Assembly (NCBI GenBank): GCA_024516155.1
Contig: JAJJXM010000078.1
Span: 186,001-250,000 of the forward strand
Reading direction: 5' to 3'
Origin: Pyronema omphalodes
Lineage: Eukaryota; Ascomycota; Pezizomycetes; Pezizales; Pyronemataceae
DNA length: 64,000 nucleotides
Notes under the pieces: model-generated
Databases searched by the model: none
Told to the model about the DNA's origin: nothing
What the model saw: only the letters and a program-made list of their open reading frames with translations
Program-made: the position numbers and the translations under genes
Shown here: in pieces, positions 1-64,000 of the stretch
Layout: every line of letters begins with the position of its first letter
Numbering within the stretch: position 1 is the first letter of the stretch

Positions 1-1
1 G

Positions 2-2839
2 TTAGATGAGAACCTTACCAAAGGTTTCATCCGTGCTTCCTCGTCCCCAGCGGCCGCTCCCATTCTTTTCGTAAAGAAAGGCGATGGTTCACTACGTTTG
101 GTGGTCGATTATCGTGGAATCAACGCCGGAACGATCAAGAATCGCTACCCTCTTCCCCTAATGCAGGATACCTTAATGAACCTTTCAAGAGCTAAGTGGT
201 TCACTAAGCTCGACATTAGGGGGGCGTATAACTTAATACGTATGGCAAATGGGGAAGAATGGAAAACCGCTTTTCGTACCCGGTACGGATTATTCGAATC
301 ATTGGTCATGCCCTTCGGCCTTACCAATGCCCCTGCTACGTTTCAGAACTTCATTAACGACGTATTGGCACCTTACCTTGATCGATTCTGCACTGCCTAT
401 TTGGATGACACCCTGATCTATTCGGATAATCTCGAAGAACATAAACAACATGTTAAATTGATTCTCGAAGCATTCGAAAAAGCAGGGTTACATCTCAAAC
501 CAGAGAAATGCGAGTTCCACCAGAAGGAAGTAAAGTACTTAGGACTCATCATTAGTACAGAAGGTATAAAGATGGATCCTGAGAAGATTACTGCAGTTCG
601 AGATTGGGAACCTCCCCGGAATCTCAAAGGTGTTAGAGCGTTTTTGGGATTTGCAAACTTCTATCGACGTTTCGTTAAAAACTATTCAAAAATAGTCCAA
701 CCTCTTACGTTACTCACACGTAAAGGAGTTCCTTTCGTCTGGTCAGAATCCCAACAACAGGCCTTTGAGGAATTGAAATCAACATTTACATCCGCCCCCG
801 TTTTGGCTCGTTTCGACCCAGACCGGGATGTTATTGTCGAAACCGATGCTTCTGATTATGTCTCCGCCGGAGTTCTTTCTCAATATGATGATGAAGGAAT
901 CTTACATCCTATTGCTTACTTCTCAAAGAAACATTCCCCCGCTGAATGTAATTATGAGATATACGATAAAGAACTCATGGCTATTGTCCGGGCCTTCGAG
1001 GAATGGCGTCCCGAACTGCAATCTGTTATTAACCCCATCCGAGTACTGTCAGATCACAAGAATCTGGAATATTTCACTTCGACAAAGCTCTTGAACCGCC
1101 GTCAAGCCCGTTGGTCCCAGTTCTTGTCTCAGTTTAATTTTAAGATTGTTTACCGCCCCGGTACCGCAGGCGGTAAACCAGACGCACTGACTCGTCGATC
1201 CGGAGATCTGCCTAAAGAGGGGGATGAACGCTCCCTAGAGAACCACACAACGATCATTAAGCCAGAGAATATCCTTCACGCTGCGGCTGTTACCCCCAGT
1301 AATCAACAAACAATAACGAATTCGCAACAAACCGTAATACCGGACCCACAACAAACAAACCCCACCTTATCCCAGCTCTTCACGGAAGCCTACGAGAAAG
1401 ACCCATTCCCCATTAAGGTTATTGAAATGCTAAACAATAACACTCGTTATTGTAAAGACATTACACTAGCTGAATGTACAGTAAACAATAACCGTTTATT
1501 CTACCGGGGATGTTTATGGGTCCCGAATTACGAACCCCTACGATTACACCTAATGCAACAACACCACGACTCTCCTACGGCTGGACACCCAGGTAGATCT
1601 AAAACATTAGAATACCTCTCAAGAACCTATACGTGGCCCCAGATGAGGACAGACGTGGAAAGGTATATTCGAAATTGTCATACCTGCCAACGTTCGAAAC
1701 CTACCAGACATGCCCCGTTTGGTATTCTACGTCCACTACCTATTCCAGAAAGACCCTGGCAGGACATATCAATGGACTTCGTAACAGGATTACCGTGGTC
1801 CAATGGGTGTGATGCAATTTGGGTAGTTGTGGATAGATTAACCAAAGAACGACATCTGATTGCCTGTCGAACAGACATCGACGCAAAGGAATTATCGTCT
1901 TTGTTTATTACCCACATCTTTCGATTGCATGGACTCCCTCTTACCATTATCTCTGATCGAGGACCTCAATTCGCTGCTTTGTTTTGGAAGAATCTCTGTC
2001 GACGTTTGGGAATCGAGCCTCGGTTATCTACAGCATTCCATCCCCAAACGGACGGCCAAACAGAACGAATGAACGCCATTATGGAACAATACCTCCGAGC
2101 TCACGTCAACTATCTTCAAGACGATTGGGCTGATTGGTTACCATTAGCGGAATTCGCTGCGAATAACCAAGCATCCGAGACAACGGGAACTTCCCCGTTC
2201 TTTGCCAATAAAGGATTCGACCCCCGTTGTCAATTCGATTTACTTCCAGCAGCTACGAACGATGTAAACGATCGACGGGCCCTCACAACTTCGAAAACCC
2301 TCGCCGAAATCCATAATCATTTACGAGCTGAGATCAACAGAGCTAACCTACGTTATCAAGAGAATGCCGATAAACATCGACTCCCGTCACCGAATTATCA
2401 GCCCGGAGATCTGGTATGGATGAATGCCCGTAATTGGAAAACCCGTCGACCCTCCCGGAAATTAGATAACAAACGTTACGGACCCCTCAAGATTATCGCC
2501 AAAGTATCCCCCTATGCCTATCGATTAGAACTACCTCCGACAATGAAATGTCACAACGTTCAACATGTTTCCCTATTGGAACCCGCTGCGAATGACCCCT
2601 ACCCCGGTCAACAATCAGACCCACCACCCCCGGTGGAAATCGACGGTGAAGACGAATACTTCATCGAAGCTATCCTCGACTCCCGAATTCACCGGAAGAA
2701 ACTTCAGTACATGGTTAAATGGGTTGGATACGATATGCCCGATTGGGAACCCGCCGAACTCCATTTCGACAGTAAAGCCGTTGACGACTTTCATAAAAAG
2801 TATCCCGATAAACCGGGACCCCTCCCCAACTTATCTTAG
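2..2839 (+). CDS. pol: Pol polyprotein, 3' part (RT-RNase H-integrase-chromodomain)
   Basis: The frame is open from base 2 to the TAA at 2837-2839, so the gene starts outside the window. Reverse transcriptase comes first, with the catalytic YLDD at about 398-409. RNase H follows, with ETDASD near 840 and SDHKN near 1050. The integrase has an H-H-C-C zinc finger near 1560-1690 and D-D-E residues near 1775, 1957 and 2070. A GPY/F-like segment near 2480 and a chromodomain at about 2650-2770 (aromatic residues in YFIEAILD and VKWVGY) close the protein. Chromodomains are known to steer chromovirus integration towards modified histones. No stop or frameshift is visible in the part present. Protease and gag are missing only because the window begins here. 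Confidence 0.93.
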   Translation, partial: LDENLTKGFIRASSSPAAAPILFVKKGDGSLRLVVDYRGINAGTIKNRYPLPLMQDTLMNLSRAKWFTKLDIRGAYNLIRMANGEEWKTAFRTRYGLFESLVMPFGLTNAPATFQNFINDVLAPYLDRFCTAYLDDTLIYSDNLEEHKQHVKLILEAFEKAGLHLKPEKCEFHQKEVKYLGLIISTEGIKMDPEKITAVRDWEPPRNLKGVRAFLGFANFYRRFVKNYSKIVQPLTLLTRKGVPFVWSESQQQAFEELKSTFTSAPVLARFDPDRDVIVETDASDYVSAGVLSQYDDEGILHPIAYFSKKHSPAECNYEIYDKELMAIVRAFEEWRPELQSVINPIRVLSDHKNLEYFTSTKLLNRRQARWSQFLSQFNFKIVYRPGTAGGKPDALTRRSGDLPKEGDERSLENHTTIIKPENILHAAAVTPSNQQTITNSQQTVIPDPQQTNPTLSQLFTEAYEKDPFPIKVIEMLNNNTRYCKDITLAECTVNNNRLFYRGCLWVPNYEPLRLHLMQQHHDSPTAGHPGRSKTLEYLSRTYTWPQMRTDVERYIRNCHTCQRSKPTRHAPFGILRPLPIPERPWQDISMDFVTGLPWSNGCDAIWVVVDRLTKERHLIACRTDIDAKELSSLFITHIFRLHGLPLTIISDRGPQFAALFWKNLCRRLGIEPRLSTAFHPQTDGQTERMNAIMEQYLRAHVNYLQDDWADWLPLAEFAANNQASETTGTSPFFANKGFDPRCQFDLLPAATNDVNDRRALTTSKTLAEIHNHLRAEINRANLRYQENADKHRLPSPNYQPGDLVWMNARNWKTRRPSRKLDNKRYGPLKIIAKVSPYAYRLELPPTMKCHNVQHVSLLEPAANDPYPGQQSDPPPPVEIDGEDEYFIEAILDSRIHRKKLQYMVKWVGYDMPDWEPAELHFDSKAVDDFHKKYPDKPGPLPNLS

Positions 2840-2864
2840 AAGTTACTTCGCCGGAGCTCAGTCC

Positions 2865-2875
2865 AAGAAGGGGGA
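2865..2875 (+). other. Polypurine tract of element A
   Basis: The purine run AAGAAGGGGGA ends three bases before the TGTCACGG start of the 3' LTR, the usual place for the plus-strand primer of LTR retrotransposons. K and N carry the same or a very similar tract in the matching position. Confidence 0.75.
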
Positions 2876-2878
2876 TCC

Positions 2879-4018
2879 TGTCACGGCTCGAGAATTATTA
2901 CCTTCCCCCTCCTCGTCATTCATTCACCCATTATCATTCGCTTCATTATCCAGCACTCGTTTGTTTATTTATTTCTATTATCCTTCGGTCTTCGATCATC
3001 ACTCGTCACTCGCCTGGGTTAGGGTTGCGCTCAATTCCCAAATTGTCAAAAAGGTCACGTGACTTATCCCCAGGGTTAGGGGTCAGCTCGGATCCCTTTT
3101 CGGAAATTCCATACCTACGGTCTACCGATTATCTTATCCGATTAGATAAGATCGGTCACGTGTTCTAATCAATAGTAGATCAGTATGCACGCGCACTGTT
3201 CTACTAATGTGCGCACACGTGACTAGGGCTAGGGCACGATCATCTTATCGATAAGATAAGATCTAGTCATGTGACCTTATCAGTATTGCACCATCTTTCC
3301 AATCGCAGCTGATCTGGTTTCACGTGACTAGGGTTAGGGTTGCACCCGCACGCACACAAACTAGGGTTAGGTTTGTGACCGTACGCGCACAGCTAGGGTT
3401 AGGGTTACGGACGCACGCGCACGATTAGGGTTACGGAAGCGCGCGCGTGACTACGCTTAGGGTTACGCTAGCGCGCACGCGAAGCACGCTATCGCGCACG
3501 CGAGTTACGCTATCGCGCACGCGAGATACGCTAACGAGCGCGCGACGAGGCTGTGTACGCAAACACGCTAATTTGGTACGAACGCGTTAGCGCGTCTAGA
3601 ACGCGCAACCGCGACCGCGTTGTTTACTTAGTTATTTTTCGGGAAAATTCTGCAAGTAGTGGCTCGGCGTGTAAGGAGGAAAAATTGTATATAAGAGGAT
3701 TGTTTCTTTGTTTGTTTATTTTGTTTTTCTTTTCTCCTTACACAGTTATTTGTTTATTTACAAATTCAAATACTTTGTCGAAAATCTTTGTTTACGTCCT
3801 CGTTCTCGTCCCCGTCTTTGGATCTCTTTGTCCCTTGAAATCTTTGTTTATTTCCTTAACTTCTAAACACAGAAAGTCTTTAAGTTGATGCTAGACACAG
3901 CTTAAGAGTTTCTAACGTTGAAGTTATTATAAGGATATATCCATTGAACTCAAGAGTGAATAATTGAGAAGAGCCCTCAGGTTCTCCGTCAGCTATCTCT
4001 CCCTTGTTCGCCGTTACA
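2879..4018 (+). repeat. 3' LTR of element A (1140 bp)
   Basis: Starts TGTCACGG and ends CCGTTACA, directly after the polypurine tract. The other LTRs of this family in the window (4738-5877, the split 24023-24935 plus 31231-31457, 36575-37714, 51253-52392, 54579-55718) are each exactly 1140 bp. U3 contains four CACGTG palindromes (3056, 3157, 3216, 3321), inverted GATAAG pairs at 3124-3156 and 3244-3255, many TTAGGG units between about 3010 and 3470, and GC-rich tandem units of about 21 bp at 3467-3545. A TATATAAG box is at 3688-3695, and TTACACAGTTAT at 3738-3749 is complementary to the family's primer site. Confidence 0.95.
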
Positions 4019-4494
4019 GTAAGGACGTAGGGTTGAATTTGATTCTGAGCGTTGCCTTTGAGATATCCATAAGTATAACGTAGCTTATGTTGATCGTCGG
4101 TAAAACGGGAGGAGTCTCCGGCGAGCTTGGATCTGACCTTCGAGATAAAGTTCAAGAGTTCCTTGCGTTCACCAGAGAACTCAGGTGGGTGGGGTAATTC
4201 GATGGGACGGGTATTCGGAAGGGGACCGTTCTTCATAAGGGCTTGTAGGAGTCGAAGGGAGGCGTTGGCGCTTTCGAGATCGCTTTCCAAATCGGTAATT
4301 CGTTGAGCGTAGAGGGAGTTGTCCTTTCGAGCTTCTGTGAGTTCGGCTCGAAGGTCGTCCCTAAGTTGACAGTCTCGTTCGTATTCTTTTACGGCGTTGC
4401 GGACCAATTTGATCTTCGTGGGGTCCTGTTCGACTTCTAACCTTTCGGCTTCCTTGAGGTACAGGGCCACGACGACCTTGTTGTTTTGGTCCAT
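4019..4494 (-). pseudogene. gag: gag N-terminal fragment of element B
   Basis: Begins MDQNNKVVVALYL at 4494, as in the complete gag of K (36331). It is colinear with it through the motif QIQPYVLT, after which the frame runs into the LTR of element A and ends at a chance stop at 3880. The part present has the charged, probably helical N terminus and the start of the retrotransposon gag domain (HPPEFSGERKELLNF). The zinc knuckle is lost to the insertion. The ATG follows the stop of the upstream short ORF by 9 nt. Confidence 0.88.
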
Positions 4495-4503
4495 TTCGAG
4501 GGG

Positions 4504-4674
4504 TTAACGGAGGTGCCAGATATTGGTTTCGTCGTTATATTGAATTCGAGTTGCTGCGTATTCGTTTCCGAGTTGTCGAGCAATTTCGATTTCGTCAAGG
4601 ACGACGGGGTTTTCGAGGGAACGGAAGATCGGTAATAGGTTGATGAATTCGTAGAACCAGAGGTTGTGAAGCAT
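4504..4674 (-). CDS. Conserved 56-aa leader ORF upstream of gag (element B)
   Basis: ATG at 4674, TAA at 4504-4506; the stop is 9 nt before the gag ATG. The product starts MLHNLWFYEF, contains DEIEIARQLG and ends WHLR. The F-family element has an ORF of identical length in the same place with roughly 60 percent of residues unchanged, and D and G carry 76-aa relatives sharing a GIP motif and an A-x-QL-type helix. I know of no named domain for it. Its position suggests either a protein of its own or an upstream ORF that controls gag translation by reinitiation. Confidence 0.7.
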   Translation of the reverse strand: MLHNLWFYEFINLLPIFRSLENPVVLDEIEIARQLGNEYAATRIQYNDETNIWHLR

Positions 4675-4723
4675 GTAAAGCTTGTTGTAATCGAGAGTTG
4701 ACGGTAGAGCCGGCAGGTCTTGA

Positions 4724-4735
4724 TTACACAGTTAT
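4724..4735 (-). promoter_or_regulatory. Putative self-priming primer-binding site, element B
   Basis: On the minus strand this is ATAACTGTGTAA, starting 2 nt after the 5' LTR end. The LTR itself carries the complement TTACACAGTTAT (minus strand, 5018-5007) downstream of its TATA box. There is no TGG as expected for a tRNA 3'-end primer. Confidence 0.65.
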
Positions 4736-4737
4736 GT

Positions 4738-5877
4738 TGTAACGGCGAACAAGGGAGAGGTAGCTGACGGAGAACCTGGGGGCTCTTCTCAATTATCCAC
4801 TCTTGAGTTCAATGGATATATCCTTATAATAACTTCAACGTTAGAAACTCTTAAGCTGTGTCTAGCATCAACTTAAAGACTTTCTGTGTTTAGAAGTTAA
4901 GGAAATAAACAGAGATTTCAAGGGACAAAGAGATCCAAAGACGGGGACGAGAACGAGGACGTAAACAAAGATTTTCGACAAAGTATTTGAATTTGTAAAT
5001 AAACAAATAACTGTGTAAGGAGAAAAGAAAAACAAAATAAACAAACAAAGAAACAATCCTCTTATATACAATTTTTCCTCCTTACACGCCGAGCCACTAC
5101 TTGCAGAATTTTCCCGAAAAATAACTAAGTAAACAACGCGGTCGCGGTTGCGCGTTCTAGACGCGCTAACGCGTTCGTACCAAATTAGCGTGTTTGCGTG
5201 CACAGCCTCGTCGTGCGCTCGTTAGCGTATCTCGCGTGCGCGATAGCGTAACTCGCGTGCGCGGTAGCGTGCTTCGCGTGCGCGCTAGCGTAACCCTAAG
5301 CGTAGTCACGCGCGCGCTTCCGTAACCCTAATCGTGCGCGTGTGTCCGTAACCCTAACCCTAGCTGTGCGCGTACGGTCACAAACCTAACCCTAGTTTGT
5401 GTGCGTGCGGGTGCAACCCTAACCCTAGTCACGTGAAACCAGATCAGCTGCGATTGGAAAGATGGTGCAATACTGATAAGGTCACATGACTAGATCTTAT
5501 CTTATCGATAAGATGATCGTGCCCTAGCCCTAGTCACGTGTGCGCACATTAGTAGACCAGTGCGCGTGCATACTGATCTACTATTGATTAGAACACGTGA
5601 CCGATCTTATCGAATCGGATAAGATGATCGGTAGACCGTAGGTATGGAATTTCCGAAAAGGGATCCGAGCTGACCCCTAACCCTGGGGATAAATCACGTG
5701 ACCTTTTTGACAATTTGGGAATTGAGCGCAACCCTAACCCAGGCGAGTGACGAGTGATGATCGAAGACCGAAGGATAATAGAAATAAATAAACAAACGAG
5801 TGCTGGATAATGAAGCGAATGATAATAGGTGAATGAATGACGAGGAGGGGGAAGGTAATAATTCTCGAGCCGTGACA
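4738..5877 (-). repeat. 5' LTR of element B (1140 bp)
   Basis: Minus-strand LTR with TGTCACGG at 5877 and CCGTTACA at 4738, the same length and layout as the LTR at 2879-4018. With that LTR it forms a large inverted repeat separated by 719 bp. Confidence 0.94.
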
Positions 5878-6388
5878 TGAACAACATTTCGAGCGAGGGA
5901 TATTTCTCCTTTAGTGGGTTTTCGGCAGCAAGTTGAAGATTCTCAGGTAAGTTGTAGGGTTTTAAGACAGCTTGTTGGTTGGCTAACAGTCGTTCATCCC
6001 CTGCCTTTGGCAGGTCTCCAGACCTTCGAGTCAAGGCATCGGGTTTACCACCTGCAGTCCCGGGCCGGTAGATGATCTTGAAGTTGAAGCGTGACAAAAA
6101 TTCAGACCACAGGGCCTGACGGCGGTTCAGAAGCTTGGTAGTCATGAAATATTCGAGGTTTTTATGATCAGTGAGAATCTGGATGGGGAATGCTGACCCC
6201 TCAAGGTGAGGACGCCATTCTTCGAAGCAGCGGACAATCGCCATCAATTCCTTATCATAGATCTCGTAGTTGCATTCCGCTGGTGAATGCTTCTTGGAGA
6301 AGAAGGCAACTGGGTGCAATATACCATCATCATCGTACTGTGATAACACACCGGCAGAAACGTAGTCTGACGCATCGGTTTCCACTAT
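5878..6388 (-). pseudogene. pol: Element D pol fragment (end of RT / RNase H)
   Basis: Minus-strand frame with RNase H signatures ([15 protein letters not shown] near 6370, YDKELMAIV near 6250, TDHKNLEYF near 6155) and the tether that follows. It is cut at 5877 by the LTR of B and at 6389 by element E. Reading continues on the far side of E: the residues RDI at 15331 and the following TIVETD here are neighbours in a normal gypsy pol. So this is one D gene split by E. Confidence 0.9.
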
Positions 6389-7773
6389 TGTCACACCCTA
6401 TAATGTGTGAGAATAGAATAGGTATCATATATAACGCTATGGAGAATATGGCAAACTCGACAGGAGAATGAATAATTAGGTTAGTATCCCGGGCCGGAAC
6501 CCCCAGAGGAGCTCCGGCTAGCCACGTCACGTGATTCGTGACTTTCCGATAGGACCTCACGAGGATCCCGGCCCGAGGCGTCGAAACTATTATTCACTGT
6601 CAGTTTGGGAGGACTCAGGACGGAGAAGGGGAAAGGAACACTTACCTCAAGGGTGTCGACTTACCCTTGAGACAACTACGAACGACGCTGATGGAGAACG
6701 AGGAAGACGACGAAAGGTCACCTCCTTATACCTGAGGAGTATTCGGCAATACACGGCTACAATAGGGGCTGCATAGGAATAGGAGATTCCAAGAAGATGC
6801 AGATGCGGCGCAAGGATATCATCCGGTGTTTCTAGTTGGGTGGACAGTGGGGCGAGAGATAAGGCAGAGTCTAGTCAGCAAACAGGAGTGGAATGCAGGA
6901 CAAGGGTCAACAGTGCATTGGCATGAGACAACGTCCAGCAGGGAACCCCACTCAGGAAGCCTGTTTGATGAAACTGATATGACGCGTCCTTGGGCCTAGA
7001 GCTGCCAACTTGGAACAAGACGGCGTTTGCTTCCACACCAGGGTGTGGCTGCGCGCAAGTGCGCGCAGGTAGGGCACATATGACATCACACAGGAATGTG
7101 ACGGAGTGATCCACTCCGGTAGGGCATCAGGATGCCTTATGATGTCAGTGACCTCTACTTGCAATCGAGATTCTCTAGGGAGATCTATGATGGCGCGACT
7201 CATCCGATAAATGACTCATGCGTCATTATCACAAGAGTTCATGCATAATGCAGTCAGACGGAGTTGCCCTCCGGTGTGACTCATAACCCCAGCACCTCAT
7301 TGGAAGGTGTGGTAGTACGGTGAGCTAGTTCAAGGATTAATCTGACCAGGGCGAGCATTATGCAAGTGAGCAATTAATTTAATTGCGCGCTTAGGATAAT
7401 GCAAGCCTCAGCAGATGCGTCACAGCTTTGACCCATGTCTTATCTCCTAAGCTCAGTTTGGCAGTTGGTTTCCCAAGGAAGGCTGGGCGAACTTGTAGAT
7501 GAAAGTCTATAAAAGACCCTATGTCTTCCCTCTGTCTCCTCCATCATCATCCATTGATCCTCTACGCGACGATACACTATCTACACCAACAATTACCTCC
7601 GAAGACGACCCTTAAGTTTATTCGGCCTGTGATCGGTTAATTCTCTTCCTAGCTTATCTTTGGAATAAGTTCTATTAGTTCTTGGGAACGAAGTGACTGT
7701 CTACGCCAGGACAGAATACTTGAGATACAACCGGAAAAGCCTCTGCATAGTTAGGACTGTGCCCAGGTTCACA
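6389..7773 (+). repeat. 5' LTR of element E (1385 bp)
   Basis: Begins TGTCACACC and ends GGTTCACA; the end is set by the 2-nt spacing to the primer site that the other families show. A TATA-like TATAAAAG is at about 7509-7516. CCTTAAGTTTAT at 7610-7621 is complementary to the primer site. The open frames in it (for example near 6875-7114) recur unchanged in the 3' LTR and are not genes. Confidence 0.9.
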
Positions 7774-7775
7774 CT

Positions 7776-7787
7776 ATAAACTTAAGG
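7776..7787 (+). promoter_or_regulatory. Putative self-priming primer-binding site, element E
   Basis: ATAAACTTAAGG begins 2 nt after the 5' LTR and is a perfect 12-nt reverse complement of 7610-7621 in the same LTR. No tRNA-type TGG start is present. Confidence 0.65.
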
Positions 7788-7900
7788 CTACAAGCTACCA
7801 AGTTTATTAATCGACACGCATACGGAAGACCCTCTTCTAGGGCAATACGACAATCCAAACCCTCCAAAAACAAAGTACAGAACGATCCAATCAACAAGCA

Positions 7901-10087
7901 ATGGCCTCACGCAGAATCGCTGGACCTGCCGGCCACGATGACGGCCTCGATGCTCCTATGGGCAACACCATCAGTATTACCCGCCCTCGTTCATGGGATG
8001 AGGTTACTACTCGGGGACCAGCACGGGTCCATCACGGAACAACGATCAATACAGGCGATGTTCCTCAATGGGTAGTTTTAATGATGGAAAGGATGGATGC
8101 TACAGAAGGAGACATCAGGAAGTTGATTGAGGCAGCCGGAGAAGGGGCTGCAATGAATGAACAGTTGCAACAGATGAAGGGGCTATACCAGGAGATGGCC
8201 CAAGGCATGCAGAAAGCCTACGATATTTTGGCGAAGAAGGGGAACTTGGACCAGGAGGTTAACCTCCAAACTGTTACGCGACTAGTTCAAGCCAGCAACG
8301 AATTTGCTGGGCAAGTGTGGAAAACAATTGGTGACCTTGCTACAGATGCAAAGTCAAAGGAAGCAGCCAATCAAGCAGCTGCTGAAAGATGAAGCCAGGG
8401 CATTCAAACGACGAATGCCATTCTCGAAGCCTTCGCTCAGAGGCAGCGGGAAATCAACAGAGAAATCGAGAGATGGGCATTCGAGAAAAACACTCGGGAT
8501 GCTATTAGACAACAGGACGACGAGCAACGGGACAGGCGGATTGAAGCCCTGTGCATCGCTGAAGAAACCCATCAACAGCGACTACTTGACTATGAGGAAC
8601 AAAGGGAGGAGGAGAAATTGGAGTTGGTCAACAAGGTCATCAGCCTTGTTATGTCCAAAATCCAGAAAAAAGAAAATTTTGATGCAAAGTCTCTCACTGA
8701 GGCTATGCATGAGGAGATGACTCCAAAACCCCCTTCCCTTGGCAGAGCGCCAGAATTCCCGTTACCACCATCAGAGGATGGATCTCCTGACATTGGTCAA
8801 GGAAACGGTGGAGGAAAGCCACCTGGTGGTAGAATTCCACCACCTCCGCCACCCCCATCTGACCCTTCAGACGACGAAGATTCAGATAATGAATATATTA
8901 AAAAGGCATTGGAAAGGAAGCGCCAGGAGCGCAGAGAAAAACAGAAGGGAAGAAATCCAGAGGCAAAGAATGCGACAGAGGCATTCTTAGAGTCATTGGT
9001 TAAAAAATTGCAACAATCAGAACCTGTTGGACCAAAAAGGCCCAAGATGCCTGAAATGAAGGCACCACAGTTTTTTAGTGGAAAAGATAAAACATTGTTC
9101 AGGACATGGTGGATGTCGGTTAAGGATTATATTGAAACTTATACAAAAACATTTCCAGATGAAGATGACCAGGTTAAGTGGGTTGGGAGCTTGCTCACGC
9201 ATAAGGCATTGAGCTGGCACCAGGAGAGACGAAAAAACATTCAACGACAAGGGTTAAGGGATACTTGGGTTGCATTTTCAAGTGCAATTGAGACTAGATT
9301 TGAGGATAGGCGAGAGGCCCAGAAAGACGTCAAAAGAATCACCGAACTGCAATACGACGGAGACATTGACGATTATATTACCAAATTGGAGGATCTTAAC
9401 ATGAGGGTAGGGGCAATTGGACCCATGTATAGGAATGTCATCTGGGAGGCAATGACACCTGCAATCAAAAAAATGGTTTACCAGAGATGTGGTGGTATCC
9501 CAACGGATGACGAAGAGATGATTGATGCAGTAAAGGATGCTGCACATGTTGTTGAAGAATTAGAAGAGGAATTGAAGGGTTCGAAGAAGAGGACTCTGGA
9601 GGTACGAGAAGATCGTACAAAGGATAAAAATAAACATAAGGAAAATGTGCGCCCTAAGGAGGTGCAGCACAAAGACAAATTTAAGGAGAAAAAGGAAAAG
9701 AAAGTTTTTGCTGGAAAAAAGTCAGAAAAACCGGCGGTTTATGCCTCAGGAAGGGAGGCTTTACAAGGAGTACCCCAAGCCGAAATCGATAAACACAAAA
9801 AGGAAAAGGCAGACTGTTGGCGTTGTGGTCGCTCCGGGCATAAGATGTATGACTGTTACGCCAAAAAGACAGTTGGGGGAACTGAGTTGACAAAGGATGG
9901 AAAGGTAGCTTCTTCAGGGAAGAGGAAGCGTGATGATGATGAAATTGAGGAACAAGAGAAGCCTAAGGAAAAGAAGAAGGCTAAAACTGCTGCAGTAAGG
10001 CAAGACAATGAAGATATGGATATGCCTGATGCGCAGCCAAGGATATGGGAATTGGAGGAAGATCAAAATATGGAATCGGATTTTTAA
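7901..10087 (+). pseudogene. gag: gag of element E, interrupted by one in-frame TGA
   Basis: ATG at 7901 is the first ATG after the LTR. The frame stays open for about 728 codons to the TAA at 10085-10087 except for a single TGA at 8390-8392, which a CGA to TGA change would explain. After a charged coiled-coil-like region comes a proline run near 8840, then the gag domain (about 9050-9570, WWMSVKDYIETY), a very basic stretch and a CX2CX4HX4C zinc knuckle (CWRCGRSGHKMYDC, about residue 639). Gag forms the virus-like particle and binds the RNA. Either the copy is mutated or the TGA is read through; translation from a later start would give a 489-aa product from about 8618. Confidence 0.85.
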
Positions 10088-13000
10088 AGTCCTCTAGGGA
10101 GGCGTCACCCGAGGAGGAAATGGATACAGACGCATTAATTGGGAAATGTGCGGGAACAAAAAGAAAAACAACGGACAGCCTTGAGTCGACCAGGACTAAG
10201 AGTCGACGATCGGACAAAGGAGATGCAATTCCAGGAACTAGGGAATTAGCACCAACTCCTCCTCACCATGGACCGAGACCAATCATTAATATGGTTCTCA
10301 ATTGGTCTAAAAATCAGCAACGCACAGTTAGAGTCCTCCTGGATACAGGCTCTACTGCTGCCCTCCTGGACAAAGCTTTTGTCCACAAATACAAAATTCC
10401 AACCGTCAAAAGGGACACCCCCCTCCAGATTCGCAACTTCAACAATGAAATAGTTGCTGGAGCAGGAGTCTTCTTTACGGTTCCATTCTTATTGCAGCAC
10501 AAGCAACATTTTGCTGCAGAATCATTTGAAGTCGCTCCGCTGGATAGTGACTGCGATGCTATCCTTCCATATTGGTGGATGGCACAACATCAGCCCTGCA
10601 ACCTCTGGGGAGATCAAAACCAGATCTCATTTACCTCCTCACGTTGCAAAGAGAAATGCACTAAGGCGCAAGCGAGTGCCTTCTCCCTCCAGGTCGACAA
10701 ACATGTACTCGACCACCCAGAGGCCTTAATCTTAGGCCACATCTCATCTGTATCCACCACGGAAGAATTATCAGAGGCACTTCAACAAGTCCCTGAGAAG
10801 TTTCGTGGCTGGATCAATATTATGACAAAGGAAGCAGCAGATAGGCTTCCAGAACACAAACCCTACGACCATGCTATTGACATAAAAGAAGGAGAGACTC
10901 CTCCTTGGGGACCTGTCTACGCTCTTAACGAAGTTGAGCTTGAGACACTAAGAGAATGGTTGAAAGACATGCTGCGTACAGGGAAAATAAGACCATCCAA
11001 GTCACCAGCAGCAGCCCCTATTCTCTTCGTCCCAAAGGCCCATGGCAGAGGTCTAAGGTTATGTGTTGACTATCGGGGCATAAACAAAATAACAATTGCC
11101 AACCGATACCCGCTCCCACTCATGTCAGAATTACAAGACAGAGTTAGAGGAGCTAAAATATTTACGAAGATGGATCTGAAGAATGGATACCATCTAATAA
11201 GAATAAAGGAAGGAGATGAATGGAAAACGGCTTTTAGGTGCCGATATGGACTATATGAATTTTTGGTTATGCCTTTTGGGTTGAGCAATGCTCCGGCCAC
11301 ATTCCAAGATATGATGAATCATATCTTTAGGGATATGTTGGACCAAGGAGTTATTGCATATATTGATGATGTACTCATCTATGCGGAGACGGAAGAAAAG
11401 CATGATGAGTTGGTAAAAGAAGTATTAAAAAGGTTGGAAGAAAATGGGTTGGTTATATCACCGGAAAAATGTGTCTGGGGACAAAGGAAAGTGGAATTTC
11501 TGGGATATATTATCAGTGAAAATGGGATTGAAATGGCTAAGGACAAGGTGGAAACCGTCCTTATATGGGAACCCCCAAAGTCCTTGAAGGAAGTACAAGG
11601 CTTTCTTGGATTCGCTAACTTCTATCGGAGATTCATTAAGGACTTCTCAAGAATATGTCGTCCTCTAACAGAATCAACGAAAGGCGATCCAAAGAAATGG
11701 GAATGGACTGTTGCTATGGAATTAGCATTTGACGAACTGAAGAATCGATTTACAACGGCACCAATCTTGCGTCATTTTGATCCAAGAAAGGTTTGTATAG
11801 TTGAGTCTGATGCTTCGGATTTTGCTTTAGGCGCAGTTCTGTCCCAGAAAGGGGATGATGGGAAGTTGCATCCAATTGCTTTCCATTCAAGAAAATTCAC
11901 TCCTGCTGAAATTAATTATGAGATTCACGACAAAGAGCTATTAGCTATTGTTGACTCATTTAAAGTATGGAGAAGATATCTTGAAGGAGCAATGTTTACT
12001 GTGGAAGTTTACAGCGACCACCAAAACCTGGAGTACTTTACAACAACAAAAGTGCTCAATCGACGTCAAGCTAGATGGGCTCAAGAGCTTGCTGGCGTTG
12101 ACTTCAAAATTTATTACAGACCTGGGGTTAAGAATGGGAAACCTGATGCTCTATCTAGGCGTCCGGAGTTCCGCCCTGAAAAGGGGGGAGGTGAAGATCA
12201 GCCGATTACGACGATCCTACATAAAAATCATTTTGCATCAATTTCGTCAATCAGCAGTGCTGGAGAAGGAACATCTTTTATTATTTCTTCAGCGCGTCTT
12301 TCCTCTATTCCCTTGGTTAAATGGTCAGCAGAATTCTTGAAGATGGTTAAGGAAGCTGGAAAACTGGATCAGATTTACGTGGAGGCAACAAAGAAAATAA
12401 AGGAACCACTGACGATAGAGGATGGCGTACTCTATCGAAAAAAAAAACTATGGGTACCAAAGGATTTGGTAAATACGGTTCTTCAATCCGAACATGACTC
12501 TAAAATTGCAGGTCACTTCGGACAAGACAAAACTATTGAATTAATTCGAAGGAACTTCTGGTGGCCGAAGATGGAAGAAGGAATAATAAATTATGTGAAG
12601 AGTTGTATGGAATGTCAAAAAGACAAAAAGGCGCGGCACCTGAAGTATGGATTACTTCAACCTTTGGAATTACCCTATGCCCCATGGCAATCAATCGCCA
12701 TGGACTTCATCACGGACCTACCGGAATCAAATGGATGTGATCAACTCTGGGTAGTAGTTGATCGATTTTCGAAAATGGCCCACTTCATACCATTGCAAAA
12801 AGACGGCAAGACAACTGCAGACCTTGTCAGAATCTTTGCTAAGGAAATTTGGAAATTACATGGGCTGCCTACAGACATTATTTCGGATAGGGACTCCAGG
12901 TTCACAAGTACGACCTGGAAAGCATTTCTTGGGACACTAGCTATCAAGCCTAGAATGTCCACAGCGTTCCACCCTCAAACCGACGGACAGACGGAACGAC

Positions 13001-13779
13001 TCAACCAGACAATTGAAGCTTACCTCCGCTCTTTTGTCAATCATGAAATGGACGATTGGGTTGATTTGTTGCCAATGGCAGAGTTTGCCTACAATAACTC
13101 AGTAACCACCGCTACAGGACTCTCACCTTTCTATGCGAATTACGGTTACAACCCCATTGCCAGCAACCCCACTGCAACTGCTGTGCGAAATCCAGCCAGC
13201 AAAGCATACGCCCACTGGATGCATACTGTGCACGAAGGAGCAAAGATATCCTTACAGAAAGCACAAGAAAGAATGAAAAAGTATGCAGACCTACAACGAA
13301 AGGAGGCACCTACTTACCAAGTTGGAGACTTGGTTATGCTCGATGGACGACACATAAAAACAAGACGCCCATCACATAAATTGGATCACAAACTTCATGG
13401 TCCATTTCAAATCGAAAAAGTCATATCCCCTACAGCATTACGTCTCACATTACCACGAAAATGGAAGATTCATAATGTCTTTCATATTTCCCTACTTGAG
13501 CCTTTCCACACCGGTACAAGAGCTCCACCAGACCCAAATAAAATTCTTAGGGAAGCCGACGATGTTGAGGGAAGCGAGGAGTACGATATTGATGAAATCA
13601 TGAGCAGTTATAAATCAGGAAACAGAGTACTTTACCTCGTTAAATGGCTTGGGTGGCCCAACAAGAAAGATTGGACGGCGGAACCCTTCGACAACTTTTC
13701 AGTAGGAGGTCAGGAAAAGCTAAGAGAATTCCATCTCAAGCATCCTGATTCTCCGAGGGACTACCGACTCAAGGATTAA
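10030..13779 (+). CDS. pol: Pol polyprotein of element E
   Basis: Open in the -1 frame relative to gag, without internal stops, to TAA at 13777-13779. Numbered from the ATG at 10045: aspartic protease with LLDTGSTAALLD (DTG at 100-102); reverse transcriptase from about 338 with YIDD near 439; RNase H with ESDASD near 588; integrase zinc finger from about 818 and D-D-E residues in AMDF (885), ISDRDS (946) and TERLNQTIE (984); chromodomain from about 1180 (YDIDEIM, LVKWLGW). All catalytic motifs are present, so this pol looks functional. Expression presumably depends on the frameshift at the gag stop, since an ATG at 10045 inside gag is an unlikely start. Confidence 0.93.
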   Translation, partial: CAAKDMGIGGRSKYGIGFLKSSREASPEEEMDTDALIGKCAGTKRKTTDSLESTRTKSRRSDKGDAIPGTRELAPTPPHHGPRPIINMVLNWSKNQQRTVRVLLDTGSTAALLDKAFVHKYKIPTVKRDTPLQIRNFNNEIVAGAGVFFTVPFLLQHKQHFAAESFEVAPLDSDCDAILPYWWMAQHQPCNLWGDQNQISFTSSRCKEKCTKAQASAFSLQVDKHVLDHPEALILGHISSVSTTEELSEALQQVPEKFRGWINIMTKEAADRLPEHKPYDHAIDIKEGETPPWGPVYALNEVELETLREWLKDMLRTGKIRPSKSPAAAPILFVPKAHGRGLRLCVDYRGINKITIANRYPLPLMSELQDRVRGAKIFTKMDLKNGYHLIRIKEGDEWKTAFRCRYGLYEFLVMPFGLSNAPATFQDMMNHIFRDMLDQGVIAYIDDVLIYAETEEKHDELVKEVLKRLEENGLVISPEKCVWGQRKVEFLGYIISENGIEMAKDKVETVLIWEPPKSLKEVQGFLGFANFYRRFIKDFSRICRPLTESTKGDPKKWEWTVAMELAFDELKNRFTTAPILRHFDPRKVCIVESDASDFALGAVLSQKGDDGKLHPIAFHSRKFTPAEINYEIHDKELLAIVDSFKVWRRYLEGAMFTVEVYSDHQNLEYFTTTKVLNRRQARWAQELAGVDFKIYYRPGVKNGKPDALSRRPEFRPEKGGGEDQPITTILHKNHFASISSISSAGEGTSFIISSARLSSIPLVKWSAEFLKMVKEAGKLDQIYVEATKKIKEPLTIEDGVLYRKKKLWVPKDLVNTVLQSEHDSKIAGHFGQDKTIELIRRNFWWPKMEEGIINYVKSCMECQKDKKARHLKYGLLQPLELPYAPWQSIAMDFITDLPESNGCDQLWVVVDRFSKMAHFIPLQKDGKTTADLVRIFAKEIWKLHGLPTDIISDRDSRFTSTTWKAFLGTLAIKPRMSTAFHPQTDGQTERLNQTIEAYLRSFVNHEMDDWVDLLPMAEFAYNNSVTTATGLSPFYANYGYNPIASNPTATAVRNPASKAYAHWMHTVHEGAKISLQKAQERMKKYADLQRKEAPTYQVGDLVMLDGRHIKTRRPSHKLDHKLHGPFQIEKVISPTALRLTLPRKWKIHNVFHISLLEPFHTGTRAPPDPNKILREADDVEGSEEYDIDEIMSSYKSGNRVLYLVKWLGWPNKKDWTAEPFDNFSVGGQEKLREFHLKHPDSPRDYRLKD
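10081..10087 (+). other. Candidate -1 frameshift site of element E (U5 run at the gag stop)
   Basis: The last gag codons read GAT TTT TAA. A -1 slip of the TTT codon in the five-T run gives TTT TTA AAG and enters the open pol frame. Pol has an in-frame TGA at 10027-10029, so the shift must occur within 10030-10087, and no classical X XXY YYZ heptamer is in phase there. Confidence 0.5.
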
Positions 13780-13949
13780 GGCTTAATGTTTTTCCCACGA
13801 GGTTTTCATTAGGTCGAGTTGGTAGTAGGATGTAGGGGCTGGAGGACTACATCTATAATTGATCACTTAATCACTTGGCTGTGGCGAGGTGCGATCACAG
13901 AATGATGAACTACGAGCTTCGGGACGAAGCTTGAACAGGGGGGAGGTGG

Positions 13950-15330
13950 TGTCACACCCTATAATGTGTGAGAATAGAATAGGTATCATATATAACGCTA
14001 TGGAGAATATGGCAAACTCGACAGGAGAATGAATAATTAGGTTAGTATCCCGGGCCGGAACCCCCAGAGGAGCTCCGGCTAGCCACGTCACGTGATTCGT
14101 GACTTTCCGATAGGACCTCACGAGGATCCCGGCCCGAGGCGTCGAAACTATTATTCACTGTCAGTTTGGGAGGACTCAGGACGGAGAAGGGGAAAGGAAC
14201 ACTTACCTCAAGGGTGTCGACTTACCCTTGAGACAACTACGAACGACGCTGATGGAGAACGAGGAAGACGACGAAAGGTCACCTCCTTATACCTGAGGAG
14301 TATTCGGCAATACACGGCTACAATAGGGGCTGCATAGGAATAGGAGATTCCAAGAAGATGCAGATGCGGCGCAAGGATATCATCCGGTGTTTCTAGTTGG
14401 GTGGACAGTGGGGCGAGAGATAAGGCAGAGTCTAGTCAGCAAACAGGAGTGGAATGCAGGACAAGGGTCAACAGTGCATTGGCATGAGACAACGTCCAGC
14501 AGGGAACCCCACTCAGGAAGCCTGTTTGATGAAACTGATATGACGCGTCCTTGGGCCTAGAGCTGCCAACTTGGAACAAGACGGCGTTTGCTTCCACACC
14601 AGGGTGTGGCTGCGCGCAAGTGCGCGCAGGTAGGGCACATATGACATCACACAGGAATGTGACGGAGTGATCCACTCCGGTAGGGCATCAGGATGCCTTA
14701 TGATGTCAGTGACCTCTACTTGCAATCGAGATTCTCTAGGGAGATCTATGATGGCGCGACTCATCCGATAAATGACTCATGCGTCATTATCACAAGAGTT
14801 CATGCATAATGCAGTCAGACGGAGTTGCCCTCCGGTGTGACTCATAACCCCAGCACCTCATTGGAAGGTGTGGTAGTACGGTGAGCTAGTTCAAGGATTA
14901 ATCTGACCAGGGCGAGCATTATGCAAGTGAGCAATTAATTTAATTGCGCGCTTAGGATAATGCAAGCCTCAGCAGATGCGTCACAGCTTTGACCCATGTC
15001 TTATCTCCTAAGCTCAGTTTGGCAGTTGGTTTCCCAAGGAAGGCTGGGCGAACTTGTAGATGAAAGTCTATAAAAGACCCTATGTCTTCCCTCTGTCTCC
15101 TCCATCATCATCCATTGATCCTCTACGCGACGATACACTATCTACACCAACAATTACCTCCGAAGACGACCCTTAAGTTTATTCGGCCTGTGATCGGTTA
15201 ATTCTCTTCCTAGCTTATCTTTGGAATAAGTTCTATTAGTTCTTGGGAACGAAGTGACTGTCTACGCCAGGACAGAATACTTGAGATACAACCGGAAAAG
15301 CCTCTGCATAGTTAGGACTGTGCCCAGGTT
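13950..15330 (+). repeat. 3' LTR of element E (1381 bp, last 4 nt missing)
   Basis: Starts TGTCACACC right after a purine tract (AGGGGGGAGGTGG) and matches the 5' LTR base for base in the stretches compared. It ends at CCCAGGTT and continues directly into the D pol gene at GATGTCGCG, lacking the terminal CACA. Confidence 0.9.
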
Positions 15331-17081
15331 GATGTCGCGATCATAGTCAAAGTGTCGCAGGACTGGTGCGGTCGTAAAAGAGGTTTTTAACAAATCAAAG
15401 GCCTTCTGTTGGTCCGGACCCCAGATGAATGGCACGGGTTTGCCGTTTTCCTTCTTGGTAAGACTGGTAAGGGGGGCTACGACTTTCGAGTAATCGCGGA
15501 TGAATCGTCGGTAGAAATTTGCAAATCCAAGGAATTCTTGGACATCCTTGAGGTTGCAAGGGTTTTGCCATTTTACCACTGTTTCTACCTTTTTTGGATC
15601 CATCTTGATACCGTCTCGTCCAACCAATAACCCAAGATACTTGACTTCTGTTTGGTGAAACTTGCATTTTTCTGGTTTTAGGTGGAGGCCGGCATTCTTC
15701 AAGGCTTCAAGAACCTGGCGGACATGTTTCCGGTGATCGTCCAAGTTTTCGGAATATATCAGGATATCGTCAAGGTATGCGGTACAGAAGAGGTCGAGGT
15801 ATGGTCGAAGAACATCATTGATAAATGCCTGGAAATCAGCTGGGGCATTCGTAAGTCCGAAAGGCATAACAAGGGACTCGAAGAGGCCATAACGAGTGCG
15901 AAATGCAGTTTTCCATTCTTCCCCTTCTGCCATGCGTACAAGGTTGTAAGCACCTCGAATGTCCAATGTTGTGACGTACTTGGCCTTAGACAGTTGTAGC
16001 AGGGTTTCTTGAATCAGGGGCAAGGGGTATCGATTCTTGATAGTTCCTTCATTCAATCCACGATAGTCTACACAGAGATGCAGCGAACCATCGGATTTCT
16101 TGACAAACAGGATTGGTGAGGCTGCTGGCGATGATGACCGTCAGAAAATCTTTTGGAAAGATTCTCCTCGAGCCATGCGTTGAGGGCCTCTAGTTCTGTG
16201 CGCGACAGGGAATACAGGGGGCCAAAAGGTGGTGTAAATCCTTCCTTCAACGGGATCCGGTGGTCGTAGGGTCGGTGGGGTGGAAGCTTATTGGCAACAG
16301 CCTCTTTGAACAAGTTCAAGAAGTCGTGATACTCGGTTGGTACGATTCGTTTCAGGTCCTCAGGAGTGTTGACTTTGTTTTCGAGGGCTTTATTTAACTC
16401 GTACAGAGACAGGGAAAATATGGAGAGTCTCTGTTTCTTAGCCACTCGACAGAAGGAAGATGCTGTCAGGGAGGCGATGTGTAGTTTGGCTGGGGCCGCA
16501 GAGAGTGGGTATAGGAAGGTTTCTGGAGGTTCTTCACTGAGACCAGAGACAGTTGTTGGTACTGGGTTGCAGTGGGCCAGGCAGTATTGTGATCCAAACG
16601 TGATTGTTCCTGAGCTGAAGCGAATTGCAACATCATGAAGTTGCAACCAGGGGATTCCAAGGACTAGGGGGTAGTGGCCTAATTTAGTGACCAACATAGG
16701 GAGCTGTTCGCGGTGCTCGTGTATGGTGCATTGAGCAAGGGCAAGGTGGGTGATGTCACCAGAGGCAATAGGGCGGCCATCGATGACTTCCAGGGCACGG
16801 GGTTTTCGTAGGGGTTGCAGGGGGATTTGGTGATGGTGGGCGAAGTCTTCATCAACAAAGGAGACACCAGTGGCGCCACAGTCGATTAGCGCATGGGTAC
16901 GAATGTTTTTATCACCAAAGGTAAGCGTGCAAGAGACAACAAGATGTTTTCCTTCCATTGACATTTCTTCTACTACTGCATTCGTAATTCCAGGACCAGG
17001 TACTTTCCAACTAAATGAAGACAACAAAAGAGAGTGACCAGCAGCATAGCCATCTATGTGCGGCTGGTCTAGGCATTTCCC
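15331..17081 (-). pseudogene. pol: Pol of element D, protease and RT part, frameshifted
   Basis: Enters from the -1 slip site at 17081. Protease carries DCG instead of the usual DTG or DSG (ALIDCGATG near 16895). A PPHRPYDHRIPL linker and the RT follow, with YLDD near 15775-15765. Near 16135-16155 the frame shifts: in the register needed for RT, a TGA appears where relatives have GFIR-S-SSPAA, so an indel, perhaps with a CGA to TGA change, has broken the gene. It ends at RDI where element E is inserted. Confidence 0.88.
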
Positions 17082-18211
17082 GACTCCTCGTCAGAGAGGG
17101 GGGTCTCCGGAACTGGGTTAGGTGCAACTGCTGCAGCACGAAGGGTGGCCGGTTTATTCGGGCAGGCTGCAGCCATGTGTCCATGTCCACCACAGTAGAG
17201 GCAGCGACCTTCAGCTAGGCGAGCAGCGCGTTCCTGGGGTGTAATCTTGCGTCGATTAGCAGAGAGGTCCATGGGGGCAGGTCCGTAGTAGGGTGTGCTG
17301 GGCGGAGCAGGTCGTTGAGCGGGTGCAGGAGCGAAGGCGGGTGGGGCTGCACGGGGTGTGGCATGACTGGTAGTGCGGGAACCAGTTCTCAACTTTCGCA
17401 GATTATCGATGGCATGGATCTGGGAGTCCAGGTTTTGACACTGGTTGACGAAGGTGCGGAGATCGGTAGCAGGGGGTGCCCCAATGAGTTTCCCGAGAAT
17501 CTCAATGGACAGGCCATTGCGAAGAGCATTCATGGTAGCACGTTCATCCCAGTTAAGTTCAGAGACCAACCTAGAGAACTCAGCGTAGTAGGCTGAGAAC
17601 TCCTTGTTGCCTTGTCGGAGGGCCTGGAGCTTGTGTCTAGCGGTTGCAGCTGCATCGGGATCGCCAAAGGTAGCCCGAAGGATCCTGATAACATCTTCAA
17701 CATCGTCCAGGGATGCCGTTTCGCCATCTTCGCGGATGAAGGGGATCAGTTGTTGCATGGCACGACCTCGGAGGCGTCCCACAGTGTAGGCAACACGTTG
17801 TCTGGCAGTGGGGTAGCGACCCTGGTCACTGAGGAGCTTGAGGCGTAGGTGGGTAACAAATGCTCGGAGTTCTTCCCTGGAGCCATCATACAAAGGTGCA
17901 TCAGGGAGTTTCTCACCCTGGCCCGCAGGCTGTGGGGCAGCAAGGAGGCGGGTGATGATTTCGCGTTGTCGGGAAAGTTCGGCTTCCGCAGCATTGGCCC
18001 GAGCAGTTTCCTCAGCCAGGGTTGGTTGGTTGGGGTCAACATCAGGTTCTGGGGCGGGATCGGGCAGGACATGGTCAGGGGCGTTGAGAACATGACCACA
18101 GAGGTTGCGGACAAAGTTGACCGGACCAATTGTGGGGTCGAAGGCGGTGATAGTGGAAGCATCTTGGATGTTAGCCCAGAGCTCATCGGTGAAGGTTTTG
18201 TGGACAGGCAT
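17069..18211 (-). CDS. gag: Gag of element D
   Basis: 380 codons from ATG 18211 to TAG 17069-17071, uninterrupted. An N-terminal segment (MPVHKTFTDELW) is followed by an acidic/proline linker, a charged helix, the retrotransposon gag core (DGSREELRAFVTHLRLKLL through YYAEFSRLVSELNW) and a CX2CX4HX4C zinc knuckle (CLYCGGHGHMAAAC, near residue 336). The start is 3 nt after the stop of the upstream 76-aa ORF. Gag is the particle protein; the sequence is clearly related to the gags of G and J. Confidence 0.9.
   Translation of the reverse strand: MPVHKTFTDELWANIQDASTITAFDPTIGPVNFVRNLCGHVLNAPDHVLPDPAPEPDVDPNQPTLAEETARANAAEAELSRQREIITRLLAAPQPAGQGEKLPDAPLYDGSREELRAFVTHLRLKLLSDQGRYPTARQRVAYTVGRLRGRAMQQLIPFIREDGETASLDDVEDVIRILRATFGDPDAAATARHKLQALRQGNKEFSAYYAEFSRLVSELNWDERATMNALRNGLSIEILGKLIGAPPATDLRTFVNQCQNLDSQIHAIDNLRKLRTGSRTTSHATPRAAPPAFAPAPAQRPAPPSTPYYGPAPMDLSANRRKITPQERAARLAEGRCLYCGGHGHMAAACPNKPATLRAAAVAPNPVPETPLSDEESGNA
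17075..17081 (-). other. -1 slippery heptamer GGGAAAT, element D
   Basis: Minus strand, in phase as TCG GGA AAT GCC TAG at the end of gag. A -1 slip enters the open pol frame. The form X XXY YYZ is the standard retroviral slip pattern. Confidence 0.7.
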
Positions 18212-18214
18212 GAT

Positions 18215-18445
18215 TTAGCGGCGGGGTACTGGGACAGTGAGGGTAAACAGGATTGAGCTGGAGTTTCCGGAGGTTGACGGTGGTTGGTATTTCCACAGGA
18301 TTGCTAGATAGCCGTATTCTTTGGCAAGCTGGAGGGCGATCTGGGCGTCTTCGTAGTAGGAGGTCGGGATACCAAATCTGAAGAACAGGTGTTCTGGACT
18401 GATCAAGGCAGGTTCGAATTCGCGGACCCAAGTGACTTTGTTCAT
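18215..18445 (-). CDS. Conserved 76-aa leader ORF upstream of gag (element D)
   Basis: ATG 18445 (MNKVTWVREF), TAA 18215-18217, only 3 nt before the gag ATG. Near residue 24 it has FGIP, followed by AQIALQLAKEYGYLAILWK. This lines up with FGIP and CYLVVRW in the equally long G ORF, and with GIP and IARQLG in the 56-aa ORFs of B, K, N and F. Function unknown. Confidence 0.65.
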   Translation of the reverse strand: MNKVTWVREFEPALISPEHLFFRFGIPTSYYEDAQIALQLAKEYGYLAILWKYQPPSTSGNSSSILFTLTVPVPRR

Positions 18446-18614
18446 GAACAATGACTACAGGAGGCAGTTATCTTGACTGGCAGTGTCAGGTATTCTTCAA
18501 ATTCGCAAGCGAAGATCGGAATACACAGCAGCAACTCGGCAAGAATAAAGACACTCTTGGTTGTTTGTTCTGGGGTTCAAAGGCTATGGACTGCGTAGGT
18601 TGGAGATTTGTTCG

Positions 18615-18623
18615 ACAGAACGT
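18615..18623 (-). promoter_or_regulatory. Putative self-priming primer-binding site, element D
   Basis: Minus-strand ACGTTCTGT, starting 2 nt after the LTR end. The LTR carries its complement ACAGAACGT (minus strand, 18809-18801), about 46 nt downstream of TATATAAG at 18862-18855. Confidence 0.6.
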
Positions 18624-18625
18624 AA

Positions 18626-19163
18626 TGTAACGGGACAGGCTCGAGGGAACGACCAAGGTACGCAGTGTTCAGGACAGAGGGCAGGAACAGGAACGTAGAG
18701 CAAGAGGAGGAGATACTGGAAGGAGGAGGCAGAGGTCAAGACGAAGACAAGGCTGGAGGAGGAGGAGTTGTCAAGGTAACTAGATTGCTAACTGGACAAG
18801 ACGTTCTGTAAAGAAGAAAGAAAAGGAAACAGACAGAGCGGAGGGAGAGCCCTCCTTATATACACAAATCCTCCTAAGAACAACCCAAACCCTAACAGGG
18901 TTTTCAACCGAGCCAAGAACCTAAACAAGGAAGCCAAGAGCCTAATGCATGTGATAACAATGTGGCGCTTGTGCCGATGAAACGAACTAAGATAACTAAG
19001 ACAGAAAAGGAAGGTGGTAAGGAAAGGACAACTAGTGTGTTGCGGCTGCGAGGGTGGCTGAACTGGTGCTGACATGTGATGTGGCGCAGCCCTGCGGCTG
19101 CGCTCTATGACTGTGCAGGCTAAGGCAATCCAGAATACGGGTGACGATGCTGGAGCCGTAACA
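18626..19163 (-). repeat. 5' LTR of element D (538 bp)
   Basis: Minus-strand LTR starting TGTTACGG at 19163 and ending CCGTTACA at 18626. The outer boundary is fixed because the interrupted RT frame of element H (motif DRTPL) stops exactly there. It contains a TATATAAG promoter box. Confidence 0.85.
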
Positions 19164-20433
19164 GTGGTGTGCGATCCTTGATTGTGATTTCGTTGAGTCG
19201 TCGGTAGTCGACGCAGAACCGTAAGGTACCATCCTTTTCCTTAACGAAATGGATTGGGGCTCCCGCTGGAGACGTCGACTGTCGGACCCAACCCCTCTTT
19301 TCATTCTCTTCCAAGTAATCCCTCAGTACTCGCAGGCGTTCCTCATCGAGGGCGCGCAGGGGTTCGAACGGCGGAACCTTTCCGTCCATCAAGGGGATCC
19401 GGTGGTCATGATGTCGGTGCGGAGGCAACCCTACCGCCTCTTTTTCCCTGAATACGGAGAGGTAATCCGCATATTCCGGTGGGATTATTTCTTCCAGGGA
19501 GTCAGGTTTGTTCTTCCCCGCTCGGATTATGGTACTCACGAGTTCCAATCCCCCGGAAGTGGCAATTGATTTGGCGGGAGCGGTTTCCCAGTTCCCCGGT
19601 TCCTTCTGGTTGGCTGGCGCTTGCGGGGGTTGCCGCGAAGCGCACTGAGGCGAGTCGGGATCGACCTCGGTGGATTCCGCGCGCCTAGATCCCTGTACGC
19701 TTTCCATATCCTCCTCCTCCGACACTCTCACTTCTTCTCCTTCCTCATCCTCTTCGATACTTCCTCCCCAGATCTCTTGGAAGCGAAGCTCATCTTCCTC
19801 ATCCGTCTGGAGCATCTCCTTCGGCCCTTCCATACCATAGGCGTGCTCCGCTTCCTCGTGTATCCGTTGATTATATTCCTTTTCTGCCCCCCGTTCCGAC
19901 ACGGTCGTGGCATGTGGCGAGGTAGGAAGGCAGTTCTTTCCGCATTTCTGGGAGTTGAAGACAATCCTTCCTTCTTTCCAGTCGATGCTGGGATTGTGTT
20001 TCCGCAACCAAGGCAGTCCCAGGATAAAGGGTGCGTTGCCAATGGTAATACAGTGGAGCCGAATATCTTCCCTATGGTCGTTGATCACCATGGTCACCAT
20101 GGCATCGTGGGTTACTGGGCCCCCATCCAATTCCCGTCCGTCTACAGCGAGAACCTTTCGTGGGGTTAATTTTTTCGCGCGGGGCAATCCCTGCTGTCTC
20201 ACATATTTTCGATCTATAAAACTCTCCGTGGCCCCGCAGTCGATCATGGCCGTTGTGTGGTATTCTTTCTTATTTCGTCCGATTAATTCTACTCGCAGGA
20301 AAATTTTTTCGTTTCTTCCGTATGGTCCTACACTCGAGATTCTATCCGCCGGTCCTGCCGTGGTTGAACTGGTGGGCGACAGTTGCCCCAGGAATCCACC
20401 TTTTCCTTTTATTCCTGGGGATTCTCTTTTCCC
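19164..20433 (-). pseudogene. pol: Pol of element H, protease to start of RT
   Basis: Open in the -1 frame from the slip site at 20433. Protease has [10 protein letters not shown] (DCG) near 20247. A long acidic linker rich in Glu (about 19850-19690) follows, then [21 protein letters not shown] and the RT start [19 protein letters not shown], where it is cut by the D LTR. No stop is visible in this part. The acidic linker is unusual among the elements here. Confidence 0.85.
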
Positions 20434-21317
20434 GACGTCTCACCGAGTCCCGCTTCTACCAATGTAGTTTCCGCTGCTCTGAATAATTTCTTACTTGGGC
20501 ACTTCGCAGCGTAGTGTCCCACCTTCCCACAGTTAAAACATTCGTTATTCCGCTTCCGCCTATCCTCCTCCGTCCTATCCCTTGGTTTCGGTCGACGAGT
20601 GGAATCTAATTCCATTGGTTCGGGGTCGGAGAGTCGAGAGTCGTGTCCCTGCCCCTTAAGATGGGGGTGGTGATAGAATTGAGGTTCATACCGAGTCCTC
20701 AGGGTTCGGAAGTCGAATAGTCGGTTGTCTAACGCTATGGCCTTGTTGGCGAACTCTGTGAGATCCGTTGGTCGTTCGTCGAGGAGTGCCAACTGTCGTT
20801 GGACGTCTGTGTTTAGTCCATCACTGAATTGATCGATGTAGGTCTCGTCATTATGTCTTAAATCGGATTTGATCCTTTGAAATTCGGCCCAGTATGCAGC
20901 GGCGGGTCGCGCGCCCTGCCTGATCATCTTGAACTTTCTTCTTGCTACTTCTTTTGAGTCGGCTTCCCCGAAAGCCCTACTGACGGCAGTCTTAAAGGCC
21001 TTCCAGGTCGTGTATACGCTTTTCCCCTCCTTGATGGACGGCTCGATCCATGCCCAAGCGTTACCTCAACAGCGGGAGCTCGCGTAGTTCACCTTTTTTT
21101 GTCCGGTGTCGAATCTATTCCCTGCACAATTGAACTTCAGTTCGCATTGCGTCAGGAATGCCCTCAGCTTGGTCCGTTCACCGTAGTACAGCTCCGGGTC
21201 TTCCACCTTGGGGTTACTGTTTGTCGTGGGGCGATGGAGTTGAATGAGGATCTGGTTCAACTGCTCCTGGGTCATCGTGACCGGAGTGACAAGTCCCAAT
21301 CCTGCCGGGGTCGCCAT
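20409..21317 (-). pseudogene. gag: Gag of element H, one in-frame TGA
   Basis: The first ATG after the primer site is at 21317 (MATPAGLGLV). The frame runs to TAA 20409-20411, about 302 codons, broken once by TGA at 21066-21068 after NYASSRC. A CGA to TGA change fits the context. The core gag region resumes as GNAWAWIEP through YWAEFQRIKSDL, and a CX2CX4HX4C zinc knuckle (CFNCGKVGHYAAKC) lies near 20545. The frame is also open upstream of the ATG for about 87 codons without a start; that part has a TQK repeat and overlaps the primer site, so I treat it as leader. Confidence 0.75.
20427..20433 (-). other. -1 slippery heptamer GGGAAAA, element H
   Basis: Minus strand, in phase as TCG GGA AAA GAG, 15 nt before the gag stop codon; the -1 frame after it is open into protease. 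Confidence 0.7.
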
Positions 21318-21572
21318 TTCCGCAGGGTCGTCGGTAGGGGTATGGGGGAGTTCGGGTGATTCGGGGGTCTGTGGTCGGGATGGTTGTTCGGGGGTCACTG
21401 GGCTTGCGAATCCGGTCCGTTCTTGTTCGATATGTTCTCCGAGCTCTTCTAGCTGAAAGGACGCCACTGTTTGCGCCTTCTTCCGGGTTTTCTGGGTCTT
21501 CTGGGTTTTCTGCGTCTTCTGGGTTTTCTGGGTTTTCTGGGTCCTCGCTCCGCGTTGGGTGTCGTACACAGG

Positions 21573-21582
21573 ACGCAATCAA
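21573..21582 (-). promoter_or_regulatory. Putative self-priming primer-binding site, element H
   Basis: Minus-strand TTGATTGCGT is the exact complement of ACGCAATCAA (minus strand, 21789-21780), which lies about 33 nt downstream of the TATAAG at 21827-21822. The LTR end is not fixed in this element, so the spacing cannot be checked. Confidence 0.5.
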
Positions 21583-21584
21583 AT

Positions 21585-22396
21585 ATCAGAATCCGTATCC
21601 ACGGTTACTGACGACAGGCAGCGCGGGGGTTTCGGCGGCGAGGAGGGCAGCGGCGGGTTAGGTAAGGCTGGTAAGTTGGGAATGGGCAAGGGTTTGTGGG
21701 CTGGGAAATCACAGGTGAGTTTGGAGAGATGGGATATCACAAGGGAACTTTTGTAGATAGGATTGTGGTAAATAGAAACTTGATTGCGTGAAGAAATAAA
21801 CTACATACAAATTTCCTCCTCTTATACTTGTTCCTTCATGACTCGTGACTCAGCATTCTCCGCCTGCGGAGAATGCTCCCAATGCTAACCGCCGTGATAA
21901 CTACATACATGACCAACATTCCCCACCATTTGCCAACCGCCGTAATTCCAAATAAGAAAGCAAGGGAACAATACATACCAAAGATAACTAACCGCCGTAA
22001 TTCCAAATAATAATAACAAGGAAAGAGTACATACCAAAAGAGATAACTACCTGGCTAACCGCCGTGATTTCAAATAGCAAAGAAAGAGTACATACCAAAA
22101 AGAGATAACTGCCTGGCTAACCGCCGTGATTCCAAATAATAAAGAGAAAGTACATACCAAAAGAGATAAGTAAAAGATTCCAACATTTTCCTAGCCGCCG
22201 TGATACCTAAAATAAATCCAAATAAGAAATAACTCCGAACATATGACAATCCCTGGCAAGGGGCCCAGCCCCTTGCCCTAACCCTATCCCTATCACTTCA
22301 TGATGGTGTAGCAGGTTGCTAGGGTGATGACGACCACCCATAGCCCTGCGGTGGTGACGGCGGAGGCCAGGAGCATGTCACGGGAGCGTTGTGACA
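21585..22396 (-). repeat. 5' LTR of element H (about 0.8 kb, inner end uncertain)
   Basis: The outer end at 22396 is sharp: the J pol frame (ELDIP) is interrupted by TGTCACAACG. The inner end is estimated from the primer site only. The LTR contains a 26-nt hairpin at 21852-21877, a second hairpin at 22255-22277, a TATAAG box and a tandem array. Confidence 0.7.
21885..22241. repeat. Tandem array of about 60-bp units in the U3 of element H
   Basis: Six imperfect units each begin with C(T/C)A(A/G)CCGCCGT(G/A)AT, at about 21885, 21933, 21989, 22056, 22118 and 22191, followed by A-rich sequence and ACATACCAAA. Placement upstream of the promoter suggests enhancer-type repeats. Confidence 0.8.
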
Positions 22397-24022
22397 GGTA
22401 TATCCAATTCATAGGCGTGGGATCCAATGGGCCGTAACACGGTGAAGGGGCCTAGGTGTTTGTTTTCCAGTTTCTTTGAGGGGCGGCGGGTTCTGAGGTT
22501 GCGGGCGTCCAGCCATACTAGGTCTCCTGGTCTGAAGACCGGCGCGGGGAGTCGGGAATCGTCGGCGGCCTCTATGTGGCGGGCTTGGGCGTATTTCATT
22601 TCAGAGCGTAGGACGTCATGGATGTGTGATATCCTTTCCGCTACCTCGTTCGCTTTCACTTCTTCAGGATTGTCTGTCCTGATTTCCAGTTCGAAGGAGC
22701 ATTTGGGGTGTCGGCCGTATATAGCGTAGAACAGAGACAGCGACGTTGTATCCGATACTTGGTCATTTGCAGCAAATTCTGCCAGTGGTAAAAATTTCTT
22801 CCAATCGTCATGTAAATAACAGTTGTACGCCCGGAGATATTGCTCCCTAACCGCGTTGATTCTTTCTGTCTGGCCATCGGTTTGGGGGTGGAAGGCCGTG
22901 CTCGTGGCAATTTCGATACCCATGCAATTTGCCAGGTGTTTCCAGAAGTGGGCCACAAATTGCGGACCGCGGTCGGACACTACTGTGTCCGGCAGGCCGT
23001 GTAGTTTGAATACGTTTTCCAGGAAGAGTTGCGCGAAGCCTTCTGCGTCTATCGTGGAGTGACAGGGCACTAAATGCCGCTGTTTCGTGAGTCGGCAAAC
23101 GATCGCACATATTGCGTCGAAGCCTTCTGATGTCGGTAGTCCAGTATCACAGTCCACAGATATATTCTGCCACGGGTGGTGCGGGACCGGTAGGGGTTTC
23201 AAGGTTCCATAGGGTGCGTGGCGGGTAGCTTTTGTTCTTTTACAAGTGTGGCAATTTCGGACGAATTGGTCCACATCTTTTCTCATCGAGGGCCAGTACT
23301 AATTCCTGGCGAGGAGTTCGAAAGTCTTTGCATGGCCCGGGTGTCCCATGGTGGGGGGGTTGTGGTGATCTTGTAGTAGTTTCAATCGTAGTTTGTCCAG
23401 CGCGGGGACATAGAGGCAGTCTCGGTAGTACAATCTGTTTTCCAACACGGAGCAATCGGCGAGTGATATGTCCTTACAGATTTCTGTACCGTCTTCCAGC
23501 ATTCCCAACACTCGGTTGGGGAATGAATCTGTCTTGTAGCCCTCTGTAAACAGGAGGTCCACTTCGGAGGGTGCAAGTTTCATGGGCGGGGTCATGCACA
23601 ACTAGAAGTTTTGTGGCTTTAGAACAGCTTGCTGGTTCGCTAGTATGCGTTCGTCTCCCTCTCCCGGGAGGTCGGCGGCTCGTCTTGTCAGGGCGTCTGG
23701 TTTTCCTCCCAACGTTCCCGGTCGATAGGTGATCACAAAGTTGAACCGAGACAGGAATTCGGACCAGCGTGCTTGTCGTCTGTTTAGTAGCTTTGTTGTC
23801 ATAAAGTATTCGAGATTCTTGTGGTCTGTCAATACTTTTATAGGGAAGGCGGAGCCCTCCAAGTAGGGACGCCATTCCTCGAAACAACGAACTATTGCCA
23901 GTAGTTCTTTGTCGTGAATCTCATAGTTGCATTCTGCCGGGGAATGATTTTTGGAATAAAACGCGACGGGGTGTAACACGTTATCGTCGTCGTATTGTGA
24001 TAAAACTCCAGCAGACACATAG
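22397..24022 (-). pseudogene. pol: Element J pol, RNase H and integrase part
   Basis: One frame from [11 protein letters not shown] (24018) to ELDIP (22397). Two stops interrupt it: TAG after KPQNF (23602-23604, a CAG codon in G) and TAG after ELLARN (23299-23301, a tyrosine codon in G). The first integrase Asp motif reads VDCDTG instead of VDFVTG. The remaining D and E motifs (SDRGPQF, TERINAV) are present. The chromodomain is missing because element H is inserted at the GPY/F region. Confidence 0.9.
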
Positions 24023-24935
24023 TGTAACGGCGAACAAGGGAGAGATAGCTGACGGAGAACCTGAGGGCTCTTCTCAATTATTCACTCTTGAGTTCAATGG
24101 ATATATCCTTATAATAACTTCAACGTTAGAAACTCTTAAGCTGTGTCTAGCATCAACTTAAAGACTTTCTGTGTTTAGAAGTTAAGGAAATAAACAAAGA
24201 TTTCAAGGGACAAAGAGATCCAAAGACGGGGACGAGAACGAGGACGTAAACAAAGATTTTCGACAAAGTATTTGAATTTGTAAATAAACAAATAACTGTG
24301 TAAGGAGAAAAGAAAAACAAAATAAACAAACAAAGAAACAATCCTCTTATATACAATTTTTCCTCCTTACACGCCGAGCCACTACTTGCAGAATTTTCCC
24401 GAAAAATAACTAAGTAAACAACGCGGTCGCGGTTGCGCGTTCTAGACGCGCTAACGCGTTCGTACCAAATTAGCGTGTTTGCGTGCACAGCCTCGTCGTG
24501 CGCTCGTTAGCGTATCTCGCGTGCGCGATAGCGTAACTCGCGTGCGCGGTAGCGTGCTTCGCGTGCGCGCTAGCGTAACCCTAAGCGTAGTCACGCGCGC
24601 GCTTCCGTAACCCTAATCGTGCGCGTGTGTCCGTAACCCTAACCCTAGCTGTGCGCGTACGGTCACAAACCTAACCCTAGTTTGTGTGCGTGCGGGTGCA
24701 ACCCTAACCCTAGTCACGTGAAACCAGATCAGCGGCGATTGGAAAGATGGTGCAATACTGATAAGGACACATGACTAGATCTTATCTTATCGATAAGATG
24801 ATCGTGCCCTAGCCCTAGTCACGTGTGCGCACATTAGTAGACCAGTGCGCGTGCATACTGATCTACTATTGATTAGAACACGTGACCGATCTTATCTAAT
24901 CGGATAAGATGATCGGTAGACCGTAGGTATGGAAT
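24023..24935 (-). repeat. 3' LTR of K, distal 913 bp
   Basis: Minus-strand LTR ending CCGTTACA at 24023, interrupted at 24935 by F. With the 227 bp at 31231-31457 it adds up to exactly 1140 bp when the GGAAT duplication is counted once. Confidence 0.95.
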
Positions 24936-25502
24936 TGTAACGGGAGCGCGGGGATTCGACGGGGGAGCGGGGAACCCGGGGGCTCGCAATCGGAGACGAG
25001 GGACTCGATCGGGGGACAGGGACTCTGAGACAGCGCCAACGTAGGATATCGGGAACTGTGTCGTGCAGCAGTTCCTCGATGCTCCGTGTTTAGGGGCAAG
25101 AGGTGTCACCGGAGGGAGGCTCGGTAGCGAAGCGAGGGCAGGGTGTCGTGACGAGGGCGGCCTTCACGAAGCGAAGCCGGAGAACGGAGACGGAGGCGAG
25201 AACGTAGCGAGGATCGAGAAAGACGAAGGAATTTATTTAAATAGATAAACAAATAACTGAGTGAGGAAAGAAAAGGAAAACAAAACAGAACGCAGGGAGG
25301 ATAAGTCCTCTTATATACATCTTTCCTCCTCTTAGATACCAAGAAACTAAATACGTTGTGACTGCTTTTGCTAAACTCACTCGGTCGCTGTTCGCACAAT
25401 TGCGGGCGCTCGGGTAAGCTCTGCGGAGGACCGAGTGATAATTCGTGACGCGGGGCGGGGGGGGAAGGCGCCGAGTGATGGCGTGTGAGGCGAGCCGTGA
25501 CA
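24936..25502 (-). repeat. 3' LTR of F (567 bp)
   Basis: Minus-strand LTR TGTCACGG...CCCGTTACA, next to the purine tract of F (AGGGGGATCC on the minus strand just right of 25502). Confidence 0.94.
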
Positions 25503-25542
25503 GGATCCCCCTGTTTGGCGCGAGCTCCGGCGAGATAGGATC

Positions 25543-28500
25543 TTAGGCTGTCGATTGTAGGGGGCCTGGTTTGTCAGGGTATTTTTCGTGGAAGGTGTCG
25601 ACGGCTTGGCTATCGGTGTGTAGCTCGGCTGGTTCCCATTCCGGTAAGTCATACCCTACCCATTTCACCATGTATTGTAGTTTGCGGCGATGGATTCGGG
25701 AGTCTAGGATTGCCTCGATAAAGTATTCGTTTTCGCCGTCGATTTCTATCGGTGGAGGGGGTTCGGGGTGTTGCCCGGGGTACGGATCGTTGGCGGCGGG
25801 TTCGAGGAGGGATACGTGGTATACGTCGTGACATTTCATTGTGGTCGGAATCTCGAGACGATAAGCGTAGGGGGATATCCTCGCGGTTACCTTGAAGGGA
25901 CCGTGACGTTTACTGTCGAGTTTTTTGGAGGGGCGTCTGGTCTTCCAATTCCTGGCGTCTAGCCATACGAGGTCACCCACCTGGTAGTTCGGTGAAGGTA
26001 GGCGGTGCTTGTCGGCGTTGTCTTGATGGCGGAGATTGGCCCGAGTTATTTCGCATCGTAGATGGTCGTGGATCTCCGAGAGGATTTTGGATGTGGCCAG
26101 AGCGCGGCGGTCGTTGGTGTCGTTTGTGGCGGCGGGCGTCAGGTCGAACTGGCAGCGGGGGTCGAATCCTTTGTTGGCGAAAAAGGGGGAGGAACCGGTG
26201 GTCTCGGACGCCTGGTTGTTGGCGGCGAACTCTGCCAGGGGGAGCCATTCTGCCCAGTCGTCCTGTAAGTAGTTTACGTGGGCTCTCAGGTATTGCTCCA
26301 TGGTTGCGTTCATCCGCTCGGTCTGACCGTCCGTTTGAGGGTGGAAGGCGGTCGACAACCGAGGTTCGATTCCCAGTCGACGGCAGAGGTGTTTCCAGAA
26401 AAGGGCGGAGAACTGCGGCCCTCGATCGGAGATTATCGTTAGGGGTAAGCCGTGGAGTCGAAAGATGTGTTTGACGAACAGGTTGGCGAGTTCTTTTGCG
26501 TCGACGTTGGTCTGGCAGGCTACAAAGTGTCTTTCTTTAGTTAAACGGTCCACGACAACCCAGATAGCATCGTTTCCGTTGGACCAGGGTAGCCCGGTGA
26601 CAAAGTCCATCGAGATGTCTTGCCACGGTCGGTCGGGAATGGGTAGGGGGCGGAGGACACCAAAGGGGGCGTGTCTGTTGGGCTTGGAGCGTTGGCAGAT
26701 GTGACAATTTCGGGTGTAACGGTCCACGTCTTTACGCATGTTGGGCCAAGTGTAGGTCCTTAGCAACAGCTCGAGCGTTTTGGACCTTCCTGGGTGTCCG
26801 GCGATGGGTGTGTCGTGGTGTTGTTTTAAGAGGTGTAGTTTGAGGGGCTCGTGGTCGGGGACCCAAATTCGGCGACGGTAGAGGAGGTGGTTGTCTTGTC
26901 TTTCGCACTCGGCGAGTGTGATGTCCCTACAGTGCTTGGTTCCGTCGTTGAGCATCTGTAGTACTCTGTTGGGAAAGGGGTCGGCGGCGTAGGCGTCGAG
27001 GAAGAGTCGCTGTAGGAGCGGTGCATCGGGACGGGGTGTAGGGGCGGGGTGCTCGGGGCGGTGGGGCGAAAGGGGCGAAACGGTGGCGGCGGAGGTATGG
27101 AGGATGTTTTCTGGTTTGAGCACTGTTGTATGATTAGCCAGAGAGCGGTCATCCCCTTCCTTGGGCAGATCTCCGGATCGCCTGGTTAGAGCATCTGGTT
27201 TTCCTCCCGCAGTTCCGGGGCGGTAGACGATCTTAAAGTTGAACTGTGAGAGGAATTGCGACCACCGGGCTTGACGCCTGTTGAGGAGCTTGGTCGCCGT
27301 GAAATATTCCAAATTTTTGTGGTCGGACAGAACCCTCACAGGGTTGATGACCGATTGTAGTTCTGGCCGCCACTCCTCGAATGCTCGGACAATTGCCATC
27401 AACTCCTTGTCGTAGATGTCGTAGTTACACTCCGCGGGGGAGTGCTTTTTTGAGAAATAAGCCACGGGATGTAGAACGCCGTTAGCATCGTACTGTGACA
27501 GGACGCCAGCCGATACGAAGTCGGAGGCATCCGTTTCTACTATGACATCCCGATCGGGGTCGAAGCGGGCGAGGACTGGTGCGGAGGTGAAGGTTGCTTT
27601 GAGTTCGTCGAAAGCCTGTTGTTGTGGGCTGTCCCACGCAAACGGTACTCCTTTTCGTGTCAGGAGGGTGAGGGGTTGCACGATTTTCGAATAGTTCCGT
27701 ACAAAGCGGCGATAAAAATTGGCGAAACCGAGGAAGGCGCGGACGTCTTTGAGGTTTTTCGGTGGGTCCCATTCTCTCACTGCGGTGATTTTTTCTGGGT
27801 CCATCTTGATGCCTTCCGTGCTGATGATCAGGCCAAGGTATTTGACCTGCTGTTGGTGAAATTCGCACTTTTCGGGTTTTAGGTGGAGGCCCGCTTTTCG
27901 GAAAGCTTCCAGGACCATGGCGACGTGTTGCTGGTGCTCTTCGAGCGTGTCGGAGTAGATTAGGGTGTCGTCTAGGTATGCCGTGCAGAAACGGTCCAGA
28001 TAGGGTGCTAAGGTGTCGTTGATGAAATTTTGGAAGGTTGCGGGGGCGTTGGTTAGCCCGAACGGCATTACCAAGGATTCGAAGAGGCCGTAGCGGGTGC
28101 GAAAAGCGGTCTTCCACTCCTCTCCCTCCGCCATTCGGATGAGGTTGTAGGCCCCTCGAATATCAAGCTTTGTGAACCACTTTGCTCGGGACAGGTTCAT
28201 CAGCGTATCCTGCATTAAGGGGAGGGGGTAGCGATTTTTGATGGTGCCCTCGTTTATTCCGCGATAATCCACTACGAGGCGTAGGGAGCCATCACCTTTA
28301 CGGACGAATAGGATTGGGGCGGCGGCCGGGGAGGAGGACGTTCATATGAATCCTTTGCTCATATTTTCGTCTATCCACCTCTTGAGTTCCTCCAGTTCCG
28401 GACGTGAGAGGGAGTAGAGTGGTCCGAACGGAGGTTTGAATCCGTCCTCGAGTGGGATTTTGTGGTCACAGGGGCGGTGTGGGGGTAGTTTGTCGGCGTT

Positions 28501-29269
28501 AACCTTTTCGAAAATTTCCAGGAACTCGTGGTATTCGGTGGGAACGAGGGTCTTTAGGTCTGGTTTGGCGTCCGCAGGGTCTCGTAGGGCCATGTTGATT
28601 TCGTTTAGGGATAGGTGAAAGGGTTCGACGTTACCGTATCGTTGGTTATTGTTCCTGACGATTCTTTTGAACGTCGTGGCTGAGATTGCGCAGATTTTGT
28701 TTCGTCGATCTGGTGGTAGGCCCTTGATTGGGGGTGCCTTGACGGCGGCGCGGTGGGGCAGGCAGTTAGGGGAGCGGAATTGGATGTCGTTAGTTGCGAA
28801 GTTGATGGTAACGTCATGCTTCTTCAACCAAGGGATCCCGAGGACGAGGGGGGTAGTGACCGAGGGAGGTTAAGTAGGCGGTCAGGATTTCGTGGTGATC
28901 ACCAATGGTGCATGGGATCTTCACATATTCTGTGATGTCGCCGGAGGAGATTGGGCGACCGTCTATTACTTCAACTGTTTTTGGGGATTTTAACTGGTAG
29001 CGGGGGAGATTGTGCTGGCGAGCGAAGGTCTCATTCATGAAGGAGAGTCCCGTACAACCACAATCAACAAGGGCACGGGTATCAATTTTGATGTCACGGT
29101 TGGTCAAAGTGCAGGGTACGACTAAATGACTACCATCCATTTCATTTTCTTGACTAATTGATAGGGAACTTGCTGATACGTAGAGTTTATTTTGGGACGA
29201 GGGGAACGAAGAGGCCGGGGCAGGTCCACCAGGAGGGCCAACGGGCTGATGGTGGACTATTCTTTTCCC
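25543..29269 (-). pseudogene. pol: Pol of element F with one frameshift and one stop
   Basis: Enters from the slip site at 29269. Protease VDCGCTG lies near 29060. At the C run 28848-28853 (six C where the frame needs five) the reading frame is lost after LGHYP. It resumes as KKHDVTINF, reaches TGA 28342-28344 where relatives have Arg (GFIR), and is then open for 909 codons. RT has YLDD near 27980, RNase H ETDASDF near 27530, integrase H-H-C-C and D-D-E (MDFVTG, SDRGPQF, TERMNAT), and the chromodomain is near 25730-25640. Apart from these two lesions the protein is well preserved. Confidence 0.92.
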
Positions 29270-30384
29270 TCCTCGGGGCTGGGGATAGAGGAGGTTTCCT
29301 GGGGGGGTGATAGGAGGTCCGCGGCGGCGAGGCGTAACTTCCGAGAGGTGTTCGCTGCTAGGGAGGGGCAGTCGTTTTTGAAGTGGTCTGCCGACCCACA
29401 GTAGAGACATAACCCCTTTGCCATTCGCTCGTCCCGGCGGCGTTGATTCTGGGCTTTCTGCGATGCAGAGAGGTCCATGGGTGCGGAGCCGTAGTTGCCA
29501 CTATTCGAGTTTGTTGGGTGAGCTGATGGTCGAGTGGCTGTAGGGAGCGTGCGGGGGGTGAGCGTCGGAATTGTTCGTTTGGAAAGGGTGCCGTGGGCTC
29601 TGAGTCGGTAGTCCAGCTTCTGGCAGAGTTCGACGAACTTGGTGAAGTCTTGTGGTTCGTCCGCTTGGTAGACGAGGCTCGATTGTAATTCTCTCGAGAG
29701 TCCTCTCTTTAGGGCAGCCTTTTTTGCGTTTGCGTCGAAGTTGAGGATGGCCATGATTCGTTGAAATTCGGCATAGTATACGCTGAATTCTTTATTGCCC
29801 TGGTTTAGTTTGTCGAGCTCCATCGAGGCGGTGCCGACCTGGTCTGGGTCTCCGAAGGCGGACTCAAGGATGGTGATCAGTTCTTCGGCGTCTTTTAGAT
29901 TGATTTTGTCCGTGAGTACGTAGGGTTGGACCTGATTTTGTGCGTTTCCTTTCAGGTAACCGTAGAGGTAGCGGAGCTTATGTTGGTCGTCGGTGAAGCG
30001 GGCTGAGTCTCCAGCCAACTTGGACCTAACCTTGGAGACGAAGTTGGGGAGTTCCTTTCGGTCTCCGGTGAATTCGGGCGGGTGGGGGAGCTCGATCGGT
30101 CTCATCGAGGGGGAGGCCGATTTTTCCGTGATCGATTGTAGCAGGCGAATTGTAGTATTTGCGGATCCGAGATCCCGTTCCAGGTCGGAGATTCGTCTTG
30201 CGTAATCCGAGTTGTCCTTCCTGGAGTCTGTCAATTCTGCCTGGAGATCGGTCAATTTCTGGCGGTCTCGTTTGTAGTCATCGACTGCATTACGGAGATC
30301 TTTTAATTTCGTGGGGTCTCTATTGATCTCGTCCCTTTGCGCTGCGTTTAGGAACAGCGCGATGACGATTTCTTGATCGTCCAT
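29257..30384 (-). CDS. gag: Gag of element F
   Basis: 375 codons, uninterrupted, starting MDDQEIVIALFLN. A charged, probably coiled-coil N-terminal third (DRQKLTDLQAEL...SDLERDLGSA) is followed by the gag core (HPPEFTGDRKELPNFVSKV through YYAEFQRIMAILNF), a linker with PMDLSASQKAQNQRRR and the zinc knuckle CLYCGSADHFKNDC. It is colinear with K gag throughout. The ATG follows the leader-ORF stop by 16 nt. Confidence 0.92.
   Translation of the reverse strand: MDDQEIVIALFLNAAQRDEINRDPTKLKDLRNAVDDYKRDRQKLTDLQAELTDSRKDNSDYARRISDLERDLGSANTTIRLLQSITEKSASPSMRPIELPHPPEFTGDRKELPNFVSKVRSKLAGDSARFTDDQHKLRYLYGYLKGNAQNQVQPYVLTDKINLKDAEELITILESAFGDPDQVGTASMELDKLNQGNKEFSVYYAEFQRIMAILNFDANAKKAALKRGLSRELQSSLVYQADEPQDFTKFVELCQKLDYRLRAHGTLSKRTIPTLTPRTLPTATRPSAHPTNSNSGNYGSAPMDLSASQKAQNQRRRDERMAKGLCLYCGSADHFKNDCPSLAANTSRKLRLAAADLLSPPQETSSIPSPEEGKE
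29263..29269 (-). other. -1 slippery heptamer GGGAAAA, element F
   Basis: Minus strand, in phase as GAG GGA AAA GAA TAG; the -1 frame reads RIVHHQPVG into protease. Confidence 0.72.
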
Positions 30385-30400
30385 GTTTGGGGTTGGCGAT

Positions 30401-30571
30401 TTATCGTAAGTGCCAGGTGAGTTTTGTGTCGTCGAACGTGATTCGGGTAGCCGAGAATTCGATTCCGAGCTGGCGGGCTATCTCGATTTCGTCGACGATA
30501 GCGGGGATACCGAGGGAAAGGAATTCGGGTACGAGTTTGGCGAATTGGTAAAACCAGAGGTTATGGAGCAT
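30401..30571 (-). CDS. Conserved 56-aa leader ORF upstream of gag (element F)
   Basis: ATG 30571, TAA 30401-30403. Starts MLHNLWFYQF and ends WHLR, the same length as in B, K and N although the surrounding leader DNA differs. The protein is better conserved than its neighbourhood, which argues that it is translated. Function unknown. Confidence 0.7.
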   Translation of the reverse strand: MLHNLWFYQFAKLVPEFLSLGIPAIVDEIEIARQLGIEFSATRITFDDTKLTWHLR

Positions 30572-30646
30572 GGACGAAGGGAGGAACGGAGGGGGAAGTC
30601 GAGGAGTAATCAAGGGAGAGGAGGCAGAGCCGACGGGTGCTTGATA

Positions 30647-30656
30647 ACTCAGTTAT
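30647..30656 (-). promoter_or_regulatory. Putative self-priming primer-binding site, element F
   Basis: Minus-strand ATAACTGAGT, 2 nt after the LTR end. The complement ACTCAGTTAT is in the LTR (minus strand, 30985-30976), downstream of TATATAAG near 31040. Compared with the K family one internal base differs on both strands of the pair. Confidence 0.65.
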
Positions 30657-30658
30657 GT

Positions 30659-31225
30659 TGTAACGGGAGCGCGGGGATTCGACGGGGGAGCGGGGAACCC
30701 GGGGGCTCGCAATCGGAGACGAGGGACTCGATTGGGGGACAGGGACTCTGAGACAGCGCCAACGTAGGATATCGGGAACTGTGTCGTGCAGCAGTTCCTC
30801 GATGCTCCGTGTTTAGGGGCAAGAGGTGTCACCGGAGGGAGGCTCGGTAGCGAAGCGAGGGCAGGGTGTCGTGATGAGGGCGGCCTTCACGAAGCGAAGC
30901 CGGAGAACGGAGACGGAGGCGAGAACGTAGCGAGGATCGAGAAAGACGAAGGAATTTATTTAAATAGATAAACAAATAACTGAGTGAGGAAAGAAAAGGA
31001 AAACAAAACAGAACGCAGGGAGGATAAGTCCTCTTATATACATCTTTCCTCCTCTTAGATACCAAGAAACTAAATACGTTGTGACTGCTTTTGCTAAACT
31101 CACTCGGTCGCTGTTCGCACAATTGCGGGCGCTCGGGTAAGCTCTGCGGAGGACCGAGTGATAATTCGTGACGCGGGGCGGGGGGGGAAGGCGCCGAGTG
31201 ATGGCGTGTGAGGCGAGCCGTGACA
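30659..31225 (-). repeat. 5' LTR of F (567 bp)
   Basis: Minus-strand LTR with the same ends and length as 24936-25502; two CpG-type differences noted. Confidence 0.94.
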
Positions 31226-31230
31226 GGAAT

Positions 31231-31457
31231 TTCCGAAAAGCGATCCGAGCTGACCCCTAACCCTGGGGGTAAGTCACGTGACCTTTTTGACAATTTGGGA
31301 ATTGAGCGCAACCCTAACCCAGGCGAGTGACGAGTGATGATCGAAGACCAAAGGATAATAGAAATAAATAAACAAACGAGTGCTGGATAATGAAGCGAAT
31401 GATAATAGGTGAATGAATGACGAGGAGGGGGAAGGTAATAATTCTCGAGCCGTGACA
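31231..31457 (-). repeat. 3' LTR of K, proximal 227 bp
   Basis: Begins TGTCACGG at 31457 on the minus strand next to the K purine tract and stops at the GGAAT target copy of F. Confidence 0.95.
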
Positions 31458-31496
31458 GGATCCCCCTTCTGAGACTGAGCTCCGGCGAAGTAACTT

Positions 31497-34400
31497 CTAA
31501 GATAAGTTGGGGAGGGGTCCCGGTTTATCGGGATACTTTTTATGAAAGTCGTCAACGGCTTTACTGTCGGAATGGAGTTCGGCGGGTTCCCAATCGGGCA
31601 TATCGTATCCAACCCATTTAACCATATACTGAAGTTTCTTCCGGTGAATTCGGGAGTCGAGGATAGCTTCGATGAAGTATTCGTCTTCACCGTCGATTTC
31701 CACCGGGGGTGGTGGGTCTGATTGTTGACCGGGGTAGGGGTCATTTGCAGCGGGTTCCAATAAGGAAACATGTTGAACGTTGTGACATTTCATTGTCGGA
31801 GGTAGTTCTAATCGATAGGCATAGGGGGATACTTTGGCGATAATCTTGAGGGGTCCGTAACGTTTGTTGTCTAATTTCCGGGAGGGTCGACGGGTTTTCC
31901 AATTACGGGCATTCATCCATACCAGATCTCCGGGTTGATAATTCGGTGACGGGAGTCGACGTTTATCGGCATTCTCTTGATAACGTAGATTAGCTCTGTT
32001 GATCTCAGCTCGTAAGTGGTTATGGATTTCGGCGAGGGTTTTCGAAGTTGTGAGGGCCCGTCGATCGTTTACATCGTTCGTAGCTGCTGGAAGTAAATCG
32101 AATTGGCAACGGGGGTCGAATCCTTTATTGGCAAAGAACGGGGAAGTTCCCGTTGTCTCGGATGCTTGGTTATTCGCAGCGAATTCCGCTAATGGTAACC
32201 AGTCAGCCCAATCGTCTTGAAGATAGTTGACGTGAGCTCGGAGGTATTGTTCCATAATGGCGTTCATTCGTTCTGTTTGGCCGTCCGTTTGGGGATGGAA
32301 TGCTGTAGATAATCGAGGCTCGATTCCCAAACGTCGACAGAGATTCTTCCAAAACAAAGCAGCGAACTGGGGTCCTCGATCAGAGATAATGGTAAGGGGG
32401 AGTCCATGCAATCGAAAGATGTGGGTAATAAACAAAGACGATAATTCCTTTGCGTCGATGTCTGTTCGACAGGCAATCAGATGTCGTTCTTTGGTTAATC
32501 TATCCACAACTACCCAAATTGCATCACATCCATTGGACCACGGTAATCCCGTTACGAAGTCCATTGATATGTCCTGCCAGGGTCTTTCTGGAATAGGTAG
32601 TGGACGTAGGATACCAAACGGGGCATGTCTGGTAGGTTTCGAACGTTGGCAGGTATGACAATTTCGGATATATCTTTCCACGTCTGTCCTCATCTGGGGC
32701 CACGTATAGGTTCTTGAGAGGTATTCTAATGTTTTAGATCTACCTGGGTGTCCAGCCGTAGGAGAGTCGTGGTGTTGTTGCATTAGGTGTAATCGTAGGG
32801 GTTCGTAATTCGGGACCCATAAACATCCCCGGTAGAATAAACGGTTATTGTTTACTGTACATTCAGCTAATGTAATGTCTTTACAATAACGAGTGTTATT
32901 GTTTAGCATTTCAATAACCTTAATGGGGAATGGGTCTTTCTCGTAGGCTTCCGTGAAGAGCTGGGATAAGGTGGGGTTTGTTTGTTGTGGGTCCGGTATT
33001 ACGGTTTGTTGCGAATTCGTTATTGTTTGTTGATTACTGGGGGTAACAGCCGCAGCGTGAAGGATATTCTCTGGCTTAATGATCGTTGTGTGGTTCTCTA
33101 GGGAGCGTTCATCCCCCTCTTTAGGCAGATCTCCGGATCGACGAGTCAGTGCGTCTGGTTTACCGCCTGCGGTACCGGGGCGGTAAACAATCTTAAAATT
33201 AAACTGAGACAAGAACTGGGACCAACGGGCTTGACGGCGGTTCAAGAGCTTTGTCGAAGTGAAATACTCCAGATTCTTATGATCTGACAGTACTCGAATG
33301 GGGTTAATAACAGATTGCAATTCGGGACGCCATTCTTCGAAGGCCCGGACGATAGCCATGAGTTCTTTATCGTATATCTCATAATTACATTCGGCGGGGG
33401 AATGTTTCTTTGAGAAGTAAGCAATAGGATGTAAGATTCCTTCATCATCATATTGAGAAAGAACTCCGGCGGAGACATAATCAGAAGCATCGGTTTCGAC
33501 AATAACATCCCGGTCTGGGTCGAAACGAGCCAAAACGGGGGCAGATGTAAATGTTGATTTCAATTCCTCAAAGGCCTGTTGTTGGGATTCTGACCAGATG
33601 AAAGGAACTCCTTTACGTGTGAGTAACGTGAGAGGTTGGACTATTTTTGAATAGTTCTTAACGAAACGTCGATAGAAGTTTGCAAATCCCAAAAACGCTC
33701 TAACATCTTTGAGGTTCCGGGGAGATTCCCAATCTCGAACTGCAGTAATCTTTTCAGGGTCCATCTTGATTCCTTCTGTACTAATGATGAGTCCTAAGTA
33801 CTTTACTTCCTTCTGGTGGAACTCGCATTTCTCTGGTTTGAGATGTAACCCTGCTTTTTCGAATGCTTCGAGAATCAATTTAACATGTTGTTTATGTTCT
33901 TCGAGATTATCCGAATAGATCAGGGTATCATCCAAATAGGCAGTACAGAATCGATCAAGGTAAGGTGCCAATACGTCGTTAATGAAGTTCTGAAACGTAG
34001 CAGGGGCATTGGTAAGTCCGAAGGGCATAACCAATGATTCGAATAATCCGTACCGGGTACGAAAAGCGGTTTTCCATTCTTCCCCATTTGCCATACGTAT
34101 TAAGTTATACGCCCCCCTAATGTCGAGCTTAGTGAACCACTTAGCTCTTGAAAGGTTCATTAAGGTATCCTGCATCAGGGGAAGAGGGTAGCGATTCTTG
34201 ATCGTTCCGGCGTTGATTCCACGATAATCGACCACCAAGCGTAATGAACCATCGCCTTTCTTTACGAAAAGAATGGGAGCGGCCGCTGGGGACGAGGAGG
34301 CACGGATGAAACCTTTGGTAAGGTTCTCATCTAACCAACGTTTCAATTCCTCCAACTCTGGACGTGATAGGGAGTAAAGAGGACCGAAGGGAGGCTGAAA

Positions 34401-35225
34401 ACCATCGACGAGTGATATCTTGTGATCCGACGGTCGATGGGGCGGTAACTTATCGGCGTTGACTTTTTCGAAGATTCCCAAGTACTGGTGATATTCGGGT
34501 GGTACAATAGTCTTAAGATCCGGTTCCTCTTTCTCTGGCCGAAGAGCTGTGGTGATTTCATTCAAAGATAAGGAGAATTGTTCGACTTTTCCGTAACGGT
34601 TGTTGGCATTGTTTACAATTCGTCGAAACGTCGTAGCTGAAATGGCACAGATCTTATTCTGTTGTTTCGGAGCAATACCCTTAACAGGGGTGGGTGTTAA
34701 CGTGGTTCGGTGGGGGAGGCAGTTCGGTGATGAGAATTTGATATCGTTATCGGCGAAGTTTATTGTAACATCGTGTTTACGAAGCCATGGGATTCCTAAA
34801 ACGAGGGGATAATGACCAAGCCGAGTAACGTAGGCAGTTAGTAATTCATGATGGTCTCCTATTGTACATTCGACTTCAACGTATTCGGTGATGTCTCCTG
34901 ATGAAATAGGTCGTCCATCAATTACTTCGACCATTTTGGGGTTTTTCAATTGATAACGGGGGAAGTTGTGTTGGCGTGCGAAGTCTTCGTTCATGAAGGA
35001 AATTCCTGTGCATCCGCAGTCTACGAGAGCATGAGTATCGATCTTGGTATTGTGTTCAGTTAGTGTACATGGCACGACCAAATGATTCCCATCCAATTCG
35101 TTTTCTTGTTTACTTGACAAAGAACTAGCGGATACATAAACGATTTCCTGAGATGAAACGAAAGACGAGGCAGGGGCTGGTCCAACAACAGAGCCAACAG
35201 GCTGTTGATGGACTACTCTTTTCCC
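31497..35225 (-). CDS. pol: Pol polyprotein of element K, intact
   Basis: Uninterrupted frame to TAA 31497-31499; it extends as an open frame up to 35354 but is entered at the slip site 35225. Numbered from 35354: protease with VDCGCTG at 111-117; RT with YLDD near 473; RNase H with ETDASD near 617; integrase zinc finger and D-D-E near 931, 990 and 1028; GPY/F segment (YGPLKIIAKVSPYAYRL); chromodomain from about 1224 (YFIEAILD, VKWVGYDMPDW). Every catalytic motif is present. The protease uses DCG where DTG or DSG is usual, as in D, F, G, H and J. Best candidate for a working enzyme source in the window. Confidence 0.94.
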   Translation of the reverse strand, partial: GKRVVHQQPVGSVVGPAPASSFVSSQEIVYVSASSLSSKQENELDGNHLVVPCTLTEHNTKIDTHALVDCGCTGISFMNEDFARQHNFPRYQLKNPKMVEVIDGRPISSGDITEYVEVECTIGDHHELLTAYVTRLGHYPLVLGIPWLRKHDVTINFADNDIKFSSPNCLPHRTTLTPTPVKGIAPKQQNKICAISATTFRRIVNNANNRYGKVEQFSLSLNEITTALRPEKEEPDLKTIVPPEYHQYLGIFEKVNADKLPPHRPSDHKISLVDGFQPPFGPLYSLSRPELEELKRWLDENLTKGFIRASSSPAAAPILFVKKGDGSLRLVVDYRGINAGTIKNRYPLPLMQDTLMNLSRAKWFTKLDIRGAYNLIRMANGEEWKTAFRTRYGLFESLVMPFGLTNAPATFQNFINDVLAPYLDRFCTAYLDDTLIYSDNLEEHKQHVKLILEAFEKAGLHLKPEKCEFHQKEVKYLGLIISTEGIKMDPEKITAVRDWESPRNLKDVRAFLGFANFYRRFVKNYSKIVQPLTLLTRKGVPFIWSESQQQAFEELKSTFTSAPVLARFDPDRDVIVETDASDYVSAGVLSQYDDEGILHPIAYFSKKHSPAECNYEIYDKELMAIVRAFEEWRPELQSVINPIRVLSDHKNLEYFTSTKLLNRRQARWSQFLSQFNFKIVYRPGTAGGKPDALTRRSGDLPKEGDERSLENHTTIIKPENILHAAAVTPSNQQTITNSQQTVIPDPQQTNPTLSQLFTEAYEKDPFPIKVIEMLNNNTRYCKDITLAECTVNNNRLFYRGCLWVPNYEPLRLHLMQQHHDSPTAGHPGRSKTLEYLSRTYTWPQMRTDVERYIRNCHTCQRSKPTRHAPFGILRPLPIPERPWQDISMDFVTGLPWSNGCDAIWVVVDRLTKERHLIACRTDIDAKELSSLFITHIFRLHGLPLTIISDRGPQFAALFWKNLCRRLGIEPRLSTAFHPQTDGQTERMNAIMEQYLRAHVNYLQDDWADWLPLAEFAANNQASETTGTSPFFANKGFDPRCQFDLLPAATNDVNDRRALTTSKTLAEIHNHLRAEINRANLRYQENADKRRLPSPNYQPGDLVWMNARNWKTRRPSRKLDNKRYGPLKIIAKVSPYAYRLELPPTMKCHNVQHVSLLEPAANDPYPGQQSDPPPPVEIDGEDEYFIEAILDSRIHRKKLQYMVKWVGYDMPDWEPAELHSDSKAVDDFHKKYPDKPGPLPNLS

Positions 35226-36331
35226 TGGTCGACGTCGGGGTTTGTTGGAATATCCAAAACCTCGGCGGCGGCTAGGCGAATCTTGCGGGAGTTGTTTGCT
35301 GCCAACGTAGAACATTCGTTCTTGAAATGATCGGCTGATCCACAATAAAGACAAAGTCCCTTAGCCATTCGTTCATCACGACGGCGTTGGTTCTGAGCCT
35401 TTTGGGAAGCTGATAGGTCCATGGGAGCCGATCCGTAATTACCACTATTGGTATTCGTTGGGTGGGACGCCGGGCGAGACGGCGTGGAGCTGGAACGACT
35501 GGGGACCGAAGAAACGTGCCGCTTTGTGGTGTTTGAATGAGCTCGAATTCTGTAATCTAGCTTCATACAAAGATCCACAAATTTGGTGAAGTTCTGAGGT
35601 TCTTCGGCTTGGTAAACAAGACTGGTCTGAAGGTCTCGAGAGAGTCCACGCTTCAGAGCAGCCTTCTTTGCGTTTTCGTCGTAGTTCAAGATAGCCATTA
35701 ATCGTTGGAATTCTGCGTAGTATTGGCTAAACTCACGGTTGCCCTGTTGAAGTTTATCCAATTCCGCCGATGCAGTACCAACTTGATCAGGATCTCCGAA
35801 GGCAGCTTCCAGAATTGTAATGAGAGCCTCAACGTCCTTAAGCTTAATCTTATCTGTAAGGACGTAGGGTTGAATTTGATTCTGAGCGTTGCCTTTGAGA
35901 TATCCATAAGTATAACGTAGCTTATGTTGATCATCGGTAAAACGGGAGGAGTCTCCGGCGAGCTTGGATCTGACCTTCGAGATGAAGTTCAAGAGTTCCT
36001 TGCGTTCACCAGAGAACTCAGGTGGGTGAGGTAATTCGATGGGACGGGTATTCGGAAGGGGACCGTTCTTCGTAAGGGCTTGTAGGAGTCGAACGGAGGC
36101 GTTGGCGCTTTCGAGGTCTCTTTCCAAATCGGTAATTTGTTGAGCGTAGAGGGAGTTGTCCTTTCGAGCTTCTGTGAGTTCGGCTCGGAGGTCGTCCCTA
36201 AGTTGACAGTCTCGTTCGTATTCTTTTACGGCGTTACGGACCAATTTGATCTTCGTAGGGTCCTGTTCGACCTCTAACCTTTCGGCTTCGTTGAGGTACA
36301 GGGCCACGACGACCTTGTTGTTTTGGTCCAT
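35213..36331 (-). CDS. gag: Gag of element K, intact
   Basis: 372 codons from ATG 36331 (MDQNNKVVVALYLN) to TAG 35213-35215. The N-terminal charged helices (ERDCQLRDDLRAELTEARKD) look coiled-coil forming. The gag core spans about residues 105-260 (HPPEFSGERKELLNF to YYAEFQRLMAILNY), and a CX2CX4HX4C zinc knuckle (CLYCGSADHFKNEC) sits near 327-340. Gag would assemble the particle and package RNA carrying this family's leader, including that of N. The start is 9 nt after the leader-ORF stop. Confidence 0.94.
   Translation of the reverse strand: MDQNNKVVVALYLNEAERLEVEQDPTKIKLVRNAVKEYERDCQLRDDLRAELTEARKDNSLYAQQITDLERDLESANASVRLLQALTKNGPLPNTRPIELPHPPEFSGERKELLNFISKVRSKLAGDSSRFTDDQHKLRYTYGYLKGNAQNQIQPYVLTDKIKLKDVEALITILEAAFGDPDQVGTASAELDKLQQGNREFSQYYAEFQRLMAILNYDENAKKAALKRGLSRDLQTSLVYQAEEPQNFTKFVDLCMKLDYRIRAHSNTTKRHVSSVPSRSSSTPSRPASHPTNTNSGNYGSAPMDLSASQKAQNQRRRDERMAKGLCLYCGSADHFKNECSTLAANNSRKIRLAAAEVLDIPTNPDVDQGKE
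35219..35225 (-). other. -1 slippery heptamer GGGAAAA, element K
   Basis: Minus strand, in phase as CAG GGA AAA GAG TAG; the -1 frame reads RVVHQQPVG into protease. Only one codon separates it from the gag stop. Confidence 0.72.
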
Positions 36332-36340
36332 TTCGAGGGG

Positions 36341-36511
36341 TTAACAGAGGTGCCAGATATTGGTTTCGTCGTTATATTGAATTCGAGTTGCTGCGTATTC
36401 GTTTCCGAGTTGTCGAGCAATTTCGATTTCGTCAAGGACGACGGGGTTTTCGAGGGAACGGAAGATCGGTAATAGGTTGATGAATTCGTAGAACCAGAGG
36501 TTGTGAAGCAT
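36341..36511 (-). CDS. Conserved 56-aa leader ORF upstream of gag (element K)
   Basis: ATG 36511, TAA 36341-36343. Essentially the B and N sequence (MLHNLWFYEF, DEIEIARQLG, WHLR). It is the first ATG of the leader, so ribosomes scanning from the cap would meet it before gag. Confidence 0.7.
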   Translation of the reverse strand: MLHNLWFYEFINLLPIFRSLENPVVLDEIEIARQLGNEYAATRIQYNDETNIWHLC

Positions 36512-36560
36512 GTAAAGCTTGTTGTAATCGAGAGTTGACGGTAGAGCCGGCAGGTCTTGA

Positions 36561-36572
36561 TTACACAGTTAT
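36561..36572 (-). promoter_or_regulatory. Putative self-priming primer-binding site, element K
   Basis: Minus-strand ATAACTGTGTAA, 2 nt after the LTR end; perfect complement of TTACACAGTTAT in the LTR (minus strand, 36855-36844). Confidence 0.68.
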
Positions 36573-36574
36573 GT

Positions 36575-37714
36575 TGTAACGGCGAACAAGGGAGAGGTAG
36601 CTGACGGAGAACCTGGGGGCTCTTCTCAATTATCCACTCTTGAGTTCAATGGATATATCCTTATAATAACTTCAACGTTAGAAACTCTTAAGCTGTGTCT
36701 AGCATCAACTTAAAGACTTTCTGTGTTTAGAAGTTGAGGAAATAAACAGAGATTTCAAGGGACAAAGCGATCCAAAGACGGGGACGAGAACGAGGACGTA
36801 AACAAAGATTTTCGACAAAGTATTTGAATTTGTAAATAAACAAATAACTGTGTAAGGAGAAAAGAAAAACAAAATAAACAAACAAAGAAACAATCCTCTT
36901 ATATACAATTTTTCCTCCTTACACGCCGAGCCACTACTTGCAGAATTTTCCCGAAAAATAACTAAGTAAACAACGCGGTCGCGGTTGCGCGTTCTAGACG
37001 CGCTAACGCGTTCGTACCAAATTAGCGTGTTTGCGTGCACAGCCTCGTCGCGCGCTCGTTAGCGTATCTCGCGTGCGCGATAGTGTAACTCGCGTGCGCG
37101 GTAGCGTGCTTCGCGTGCGCGCTAGCGTAACCCTAAGCGTAGTCACGCGCGCGCTTCCGTAACCCTAATCGTGCGCGTGTGTCCGTAACCCTAACCCTAG
37201 CTGTGCGCGTACGGTCACAAACCTAACCCTAGTTTGTGTGCGTGCGGGTGCAACCCTAACCCTAGTCACGTGAAACCAGATCAGCTGCGATTGGAAAGAT
37301 GGTGCAATACTGATAAGGTCACATGACTAGATCTTATCTTATCGATAAGATGATCGTGCCCTAGCCCTAGTCACGTGTGCGCACATTAGTAGACCAGTGC
37401 GCGTGCATACTGATCTACTATTGATTAGAACACGTGACCGATCTTATCTAATCGGATAAGATGATCGGTAGACCGTAGGTATGGAATTTCCGAAAAGGGA
37501 TCCGAGCTGACCCCTAACCCTGGGGGTAAGTCACGTGACCTTTTTGACAATTTGGGAATTGAGCGCAACCCTAACCAAGGCGAGTGACGAGTGATGATCG
37601 AAGACCGAAGGATAATAGAAATAAATAAACAAACGAGTGCTGGATAATGAAGCGAATGATAATAGGTGAATGAATGACGAGGAGGGGGAAGGTAATAATT
37701 CTCGAGCCGTGACA
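36575..37714 (-). repeat. 5' LTR of K (1140 bp)
   Basis: TGTCACGG at 37714 to CCGTTACA at 36575 on the minus strand; target copy CATAG at 37715-37719. Same U3 motifs as the A LTR. Confidence 0.95.
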
Positions 37715-39061
37715 CATAGTCGGATACGTCTGTTTCTACTACAATCGGTTTCTCGTAGTCGAAGTCCTTGAGAATCGGTGCTGATGTAAATGCGTCCTTT
37801 AGTCGGTCGAAGGCGCTTTGCTGATCTTTACCCCAGGTAAAGGGGATTGCTTTACCATCTTTCTTTTTGGTCAGAGCCGTCAGAGGGGAGACCACTTTTG
37901 AGTAGTCTTTGATAAATCTTCGGTAGAAATTCGCGAAACCCAGGAACTCCTGGACCTGTTCCAAATTGGTTGGTTCCTTCCAATCTCTCACTGTGGCTAC
38001 TTTGGAATCCATCATGCGCGCGCCGTCGCGGCCGATGTTGTAGCCCAGGTACTGTACTTCTGCCTTAGCAAACTTACACTTCTCTGGCTTCAAGTGCAGT
38101 TTTTCTTGTTTGAGTCGTTCCAGGATCTTTCGGACGTGTGCGGTGTGATCGGGCTTTGTTTCAGAGAATACGAGAATATCGTCCAAGTATGCCGTACAAA
38201 ACTGGTCCAGGTATGGTCTCAGGACATCATTTATAAATGCCTGGAAATCGGAAGGCGCGTTGGTGAGCCCAAAGGGCATCACTTTCGACTCGAATAGGCC
38301 GTACCTTGTGCGGAAGGCCATCTTCCATTCTTCGCCCTCTGCCATTCTGATAAGGTTATAAGCGCTGCGGACATCTAGGGTCGTAAAGTATTGAGCTTTG
38401 GAAAGATTCATCATTGTTTCCTGTATCAACGGCAGCGGGTACCAGTTCTTCTCGGTACCTTCATTCAGTCTTCGGTAATCGACGCATAGGCGTAGGGATC
38501 CGTCTGATTTTTTCACGAATAATATCGGCGAGGCGGCTGATGATTGGGAGCGTTGTATAAATCCTTTCTCCAAATTCTCATCGAGCCACGCTTTCAGCGT
38601 CTGCAACTCGTTGCGTGACAGCGAGTATAACGGACCAAAGGGGGGGACGAATCCCTCTTTCAGTGGGATCTTGTGGTCGTAGGGTCAGTGTGGGGGGAGT
38701 TCCTTCGCGTTGACCTCCTTGAATAAACCGAGGTAGTCATGATACCCTTCGGGGATCATGTCTTTCAGTTCCTCATCCGTGAGGGGGGGCTGGTCTTGTA
38801 GGGCGACGGTGATCTCGTCCAACGATAGCGAGAACACTGTCAGGCTTTCGTCTTCTACCATTTCTTTGAAGTCGAAGATGGTTAGACTTGAGATCGCTAT
38901 TGGGGGTTCGTCCGGGGGGTCGGGGACCGAGTCTTCTAACTCCGGCATGGGGTCTGTGTCGGGCTCGTGGACAGTGGGAGGGGGCCTCGAGTCCAGGACC
39001 TCGACACCGGTTGTGCTTACAGGCAACGGGGTGCAGTTCCTTAGGCAGTATTGGGAGTCGA
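37715..39061 (-). pseudogene. pol: Element J pol, linker and reverse transcriptase part
   Basis: Frame continuous with the J protease at 45471 and the J RNase H at 24022. It contains the acidic linker (VPDPPDEPPI), the SLSLDEITVAL motif, the KELPPH linker and RT with YLDD near 38195-38184. TGA at 38695-38697 replaces the Arg of PPHRPYDHK; a CGA to TGA change fits. Otherwise the RT is open to the K insertion after VSDYV. Confidence 0.9.
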
Positions 39062-39590
39062 TGTCACGGCACACGGCTGACGAGCCGTTGTGTTGCGTCA
39101 TCTTGTTGTCGTGGTTGTTGATTGACATCGTGCCGTTGTCTTGCCGTGTTGTGTTGCCGTTGTGTTGTTGTGTTGTTGTGCGTGCCGTGCCATGTTGACT
39201 GAGAGACTGATTGATGATGGATGACGTACCACGAGCTGGAGAGCTGTGGCGTCGCAGTTGAATCGATGGAGAACGGAAGCTCATGTAGCGATGATTGTAT
39301 GACGGCCCAGCAAGAGTGCTGGCCGCCCCTTTGTACATAAGGAGGCTTGCCTCCCCGTTGTCGAGATTCTCCATCGAACGTCTTGTGTCTTCTCCTGACT
39401 CCTAATATAAGAATTCCTCTCCTAAGTCCTACGTCACTCTTGTCCTTGTCCCTGTCCCTGTTTAGTGTGCCGTCCGTCTGACGAGCACTTCGGTCCTTGT
39501 CCTGCCGTTCCCCGTTCCGGAACCTGCCTAGTCCCTCTTTCCGGTAGTGTTCAGTGTGTCCCTTGAACGTCCGTTCTCGTGTCCCTGACA
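39062..39590 (+). repeat. 5' LTR of G (529 bp)
   Basis: TGTCACGGCACACGG to GTCCCTGACA. TATA-like TACATAAGG at 39334-39342; ATCGAACGT at 39373-39381 pairs with the primer site. Confidence 0.94.
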
Positions 39591-39592
39591 TT

Positions 39593-39601
39593 ACGTTCGA
39601 T
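39593..39601 (+). promoter_or_regulatory. Putative self-priming primer-binding site, element G
   Basis: ACGTTCGAT, 2 nt after the LTR end; exact complement of 39373-39381. J has the same pair at 47527-47535 and 47745-47753 on the minus strand. Confidence 0.6.
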
Positions 39602-39625
39602 CGATTAACAATTCAACCGACACGC

Positions 39626-39856
39626 ATGAACCGCACCGGTTCTGCCTGGACCCACGCACTAAAGCAAGCTCTTGAAATACACACCTTATACGAAACCTTT
39701 GGGATCCCCGACAGATTCGCTGGCGCAGTGCGAAGAACCGTCCGACGAGCAGAAAATAACTGCTACCTTGTGGTCCGCTGGCAACTCCAGGACTACACCT
39801 ATCAGGAGCACATCCGCCGCACCATCAGACTCAAGCCAATCCTCAGAGCCCGCTAG
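39626..39856 (+). CDS. Conserved 76-aa leader ORF upstream of gag (element G)
   Basis: ATG 39626 (MNRTGSAWTH), TAG 39854-39856; the gag ATG starts at 39858, one base later. FGIP is at residues 25-28, as in the 76-aa ORF of D, followed by an Arg-rich helix and CYLVVRWQLQDY. The near-overlap of stop and start is the arrangement expected for termination-reinitiation. No known domain recognised. Confidence 0.7.
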   Translation: MNRTGSAWTHALKQALEIHTLYETFGIPDRFAGAVRRTVRRAENNCYLVVRWQLQDYTYQEHIRRTIRLKPILRAR

Positions 39857-39857
39857 G

Positions 39858-41205
39858 ATGCATATTAAACTTATTGACGAAGGCCACTGGCAACAAATTG
39901 TGAACGCCGCCGCCATGACCCAGTTCCCCGACGGCCATGAACCGCTCACCTTTACAAAACAACTCGCACAATCCATTTTAGACGCTCAGGACCACCCCAC
40001 GGGTTACCTCCTAAATGACCTCGCGGAAACCCCCGGCTCTCGTAACAGCACTCGGGTATCCAGCCCTGTCGCCTCCCGCGCTCCGGAAGCTCCCACCCCT
40101 GCTCCCATTCCCCCTGTCGTGATCCAGACTGGCTCCGTCCAGGTCTACCCGAACGGCCCAGAACCAGCACCGCGAGCCGCCGCACCCCCTACCACAGCCG
40201 CAGCCGCAGCCCCTCGCCCCCGCGATAATCGCACCAATTCCTAGACCCCCCCCCCGTGACCCCGAGATCCTCCTAACCCCGGAGGAGCAAGCCGATACAA
40301 ACGAAATCCACTACTACGAGAAAGAACTCACCCGCCAGCGTGAGCTAATCAACGCGCTACTCGCCTCCCCCGGCATCCGCGTAACCGGAGACAAAATCTC
40401 GGATCCGCCAACCTTCGACGGGTCCAACAGGGAGGACCTCCGCCGCTTTGTCTCCTTGCTTCGTATCAAGTTAGTGAGCGATGAACTACGTTTCCCGACC
40501 CCCCATGAACGGATTTCTTACGCCATGGGCCGCCTCCGCGGACGCGCCCTGGATCAGATTCTTCCTTACATCAAGGAAAACGGCAACCGCTGGGCTCTCA
40601 ACGACGTCGAGGACGTCATTAAAATTTTACAGCGTACCTTCGGAGACCCGGACGAGCGCGCAACGGCTCGTTTCAAACTACAGAATCTCCGACAGAACAA
40701 CCGCGAATTTTCGGACTACTACGCAGAGTTCTCCCGCCTAGTCGCAGAGTTAGGCTGGGACGAAGCCGCCACCATGGATGCCCTGCGTAACGGCCTGTCC
40801 CTGGAGCTACACGAGAAGTTGGTTGGTGCCCCGCCCACCACCACGATGCACGAATTCGTCGAGCAGTGTCAAAAATTGGACTCCCAATTAAGGGCACTTG
40901 AAAACCTCCGCAAGCTGCGTACCAACCGCGGCCAAGTTAAGACCACTACCACCGCCACCCCCACCACCAGTCGCCCCACCCCCGCTACCCAAGCCACCAT
41001 CGCCTCCTCCAGCAAGCAAACCCCGGCCCAGGGACCCCGTCAGAAACTGGCGGCACAGGAGCGCGCGACCCGCCTATCAGAAGGACGTTGCCTCTACTGC
41101 GGTGGCCTCGGCCACATGGCTGCGTCGTGCCCCGCCAAGACGAATGTTAAAGTGGCGAGCGTGGAATTAGTGGATGCTGAAGAAGAAGTGTCGGGAAAAG
41201 AATAA
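39858..41205 (+). pseudogene. gag: Gag of element G with a 1-nt insertion
   Basis: Starts MHIKLIDEGHWQQI. A proline/alanine-rich linker precedes the core. Compared with J there is one extra T at 40214 (CCCCTCGCC against CCCCCGCC), after which the original frame ends at 40244 while the core continues in the next frame to TAA 41203-41205: DPPTFDGSNREDLRRF, YYAEFSRLVAELGW and zinc knuckle CLYCGGLGHMAASC. The lesion lies in low-complexity sequence, so a read error is possible. Confidence 0.88.
41193..41199 (+). other. -1 slippery heptamer GGGAAAA, element G
   Basis: In phase as TCG GGA AAA GAA TAA at the end of gag; the -1 frame continues RINQLQEDGSAAG into protease without a stop. Confidence 0.72.
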
Positions 41206-44200
41206 ACCAGCTGCAAGAAGATGGCTCTGCCGCTGGTGGGAATACTATTATTGCTGATACATTGCTATTATCGGGCGCAAGTTTTACTGGAAAGTTAGAA
41301 TGCAAACACCTTGTCCTCTCCTGTTCCTTGTTTTCCAATAACCGCTCCGTGAAAACAGTAGCGCTCGTTGACTGCGGCGCCACTGGTATCGCCTTTGTTG
41401 ACCGCAATTTCGCCCGCCATCACAAACTCCCCCTAACCCCCCTATCCACCGCCCGATCGGTCGAAGTTATCGACGGCCGCCCCATATCCTCAGGAAAAAT
41501 AACACACCTCGCCCAAGTAGAGTGTACCATCAATGGTCACTCGGAAACCCTTCCCATGTTTGTCACCAAGCTGGGTCACTACCCGGTGGTGTTGGGTATC
41601 CCCTGGTTGAAAAAACACGATGTTACCATAAGCTTCAGTTCCAACACTGTAAGCTTCGACTCCGAATACTGCCTAAGGAACTGCACCCCGTTGCCTGTGA
41701 GCACAACCGGTGTCGAGGTCCTGCACTCGAGGACCCCTCCCGCTGTCCACGAGCCCGACACAAACCCCTTGCCGGAGTTGGAAGACTCGGTCCCCGACCC
41801 CCCGGACGAACCCCCAATAGAGATCTCAAGTCTAACCATCACCGACTTCCAGGAAATGGTAGAAGACGAAAGCCTGACAGTGTTCTCGCTATCGTTGGAC
41901 GAGATCACCGTCGCCCTACAAGACAAGCCCCCCCTCACGGACGACGAACTGAAAGACATGATCCCCGAGGAGTATCATGACTACCTCGATTTATTCAAGG
42001 AGGTCAACGCGAAGGAACTTCCCCCGCACCGACCCTACGACCACAAGATCCCACTGAAAGAGGGATTCGTTCCGCCTTTGGCCCGTTATACTCAGCTGTC
42101 ACGCAACGAGTTGCAGACGCTGAAAACATGGCTCGATGAGAATTTGGAGAAAGGATTTATACAACGCTCCCAATCACCAGCCGCCTCGCCGATATTATTC
42201 GTGAAAAAATCAGACGGATCCCTACGCCTGTGTGTCGACTACCGAAGACTGAATGAAGGTACCGAGAAGAACCGGTACCCGCTGCCATTGATACAGGAAA
42301 CGATGATGAATCTTTCCAAAGCTCAATACTTTACGACCCTTGATGTCCGCAGCGCTTATAATCTTATCAGAATGGCAGAAGGCGAAGAATGGAAGACGGC
42401 CTTCCGCACACGGTACGGCCTGTTTGAATCGAAAGTGATGCCTTTTGGGCTCACCAACGCGCCTGCCGATTTCCAGGCATTTATAAATGATGTCCTGAGA
42501 CCATACCTAGACCAGTTTTGTACGGCATACTTGGACGATATCCTCGTATTCTCCGAAACAAAGTCCGATCACACCGCACACGTCCGAAAGATCTTGGAAC
42601 GACTCAAACAAGAAAAACTGCACTTGAAGCCAGAGAAGTGTAAGTTTGCTAAGGCAGAAGTACAGTACCTGGGCTACAACATCGGCCGCGACGGCGCGCG
42701 CATGATGGATTCCAAAGTAGCCACAGTGAGAGATTGGAAGGAACCAACCAATTTGAAACAGGTCCAAGAGTTCCTGGGCTTCGCGAATTTCTACCGAAGA
42801 TTTATCAAAGACTACTCAAAAGTGGTCTCCCCGCTTACAGCTCTGACCAAAAAGAAAGATGGTAAAGCAATCCCCTTTGTCTGGGGTAAGATCAGCAGAG
42901 CGCCTTCGACCGACTGAAGGACGCATTTACATCAGCACCCATCCTCAAGCACTTCGACTACGAGAAACCGATTGTAGTAGAAACAGACGCATCTGACTAT
43001 GTGTCCGCTGGAGTTTTATCACAATACGACGACGATAACGTGTTACACCCCGTCGCATTTTATTCCAAGAAGCATTCCCCGGCAGAATGTAACTACGAAA
43101 TCTACGACAAGGAACTACTGGCAATAGTTCGTTGTTTTGAGGAATGGCGTCCCCACTTAGAGGGCTCCGCCTTCCCTATAAAAGTATTGACGGATCACAA
43201 GAATCTTGAATACTTTATGACGACAAAGCTGCTGAATAGACGACAAGCACGCTGGTCCGAGTTCCTGTCTCGGTTTAACTTTGTGATCACCTATCGACCG
43301 GGTACGTTGGGAGGAAAACCGGACGCCCTGACAAGAAGAGCCGCCGACCTCCCGGAAGAGGGAGACGAACGCATACTGGCGAACCAGCAAGCTGTTCTGA
43401 AGCCACAGAACTTTCAGTTATGCATGACCCCGCCAATGAAACTCGCACCTTCCGAAGTAGACCTCCTGTTCACAGAGGGCTACAAGACAGATCCATTCCC
43501 CAACCGAGTGTTGGGAATGCTGGAAGATGGCACACAAATCTGTAAGGACATATCGCTCGCCGATTGTTCCGTGTTAGAAAACAGATTGTACTACCGAGAT
43601 TGCCTCTATGTCCCCGCGCTGGATAAGCTACGATTGAAACTACTGCAAGATCACCACGACCCCCCCACCATGGGACACCCGGGCCGTGCGAAGACTTTCG
43701 AACTCCTCGCCAGGAATTATTACTGGCCCTCGATGAGAAAAGATGTGGACCAATTCGTCCGAAATTGCCACACCTGTAAAAGAACAAAGGCTACCCGCCA
43801 CGCACCCTATGGAACCCTGAAGCCCCTACCGGTTCCGCACCACCCTTGGCAGAATATATCGGTGGATTTTGTTACTGGACTACCGACATCAGAAGGCTTC
43901 GACGCAATATGTGCGATCGTTTGCCGACTAACGAAACAGCGGCACTTGGTGCCCTGCCATTCCACGATAGACGCAGAAGGCTTCGCGCAACTCTTCCTGG
44001 AAAATGTGTTCAAACTACACGGCCTGCCAGACACAGTAGTGTCCGACCGCGGTCCGCAATTTGTGGCCCATTTCTGGAAACACTTGGCGAATTGCATGGG
44101 TATCGAAATTGCCACGAGTACGGCCTTTCATCCCCAAACCGACGGCCAAACAGAGAGAATTAACGCGGTTACGGAGCAATATCTCCGCGCGTACGTCTGT

Positions 44201-44929
44201 TATTTACAAGACGATTGGAAGAAATTTTTACCACTGGCAGAATTTGCTGCAAATAACCAAGTATCGGATACAACGTCGCTGTCTCCGTTCTACGCTATAT
44301 ATGGTCGACACCCCAAGTGCTCTTTCGAACTGGAAATCAGGACCGACAACCCTGAGGAAGTGAAAGCGAACGAGGTAGCGGAAAGGATGTCACACATCCA
44401 TGACGTCTTACGTTCGGAAATGAAATACGCCCAAGCCCGCCACATAGAAGCCGCCGACAATTCCCGACTCCCCGCGCCGGTCTTCAAACCAGGAGACCTG
44501 GTATGGCTGGACGCCCGCAACCTAAGAACCCGCCGCCCCTCAAAGAAACTAGAAAATAAACACCTAGGCCCCTTCACCGTGTTACGACCTATTGGATCCC
44601 ACGCCTATGAATTGGATATACCGGAGACCATGAAACACCACAGGACCTTCCCCGTGTCCCTACTAAACCCAGCCCCTTCGGACCCCCTCCCTGGCCAGAT
44701 TATCCCACCGCCCCTACCGGTAGTAGTAGACGGCGAAGAAGAATGGTTCGTGGACGAAATTCTGGATAGCCGTTGGTCAAGAGGAAACCTACAGTACCTC
44801 GTCAAGTGGACCGGCCATGACTCTCCAACCTGGGAACCGGAAACGAACCTATCCGAGACTGAGGCCGCTGAGAGATTTCACCAGCTATACCCAGACAAAC
44901 CTTCTCCTCTCGTAGGAACTCGAGCCTAA
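41193..44929 (+). pseudogene. pol: Pol of element G with a 1-nt deletion
   Basis: Protease VDCGATG is near 41370 and RT has YLDD near 42528. Near 42888 one A is missing (GGTAAG where the J sequence implies GGTAAAG), so the frame ends at 42917 and the rest continues in another frame from about 42890 to 44929: RNase H (ETDASDY), integrase (H-H-C-C near 43650-43780; VDFVTG, SDRGPQF, TERINAV) and a chromodomain near 44750 (FVDEILD, VKWTGHD). Near 42077-42100 a deletion and an insertion cancel each other and replace the conserved FGPLYS by LARYTQ. Confidence 0.9.
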
Positions 44930-44941
44930 CGGGGGGGGTAC

Positions 44942-45470
44942 TGTCACGGCACACGGCTGACGAGCCGTTGTGTTGCGTCATCTTGTTGTCGTGGTTGTTG
45001 ATCGACATCGTGCCGTTGTCTTGCCGTGTTGTGTTGCCGTTGTGTTGTTGTGTTGTTGTGCGTGCCGTGCCATGTTGACTGAGAGACTGATTGATGATGG
45101 ATGACGTACCACGAGCTGGAGAGCTGTGGCGTCGCAGTTGAATCGATGGAGAACGGAAGCTCATGTAGCGATGATTGTATGACGGCCCAGCAAGAGTGCT
45201 GGCCGCCCCTTTGTACATAAGGAGGCTTGCCTCCCCGTTGTCGAGATTCTCCATCGAACGTCTTGTGTCTTCTCCTGACTCCTAATATAAGAATTCCTCT
45301 CCTAAGTCCTACGTCACTCTTGTCCTTGTCCCTGTCCCTGTTTAGTGTGCCGTCCGTCTGACGAGCACTTCGGTCCTTGTCCTGCCGTTCCCCGTTCCGG
45401 AACCTGCCTAGTCCCTCTTTCCGGTAGTGTTCAGTGTGTCCCTTGAACGTCCGTTCTCGTGTCCCTGACA
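44942..45470 (+). repeat. 3' LTR of G (529 bp)
   Basis: Preceded by a run of eight G (44931-44938), the likely polypurine tract. One difference from the 5' LTR noted. Confidence 0.94.
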
Positions 45471-45935
45471 GTCGAAGCTTACAGTGTTGGAACTGAAGCT
45501 TATTGTTACGTTGTGTTTCTTCAACCAGGGGATGCCCAACACCACCGGGTAGTGACCCAACTTGGTGACGAACATGGGAAGGGTTTCCGAGTGACCATTG
45601 ATGGTACACTCTACTTGGGCGAGGTGTGTGATTTTTCCTGAGGATATGGGGCGGCCGTCGATAACTTCGACCGTTCGGGCGGTGGATAGGGGGGTTAGGG
45701 GGAGTTTGTGATGGCGGGCGAAATTGCGGTCAACAAAGGCGATACCAGTGGCGCCGCAGTCAACGAGCGCTACTGTTTTCACGGAGCGGTTATTGGAAAA
45801 CAAGGAGCAAGAGAGAACAAGGTGTTTGCATGCTAACTTTCCAGTAAAACTTGCGCCCGATAATAGCAATGTGTCAGCAATAATTTCCCCACCAGCGGCA
45901 GAGCCATCTTCTTGCAGCTGGTTTATTCTTTTCCC
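45471..45935 (-). pseudogene. pol: Element J pol, protease part
   Basis: Entered from the GGGAAAA heptamer at 45929-45935. Protease VDCGATGIAF lies near 45770, followed by LGHYPVVLGIPWLKKHNVTISF. It is cut by G at 45470 and continues at 39061. Confidence 0.88.
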
Positions 45936-47270
45936 GACACCTCTTCTTCATTATCCAATAATTCCACGCTCGCCACTTTAACATTCGTCTTGGCGGGGCA
46001 CGACGCAGCCATGTGGCCGAGGCCACCGCAGTAGAGGCAACGTCCTCCTGACAGGCGGGTCGCGCGCTCCTGTGCCGACAGTTTCTGACGGGGTTCCTGG
46101 GCAGGGGTTTGCTTGCTGGAGGAGGCGGTGGTGGCTTGGGTAGCGGGGGTGGGGCGACTGGTGGCGGGGGTGGCGGCGGTAGTGGGTTTAACTTGGCCGC
46201 GGTTGGTACGCAGCTTGCGGAGGTTCTCAAGTGCTCTCAATTGGGAGTCCAATTTTTGGCACTGGTCAACAAATTGGTGCATCGTAGCGGTGGGAGGGGC
46301 GCCAACCAACTTTTCGTGCAACTCGAGGGACAGGCCGTTACGCCGAGCATCCATGGTGGCGGCTTCATCCCAGCCTAATTCTCCGACCAGTCGGGAGAAC
46401 TCTGCATAATAGTCCGAAAATTCCCGGTTGTTTTGTCGGAGATTTTGTAGTTTGAAACGAGCCGTTGCGCGCTCCTCCGGGTCTCCAAAGGTACGCTGTA
46501 AGATTTTAATGACGTCCTCGACGTCGTTGAGGGCCCAGCGGTTGCCATTTTCCTTGATATAAGGAAGAATCTGATCCAAGGCGCGTCCGCGGAGGCGGCC
46601 CATGGCATAAGAAATCCGTTTGTGAGGGGTTGGGAAGCGTAGTTCGTCACTCACCAACTTGATGCGAAGCAAGGAGACAAAGCGGCGGAGGTCCTCCCTG
46701 TTAGAGCCGTCGAAGGTTGGCGGAACCGGGATTTTGTCTCCGGTCACGCGGATGCCAGGGGAGGCGAGTAGCGCGTTGATGAGTTTACGCTGGCGGGTGA
46801 GCTCCTTCTCGTAGTAGTGGATTTCATTCGTATCTGCTTGTTCCTCCGGGGTTAGGACGATTTCGGGGTCTCGGGGGGGGGGGTCTTGGAATTTGTGCTA
46901 TTATAGCGGGGGCGGGGGCTGCGGCTGTGGCTGTGGTAGGGGGTGCGGCGGTTCGTGGCACTGTTTCTGGGCCATTTGGATAAACCTGGACGGAGCCGGT
47001 CTGGATAACGACAGGGGGAATGGGGGCAGGGGTGGGAGCTTCCGGAGCGCGGGAGGCGACAGGGCTGGAGACCCGAGTGCTGTTACGGGAGCTGGGGGTT
47101 TCCGCGAGGTCCTTTAGGAGGTAGCCCGTGGGGTGGTCTTGGGCGTCTAGGATGGATTGCGCGAGTTGTTTGGTGAAAGTAAGCGGTTCATAGCCGTCAG
47201 GGAACTGGGTCATGGAGGCAGCGTTCACAATTTGCTGCCAGTGTCCTTCGTCGATAAGTTTAACGTGCAT
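45923..47270 (-). pseudogene. gag: Gag of element J with a homopolymer frameshift
   Basis: ATG 47270 (MHVKLIDEGHW). The frame ends at 46824 because the C run at 46874-46884 has eleven C where G has ten (40246-40255). The core then continues in the shifted frame to TAA 45923-45925: PPTFDGSNREDLRRF, YYAEFSRLVGELGW and zinc knuckle CLYCGGLGHMAASC. The end is in phase with a GGGAAAA heptamer (45929-45935). Confidence 0.87.
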
Positions 47271-47502
47271 TCTGGCGGGCTCGGAGGATTGGCTTGAGTG
47301 TGATGGTGTGGCAGACGTGCTCCTGGTAAGGGTAGTCCTGGAGTTCCCAGCGGACCACAAGGTAGCAGTGATTTTCTGCTCTTCGGATGGTTCTTCGCAC
47401 TGCGCCAGCGAATCGGTCGGAAATCCCGAAGGTTTTGTTTAGGGTGTGCGTTTCCAGGGCTTGTTTTAAGGTGTATGTCCAAGCAGAACCGGTGGGGTTC
47501 AT
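47260..47502 (-). CDS. Leader ORF of element J, 80 aa, overlapping gag
   Basis: ATG 47502 (MNPTGSAWTY). It closely matches the G ORF, but the TAG that ends the G ORF is CAG here, so translation runs on for four residues and stops at 47260-47262, overlapping the gag ATG (47270) by 11 nt. Most differences from G leave the protein similar. Confidence 0.65.
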   Translation of the reverse strand: MNPTGSAWTYTLKQALETHTLNKTFGISDRFAGAVRRTIRRAENHCYLVVRWELQDYPYQEHVCHTITLKPILRARQNAR

Positions 47503-47537
47503 ACGTGTTGGTTGAATAATTATTCGATCGAACGTAA

Positions 47538-48066
47538 TGTCAGGGGACTAGGAACGTACGTTCAAAGAACACACTGAACACTACCGGCAAGGGGGACTAG
47601 GCGGGTTCCAGGATGGGGAACGGAAAGACAAGGACCGAAGCGCACGTCAGACGGACGGCACACGAAACAGGGACAGGGACAAGGACAAGAATGACGTGGG
47701 ACTGAAAGGAGAAGTCTTTATTAAGGACAAGGGAAGGACACAAGACGTTCGATGGAGAACTCGACAACGGGGAGGCAAGCCTCCTTATGTACAAAGGGGC
47801 GGCCAGCACTCTTGCTGGGCTGTCATCCAACATCGCTACATGAAAGCTTCCGTTCTCCAGCCATTCACCTGCGACGCCACAGCTCTCCAGCTCATGGTAC
47901 CTCATCCATCATCAATCAGTCTATCAACCACAACGGCACGGCACACACAACAACACAGCGACAACACAACACAACCCGGCAAGACACCGGCACGATGTCG
48001 ACAACAACAACGACAACATAATGATGACGCAACAACACAACGGCTCGTCAGCCGTGTGCCGTGACA
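47538..48066 (-). repeat. 5' LTR of J (529 bp)
   Basis: TGTCACGGCACACGG at 48066 down to CCTGACA at 47538 on the minus strand; same length as the G LTRs but visibly diverged in the middle. Confidence 0.9.
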
Positions 48067-48446
48067 GATTGATGATGGATGACGTACCATGAGCTGGAGA
48101 GCTGTGGCGTCGCAGGTGAATTGATGAAGAACGGAAGCTTTCATGTAGCGATGTTGGATGACAGCCCAGCAAGAGTGCTGGCCGCCCCTTTGTACATAAG
48201 GAGGCTTGCCTCCCCGTTGTCGAGTTCTCCATCGAACGTCTTGTGTCCTTCCCTTGTCCTTAATAAAGACTTCTCCTTTCAGTCCCACGTCATTCTTGTC
48301 CTTGTCCCTGTCCCTGTTTCGTGTGCCGTCCGTCTGACGTGCGCTTCGGTCCTTGTCTTTCCGTTCCCCGTCCTGGAACCCGCCTATTCACCCTTGCTGG
48401 TAGTGTTCAGTGTGTTCTTTGAACGTCCGTTCCTAGTTCCCTGACA
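48067..48446 (+). repeat. LTR fragment L of the G/J family
   Basis: 380 bp matching the G LTR from about base 150 to its end (TTCCCTGACA), plus strand. It begins exactly where the J LTR ends, so J probably inserted into it and the missing first part lies outside the window. Its right end interrupts a LINE reading frame at 48447. Confidence 0.85.
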
Positions 48447-49135
48447 CATACCAGGCAACGAGGAGGCGGACCAACTGGCAAAACAAGCCACAACTCATCC
48501 CCCGCCAACTCCTCTCCCAACTTCCCTCTCATGGCTCCGTCGACAAGTCCAAGAATCCTTCATTGCAGAGTGGATCAAGTGGTACGACAACGGCGCAAAA
48601 TCCAAGACATATGACGCCCCGCACAAAAGATCACTCGACGAGGCGTACACAACGGTCCCGCGGAAAATATCAACCCCCATCTTGGGACTACGCACAGGCC
48701 ATGGATACTTACTGGACTGTTTGGCACACCCTCCCACCCCCAAATACCCCACACGCGCATGCCCTTGCCCACTCCACCCCCCCCCCAAACCCCGAAGCAC
48801 CTGTTACTTTCCTGCCCAGTTTTTACCCCCCACCGCATACAACTACGAAGGGAAATGAAACTACCACGACATCGCCAACTCCAACTCAGACTGATCCTCC
48901 ACACCAAACACGGAGTCCGCGCCCTAACCACCATGATCAAAGCGTCCAAGCTCGCAACATCTGATTGGGCTCACACGGTATTAAGTAAAACCCCTGAGGA
49001 AGCTGACAGGCCAGACAGACATACCATGATGATAGGCTGGGGATCATTGTTAGACCCTGCCGAGGAGCATTAAAAAAATAATAATAATAATAATAATGAT
49101 AATAATAAATAAATAAATAATAAAAAAAAAAAAAA
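48447..49135 (+). pseudogene. 3' end of a Tad/I-like LINE (RNase H end and C-terminal domain)
   Basis: The frame opens with IPGNEEADQLAKQA, the end of an RNase H domain typical of fungal LINE pols. WLRRQVQESFIAEWIKWY and ILGLRTGHGYLLDCL follow. At the C run 48777-48786 the frame shifts and continues as TPKHLLLSCPVF through KASKLATSDW, the cysteine-rich C-terminal part, ending at TAA 49071-49073. A tail of AAT/AAAT units and poly(A) runs from 49074 to 49135. The 5' part is absent because L is inserted; no intact gene remains. Confidence 0.82.
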
Positions 49136-49604
49136 GGAAACAGAGGAGGGGAGGATGGAAGAAGGGGAAGAAAGGGACGTGGAGGACGAGGTTGGGGGGT
49201 GAACGGTGTGGACGGAAGGGAGAGAGGGCGGACGGAGAAGAGGACGGGTGGACAGCGGAAGGAGACGGTGGAGGCAGGAGAAGGAGAAGATGATAAGGTA
49301 GAGGGGACGGGAGAGAGAGCAAGAAGACGGGCGAGAGAAGGGAGCAGAAGAGCGGGAGAAAAAAGAAAAAAAAAAAAAAAACAAACATACAAAGGGGACG
49401 CAGAAGGGGAAGGATGGAGGAATTAGAAGAGAGCGCACAGGGCTCAGGGACACACCCACGAGACGGACAGAAATGGAATATGAAGGGACAATGAGGGGGG
49501 GACTACAACCCCAAGCATGAAAGACCGCTCCGGGGCATACCCGGTGACTGACGTGGTCACACCCGACAGTTAACAATGTAAAATGAAAAATATGTAGTAG
49601 CCGC
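49136..49604. other. Purine-rich low-complexity stretch, no gene
   Basis: GA-rich sequence to about 49430, then mixed sequence. Long frames on the minus strand here encode only Ser/Leu/Phe-rich low-complexity peptides and have no recognisable domain. Confidence 0.6.
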
Positions 49605-49660
49605 CATAACCTTACGGTTAGATGCTCGTATGAGAAATAAATAAATAAATAAATAAACAT
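49605..49660 (+). repeat. Retroposon-like tail with (AAAT)n
   Basis: CATAACCTTACGGTT (49605-49619) is followed after about 15 nt by an AAAT tract (49635-49657). The same 15-mer occurs inverted at 49786-49800 next to a different tetranucleotide tract. Possibly the 3' ends of two small retroposons. Confidence 0.45.
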
Positions 49661-49734
49661 GGCTTGGGGCATGGTTATTCTGCGCTAAGAAACACTTATG
49701 TCATCATTCTGAGCAGCAGTAGCGGCGTGATTCA

Positions 49735-49800
49735 TTGTTTGATTGATTGATTGATCGATTGATTGATTGATTTTCAAACGTTCCCAACCGTAAGGTTATG
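49735..49800 (-). repeat. Second retroposon-like tail with (AATC)n, opposite strand
   Basis: On the minus strand CATAACCTTACGGTT (49800-49786) is followed by about 15 nt and then an AATC repeat (GATT units, 49738-49770 on the plus strand). Confidence 0.45.
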
Positions 49801-50226
49801 ACGTGGTCTGTGTTACTATACATCTTTAGGTCCCCGTCTCTAATCCCGGAAGCGAGTAGGGAAACCCCGGAGTGCCTACGGCTTGGTGGAAATGCCCGAT
49901 CTATCACTTTACATCCGGAATATCGCGTTGGCACAAAAAGAGATAGCAGGTTCGTACTAGACCCCAAGCAGAAAAGGGAAGAAGAAGGGATCTACCCGAT
50001 ACCGGGTCCCCCTCGCCCTGTCACTACTGAATCTCAATTTCGACACCTTGGCATCCGGTACCAGTCACGGCCAGTGAGGTTCATAAGCGTTGGAGCATGA
50101 TGTGGTTGTAATACACGCTTTATTTGTCGTATTTGCGTGAGTAGGAATTCTGTTACAGCATGTGTCTGCAGAACCTATAGCTGCGTGTAAGATAAACTAT
50201 TGCAGATATTAGAAACTGGCCTACTC

Positions 50227-50319
50227 GTGCCTAAAGATGGTGGCTAGCGCCACCACCCCCAGTCGCTCGTCAACGACAACCGGTGGCACTCCTACGGAGG
50301 CACCACCATCTTGAGGCAC
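50227..50319. repeat. Inverted repeat / potential hairpin
   Basis: Arms GTGCCTAAAGATGGTGG (50227-50243) and its complement (50303-50319) match at 16 of 17 bases, with a loop of about 60 nt that is itself GC-rich. It does not fold like a tRNA. Could be a small inverted-repeat element. Confidence 0.5.
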
Positions 50320-50731
50320 AGGTATAGGAAATCTGCAGCAACGATTGATTCGCCTGAAAAAACACAGCGTCTCGAGGCAACTCCGGACTCGGACTGACCA
50401 ATGAAATTTATGGCTCTTCCAGGAGTCGATGGTGGATTGCAGGTTACTGATGTGCCATCGCTACTCAGTACCCGCCGTGAATATTGGATACTTCAGCTTT
50501 CCAGGTTGGTTGGTATTTGACCAGGCCCTATAAGGGTTGATGGAGCTCCCTGATAGAGCATTTAGCCGTGCTCTCACAAACAAAAATACAAAGCGCGCTT
50601 GAATGAATGACACTGCAGCAAGGGCATGTCGATGGCAACAGCATCGATAATAGGCCGTTTCACGCTTCAGTTATGGATTGTTTAACGATTGGATTAAGCT
50701 TAATCACTAGTTCAATAGGCGATCTAGGCGC

Positions 50732-50801
50732 GGCATTTATCGTCTTAAAAGCCTTTTTGCAAAAGGAGCTCCGGAGCTCCTTATGGCATTTTAAGATAAT
50801 C
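50732..50801. repeat. Nested palindrome
   Basis: A perfect 20-bp palindrome with half-site AAGGAGCTCC (50763-50782) is flanked by imperfect inverted arms (50732-50752 and 50785-50801, sharing TTATC and TCTTAAAA). Confidence 0.55.
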
Positions 50802-51252
50802 TCGGACTATCTATTACGGCTCATTTAACACTACACGGAGCACTAAGCACGATACGGGTTAGCATCGCTCTTCCACTGTCTCTCATAGCGAAAAGAATAA
50901 AAATATGAAAATTCAAAAAGATTCAAAAAGGAGTATAAAATATAAAAGTTGGCCTCTATGCATGCCCAGCTATGATTACGAAACATTTTTTTGCTGTAAT
51001 ATTCGTCAAAAAGTTGTTCTGTGGGTTTTTTTTGCGCGCGTGGCATCGCCAAGTGTGTGGTGAAAGTTTTTTTCCTGGGTCGTGGTGCGAGGGGACACGA
51101 TGTTGCGGCCTAAGAAAAACAGCGAGAATGCGATTTCTTTCAATTAAGATTCCGGGGGGGGTTTCACGCTGACATTGTTTATGGCGACAGATTTTTCTTA
51201 AAAAGTTTCCCGAAGCGCGCTATAATGGGCCCCGATAAACGTAGCGTGAAAG

Positions 51253-52392
51253 TGTAACGGCGAACAAGGGAGAGATAGCTGACGGAGAACCTGAGGGCTC
51301 TTCTCAATTATTCACTCTTGAGTTCAATGGATATATCCTTATAATAACTTCAACGTTAGAAACTCTTAAGCTGTGTCTAGCATCAACTTAAAGACTTTCT
51401 GTGTTTAGAAGTTAAGGAAATAAACAAAGATTTCAAGGGACAAAGAGATCCAAAGACGGGGACGAGAACGAGGACGTAAACAAAGATTTTCGACAAAGTA
51501 TTTGAATTTGTAAATAAACAAATAACTGTGTAAGGAGAAAAGAAAAACAAAATAAACAAACAAAGAAACAATCCTCTTATATACAATTTTTCCTCCTTAC
51601 ACGCCGAGCCACTACTTGCAGAATTTTCCCGAAAAATAACTAAGTAAACAACGCGGTCGCGGTTGCGCGTTCTAGACGCGCTAACGCGTTCGTACCAAAT
51701 TAGCGTGTTTGCGTACACAGCCTCGTCGCGCGCTCGTTAGCGTATCTCGCGTGCGCGATAGCGTAACTCGCGTGCGCGATAGCGTGCTTCGCGTGCGCGC
51801 TAGCGTAACCCTAAGCGTAGTCACGCGCGCGCTTCCGTAACCCTAATCGTGCGCGTGCGTCCGTAACCCTAACCCTAGCTGTGCGCGTACGGTCACAAAC
51901 CTAACCCTAGTTTGTGTGCGTGCGGGTGCAACCCTAACCCTAGTCACGTGAAACCAGATCAGCTGCGATTGGAAAGATGGTGCAATACTGATAAGGTCAC
52001 ATGACTAGATCTTATCTTATCGATAAGATGATCGTGCCCTAGCCCTAGTCACGTGTGCGCACATTAGTAGAACAGTGCGCGTGCATACTGATCTACTATT
52101 GATTAGAACACGTGACCGATCTTATCTAATCGGATAAGATGATCGGTAGACCGTAGGTATGGAATTTCCGAAAAGGGATCCGAGCTGACCCCTAACCCTG
52201 GGGATAAGTCACGTGACCTTTTTGACAATTTGGGAATTGAGCGCAACCCTAACCCAGGCGAGTGACGAGTGATGATCGAAGACCGAAGGATAATAGAAAT
52301 AAATAAACAAACGAGTGCTGGATAATGAAGCGAATGATAATGGGTGAATGAATGACGAGGAGGGGGAAGGTAATAATTCTCGAGCCGTGACA
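51253..52392 (-). repeat. 3' LTR of N (1140 bp)
   Basis: Minus-strand LTR with standard family ends, next to the purine tract at 52393. Confidence 0.95.
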
Positions 52393-52431
52393 GGATCCCC
52401 CTTCTTGGACTGAGCTCCGGCGAAGTAACTT

Positions 52432-54196
52432 CTAAGATAAGTTGGGGAGGGGTCCCGGTTTATCGGGATACTTTTTATGAAAGTCGTCAACGGCTTTACT
52501 GTCGAAATGGAGTTCGGCGGGTTCCCAATCGGGCATATCGTATCCAACCCATTTAACCATGTACTGAAGTTTCTTCCGGTGAATTCGGGAGTCGAGGATA
52601 GCTTCGATGAAGTATTCGTCTTCACCGTCGATTTCCACCGGGGGTGGTGGGTCTGATTGTTGACCGGGGTAGGGGTCATTCGCAGCGGGTTCCAATAGGG
52701 AAACATGTTGAACGTTGTGACATTTCATTGTCGGAGGTAGTTCTAATCGATAGGCATAGGGGGATACTTTGGCGATAATCTTGAGGGGTCCGTAACGTTT
52801 GTTATCTAATTTCCGGGAGGGTCGACGGGTTTTCCAATTACGGGCATTCATCCATACCAGATCTCCGGGCTGATAATTCGGTGACGGGAGTCGATGTTTA
52901 TCGGCATTCTCTTGATAACGTAGGTTAGCTCTGTTGATCTCAGCTCGTAAATGATTATGGATTTCGGCGAGGGTTTTCGAAGTTGTGAGGGCCCGTCGAT
53001 CGTTTACATCGTTCGTAGCTGCTGGAAGTAAATCGAATTGACAACGGGGGTCGAATCCTTTATTGGCAAAGAACGGGGAAGTTCCCGTTGTCTCGGATGC
53101 TTGGTTATTCGCAGCGAATTCCGCTAATGGTAACCAATCAGCCCAATCGTCTTGAAGATAGTTGACGTGAGCTCGGAGGTATTGTTCCATAATGGCGTTC
53201 ATTCGTTCTGTTTGGCCGTCCGTTTGGGGATGGAATGCTGTAGATAACCGAGGCTCGATTCCCAAACGTCGACAGAGATTCTTCCAAAACAAAGCAGCGA
53301 ATTGAGGTCCTCGATCAGAGATAATGGTAAGAGGGAGTCCATGCAATCGAAAGATGTGGGTAATAAACAAAGACGATAATTCCTTTGCGTCGATGTCTGT
53401 TCGACAGGCAATCAGATGTCGTTCTTTGGTTAATCTATCCACAACTACCCAAATTGCATCACACCCATTGGACCACGGTAATCCTGTTACGAAGTCCATT
53501 GATATGTCCTGCCAGGGTCTTTCTGGAATAGGTAGTGGACGTAGAATACCAAACGGGGCATGTCTGGTAGGTTTCGAACGTTGGCAGGTATGACAATTTC
53601 GAATATACCTTTCCACGTCTGTCCTCATCTGGGGCCACGTATAGGTTCTTGAGAGGTATTCTAATGTTTTAGATCTACCTGGGTGTCCAGCCGTAGGAGA
53701 GTCGTGGTGTTGTTGCATTAGGTGTAATCGTAGGGGTTCGTAATTCGGGACCCATAAACATCCCCGGTAGAATAAACGGTTATTGTTTACTGTACATTCA
53801 GCTAGTGTAATGTCTTTACAATAACGAGTGTTATTGTTTAGCATTTCAATAACCTTAATGGGGAATGGGTCTTTCTCGTAGGCTTCCGTGAAGAGCTGGG
53901 ATAAGGTGGGGTTTGTTTGTTGTGGGTCCGGTATTACGGTTTGTTGCGAATTCGTTATTGTTTGTTGATTACTGGGGGTAACAGCCGCAGCGTGAAGGAT
54001 ATTCTCTGGCTTAATGATCGTTGTGTGGTTCTCTAGGGAGCGTTCATCCCCCTCTTTAGGCAGATCTCCGGATCGACGAGTCAGTGCGTCTGGTTTACCG
54101 CCTGCGGTACCGGGGCGGTAAACAATCTTAAAATTAAACTGAGACAAGAACTGGGACCAACGGGCTTGACGGCGGTTCAAGAGCTTTGTCGAAGGT
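52432..54196 (-). pseudogene. pol: Element N pol remnant (end of RNase H, integrase, chromodomain)
   Basis: Open frame identical in layout to the last 582 codons of K pol: [10 protein letters not shown], integrase H-H-C-C, MDFVTG, SDRGPQF, TERMNAI, chromodomain. There is no start of its own, because gag is fused out of frame upstream. So it is coding sequence without a route to expression. Confidence 0.92.
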
Positions 54197-54335
54197 CGTC
54201 CCTAAGTTGACAGTCTCGTTCGTATTCTTTTACGGCGTTACGGACCAATTTGATCTTCGTAGGGTCCTGTTCGACCTCTAACCTTTCGGCTTCGTTGAGG
54301 TACAGGGCCACGACGACCTTGTTGTTTTGGTCCAT
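54188..54335 (-). pseudogene. gag: Element N gag remnant
   Basis: ATG 54335 (MDQNNKVVVALYLN). It follows K gag to QLRDDL, then passes through the deletion point into pol sequence and meets a TGA within a few codons. K pol and a gag copy (B, near 4350) share TCGAAG at the breakpoint. Confidence 0.9.
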
Positions 54336-54344
54336 TTCGAGGGA

Positions 54345-54515
54345 TTAACGGAGGTGCCAGATGTTGGTTTCGTCGTTGTATTGAATTCGAGTTGCTGCGT
54401 ATTCGTTTCCGAGTTGTCGAGCAATTTCGATTTCGTCAAGGACGACGGGGTTTTCGAGGGAACGGAAGATCGGTAATAGATTGATGAATTCGTAGAACCA
54501 GAGGTTGTGAAGCAT
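54345..54515 (-). CDS. Conserved 56-aa leader ORF (element N)
   Basis: ATG 54515, TAA 54345-54347. Kept intact in an element that has lost most of gag and pol; this may simply reflect youth or may point to a cis role in the RNA leader. Confidence 0.65.
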   Translation of the reverse strand: MLHNLWFYEFINLLPIFRSLENPVVLDEIEIARQLGNEYAATRIQYNDETNIWHLR

Positions 54516-54564
54516 GTAAAGCTTGTTGTAATCGAGAGTTGACGGTAGAGCCGGCAGGTCTTGA

Positions 54565-54576
54565 TTACACAGTTAT
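54565..54576 (-). promoter_or_regulatory. Putative self-priming primer-binding site, element N
   Basis: Same ATAACTGTGTAA (minus strand) at the 2-nt spacing as in K and B. Confidence 0.65.
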
Positions 54577-54578
54577 GT

Positions 54579-55718
54579 TGTAACGGCGAACAAGGGAGAG
54601 ATAGCTGACGGAGAACCTGAGGGCTCTTCTCAATTATTCACTCTTGAGTTCAATGGATATATCCTTATAATAACTTCAACGTTAGAAACTCTTAAGCTGT
54701 GTCTAGCATCAACTTAAAGACTTTCTGTGTTTAGAAGTTAAGGAAATAAACAAAGATTTCAAGGGACAAAGAGATCCAAAGACGGGGACGAGAACGAGGA
54801 CGTAAACAAAGATTTTCGACAAAGTATTTGAATTTGTAAATAAACAAATAACTGTGTAAGGAGAAAAGAAAAACAAAATAAACAAACAAAGAAACAATCC
54901 TCTTATATACAATTTTTCCTCCTTACACGCCGAGCCACTACTTGCAGAATTTTCCCGAAAAATAACTAAGTAAACAACGCGGTCGCGGTTGCGCGTTCTA
55001 GACGCGCTAACGCGTTCGTACCAAATTAGCGTGTTTGCGTACACAGCCTCGTCGCGCGCTCGTTAGCGTATCTCGCGTGCGCGATAGCGTAACTCGCGTG
55101 CGCGATAGCGTGCTTCGCGTGCGCGCTAGCGTAACCCTAAGCGTAGTCACGCGCGCGCTTCCGTAACCCTAATCGTGCGCGTGCGTCCGTAACCCTAACC
55201 CTAGCTGTGCGCGTACGGTCACAAACCTAACCCTAGTTTGTGTGCGTGCGGGTGCAACCCTAACCCTAGTCACGTGAAACCAGATCAGCTGCGATTGGAA
55301 AGATGGTGCAATACTGATAAGGTCACATGACTAGATCTTATCTTATCGATAAGATGATCGTGCCCTAGCCCTAGTCACGTGTGCGCACATTAGTAGAACA
55401 GTGCGCGTGCATACTGATCTACTATTGATTAGAACACGTGACCGATCTTATCTAATCGGATAAGATGATCGGTAGACCGTAGGTATGGAATTTCCGAAAA
55501 GGGATCCGAGCTGACCCCTAACCCTGGGGATAAGTCACGTGACCTTTTTGACAATTTGGGAATTGAGCGCAACCCTAACCCAGGCGAGTGACGAGTGATG
55601 ATCGAAGACCGAAAGATAATAGAAATAAATAAACAAACGAGTGCTGGATAATGAAGCGAATGATAATGGGTGAATGAATGACGAGGAGGGGGAAGGTAAT
55701 AATTCTCGAGCCGTGACA
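54579..55718 (-). repeat. 5' LTR of N (1140 bp)
   Basis: Minus-strand LTR with family ends; right target copy GAAAG follows. Confidence 0.95.
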
Positions 55719-57210
55719 GAAAGCCCCTAATGACCCACAAGATAAGCGAATTGCGCTTATGCATGCACGTTTTTTTAGGCGTGAAGATACTGCGCCTTAG
55801 GGCGATGAGGCAACATTTCTTCGGCTATCCCGTGCGTAGTGAAACATGGCGTAAAAGACTATTTGATGGCTTGCAGCAGCATTGACTTTGTTTTTTTTGG
55901 GAATGTCGTTGCGCTTGAACGATTCGCATTGCAAAGCAATTTCTACATCACTTCATCTCCTCTTCAGAGAGTTGGTCGCCAAACAGCCCTGTTACCCTGT
56001 TTCTTTTTCCGTCCGCGCTGCCTTCGGAGCCCTGATATCCAGAGGCCACTTCCGGGCAAAACCCGTTTCATACAATAGTAGATCCAAAAGAAATTCAGTA
56101 TCGCCGGATTTGGAAAACCATACGTTGATGTTGCGCACTACGGTTGAATGTGAGATGCTGTGGCTCGCATCTTTGCGTGCTTGCCACATGGGTTGGCGTT
56201 GAGCGCATCACGTGCCTTGGTGGCTGCTTGAGTTGTAAAAGCCAGACAGCAGTCTCAACAGGGATTGCCTTGTTGAAAATCTCGACTGCTTACCTGGTTT
56301 ACACGACAATCTTCTCGGCGGTGCATCAACCGGCATGGTTCCTACTACTGCCGTACTTTATGATTTCGGTAGCATGTTTAACCTTGCTTTTCCTTGTCTT
56401 CGTCAAAATAGGCGCAAGTCTGTCTGTTTCAGCCCAGAGGAAATTCAACAACATGAGGCCTTTATTCCGAGCCATAGGTTTCAACCACTCATCAACTGTG
56501 AAACGGGAATTCGTGAGCAAGGTGGAGGTGGAAGAGTGTATTCATTGAGAACGATAGTGATCTAGCTCTACGCATCTACAGAGGGAGATATACAGTAAAC
56601 ATTGGTAACCCCTTAAGAACTGCGCCCTCATCATCGTATTCTCGCAAGCTTGCATAGATGACCTTCGAATTTACTTTGTCAGCTTGACTGCAGTTAGTCA
56701 AGGCTAGTATCCTACATATATTCACTTACGGACAGAAAACACTCGGTGGCATCCCACGATGTCCGTGGAAATCGGCAAACCATAAAATGGGATAATGTCA
56801 GGGAAAATACACTAATCTAACGGTTTTCGGTCGATCTCTTTTAGAGCCTGCAGCCTTCAAAGTTCGACTCTGTACATTTGAGGTCTGATCAGACGCGCGT
56901 ACACGACTGTGTCAACATAATCGGTTTAGGTGGTCCTAACCCCCAAATTATGGCTATAGTGTTAAACACCAGAAATTGACCGGTGAGACAAGAGTGGGAC
57001 AACTTTTGGTTTCAATGACAGGGGGGCGAGAGATATTCGGTGATCCAAAGTTTTTCCCATACCATGGTAATCACGCCGCTACTCCTGCTGAAACCATTAC
57101 ATAATCATTTTTTACCGCGTCGTGACCAAGCCCTGAACCATCCGTCAGCTTAGTCATTAAATGTAACCAATCAATTCTGATTCCATGCTGTACCTTGGCA
57201 CGTCCTGGCG
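55719..57210. other. Intergenic stretch between N and the hAT element
   Basis: No supported gene. A 134-codon plus-strand frame ending at 56548 has one hydrophobic, possibly membrane-spanning segment (about 56336-56420) but starts without ATG and resembles nothing I know. It may be a decayed exon. Confidence 0.4.
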
Positions 57211-57218
57211 TGCGAAGC

Positions 57219-58133
57219 CAGAGCTCCCCACGGTCCGTCCAGGACTGCGGACTGTACCGGACCACATGGTGTAGTCCAGTCCAGTCCAATGTTTTCAAGG
57301 ACTGCAACCATGTAGTCCGGTCCAGTCGTCGCAAGAAAAAAGACTGGACCGGACTGCAGGTGACTGCAGGACCGCGGGTTTCTCGCTTATCTCTAAGCAC
57401 TAGTGGGTGGGACAAGTAGTCCCGGCTAAAAAACAAGCTGAGCCCCAGAGAGGCCGGTTGCCGCTCACCAAAGGTAGAGCTAGAATCCTCCACTGCGAAT
57501 TTTTTTTTCTCGACGTGTGTTTGCCTTCACCACGGGGTAGTCCTAAGGATTTTTCTTGGTACTCCGTATGTAAGAATTGCTCCAAATAAATCGTGCCGTG
57601 ACAACCCCACCCCCCCCCCCCCCCGCCCCCTGCTTTCCCCATCACAGTGAAGGTTTTCCCATAAAGGCCTGTCAGTAATTTCCCTTTCTTATACACCGCA
57701 CCCTATTTGTATTCCATTCTTTGCGAGACTGCTTGAACTCAACAGTTTACAATTTGCCATGTCTTCATAGGGAATTGGGGAAAATCAAAAAAAAAAAATT
57801 GGGAAAATTAGCATGAGAACTTTAGCAAATCAGTGAGATTACTTAGATATGCTCTCGATTTATAGTGATCAAATAACGGAGAGTAAAATATAACCAGAAT
57901 GACTGGAAATTCCTGCGCGCTCAAAAACTAAAACAGCAGTCACCTACGGTCACCCATGGTCACCTGCGAGTGATGTTGCGTGACCCGTGGTCACCTACGG
58001 TCACCCACAGGCCGTCCAGTCCACAGTGTGAAAATGACTGCCAGTCCCAGTCCACGCACCGGACCGGACTGTGATATGTGGTCCGGTCCGGTCCGCCGCC
58101 AGGACTGGACCGGACGGACCGTGGGGAGCTCTG
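57219..58133. mobile_element. Non-autonomous hAT-type DNA transposon (915 bp)
   Basis: Perfect 22-bp terminal inverted repeats starting CAGAGCTCCCCACGG (57219-57240 and 58112-58133) are flanked by the 8-bp direct repeat TGCGAAGC (57211-57218 and 58134-58141). An 8-bp duplication and CAGAG-type ends are the hAT signature. Subterminal GGACCGGACT and AGTCCAGTCC motifs are repeated many times near both ends, as expected for transposase-binding sites. The inside includes a long C run (about 57608-57624) and repeated TCACCTACGGTCACCC. No transposase frame is present. Confidence 0.88.
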
Positions 58134-58141
58134 TGCGAAGC

Positions 58142-61100
58142 ACTGAGATAACTACTTCCCCGCCCACACAAAATACAGGGGTTTTGAACACAATTGAGTT
58201 CCGTTATCTCTGCCTTGAATTGATCTTGGGTGCCGAAAATACAAGAGAGTGGGAACCATTTTAGATAAGCAATGTTACCGGATCGAGTTGAGGCAAAATC
58301 GCTGCGGACAGAGAAGTCAAAGAGATGCAAAGATGACAGGCGAAATAGCTACGAGGAAGGAAGGCAAAATAGCTGCCCAGGGCGAAGGGCAAGCTCAGCT
58401 CAGCTCGGAGCTGCTTTACGACGCATCTTATAATACATCAGTCGACGTTTAGAAAGGGTGAGTTGCAGATTGGTCATTTGCTAAGCCATGCTAGGGGGCA
58501 CCGCACTTAAGTGTACAACACCATCACCGCTGAGGAATCGGCCATACTATTCCGATATGTAGGAACTGCACAAGCGTCATGGTTCCTGACTACCAGCCCC
58601 GATGAATTTCGTATTTGCTCACGTTCATTTCATTTCATCTTCATTCCTGTATTGGTGTAGTTGCTCATTTGACAACACTTTTTAAGTTTGGTTTTACTAA
58701 AAGTGACTCCATTATTTTATCTGGTTTCGACGGGCTGCAATTGATATACTTTTTTCATTCTCACTAGGCTGTAAAATTGCATTGCGATAATATTCACAAA
58801 AAAACGGAACCATTCTCATCATGGCTATCTCACTCTCGGTTGCTGTTTGTCCGTCTCATCAACCGTCGATGTCCTTGCACCGGGGAGCCAATATCATCAC
58901 TTTGAGCACAAATAAGATACCCCAGTGATGCAACCAACGATGTTGACAGCTCTATTGCTTACTTACAACCACTCAAACATGCACCCTAAGTAGGCAAAAG
59001 AATGTCTGAGAGAATCACAATTATCAGATAACTGAACAAGCAATATATATTGTAGTTTAGTTGGTCAAACAATGAACAAAATTATTTATATCATGTCGCA
59101 GATGGGAGCTATCAGTGCACCTTAGGCCAACACGCAGAACTATCCGCGGTAGGAACTAACTGCATAATCCTTCCGTGCTGGTGAAAGCCAAACGTCGATT
59201 GCGTAGTGCGGATCATCGGAGACATTACTGAGTGTTGCGGTGGACAATGGTTCTTAAATCTTGTTGCCTGTGTGTGTGACCATCTGTTAGTGATAAAGCA
59301 TCTCAGAAGATTATACGGAGGTATAGGAGTGCCATACTCTCAGTATTCCCAACGGAGTTGGGGGTAATGCCATGAACCATGCCGGCTTTAGATATAGTGA
59401 CGGCGGTATTGTTATTCATAGCTATCTTGTGTGCGGTTACTGGTGCCATTGAAGTACCTTTTGTACGGTAAATCGATAAGTTTTTGAAGAAATAATAAAG
59501 CCCGGAGAGGATTGTGACGGAGAGAAGACTTGATACAGATTCTGATGTAAAGATCTGCCGGTGATAGCTGCTTTGACACACAGTTCTGTTATATCACGAC
59601 AGTTACCATCGCCGTTGATGTAATTTCCTGTGTTACTACTCACAGAAGCACTTAGACGGTCTCATTACAAGTTTATTCATTCACACCACGATAAAATAAT
59701 CCATGGTTGATGAAAAGATATAAGGGTGAGGGTAACACTAGGATCCAGATCGAAATCAAGAATTACTGTGTTACAATTTACACGACTAGCCAAAATGGAG
59801 GGGAGAACAAATACTAGGAAACCGTAGCATGAATGTAGTAGTTGCTTGAAATATTTACCGGGGTTAATATTGATGAATACTATTTGTGTCGTCATCTGTC
59901 AATACACATAATAATTGAGAATTCTTGTATTTTTCCGGCGGTTTACCTGAAGACCGCGCTTGATACCCTGGTTCGCGCGTAGCGCTTTCCCGTTACACCC
60001 GCTGCGAAATAGACTAGCGCAGATGATTGACTTTCGACTACAGTCCGGTCATCGGTGAGGCGCTATATTGATCAAGTTTACCATTCCGATTGAGATGTCA
60101 TGACACAACATCACTAAAACTACAGGAATCGCGATGGATGAAGAAATGAGAGCGAAATGGAAATGATATTGGACACGCAACGATTCCGCTGAAGCAAAAA
60201 CACTTTTTGTCATCAGAAGAAATATAAAACCTCGTTCACTGTCTGTTGGGGCATGTACTCATGCTTCGCTCACTTCATAATCCATCACTCGTGTCACTCC
60301 TGCACCGAGTGATCGGTATTAGCTCAAACCCCCGCACGATGGATTTACGTATTGTATACCGTGATGATTCCCCACAATGTGGATGTTCTAACCTACCACC
60401 ACAGCGTGCGAATACATCATTCACCAAACCCATCCTAGATATATATGACTGGTGGTAAGTCTCCTCTCTACACACAAGGTCGTCCACCGTGTGACCGCAA
60501 GGGGTCCTCTTGTACACAGAAAATCGCTCCAGCAGTGGAGTTCACGTTCACGACGGCGGTTACTAGTCTGATTCACACCCAAAATGTCTTGGACCCTTAT
60601 CAGATGAAGCTAATACACAGACAAGCTAAGCGGGGTGACGCGCTGTGGTATCGCAACACGCTTGCAGGGATACGCGTCGCGTCGCAGCGCGTCGCGGTGA
60701 ACAAGACAACGTGAGACGTGTATGATGTCACAACATACCACACGAACGGAATTTCGTGATCGCACCAAGATACAACTGCCAACCAGTCGACGTTGACACA
60801 AATGGTAAAGGTGGTGATGAACTCATGGGTGGATATCAACCGCAGGTTTTTGTTGTATGTCGTGATAGCTTTGTGAATTGCTTCAATCACGCATGTTCGA
60901 CAACGGTACAAGAGACATGAGAACTAGTGACCAGCATGACATCTGAGCGCACACCTGACGAGAGAAACGGAGCCACAATGATACATGATTCTGACGGCTA
61001 CAGAATAAAGAATCGCATTTATTCCCCGGGATCAATCACGATACATATTCTATGGTCTTGTGTTGAAAAGCCGCCTAGGGCTGTGGTGTCTCAGCCACGA

Positions 61101-61798
61101 TCAGGGCTCAGGTCACTGACCCGTTGCCACAGTTAGGGTTGATGTGACTGTATCGTGGAGGTGGAGGTTGTACATGGTCATATTCCCCTCCGTAGAATGC
61201 GTAGCCTTAGATCTTCACCGCAATCAATAAACCATAACCTCCACCTCCACCTGATCTTTCCCTCCCACGATTAACATCTTGTATTCATAAAAACGGAAGG
61301 AAGCGCCAGCTCATAAATCGTACACTGATACTGCGACGTAACGGACGTCATTCCTCAATACCAGGATCCTGCCTCTGGATAACAAAACGTTCGCATCGCC
61401 GCATTTCATCAGCCGGTGAACAGAGATAAAGAATTGCGACATTAGCGCTCTCGGCGGTCTATTCTCTCCTTCAGTTCCATGGCGCCCGCGAGAAGTCCGC
61501 GAGACTTCATCAAGGTGTCGAAAAAGGGTTGGATTACTGCAGCCCGAAATCGCAGACGAAAATGAAACACGCAGTGTCAGTGTTACCTTGTTCAGGGTGA
61601 TTGAGGCGGTGGTTAGAAAGGAGGATCACGGTAGTTGCCAATGAAATTGATTGGTGTCATCGTTTGACAAAGAAGCCAGGGGACAATTTTGCTTTGAAAC
61701 ACTATTTATTCTACAACTACCAAAATGACTCCATTAAGAAAGCGGAGCTTGTTGTCCGTTCAAACCACGTAAAATCGGGCGAAACACAGCGACGCCTG
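58142..61798. other. Intergenic sequence, no confident gene
   Basis: Short open frames only (for example around 59303-59643 and 60246-60714), none with recognisable motifs or a convincing exon structure. An inverted repeat lies at 61155-61250. Confidence 0.45.
61155..61250. repeat. 15-bp inverted repeat GTGGAGGTGGAGGTT
   Basis: Perfect arms at 61155-61169 and 61236-61250 with 66 nt between them. Purpose unknown; could be a hairpin in a transcript or a small element end. Confidence 0.5.
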
Positions 61799-64000
61799 CT
61801 AACGGAACAAACCGCCTCTTCTCCAACGCGACCTAAGCTGCTCTTTCAGTTCAGCAGATATCTTACCACCGCAATAATCGTATGCAGTGTTCCCGAACAC
61901 ATCTTTCAACCGAGTATCAATGCCATTCCGCGCTAATAGCTTGGCAACGATTGATTCATGTCCATCCAAGCATGTCAACATCAGCGCCGTCCTGCCGTCC
62001 ATTCCCTGCAGGTTGACCTGAATATCCTTCCGCGCTAACATCTTCGCTACAACTGAATCTAGTCCCTCCGAGCATGCATACATCAGTGCCGTCCACCCGA
62101 ATGCATCCTGCAAGTTGACAAGGATTTCTTTGTGGTCGAGTAACAAATGCGCAATCTCTTCACGCTTATAATAACATGCTTGCATAAGCGCAGTTCGCTT
62201 ATTTGGTGAGTCATTGTCGATAGCGTTGACGTCGAAATGTCCTTGCTTTAGTGCCGCTTTGACTTTCTCGGTGTCCCCACTTTTTACAGCTTTGAAAGAT
62301 TGTTCTTCGCTCACCACTGTTTCAGACACAGCTGAATCGCGTTTGCTGTCGCTAAGAAGGTCGGGTGATCCTCCACCATCATCTTCCACTTTTGACCCAC
62401 GCTCTTCACTACCATTATCTGACTCTGCAGATTCACCGTCATCTTCGTTATCAATATCCTCGTCCTTCGTTTCCTCTACGTTATCATCATCGTCCTCTTC
62501 GTCCTCCTGCAACGACCCGGGTAGGACAAACAACGCGATTTGCTGCATATGTTTTCCCAAATGACGTTGCAAGCGTTTCGGCGTGTGAGTTTCTGGACAA
62601 AGTGGGCACGGTTGACTCGATTCTACGACTCGTTCGCTGCGGTCCACCAGCACAGCTATTGACTCTATGTCGAGAAGATGCCGATGTCTTTTCGTGATAT
62701 GGTTCTTGAAGGCTTGACTGGAAGACGACACCTCATCACAATATTCGCAACGCCACTCAAGGCGATGGAACTCGCACTCGTGATGGAACCATTCGTGGCG
62801 ACTCGAATAAAGACGCGACGCCTGGGAACAGTTTCGGAACGTGCAGACGTATGGACGAATATCGCGAAAGACGTGTTTCCTGACATTTATTCATCAGTAT
62901 CAACTCCAGTTGTACGGGAAGGGACAGATGAAATACTCACTGCCAGGACATATAGTTGCTGCCTTCGTGGGTTACAATCTTGAAGCAATACGGACATTGA
63001 AATGGCTCATCCGAATACCCATTCGGTGGAGCTGGAACACGCAGCTTATCGGAACTGGAGGTGGGGCCGGCTGACGTTGCGTATGATGTCTCAGTAAATC
63101 CGCTTTCTGATCGAGCATCGTCATCGCGTTCATGGTACTCGAGGCTGCCGGATACATTGCCTTCATAAACTGTGGATACTTTCGTTTGCATTGTTGTCGA
63201 GCCTTCTCCAAAGGAGTAGTCTTCCTCAGAAAACCCCACCATATCCTGGCGCTCGACACCTTTGCCCTTCCCGTCCTGGTGATCGGGTTCCTCTCCGGCA
63301 GTTGACTCTGTGTCCCCGGGGTGTCCGGCAACATCCCTGCGTCGTCCAGCAATTTTGTCGTGGTGCTGTTCATTGTATTTCAGAAGCTGACGCCTTTTAG
63401 TATTTGCCTTCCCGAGCCTCTCGATCAGATACTGTGCGTCATCTGCGAGTCCGTATTTGTCTCTGACATGGTTGATGTCGTAAGGCCCAAATGCAGACAC
63501 ATCGATTCTCTCAATCCTCTCCATGCGGTCTCTGGATGCGAGATTCTGGATATTGGCTGTGAGTCGAAAGAGAGAGGAAATAGAATGTCCGACTTCGTCT
63601 GCCGTTGCCGTAATCACATCTTCCTCCGGTTCATCATCCGAGGAATCCGGATCATCGTCAGGAGCACCTGGTTCGCTCGAGTCGGCACTGTCGGTCTTTT
63701 GTGGTGGCTTCAACTCGCCAGTCAATAGCCCTAGCGCTGGACATCGTTAGTTTGGTTGGTTTACAAAGAAAACAGAAGACTTCATGATAACGGATTACCA
63801 CAGTTGAGACTCACCCTCTTCAAGCACAACCTTCAGATCCACCAATAAAACCTTCACATGCGCCCTGTATCGTGACGCCTCCCGTAGCTTGTAGTCAAGC
63901 GACAGTTTGCTGTTGCGGCGATGGGCTCCGACATTCTCCGCCCACACCTGCAGCTGTCCCGGTGCTCCTGCGAGCTTGTCGGGAATGTCGACCTTTTTGC
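61799..64000 (-). CDS. C2H2 zinc-finger/ankyrin-repeat protein, 5' end outside the window
   Basis: Spliced model on the minus strand: exon from beyond 64000 to 63815, intron 63814-63737 (GTGAGT, branch ACTAACG, CAG), exon 63736-62941, intron 62940-62880 (GTGAGT...CAG), exon 62879-61799. Both joins keep frame; the second restores SWQKHVFRDIRPYVC. The N-terminal part has VWAENVGAHRRNSKLSLDYK, a pattern I recall from a family of fungal proteins with zinc fingers. Then come acidic segments, Cys/His fingers (QCPYC; YVCTFRNC; CEYCDEV...HITKRH; PCPLC...HLGKH), a long Asp/Glu stretch and at least four ankyrin-like repeats (RTALMQACYYKREEIAHLLL, GWTALMYACSEG, GRTALMLTCLDG, GNTAYDYC). Probably a nuclear or signalling protein; its precise role is unknown. 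Confidence 0.82.

What the first reader, a model, noticed from the sequence alone, without database searches (positions are those of the whole stretch)
4504..54515. A conserved small ORF sits immediately before gag in four LTR families
ORFs at 4504-4674 (B), 30401-30571 (F), 36341-36511 (K), 54345-54515 (N), 18215-18445 (D), 39626-39856 (G) and 47260-47502 (J). Lengths are fixed, 56 aa in B/F/K/N and 76 aa in D/G. The stop-to-gag-ATG distance is 9 nt (B, K, N), 16 (F), 3 (D) and 1 (G); J overlaps gag by 11 nt after losing its stop. The proteins share a GIP motif followed by a helix of the form IA-x-QL, then a Tyr/Trp-containing strand. B against F keeps roughly 60 percent of residues although flanking DNA differs. 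It is the first ATG in the leader, so either gag is reached by reinitiation, or the peptide has its own function, or both. I know of no description of such a third gene in these elements.
Basis: partly seen in the sequence, partly recalled or inferred. Interest (0 to 1): 0.9.

Follow-up and report, generated by a model that had tools for sequence, protein, structure and literature searches.

The report
Extra small gene before retrotransposon gag
Four families of jumping genes in this genome, probably that of a fungus, carry an extra 56-80-residue gene just before the usual gag gene, and its sequence changes like that of a real protein, so these elements appear to make a small third protein of unknown job.

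Summary
The small ORF is real. It lies between primer-binding site and gag in four self-priming Ty3/gypsy families (B=K=N, F, D, G=J) and recurs across the assembly (119 B-type and 14 F-type matches, 24 D-type copies, at least 150 G-type). It evolves as protein: omega 0.17 (G), 0.33 (B+F), 0.43 (B), 0.59 (D), each below 1 by likelihood ratio, D only just. Seeded by gag, 63 of 63 open B gags and 12 of 12 open F gags have it, 60 and 12 without a stop. D and G ORFs are homologous (0 of 2000 shuffles); B-D is marginal, B-G not shown. One claim is reversed: G/J is normally 80 aa and overlaps gag by 11 nt (39 of 40 copies read); window copy G has a private stop. In B it is not the first ATG. Its start context is poor, gag's better, and the family representatives have no ATG between. 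I favour leaky scanning, with the product a small trans-acting accessory protein; its function is unknown. Larger pre-gag ORFs are known in plants; the paper listings I saw show no report of this one.

The parts
4504..4674 (-). pre-gag ORF, family B copy B, 56 aa
   Evidence: translation; 100% match at G000:C209:190507-190674
36341..36511 (-). pre-gag ORF, family B copy K, 56 aa
54345..54515 (-). pre-gag ORF, family B copy N, 56 aa
30401..30571 (-). pre-gag ORF, family F, 56 aa; 13 identical copies (this one included) and one at 96% in the assembly
18215..18445 (-). pre-gag ORF, family D, 76 aa
39626..39856 (+). pre-gag ORF, family G copy G; 76 aa because of a private TAG at codon 77 (family norm 80 aa)
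47260..47502 (-). pre-gag ORF, family G copy J, 80 aa, overlapping the gag ATG by 11 nt
54333..54335 (-). gag ATG of N (context CTCGAAATGG, G at -3)
29257..30384 (-). gag of F (DUF4939 and Retrotrans_gag above cut-off; zf-CCHC below cut-off)
17069..18211 (-). gag of D (Retrotrans_gag above cut-off; CCHC-type knuckle CLYCGGHGHMAAAC)
35213..36331 (-). gag of K (DUF4939 and Retrotrans_gag above cut-off)
39858..40244 (+). gag start of window copy G, frame ends early (decayed copy)
   Evidence: arithmetic; some G-type relatives have open gag frames of 452-513 aa
54579..55719 (-). 5' LTR of N (TATA-like box 50 nt before the self-priming segment)
54848..54859 (-). self-primer segment in R of N, TTACACAGTTAT
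54565..54576 (-). primer-binding site of N, ATAACTGTGTAA, 2 nt after the LTR
30976..30985 (-). self-primer segment of F, ACTCAGTTAT (PBS ATAACTGAGT at 30647-30656)
18801..18809 (-). self-primer segment of D, ACAGAACGT (PBS ACGTTCTGT at 18615-18623)
39373..39381 (+). self-primer segment of G, ATCGAACGT (PBS ACGTTCGAT at 39593-39601)
47745..47753 (-). self-primer segment of J, ATCGAACGT (PBS ACGTTCGAT at 47527-47535)

Best explanation
These are self-priming (Tf1/sushi-like) Ty3/gypsy elements whose genomic RNA is bicistronic at its 5' end. SHOWN by sequence: a 56-80-codon ORF between primer-binding site and gag is kept by purifying selection on its protein sequence (strong in G and B+F, weak in D), and it is present in every open-gag copy of B and F that a gag-seeded search listed, and with every full-length, stop-free gag start at 82% identity or more in D (G was not tested that way). 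INFERRED: scanning ribosomes meet this ORF at an AUG in poor context (-3 T or C). Some initiate there and make the small protein. The rest leak past and initiate at the gag AUG (-3 purine) a few bases before or after the ORF's end. INFERRED, weaker: the product folds as a small helix-helix-beta-hairpin protein and acts in trans as an accessory protein of the transposition cycle, for instance on Gag assembly or on the element's own RNA, while the upstream start also sets how much Gag is made.
For: Codon models: G omega 0.166 (2dlnL 70.4 against omega=1; 31 distinct sequences), B+F 0.334 (27.3; 12), B 0.434 (12.7; 11), D 0.587 (4.6; 14). Pairwise dN/dS is lowest in the true frame in all six pairs tested in six frames, e.g. 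L060-L104 0.073/0.828 and N-F 0.257/1.016. Constraint on gag in the same G copies is of the same order: 0.08-0.16 against 0.09-0.23 for the ORF in 7 of 9 pairs. Seeded by gag, 63 of 63 open B gags have the ORF (60 without a stop) against 49 of 54 broken gags (40 full-length without a stop), Fisher p 0.0014 for the stop-free counts; F 12 of 12. D: all 19 full-length, stop-free gag starts at 82% identity or more have it intact, paired by eye. Start contexts: ORF -3 is T/T/T/C and gag -3 is G/A/A/A in B/F/D/G, nearly invariant among copies. No ATG in any frame lies between the two starts in N, F, D, L060 and L104, nor in 41 of 41 G rows. In G/J the gag ATG precedes the ORF stop. Genomic RNA should start upstream of the ORF: R/PBS complementarity of 9-12 nt sits 38-55 nt after a TATA-like box, with changes on both sides between B and F and between D and G.
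Against: There are no expression, ribosome-profiling or mass-spectrometry data. The ATG-free stretch is only modestly unusual once the protein is fixed: P(0) 0.50, 0.66, 0.53, 0.17, product about 0.03, and 6 of 43 B rows and 5 of 28 D rows do have an intervening ATG. Other frames also fall below 1 in places (0.30 in frame +1 for L060-J, 0.27 antisense for N-L091), and in L060-J first-position changes outnumber third (16 against 10). Two of 10 B pairs (L096, L097) and nearly L047 in D have dN/dS near 1. At +4 only B and F favour gag (G against C); in D and G gag has C and the ORF has A. Charge differs strongly (pI 4.8 in B, 10.4 in G), so one shared biochemical role is not obvious. No known fold or family matches. 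B-G homology is not shown. Element C lacks such an ORF, so it is not essential to all LTR elements here.
Confidence: 0.6

Rival explanations
1. Cis-acting attenuator: the encoded peptide stalls or is translated only to limit ribosome flow to gag (nascent-peptide or uORF control), with no job for the released protein.
For: Position just before gag, poor start context, first ATG in three of four families. Constraint on a nascent peptide would also lower dN/dS.
Against: Conservation is spread along the protein, not concentrated at the C terminus: B against F 13, 13, 9 identities per third; the D-G match covers residues 4-55 of D and not the tail. The stop position shifts relative to gag between families. 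Lengths of 56-80 codons are long for an attenuator peptide (recalled knowledge).
Confidence: 0.16
2. Gag is reached by termination-reinitiation after the ORF rather than by leaky scanning; the product may or may not function.
For: Stop and gag ATG lie close together in all families (-11 to 16 nt), as in known stop-start coupled messages (recalled).
Against: Spacing varies and is negative in the G/J family. A TURBS-like TGGGA is absent in N, F and D and at different places in the two G-type copies scored. Long upstream ORFs with short gaps reinitiate poorly in eukaryotes (recalled).
Confidence: 0.14
3. The ORF is a split-off N-terminal part of Gag, joined to it by readthrough or frameshifting.
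For: Purifying selection; adjacency; in L002 a stop-loss makes a natural in-frame fusion.
Against: Relative frame is not conserved: in frame with a stop between in B and D, shifted in F and G. Gag has its own ATG with a purine at -3. I did not run a systematic search for a recoding signal.
Confidence: 0.05
4. Conservation reflects an RNA element (packaging signal or structure) that happens to be open in one frame.
For: The 5' leader is where packaging signals often lie (recalled).
Against: Changes avoid second codon positions in the G pairs (L060-L104: 16, 3, 21 at positions 1, 2, 3), and dN/dS is lowest in the coding frame in all six pairs. In N-F the contrast is weaker (12, 14, 23). RNA structure of the leader was not modelled.
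Confidence: 0.05

Closest known systems
Pea/Medicago Ogre elements, ORF before gag
   Same: An extra forward ORF lies between the 5' LTR and gag in a Ty3/gypsy element (passages read: PMC1142308, a 550-codon ORF; PMC2533021, an ORF of 1527 bp in an Ogre family).
   Different: About 500-550 codons against 56-80; a plant Tat-lineage element with tRNA priming (PMC2533021, PMC6317226 passages) against self-priming elements. Sequence comparison with the Ogre ORF was not made.
Rice Retrosat2 ORF0 (also RIRE3, RIRE8)
   Same: An extra ORF upstream of gag-pol, kept among relatives, faster evolving than the polyprotein; mean Ka 0.257 and Ks 1.65 (passages of PMC3485330).
   Different: Described there as not found outside grasses, and predicted by its authors to be enzyme-like. 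Here the ORF is at most 80 codons with no family match.
Tf1/sushi-group self-priming LTR retrotransposons
   Same: PBS complementary to the predicted 5' end of the element's mRNA; chromodomain in the B-family pol. Self-priming in Tf1/Tj1 as in PMC4600332 and PMC6317226 (passages).
   Different: Tj1 in PMC4600332 is described with Gag and Pol frames (passages read); no pre-gag ORF is mentioned in the passages I saw.
Fungal Gypsy elements with an 'add. ORF' (PMC2864245, Figure 3 legend)
   Same: The figure shows elements from fungi and one spikemoss element, and its legend lists an additional ORF of unknown function.
   Different: Position and element not visible to me (figure not held); cannot be excluded as a precedent.
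Leaky-scanned small accessory genes of compact viruses (works-like comparison, recalled)
   Same: Two ORFs in one 5' region, weak then stronger start, no AUG between.
   Different: No homology tested or claimed; here in a retrotransposon, and initiation was not measured.

Membership tests
Tf1/sushi-like self-priming chromovirus | PBS complementary to the 5' end of the mRNA (R) instead of a tRNA | tested here: met
   12, 10, 9, 9 and 9 nt in N, F, D, G, J, all 38-55 nt after a TATA-like box; 0, 4, 7, 7, 15 of 5000 shuffles reach this. Sequence only: mRNA start not measured, tRNA complementarity not searched.
Tf1/sushi-like self-priming chromovirus | chromodomain at the C terminus of integrase | tested here: met
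   Pol at window 2-2836, same family as B/K/N by DNA identity: Chromo E 2.3e-6, above cut-off; SH3_Tf2-1 E 5.3e-17. Pol of F, D and G not scanned.
Tf1/sushi-like self-priming chromovirus | placement in the clade by RT/integrase phylogeny | not tested
   No tree was built.
Plant Ogre/Retrosat2 pre-gag ORF | ORF between 5' LTR and gag | tested here: met
Plant Ogre/Retrosat2 pre-gag ORF | large ORF (about 500 codons in Ogre) | tested here: not met
   56-80 aa
Plant Ogre/Retrosat2 pre-gag ORF | sequence homology to those proteins | not tested
   No Pfam match at E<=1; no direct comparison was made
Protein-coding gene | dN/dS below 1, lowest in the proposed frame | tested here: met
   D weak, two of 10 B pairs near 1
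Protein-coding gene | translated product detected | not testable with these tools
   no expression data
Leaky-scanning bicistronic leader | upstream AUG in weak context, downstream AUG in stronger context | tested here: met
   position -3 in all four families; +4 agrees only in B and F
Leaky-scanning bicistronic leader | no AUG between the two starts beyond chance | tested here: inconclusive
   0 in the representative of each family; product of protein-preserving shuffles about 0.03
One protein family across B/F, D and G | significant sequence homology between families | tested here: inconclusive
   D-G 0 of 2000 shuffles; B-D 22 of 2000; B-G 1525 of 2000; hhalign probabilities 26%, 2% and 0.1%

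The most novel reading that the evidence does not exclude
A previously undescribed family of small retrotransposon accessory proteins, encoded as a true first gene before gag in several self-priming chromovirus families and co-expressed with Gag by leaky scanning. It would be an accessory gene in a group usually described as having only gag and pol.
Probability: 0.53. Interest if true: 0.75.

Novelty: new variant of a known kind. Interest (0 to 1): 0.62.

Why it matters
LTR retrotransposons of fungi are usually described as gag plus pol (PMC3248453 passages; PMC2864245 section 5), and one large plant survey counted extra ORFs only from 250 codons up (PMC6317226). A selected 56-80-residue gene ahead of gag would mean that accessory genes exist in simple elements and have been missed for size. 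The bicistronic leader would also give a testable model for how Gag dosage is set.

Tried and rejected

Wider searches: viral contigs with A3 and A1 gave 0 confirmed of 40 and 102 pattern matches; genome contigs with A3 gave 0 of 147. The protein database gave P0007 and P0008 (G-type), P0009 (D-type) and the window's own B-type. Paper searches: 4 papers; 0; 20 of 54 listed; 5; 20 of 71; 20 of 24; 2. From those listings, and passages of 8 papers plus one section of one of them, I saw no small pre-gag ORF in fungal elements; that is the whole basis for 'no report found'.

Rejected: TURBS-driven reinitiation, RNA-element-only conservation, split Gag (see rivals). In the gag comparison L107 and L050 look indel-shifted (all three codon positions change about equally) and were set aside.
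Full report
What is there. The window (G000:C209:186001-250000 of a 60.8 Mb, 232-contig assembly) is rich in LTR retrotransposons. The seven ORFs are at the stated coordinates, six on the minus strand and G on the plus strand. They belong to four families: B=K=N (56 aa), F (56 aa), D (76 aa) and G=J. Self-comparison gives the LTR borders of all but D. The gag proteins of D, K and F score as Retrotrans_gag, those of K and F also as DUF4939. Pol of the B family, read at 2-2836, has RT, RNase H, integrase, SH3_Tf2-1 and a chromodomain. I infer a fungus from the element type; the organism was not identified.

Numbers. The B query gave 133 matches in the assembly, 119 B-type (7 of them partial) and 14 F-type. 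The D query gave 28 rows: 21 full-length copies, two frameshifted and one broken copy in two pieces each, and one G-type. The G query gave 150 scored of 295 candidates. Rows with a stop: 11 of 133, 2 of 28 (one copy) and 12 of 150.

Anatomy of the leader. In each family the bases just after the 5' LTR are complementary to a segment 38-55 nt downstream of a TATA-like box: N 12 nt, F 10 nt, D, G and J 9 nt. Pairing is kept through changes on both sides between B and F and between D and G. Shuffles of the 80-nt R region reach this in 0, 4, 7, 7 and 15 of 5000. This is the self-priming layout described for Tf1-type elements (passages of PMC4600332 and PMC6317226). If R starts there, the ORF's ATG is 251-414 nt into the message. 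It is the first ATG in F, D, G and J, but not in N (family B), where an ATG at -194 opens a 5-codon ORF.

Correction of the G/J reading. Of 40 distinct G-type copies read, 39 have an 80-aa ORF whose last 11 nt overlap gag's ATG. Window copy G carries a private TAG at codon 77, and its gag frame ends at 40244 (arithmetic). So 'J lost its stop' and 'fixed at 76 aa in D/G' are wrong for G.

Is it coding? A codon model on distinct stop-free sequences gives omega 0.166 for G (31 sequences, 2dlnL 70.4 against omega=1), 0.587 for D (14, 4.6), 0.434 for B (11, 12.7) and 0.334 for B plus F (12, 27.3); by chi-square with one degree of freedom these are about 5e-17, 0.03, 4e-4 and 2e-7 (my arithmetic). 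Many branches are dead copies, which should pull omega towards 1. Pairwise, L060-L104 has dS 0.83 and dN 0.073 in frame, while the other five frames give dS 0.04-0.33 and dN 0.14-0.26; N-F has dS 1.02 and dN 0.26 in frame. The true frame has the lowest ratio in all six pairs given to that test, but not always by much: L060-J is 0.25 in frame and 0.30 in frame +1, and N-L091 is 0.18 in frame and 0.27 on one antisense frame. Of 10 B pairs 8 lie at 0.14-0.35 and two (L096, L097) at 1.1-1.2; the four D pairs run from 0.31 to about 0.8. In G, gag of the same copies shows dN/dS 0.08-0.16 in 7 of 9 pairs against 0.09-0.23 for the ORF; L106 is barely diverged and L107 indel-shifted. D gag is as loose as the D ORF (0.45-0.56 in 3 of 4 pairs, the fourth indel-shifted). 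So the ORF is constrained as protein, somewhat less than gag in family G.

Does it stay with gag? Searching with a gag N-terminus, blind to the ORF, gives for family B 63 copies with an open gag frame of at least 350 aa: 60 have a stop-free full-length ORF, 3 a stop, 0 none. Among 54 broken gags 40 are stop-free and full-length, 6 have a stop, 3 are partial and 5 have none (Fisher p 0.0014). F: 12 of 12 open gags, and 2 of 2 broken ones, have it stop-free. D, paired by eye: all 19 full-length, stop-free gag starts at 82% identity or more coincide with intact ORFs; two further copies at 85-90% with a stop in gag have a frameshifted ORF, one at 68% with a stop-free gag start has a broken ORF, and two with a diverged gag start (42-60%) have an intact one. 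G was not tested this way. Element C (6389-15330), whose gag frame probably starts at 7901, about 130 nt after its LTR, has no such ORF.

One family or several? Column-shuffled local alignment gives D-G score 50.6, reached by 0 of 2000; B-D 28.3, 22 of 2000; B-G 16.0, 1525 of 2000. hhalign ranks them alike (P 0.0007, 0.023, 0.41) but with low probabilities (26%, 2%, 0.1%). A diverged G-type copy (L058) was found by the D query at E 0.07. The predicted structures of an F-type and a G-type protein share the order helix, helix, beta-hairpin, but neither matches a solved fold in these searches. I conclude D and G are homologous; B/F may be.

How gag is reached. At the ORF start -3 is T in 42 of 43 B rows (C in the other), T in 28 of 28 D rows, T in 2 of 2 F rows and C in 41 of 41 G rows. 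At gag -3 is G in 41 of 42 B rows (C in one), A or G in 22 of 22 D rows, A in 2 of 2 F rows and A in 41 of 41 G rows; 1 B and 6 D rows had no gag ATG at the expected place (a few rows repeat one copy). At +4 only B and F favour gag. No ATG in any frame lies between the starts in N, F, D, L060 or L104. Given the protein and codon usage this alone has P 0.50, 0.66, 0.53, 0.17 and 0.12, so it is suggestive only, and 6 of 43 B and 5 of 28 D rows have such an ATG. With the overlap in G/J and unconserved spacing, leaky scanning is the simplest reading.

What it does is inferred. The product is not one charge class (pI 4.8 in B, 5.5 in F, 6.7 in D, 10.4 in G), which speaks against one general nucleic-acid-binding role. 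Conservation is spread along the protein, which speaks for a folded product rather than a stalling tail. A Gag- or RNA-linked accessory role is my best guess.

Known context. Larger pre-gag ORFs exist in plants: Ogre (550 codons, PMC1142308; 1527 bp, PMC2533021) and Retrosat2 ORF0 (PMC3485330); passages read. A survey of fungal Gypsy elements lists an 'add. ORF' in a figure legend (section 5 of PMC2864245 read; figure not held). PMC3248453 (passages) describes fungal LTR elements as usually having gag and pol. In the listings (some capped at 20) and the passages read I saw no report of this gene; three further searches timed out. I file it as a new variant of a known kind. After rechecking, I lowered the two odds slightly, because the frame contrast is weaker in some pairs than I first wrote.

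Noticed in passing
window 51253-55719: Element N seems to have an internal deletion that joins the first ~140 nt of gag (to about 54195) to the pol region.
   Followed up: partly
window 6389-15330: Element C has LTRs identical over 1381 nt, no pre-gag ORF, and one in-frame stop (8390-8392) between the frames 7901-8392 and 8393-10084; only the second scores, weakly, as gag.
   Followed up: partly
L002: A natural stop-loss copy in which the pre-gag ORF reads in frame into gag.
   Followed up: no
window 54579-55719: The B-family LTR holds several telomere-like agggttaggg motifs.
   Followed up: no
window 61802-62890 (-): Ankyrin-repeat protein with weak C2H2 zinc-finger matches.
   Followed up: no
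L050, L051 against L034: Two D-type copies with identical ORF proteins keep an 83% identical pre-gag ORF while their gag start is much more diverged or frame-shifted.
   Followed up: partly
proteins P0007, P0008, P0009: G-type and D-type pre-gag proteins occur on short public contigs (longest 1988, 644 and 2162 bases); one carries the unlikely source name 'activator of HSP90 ATPase'.
   Followed up: no
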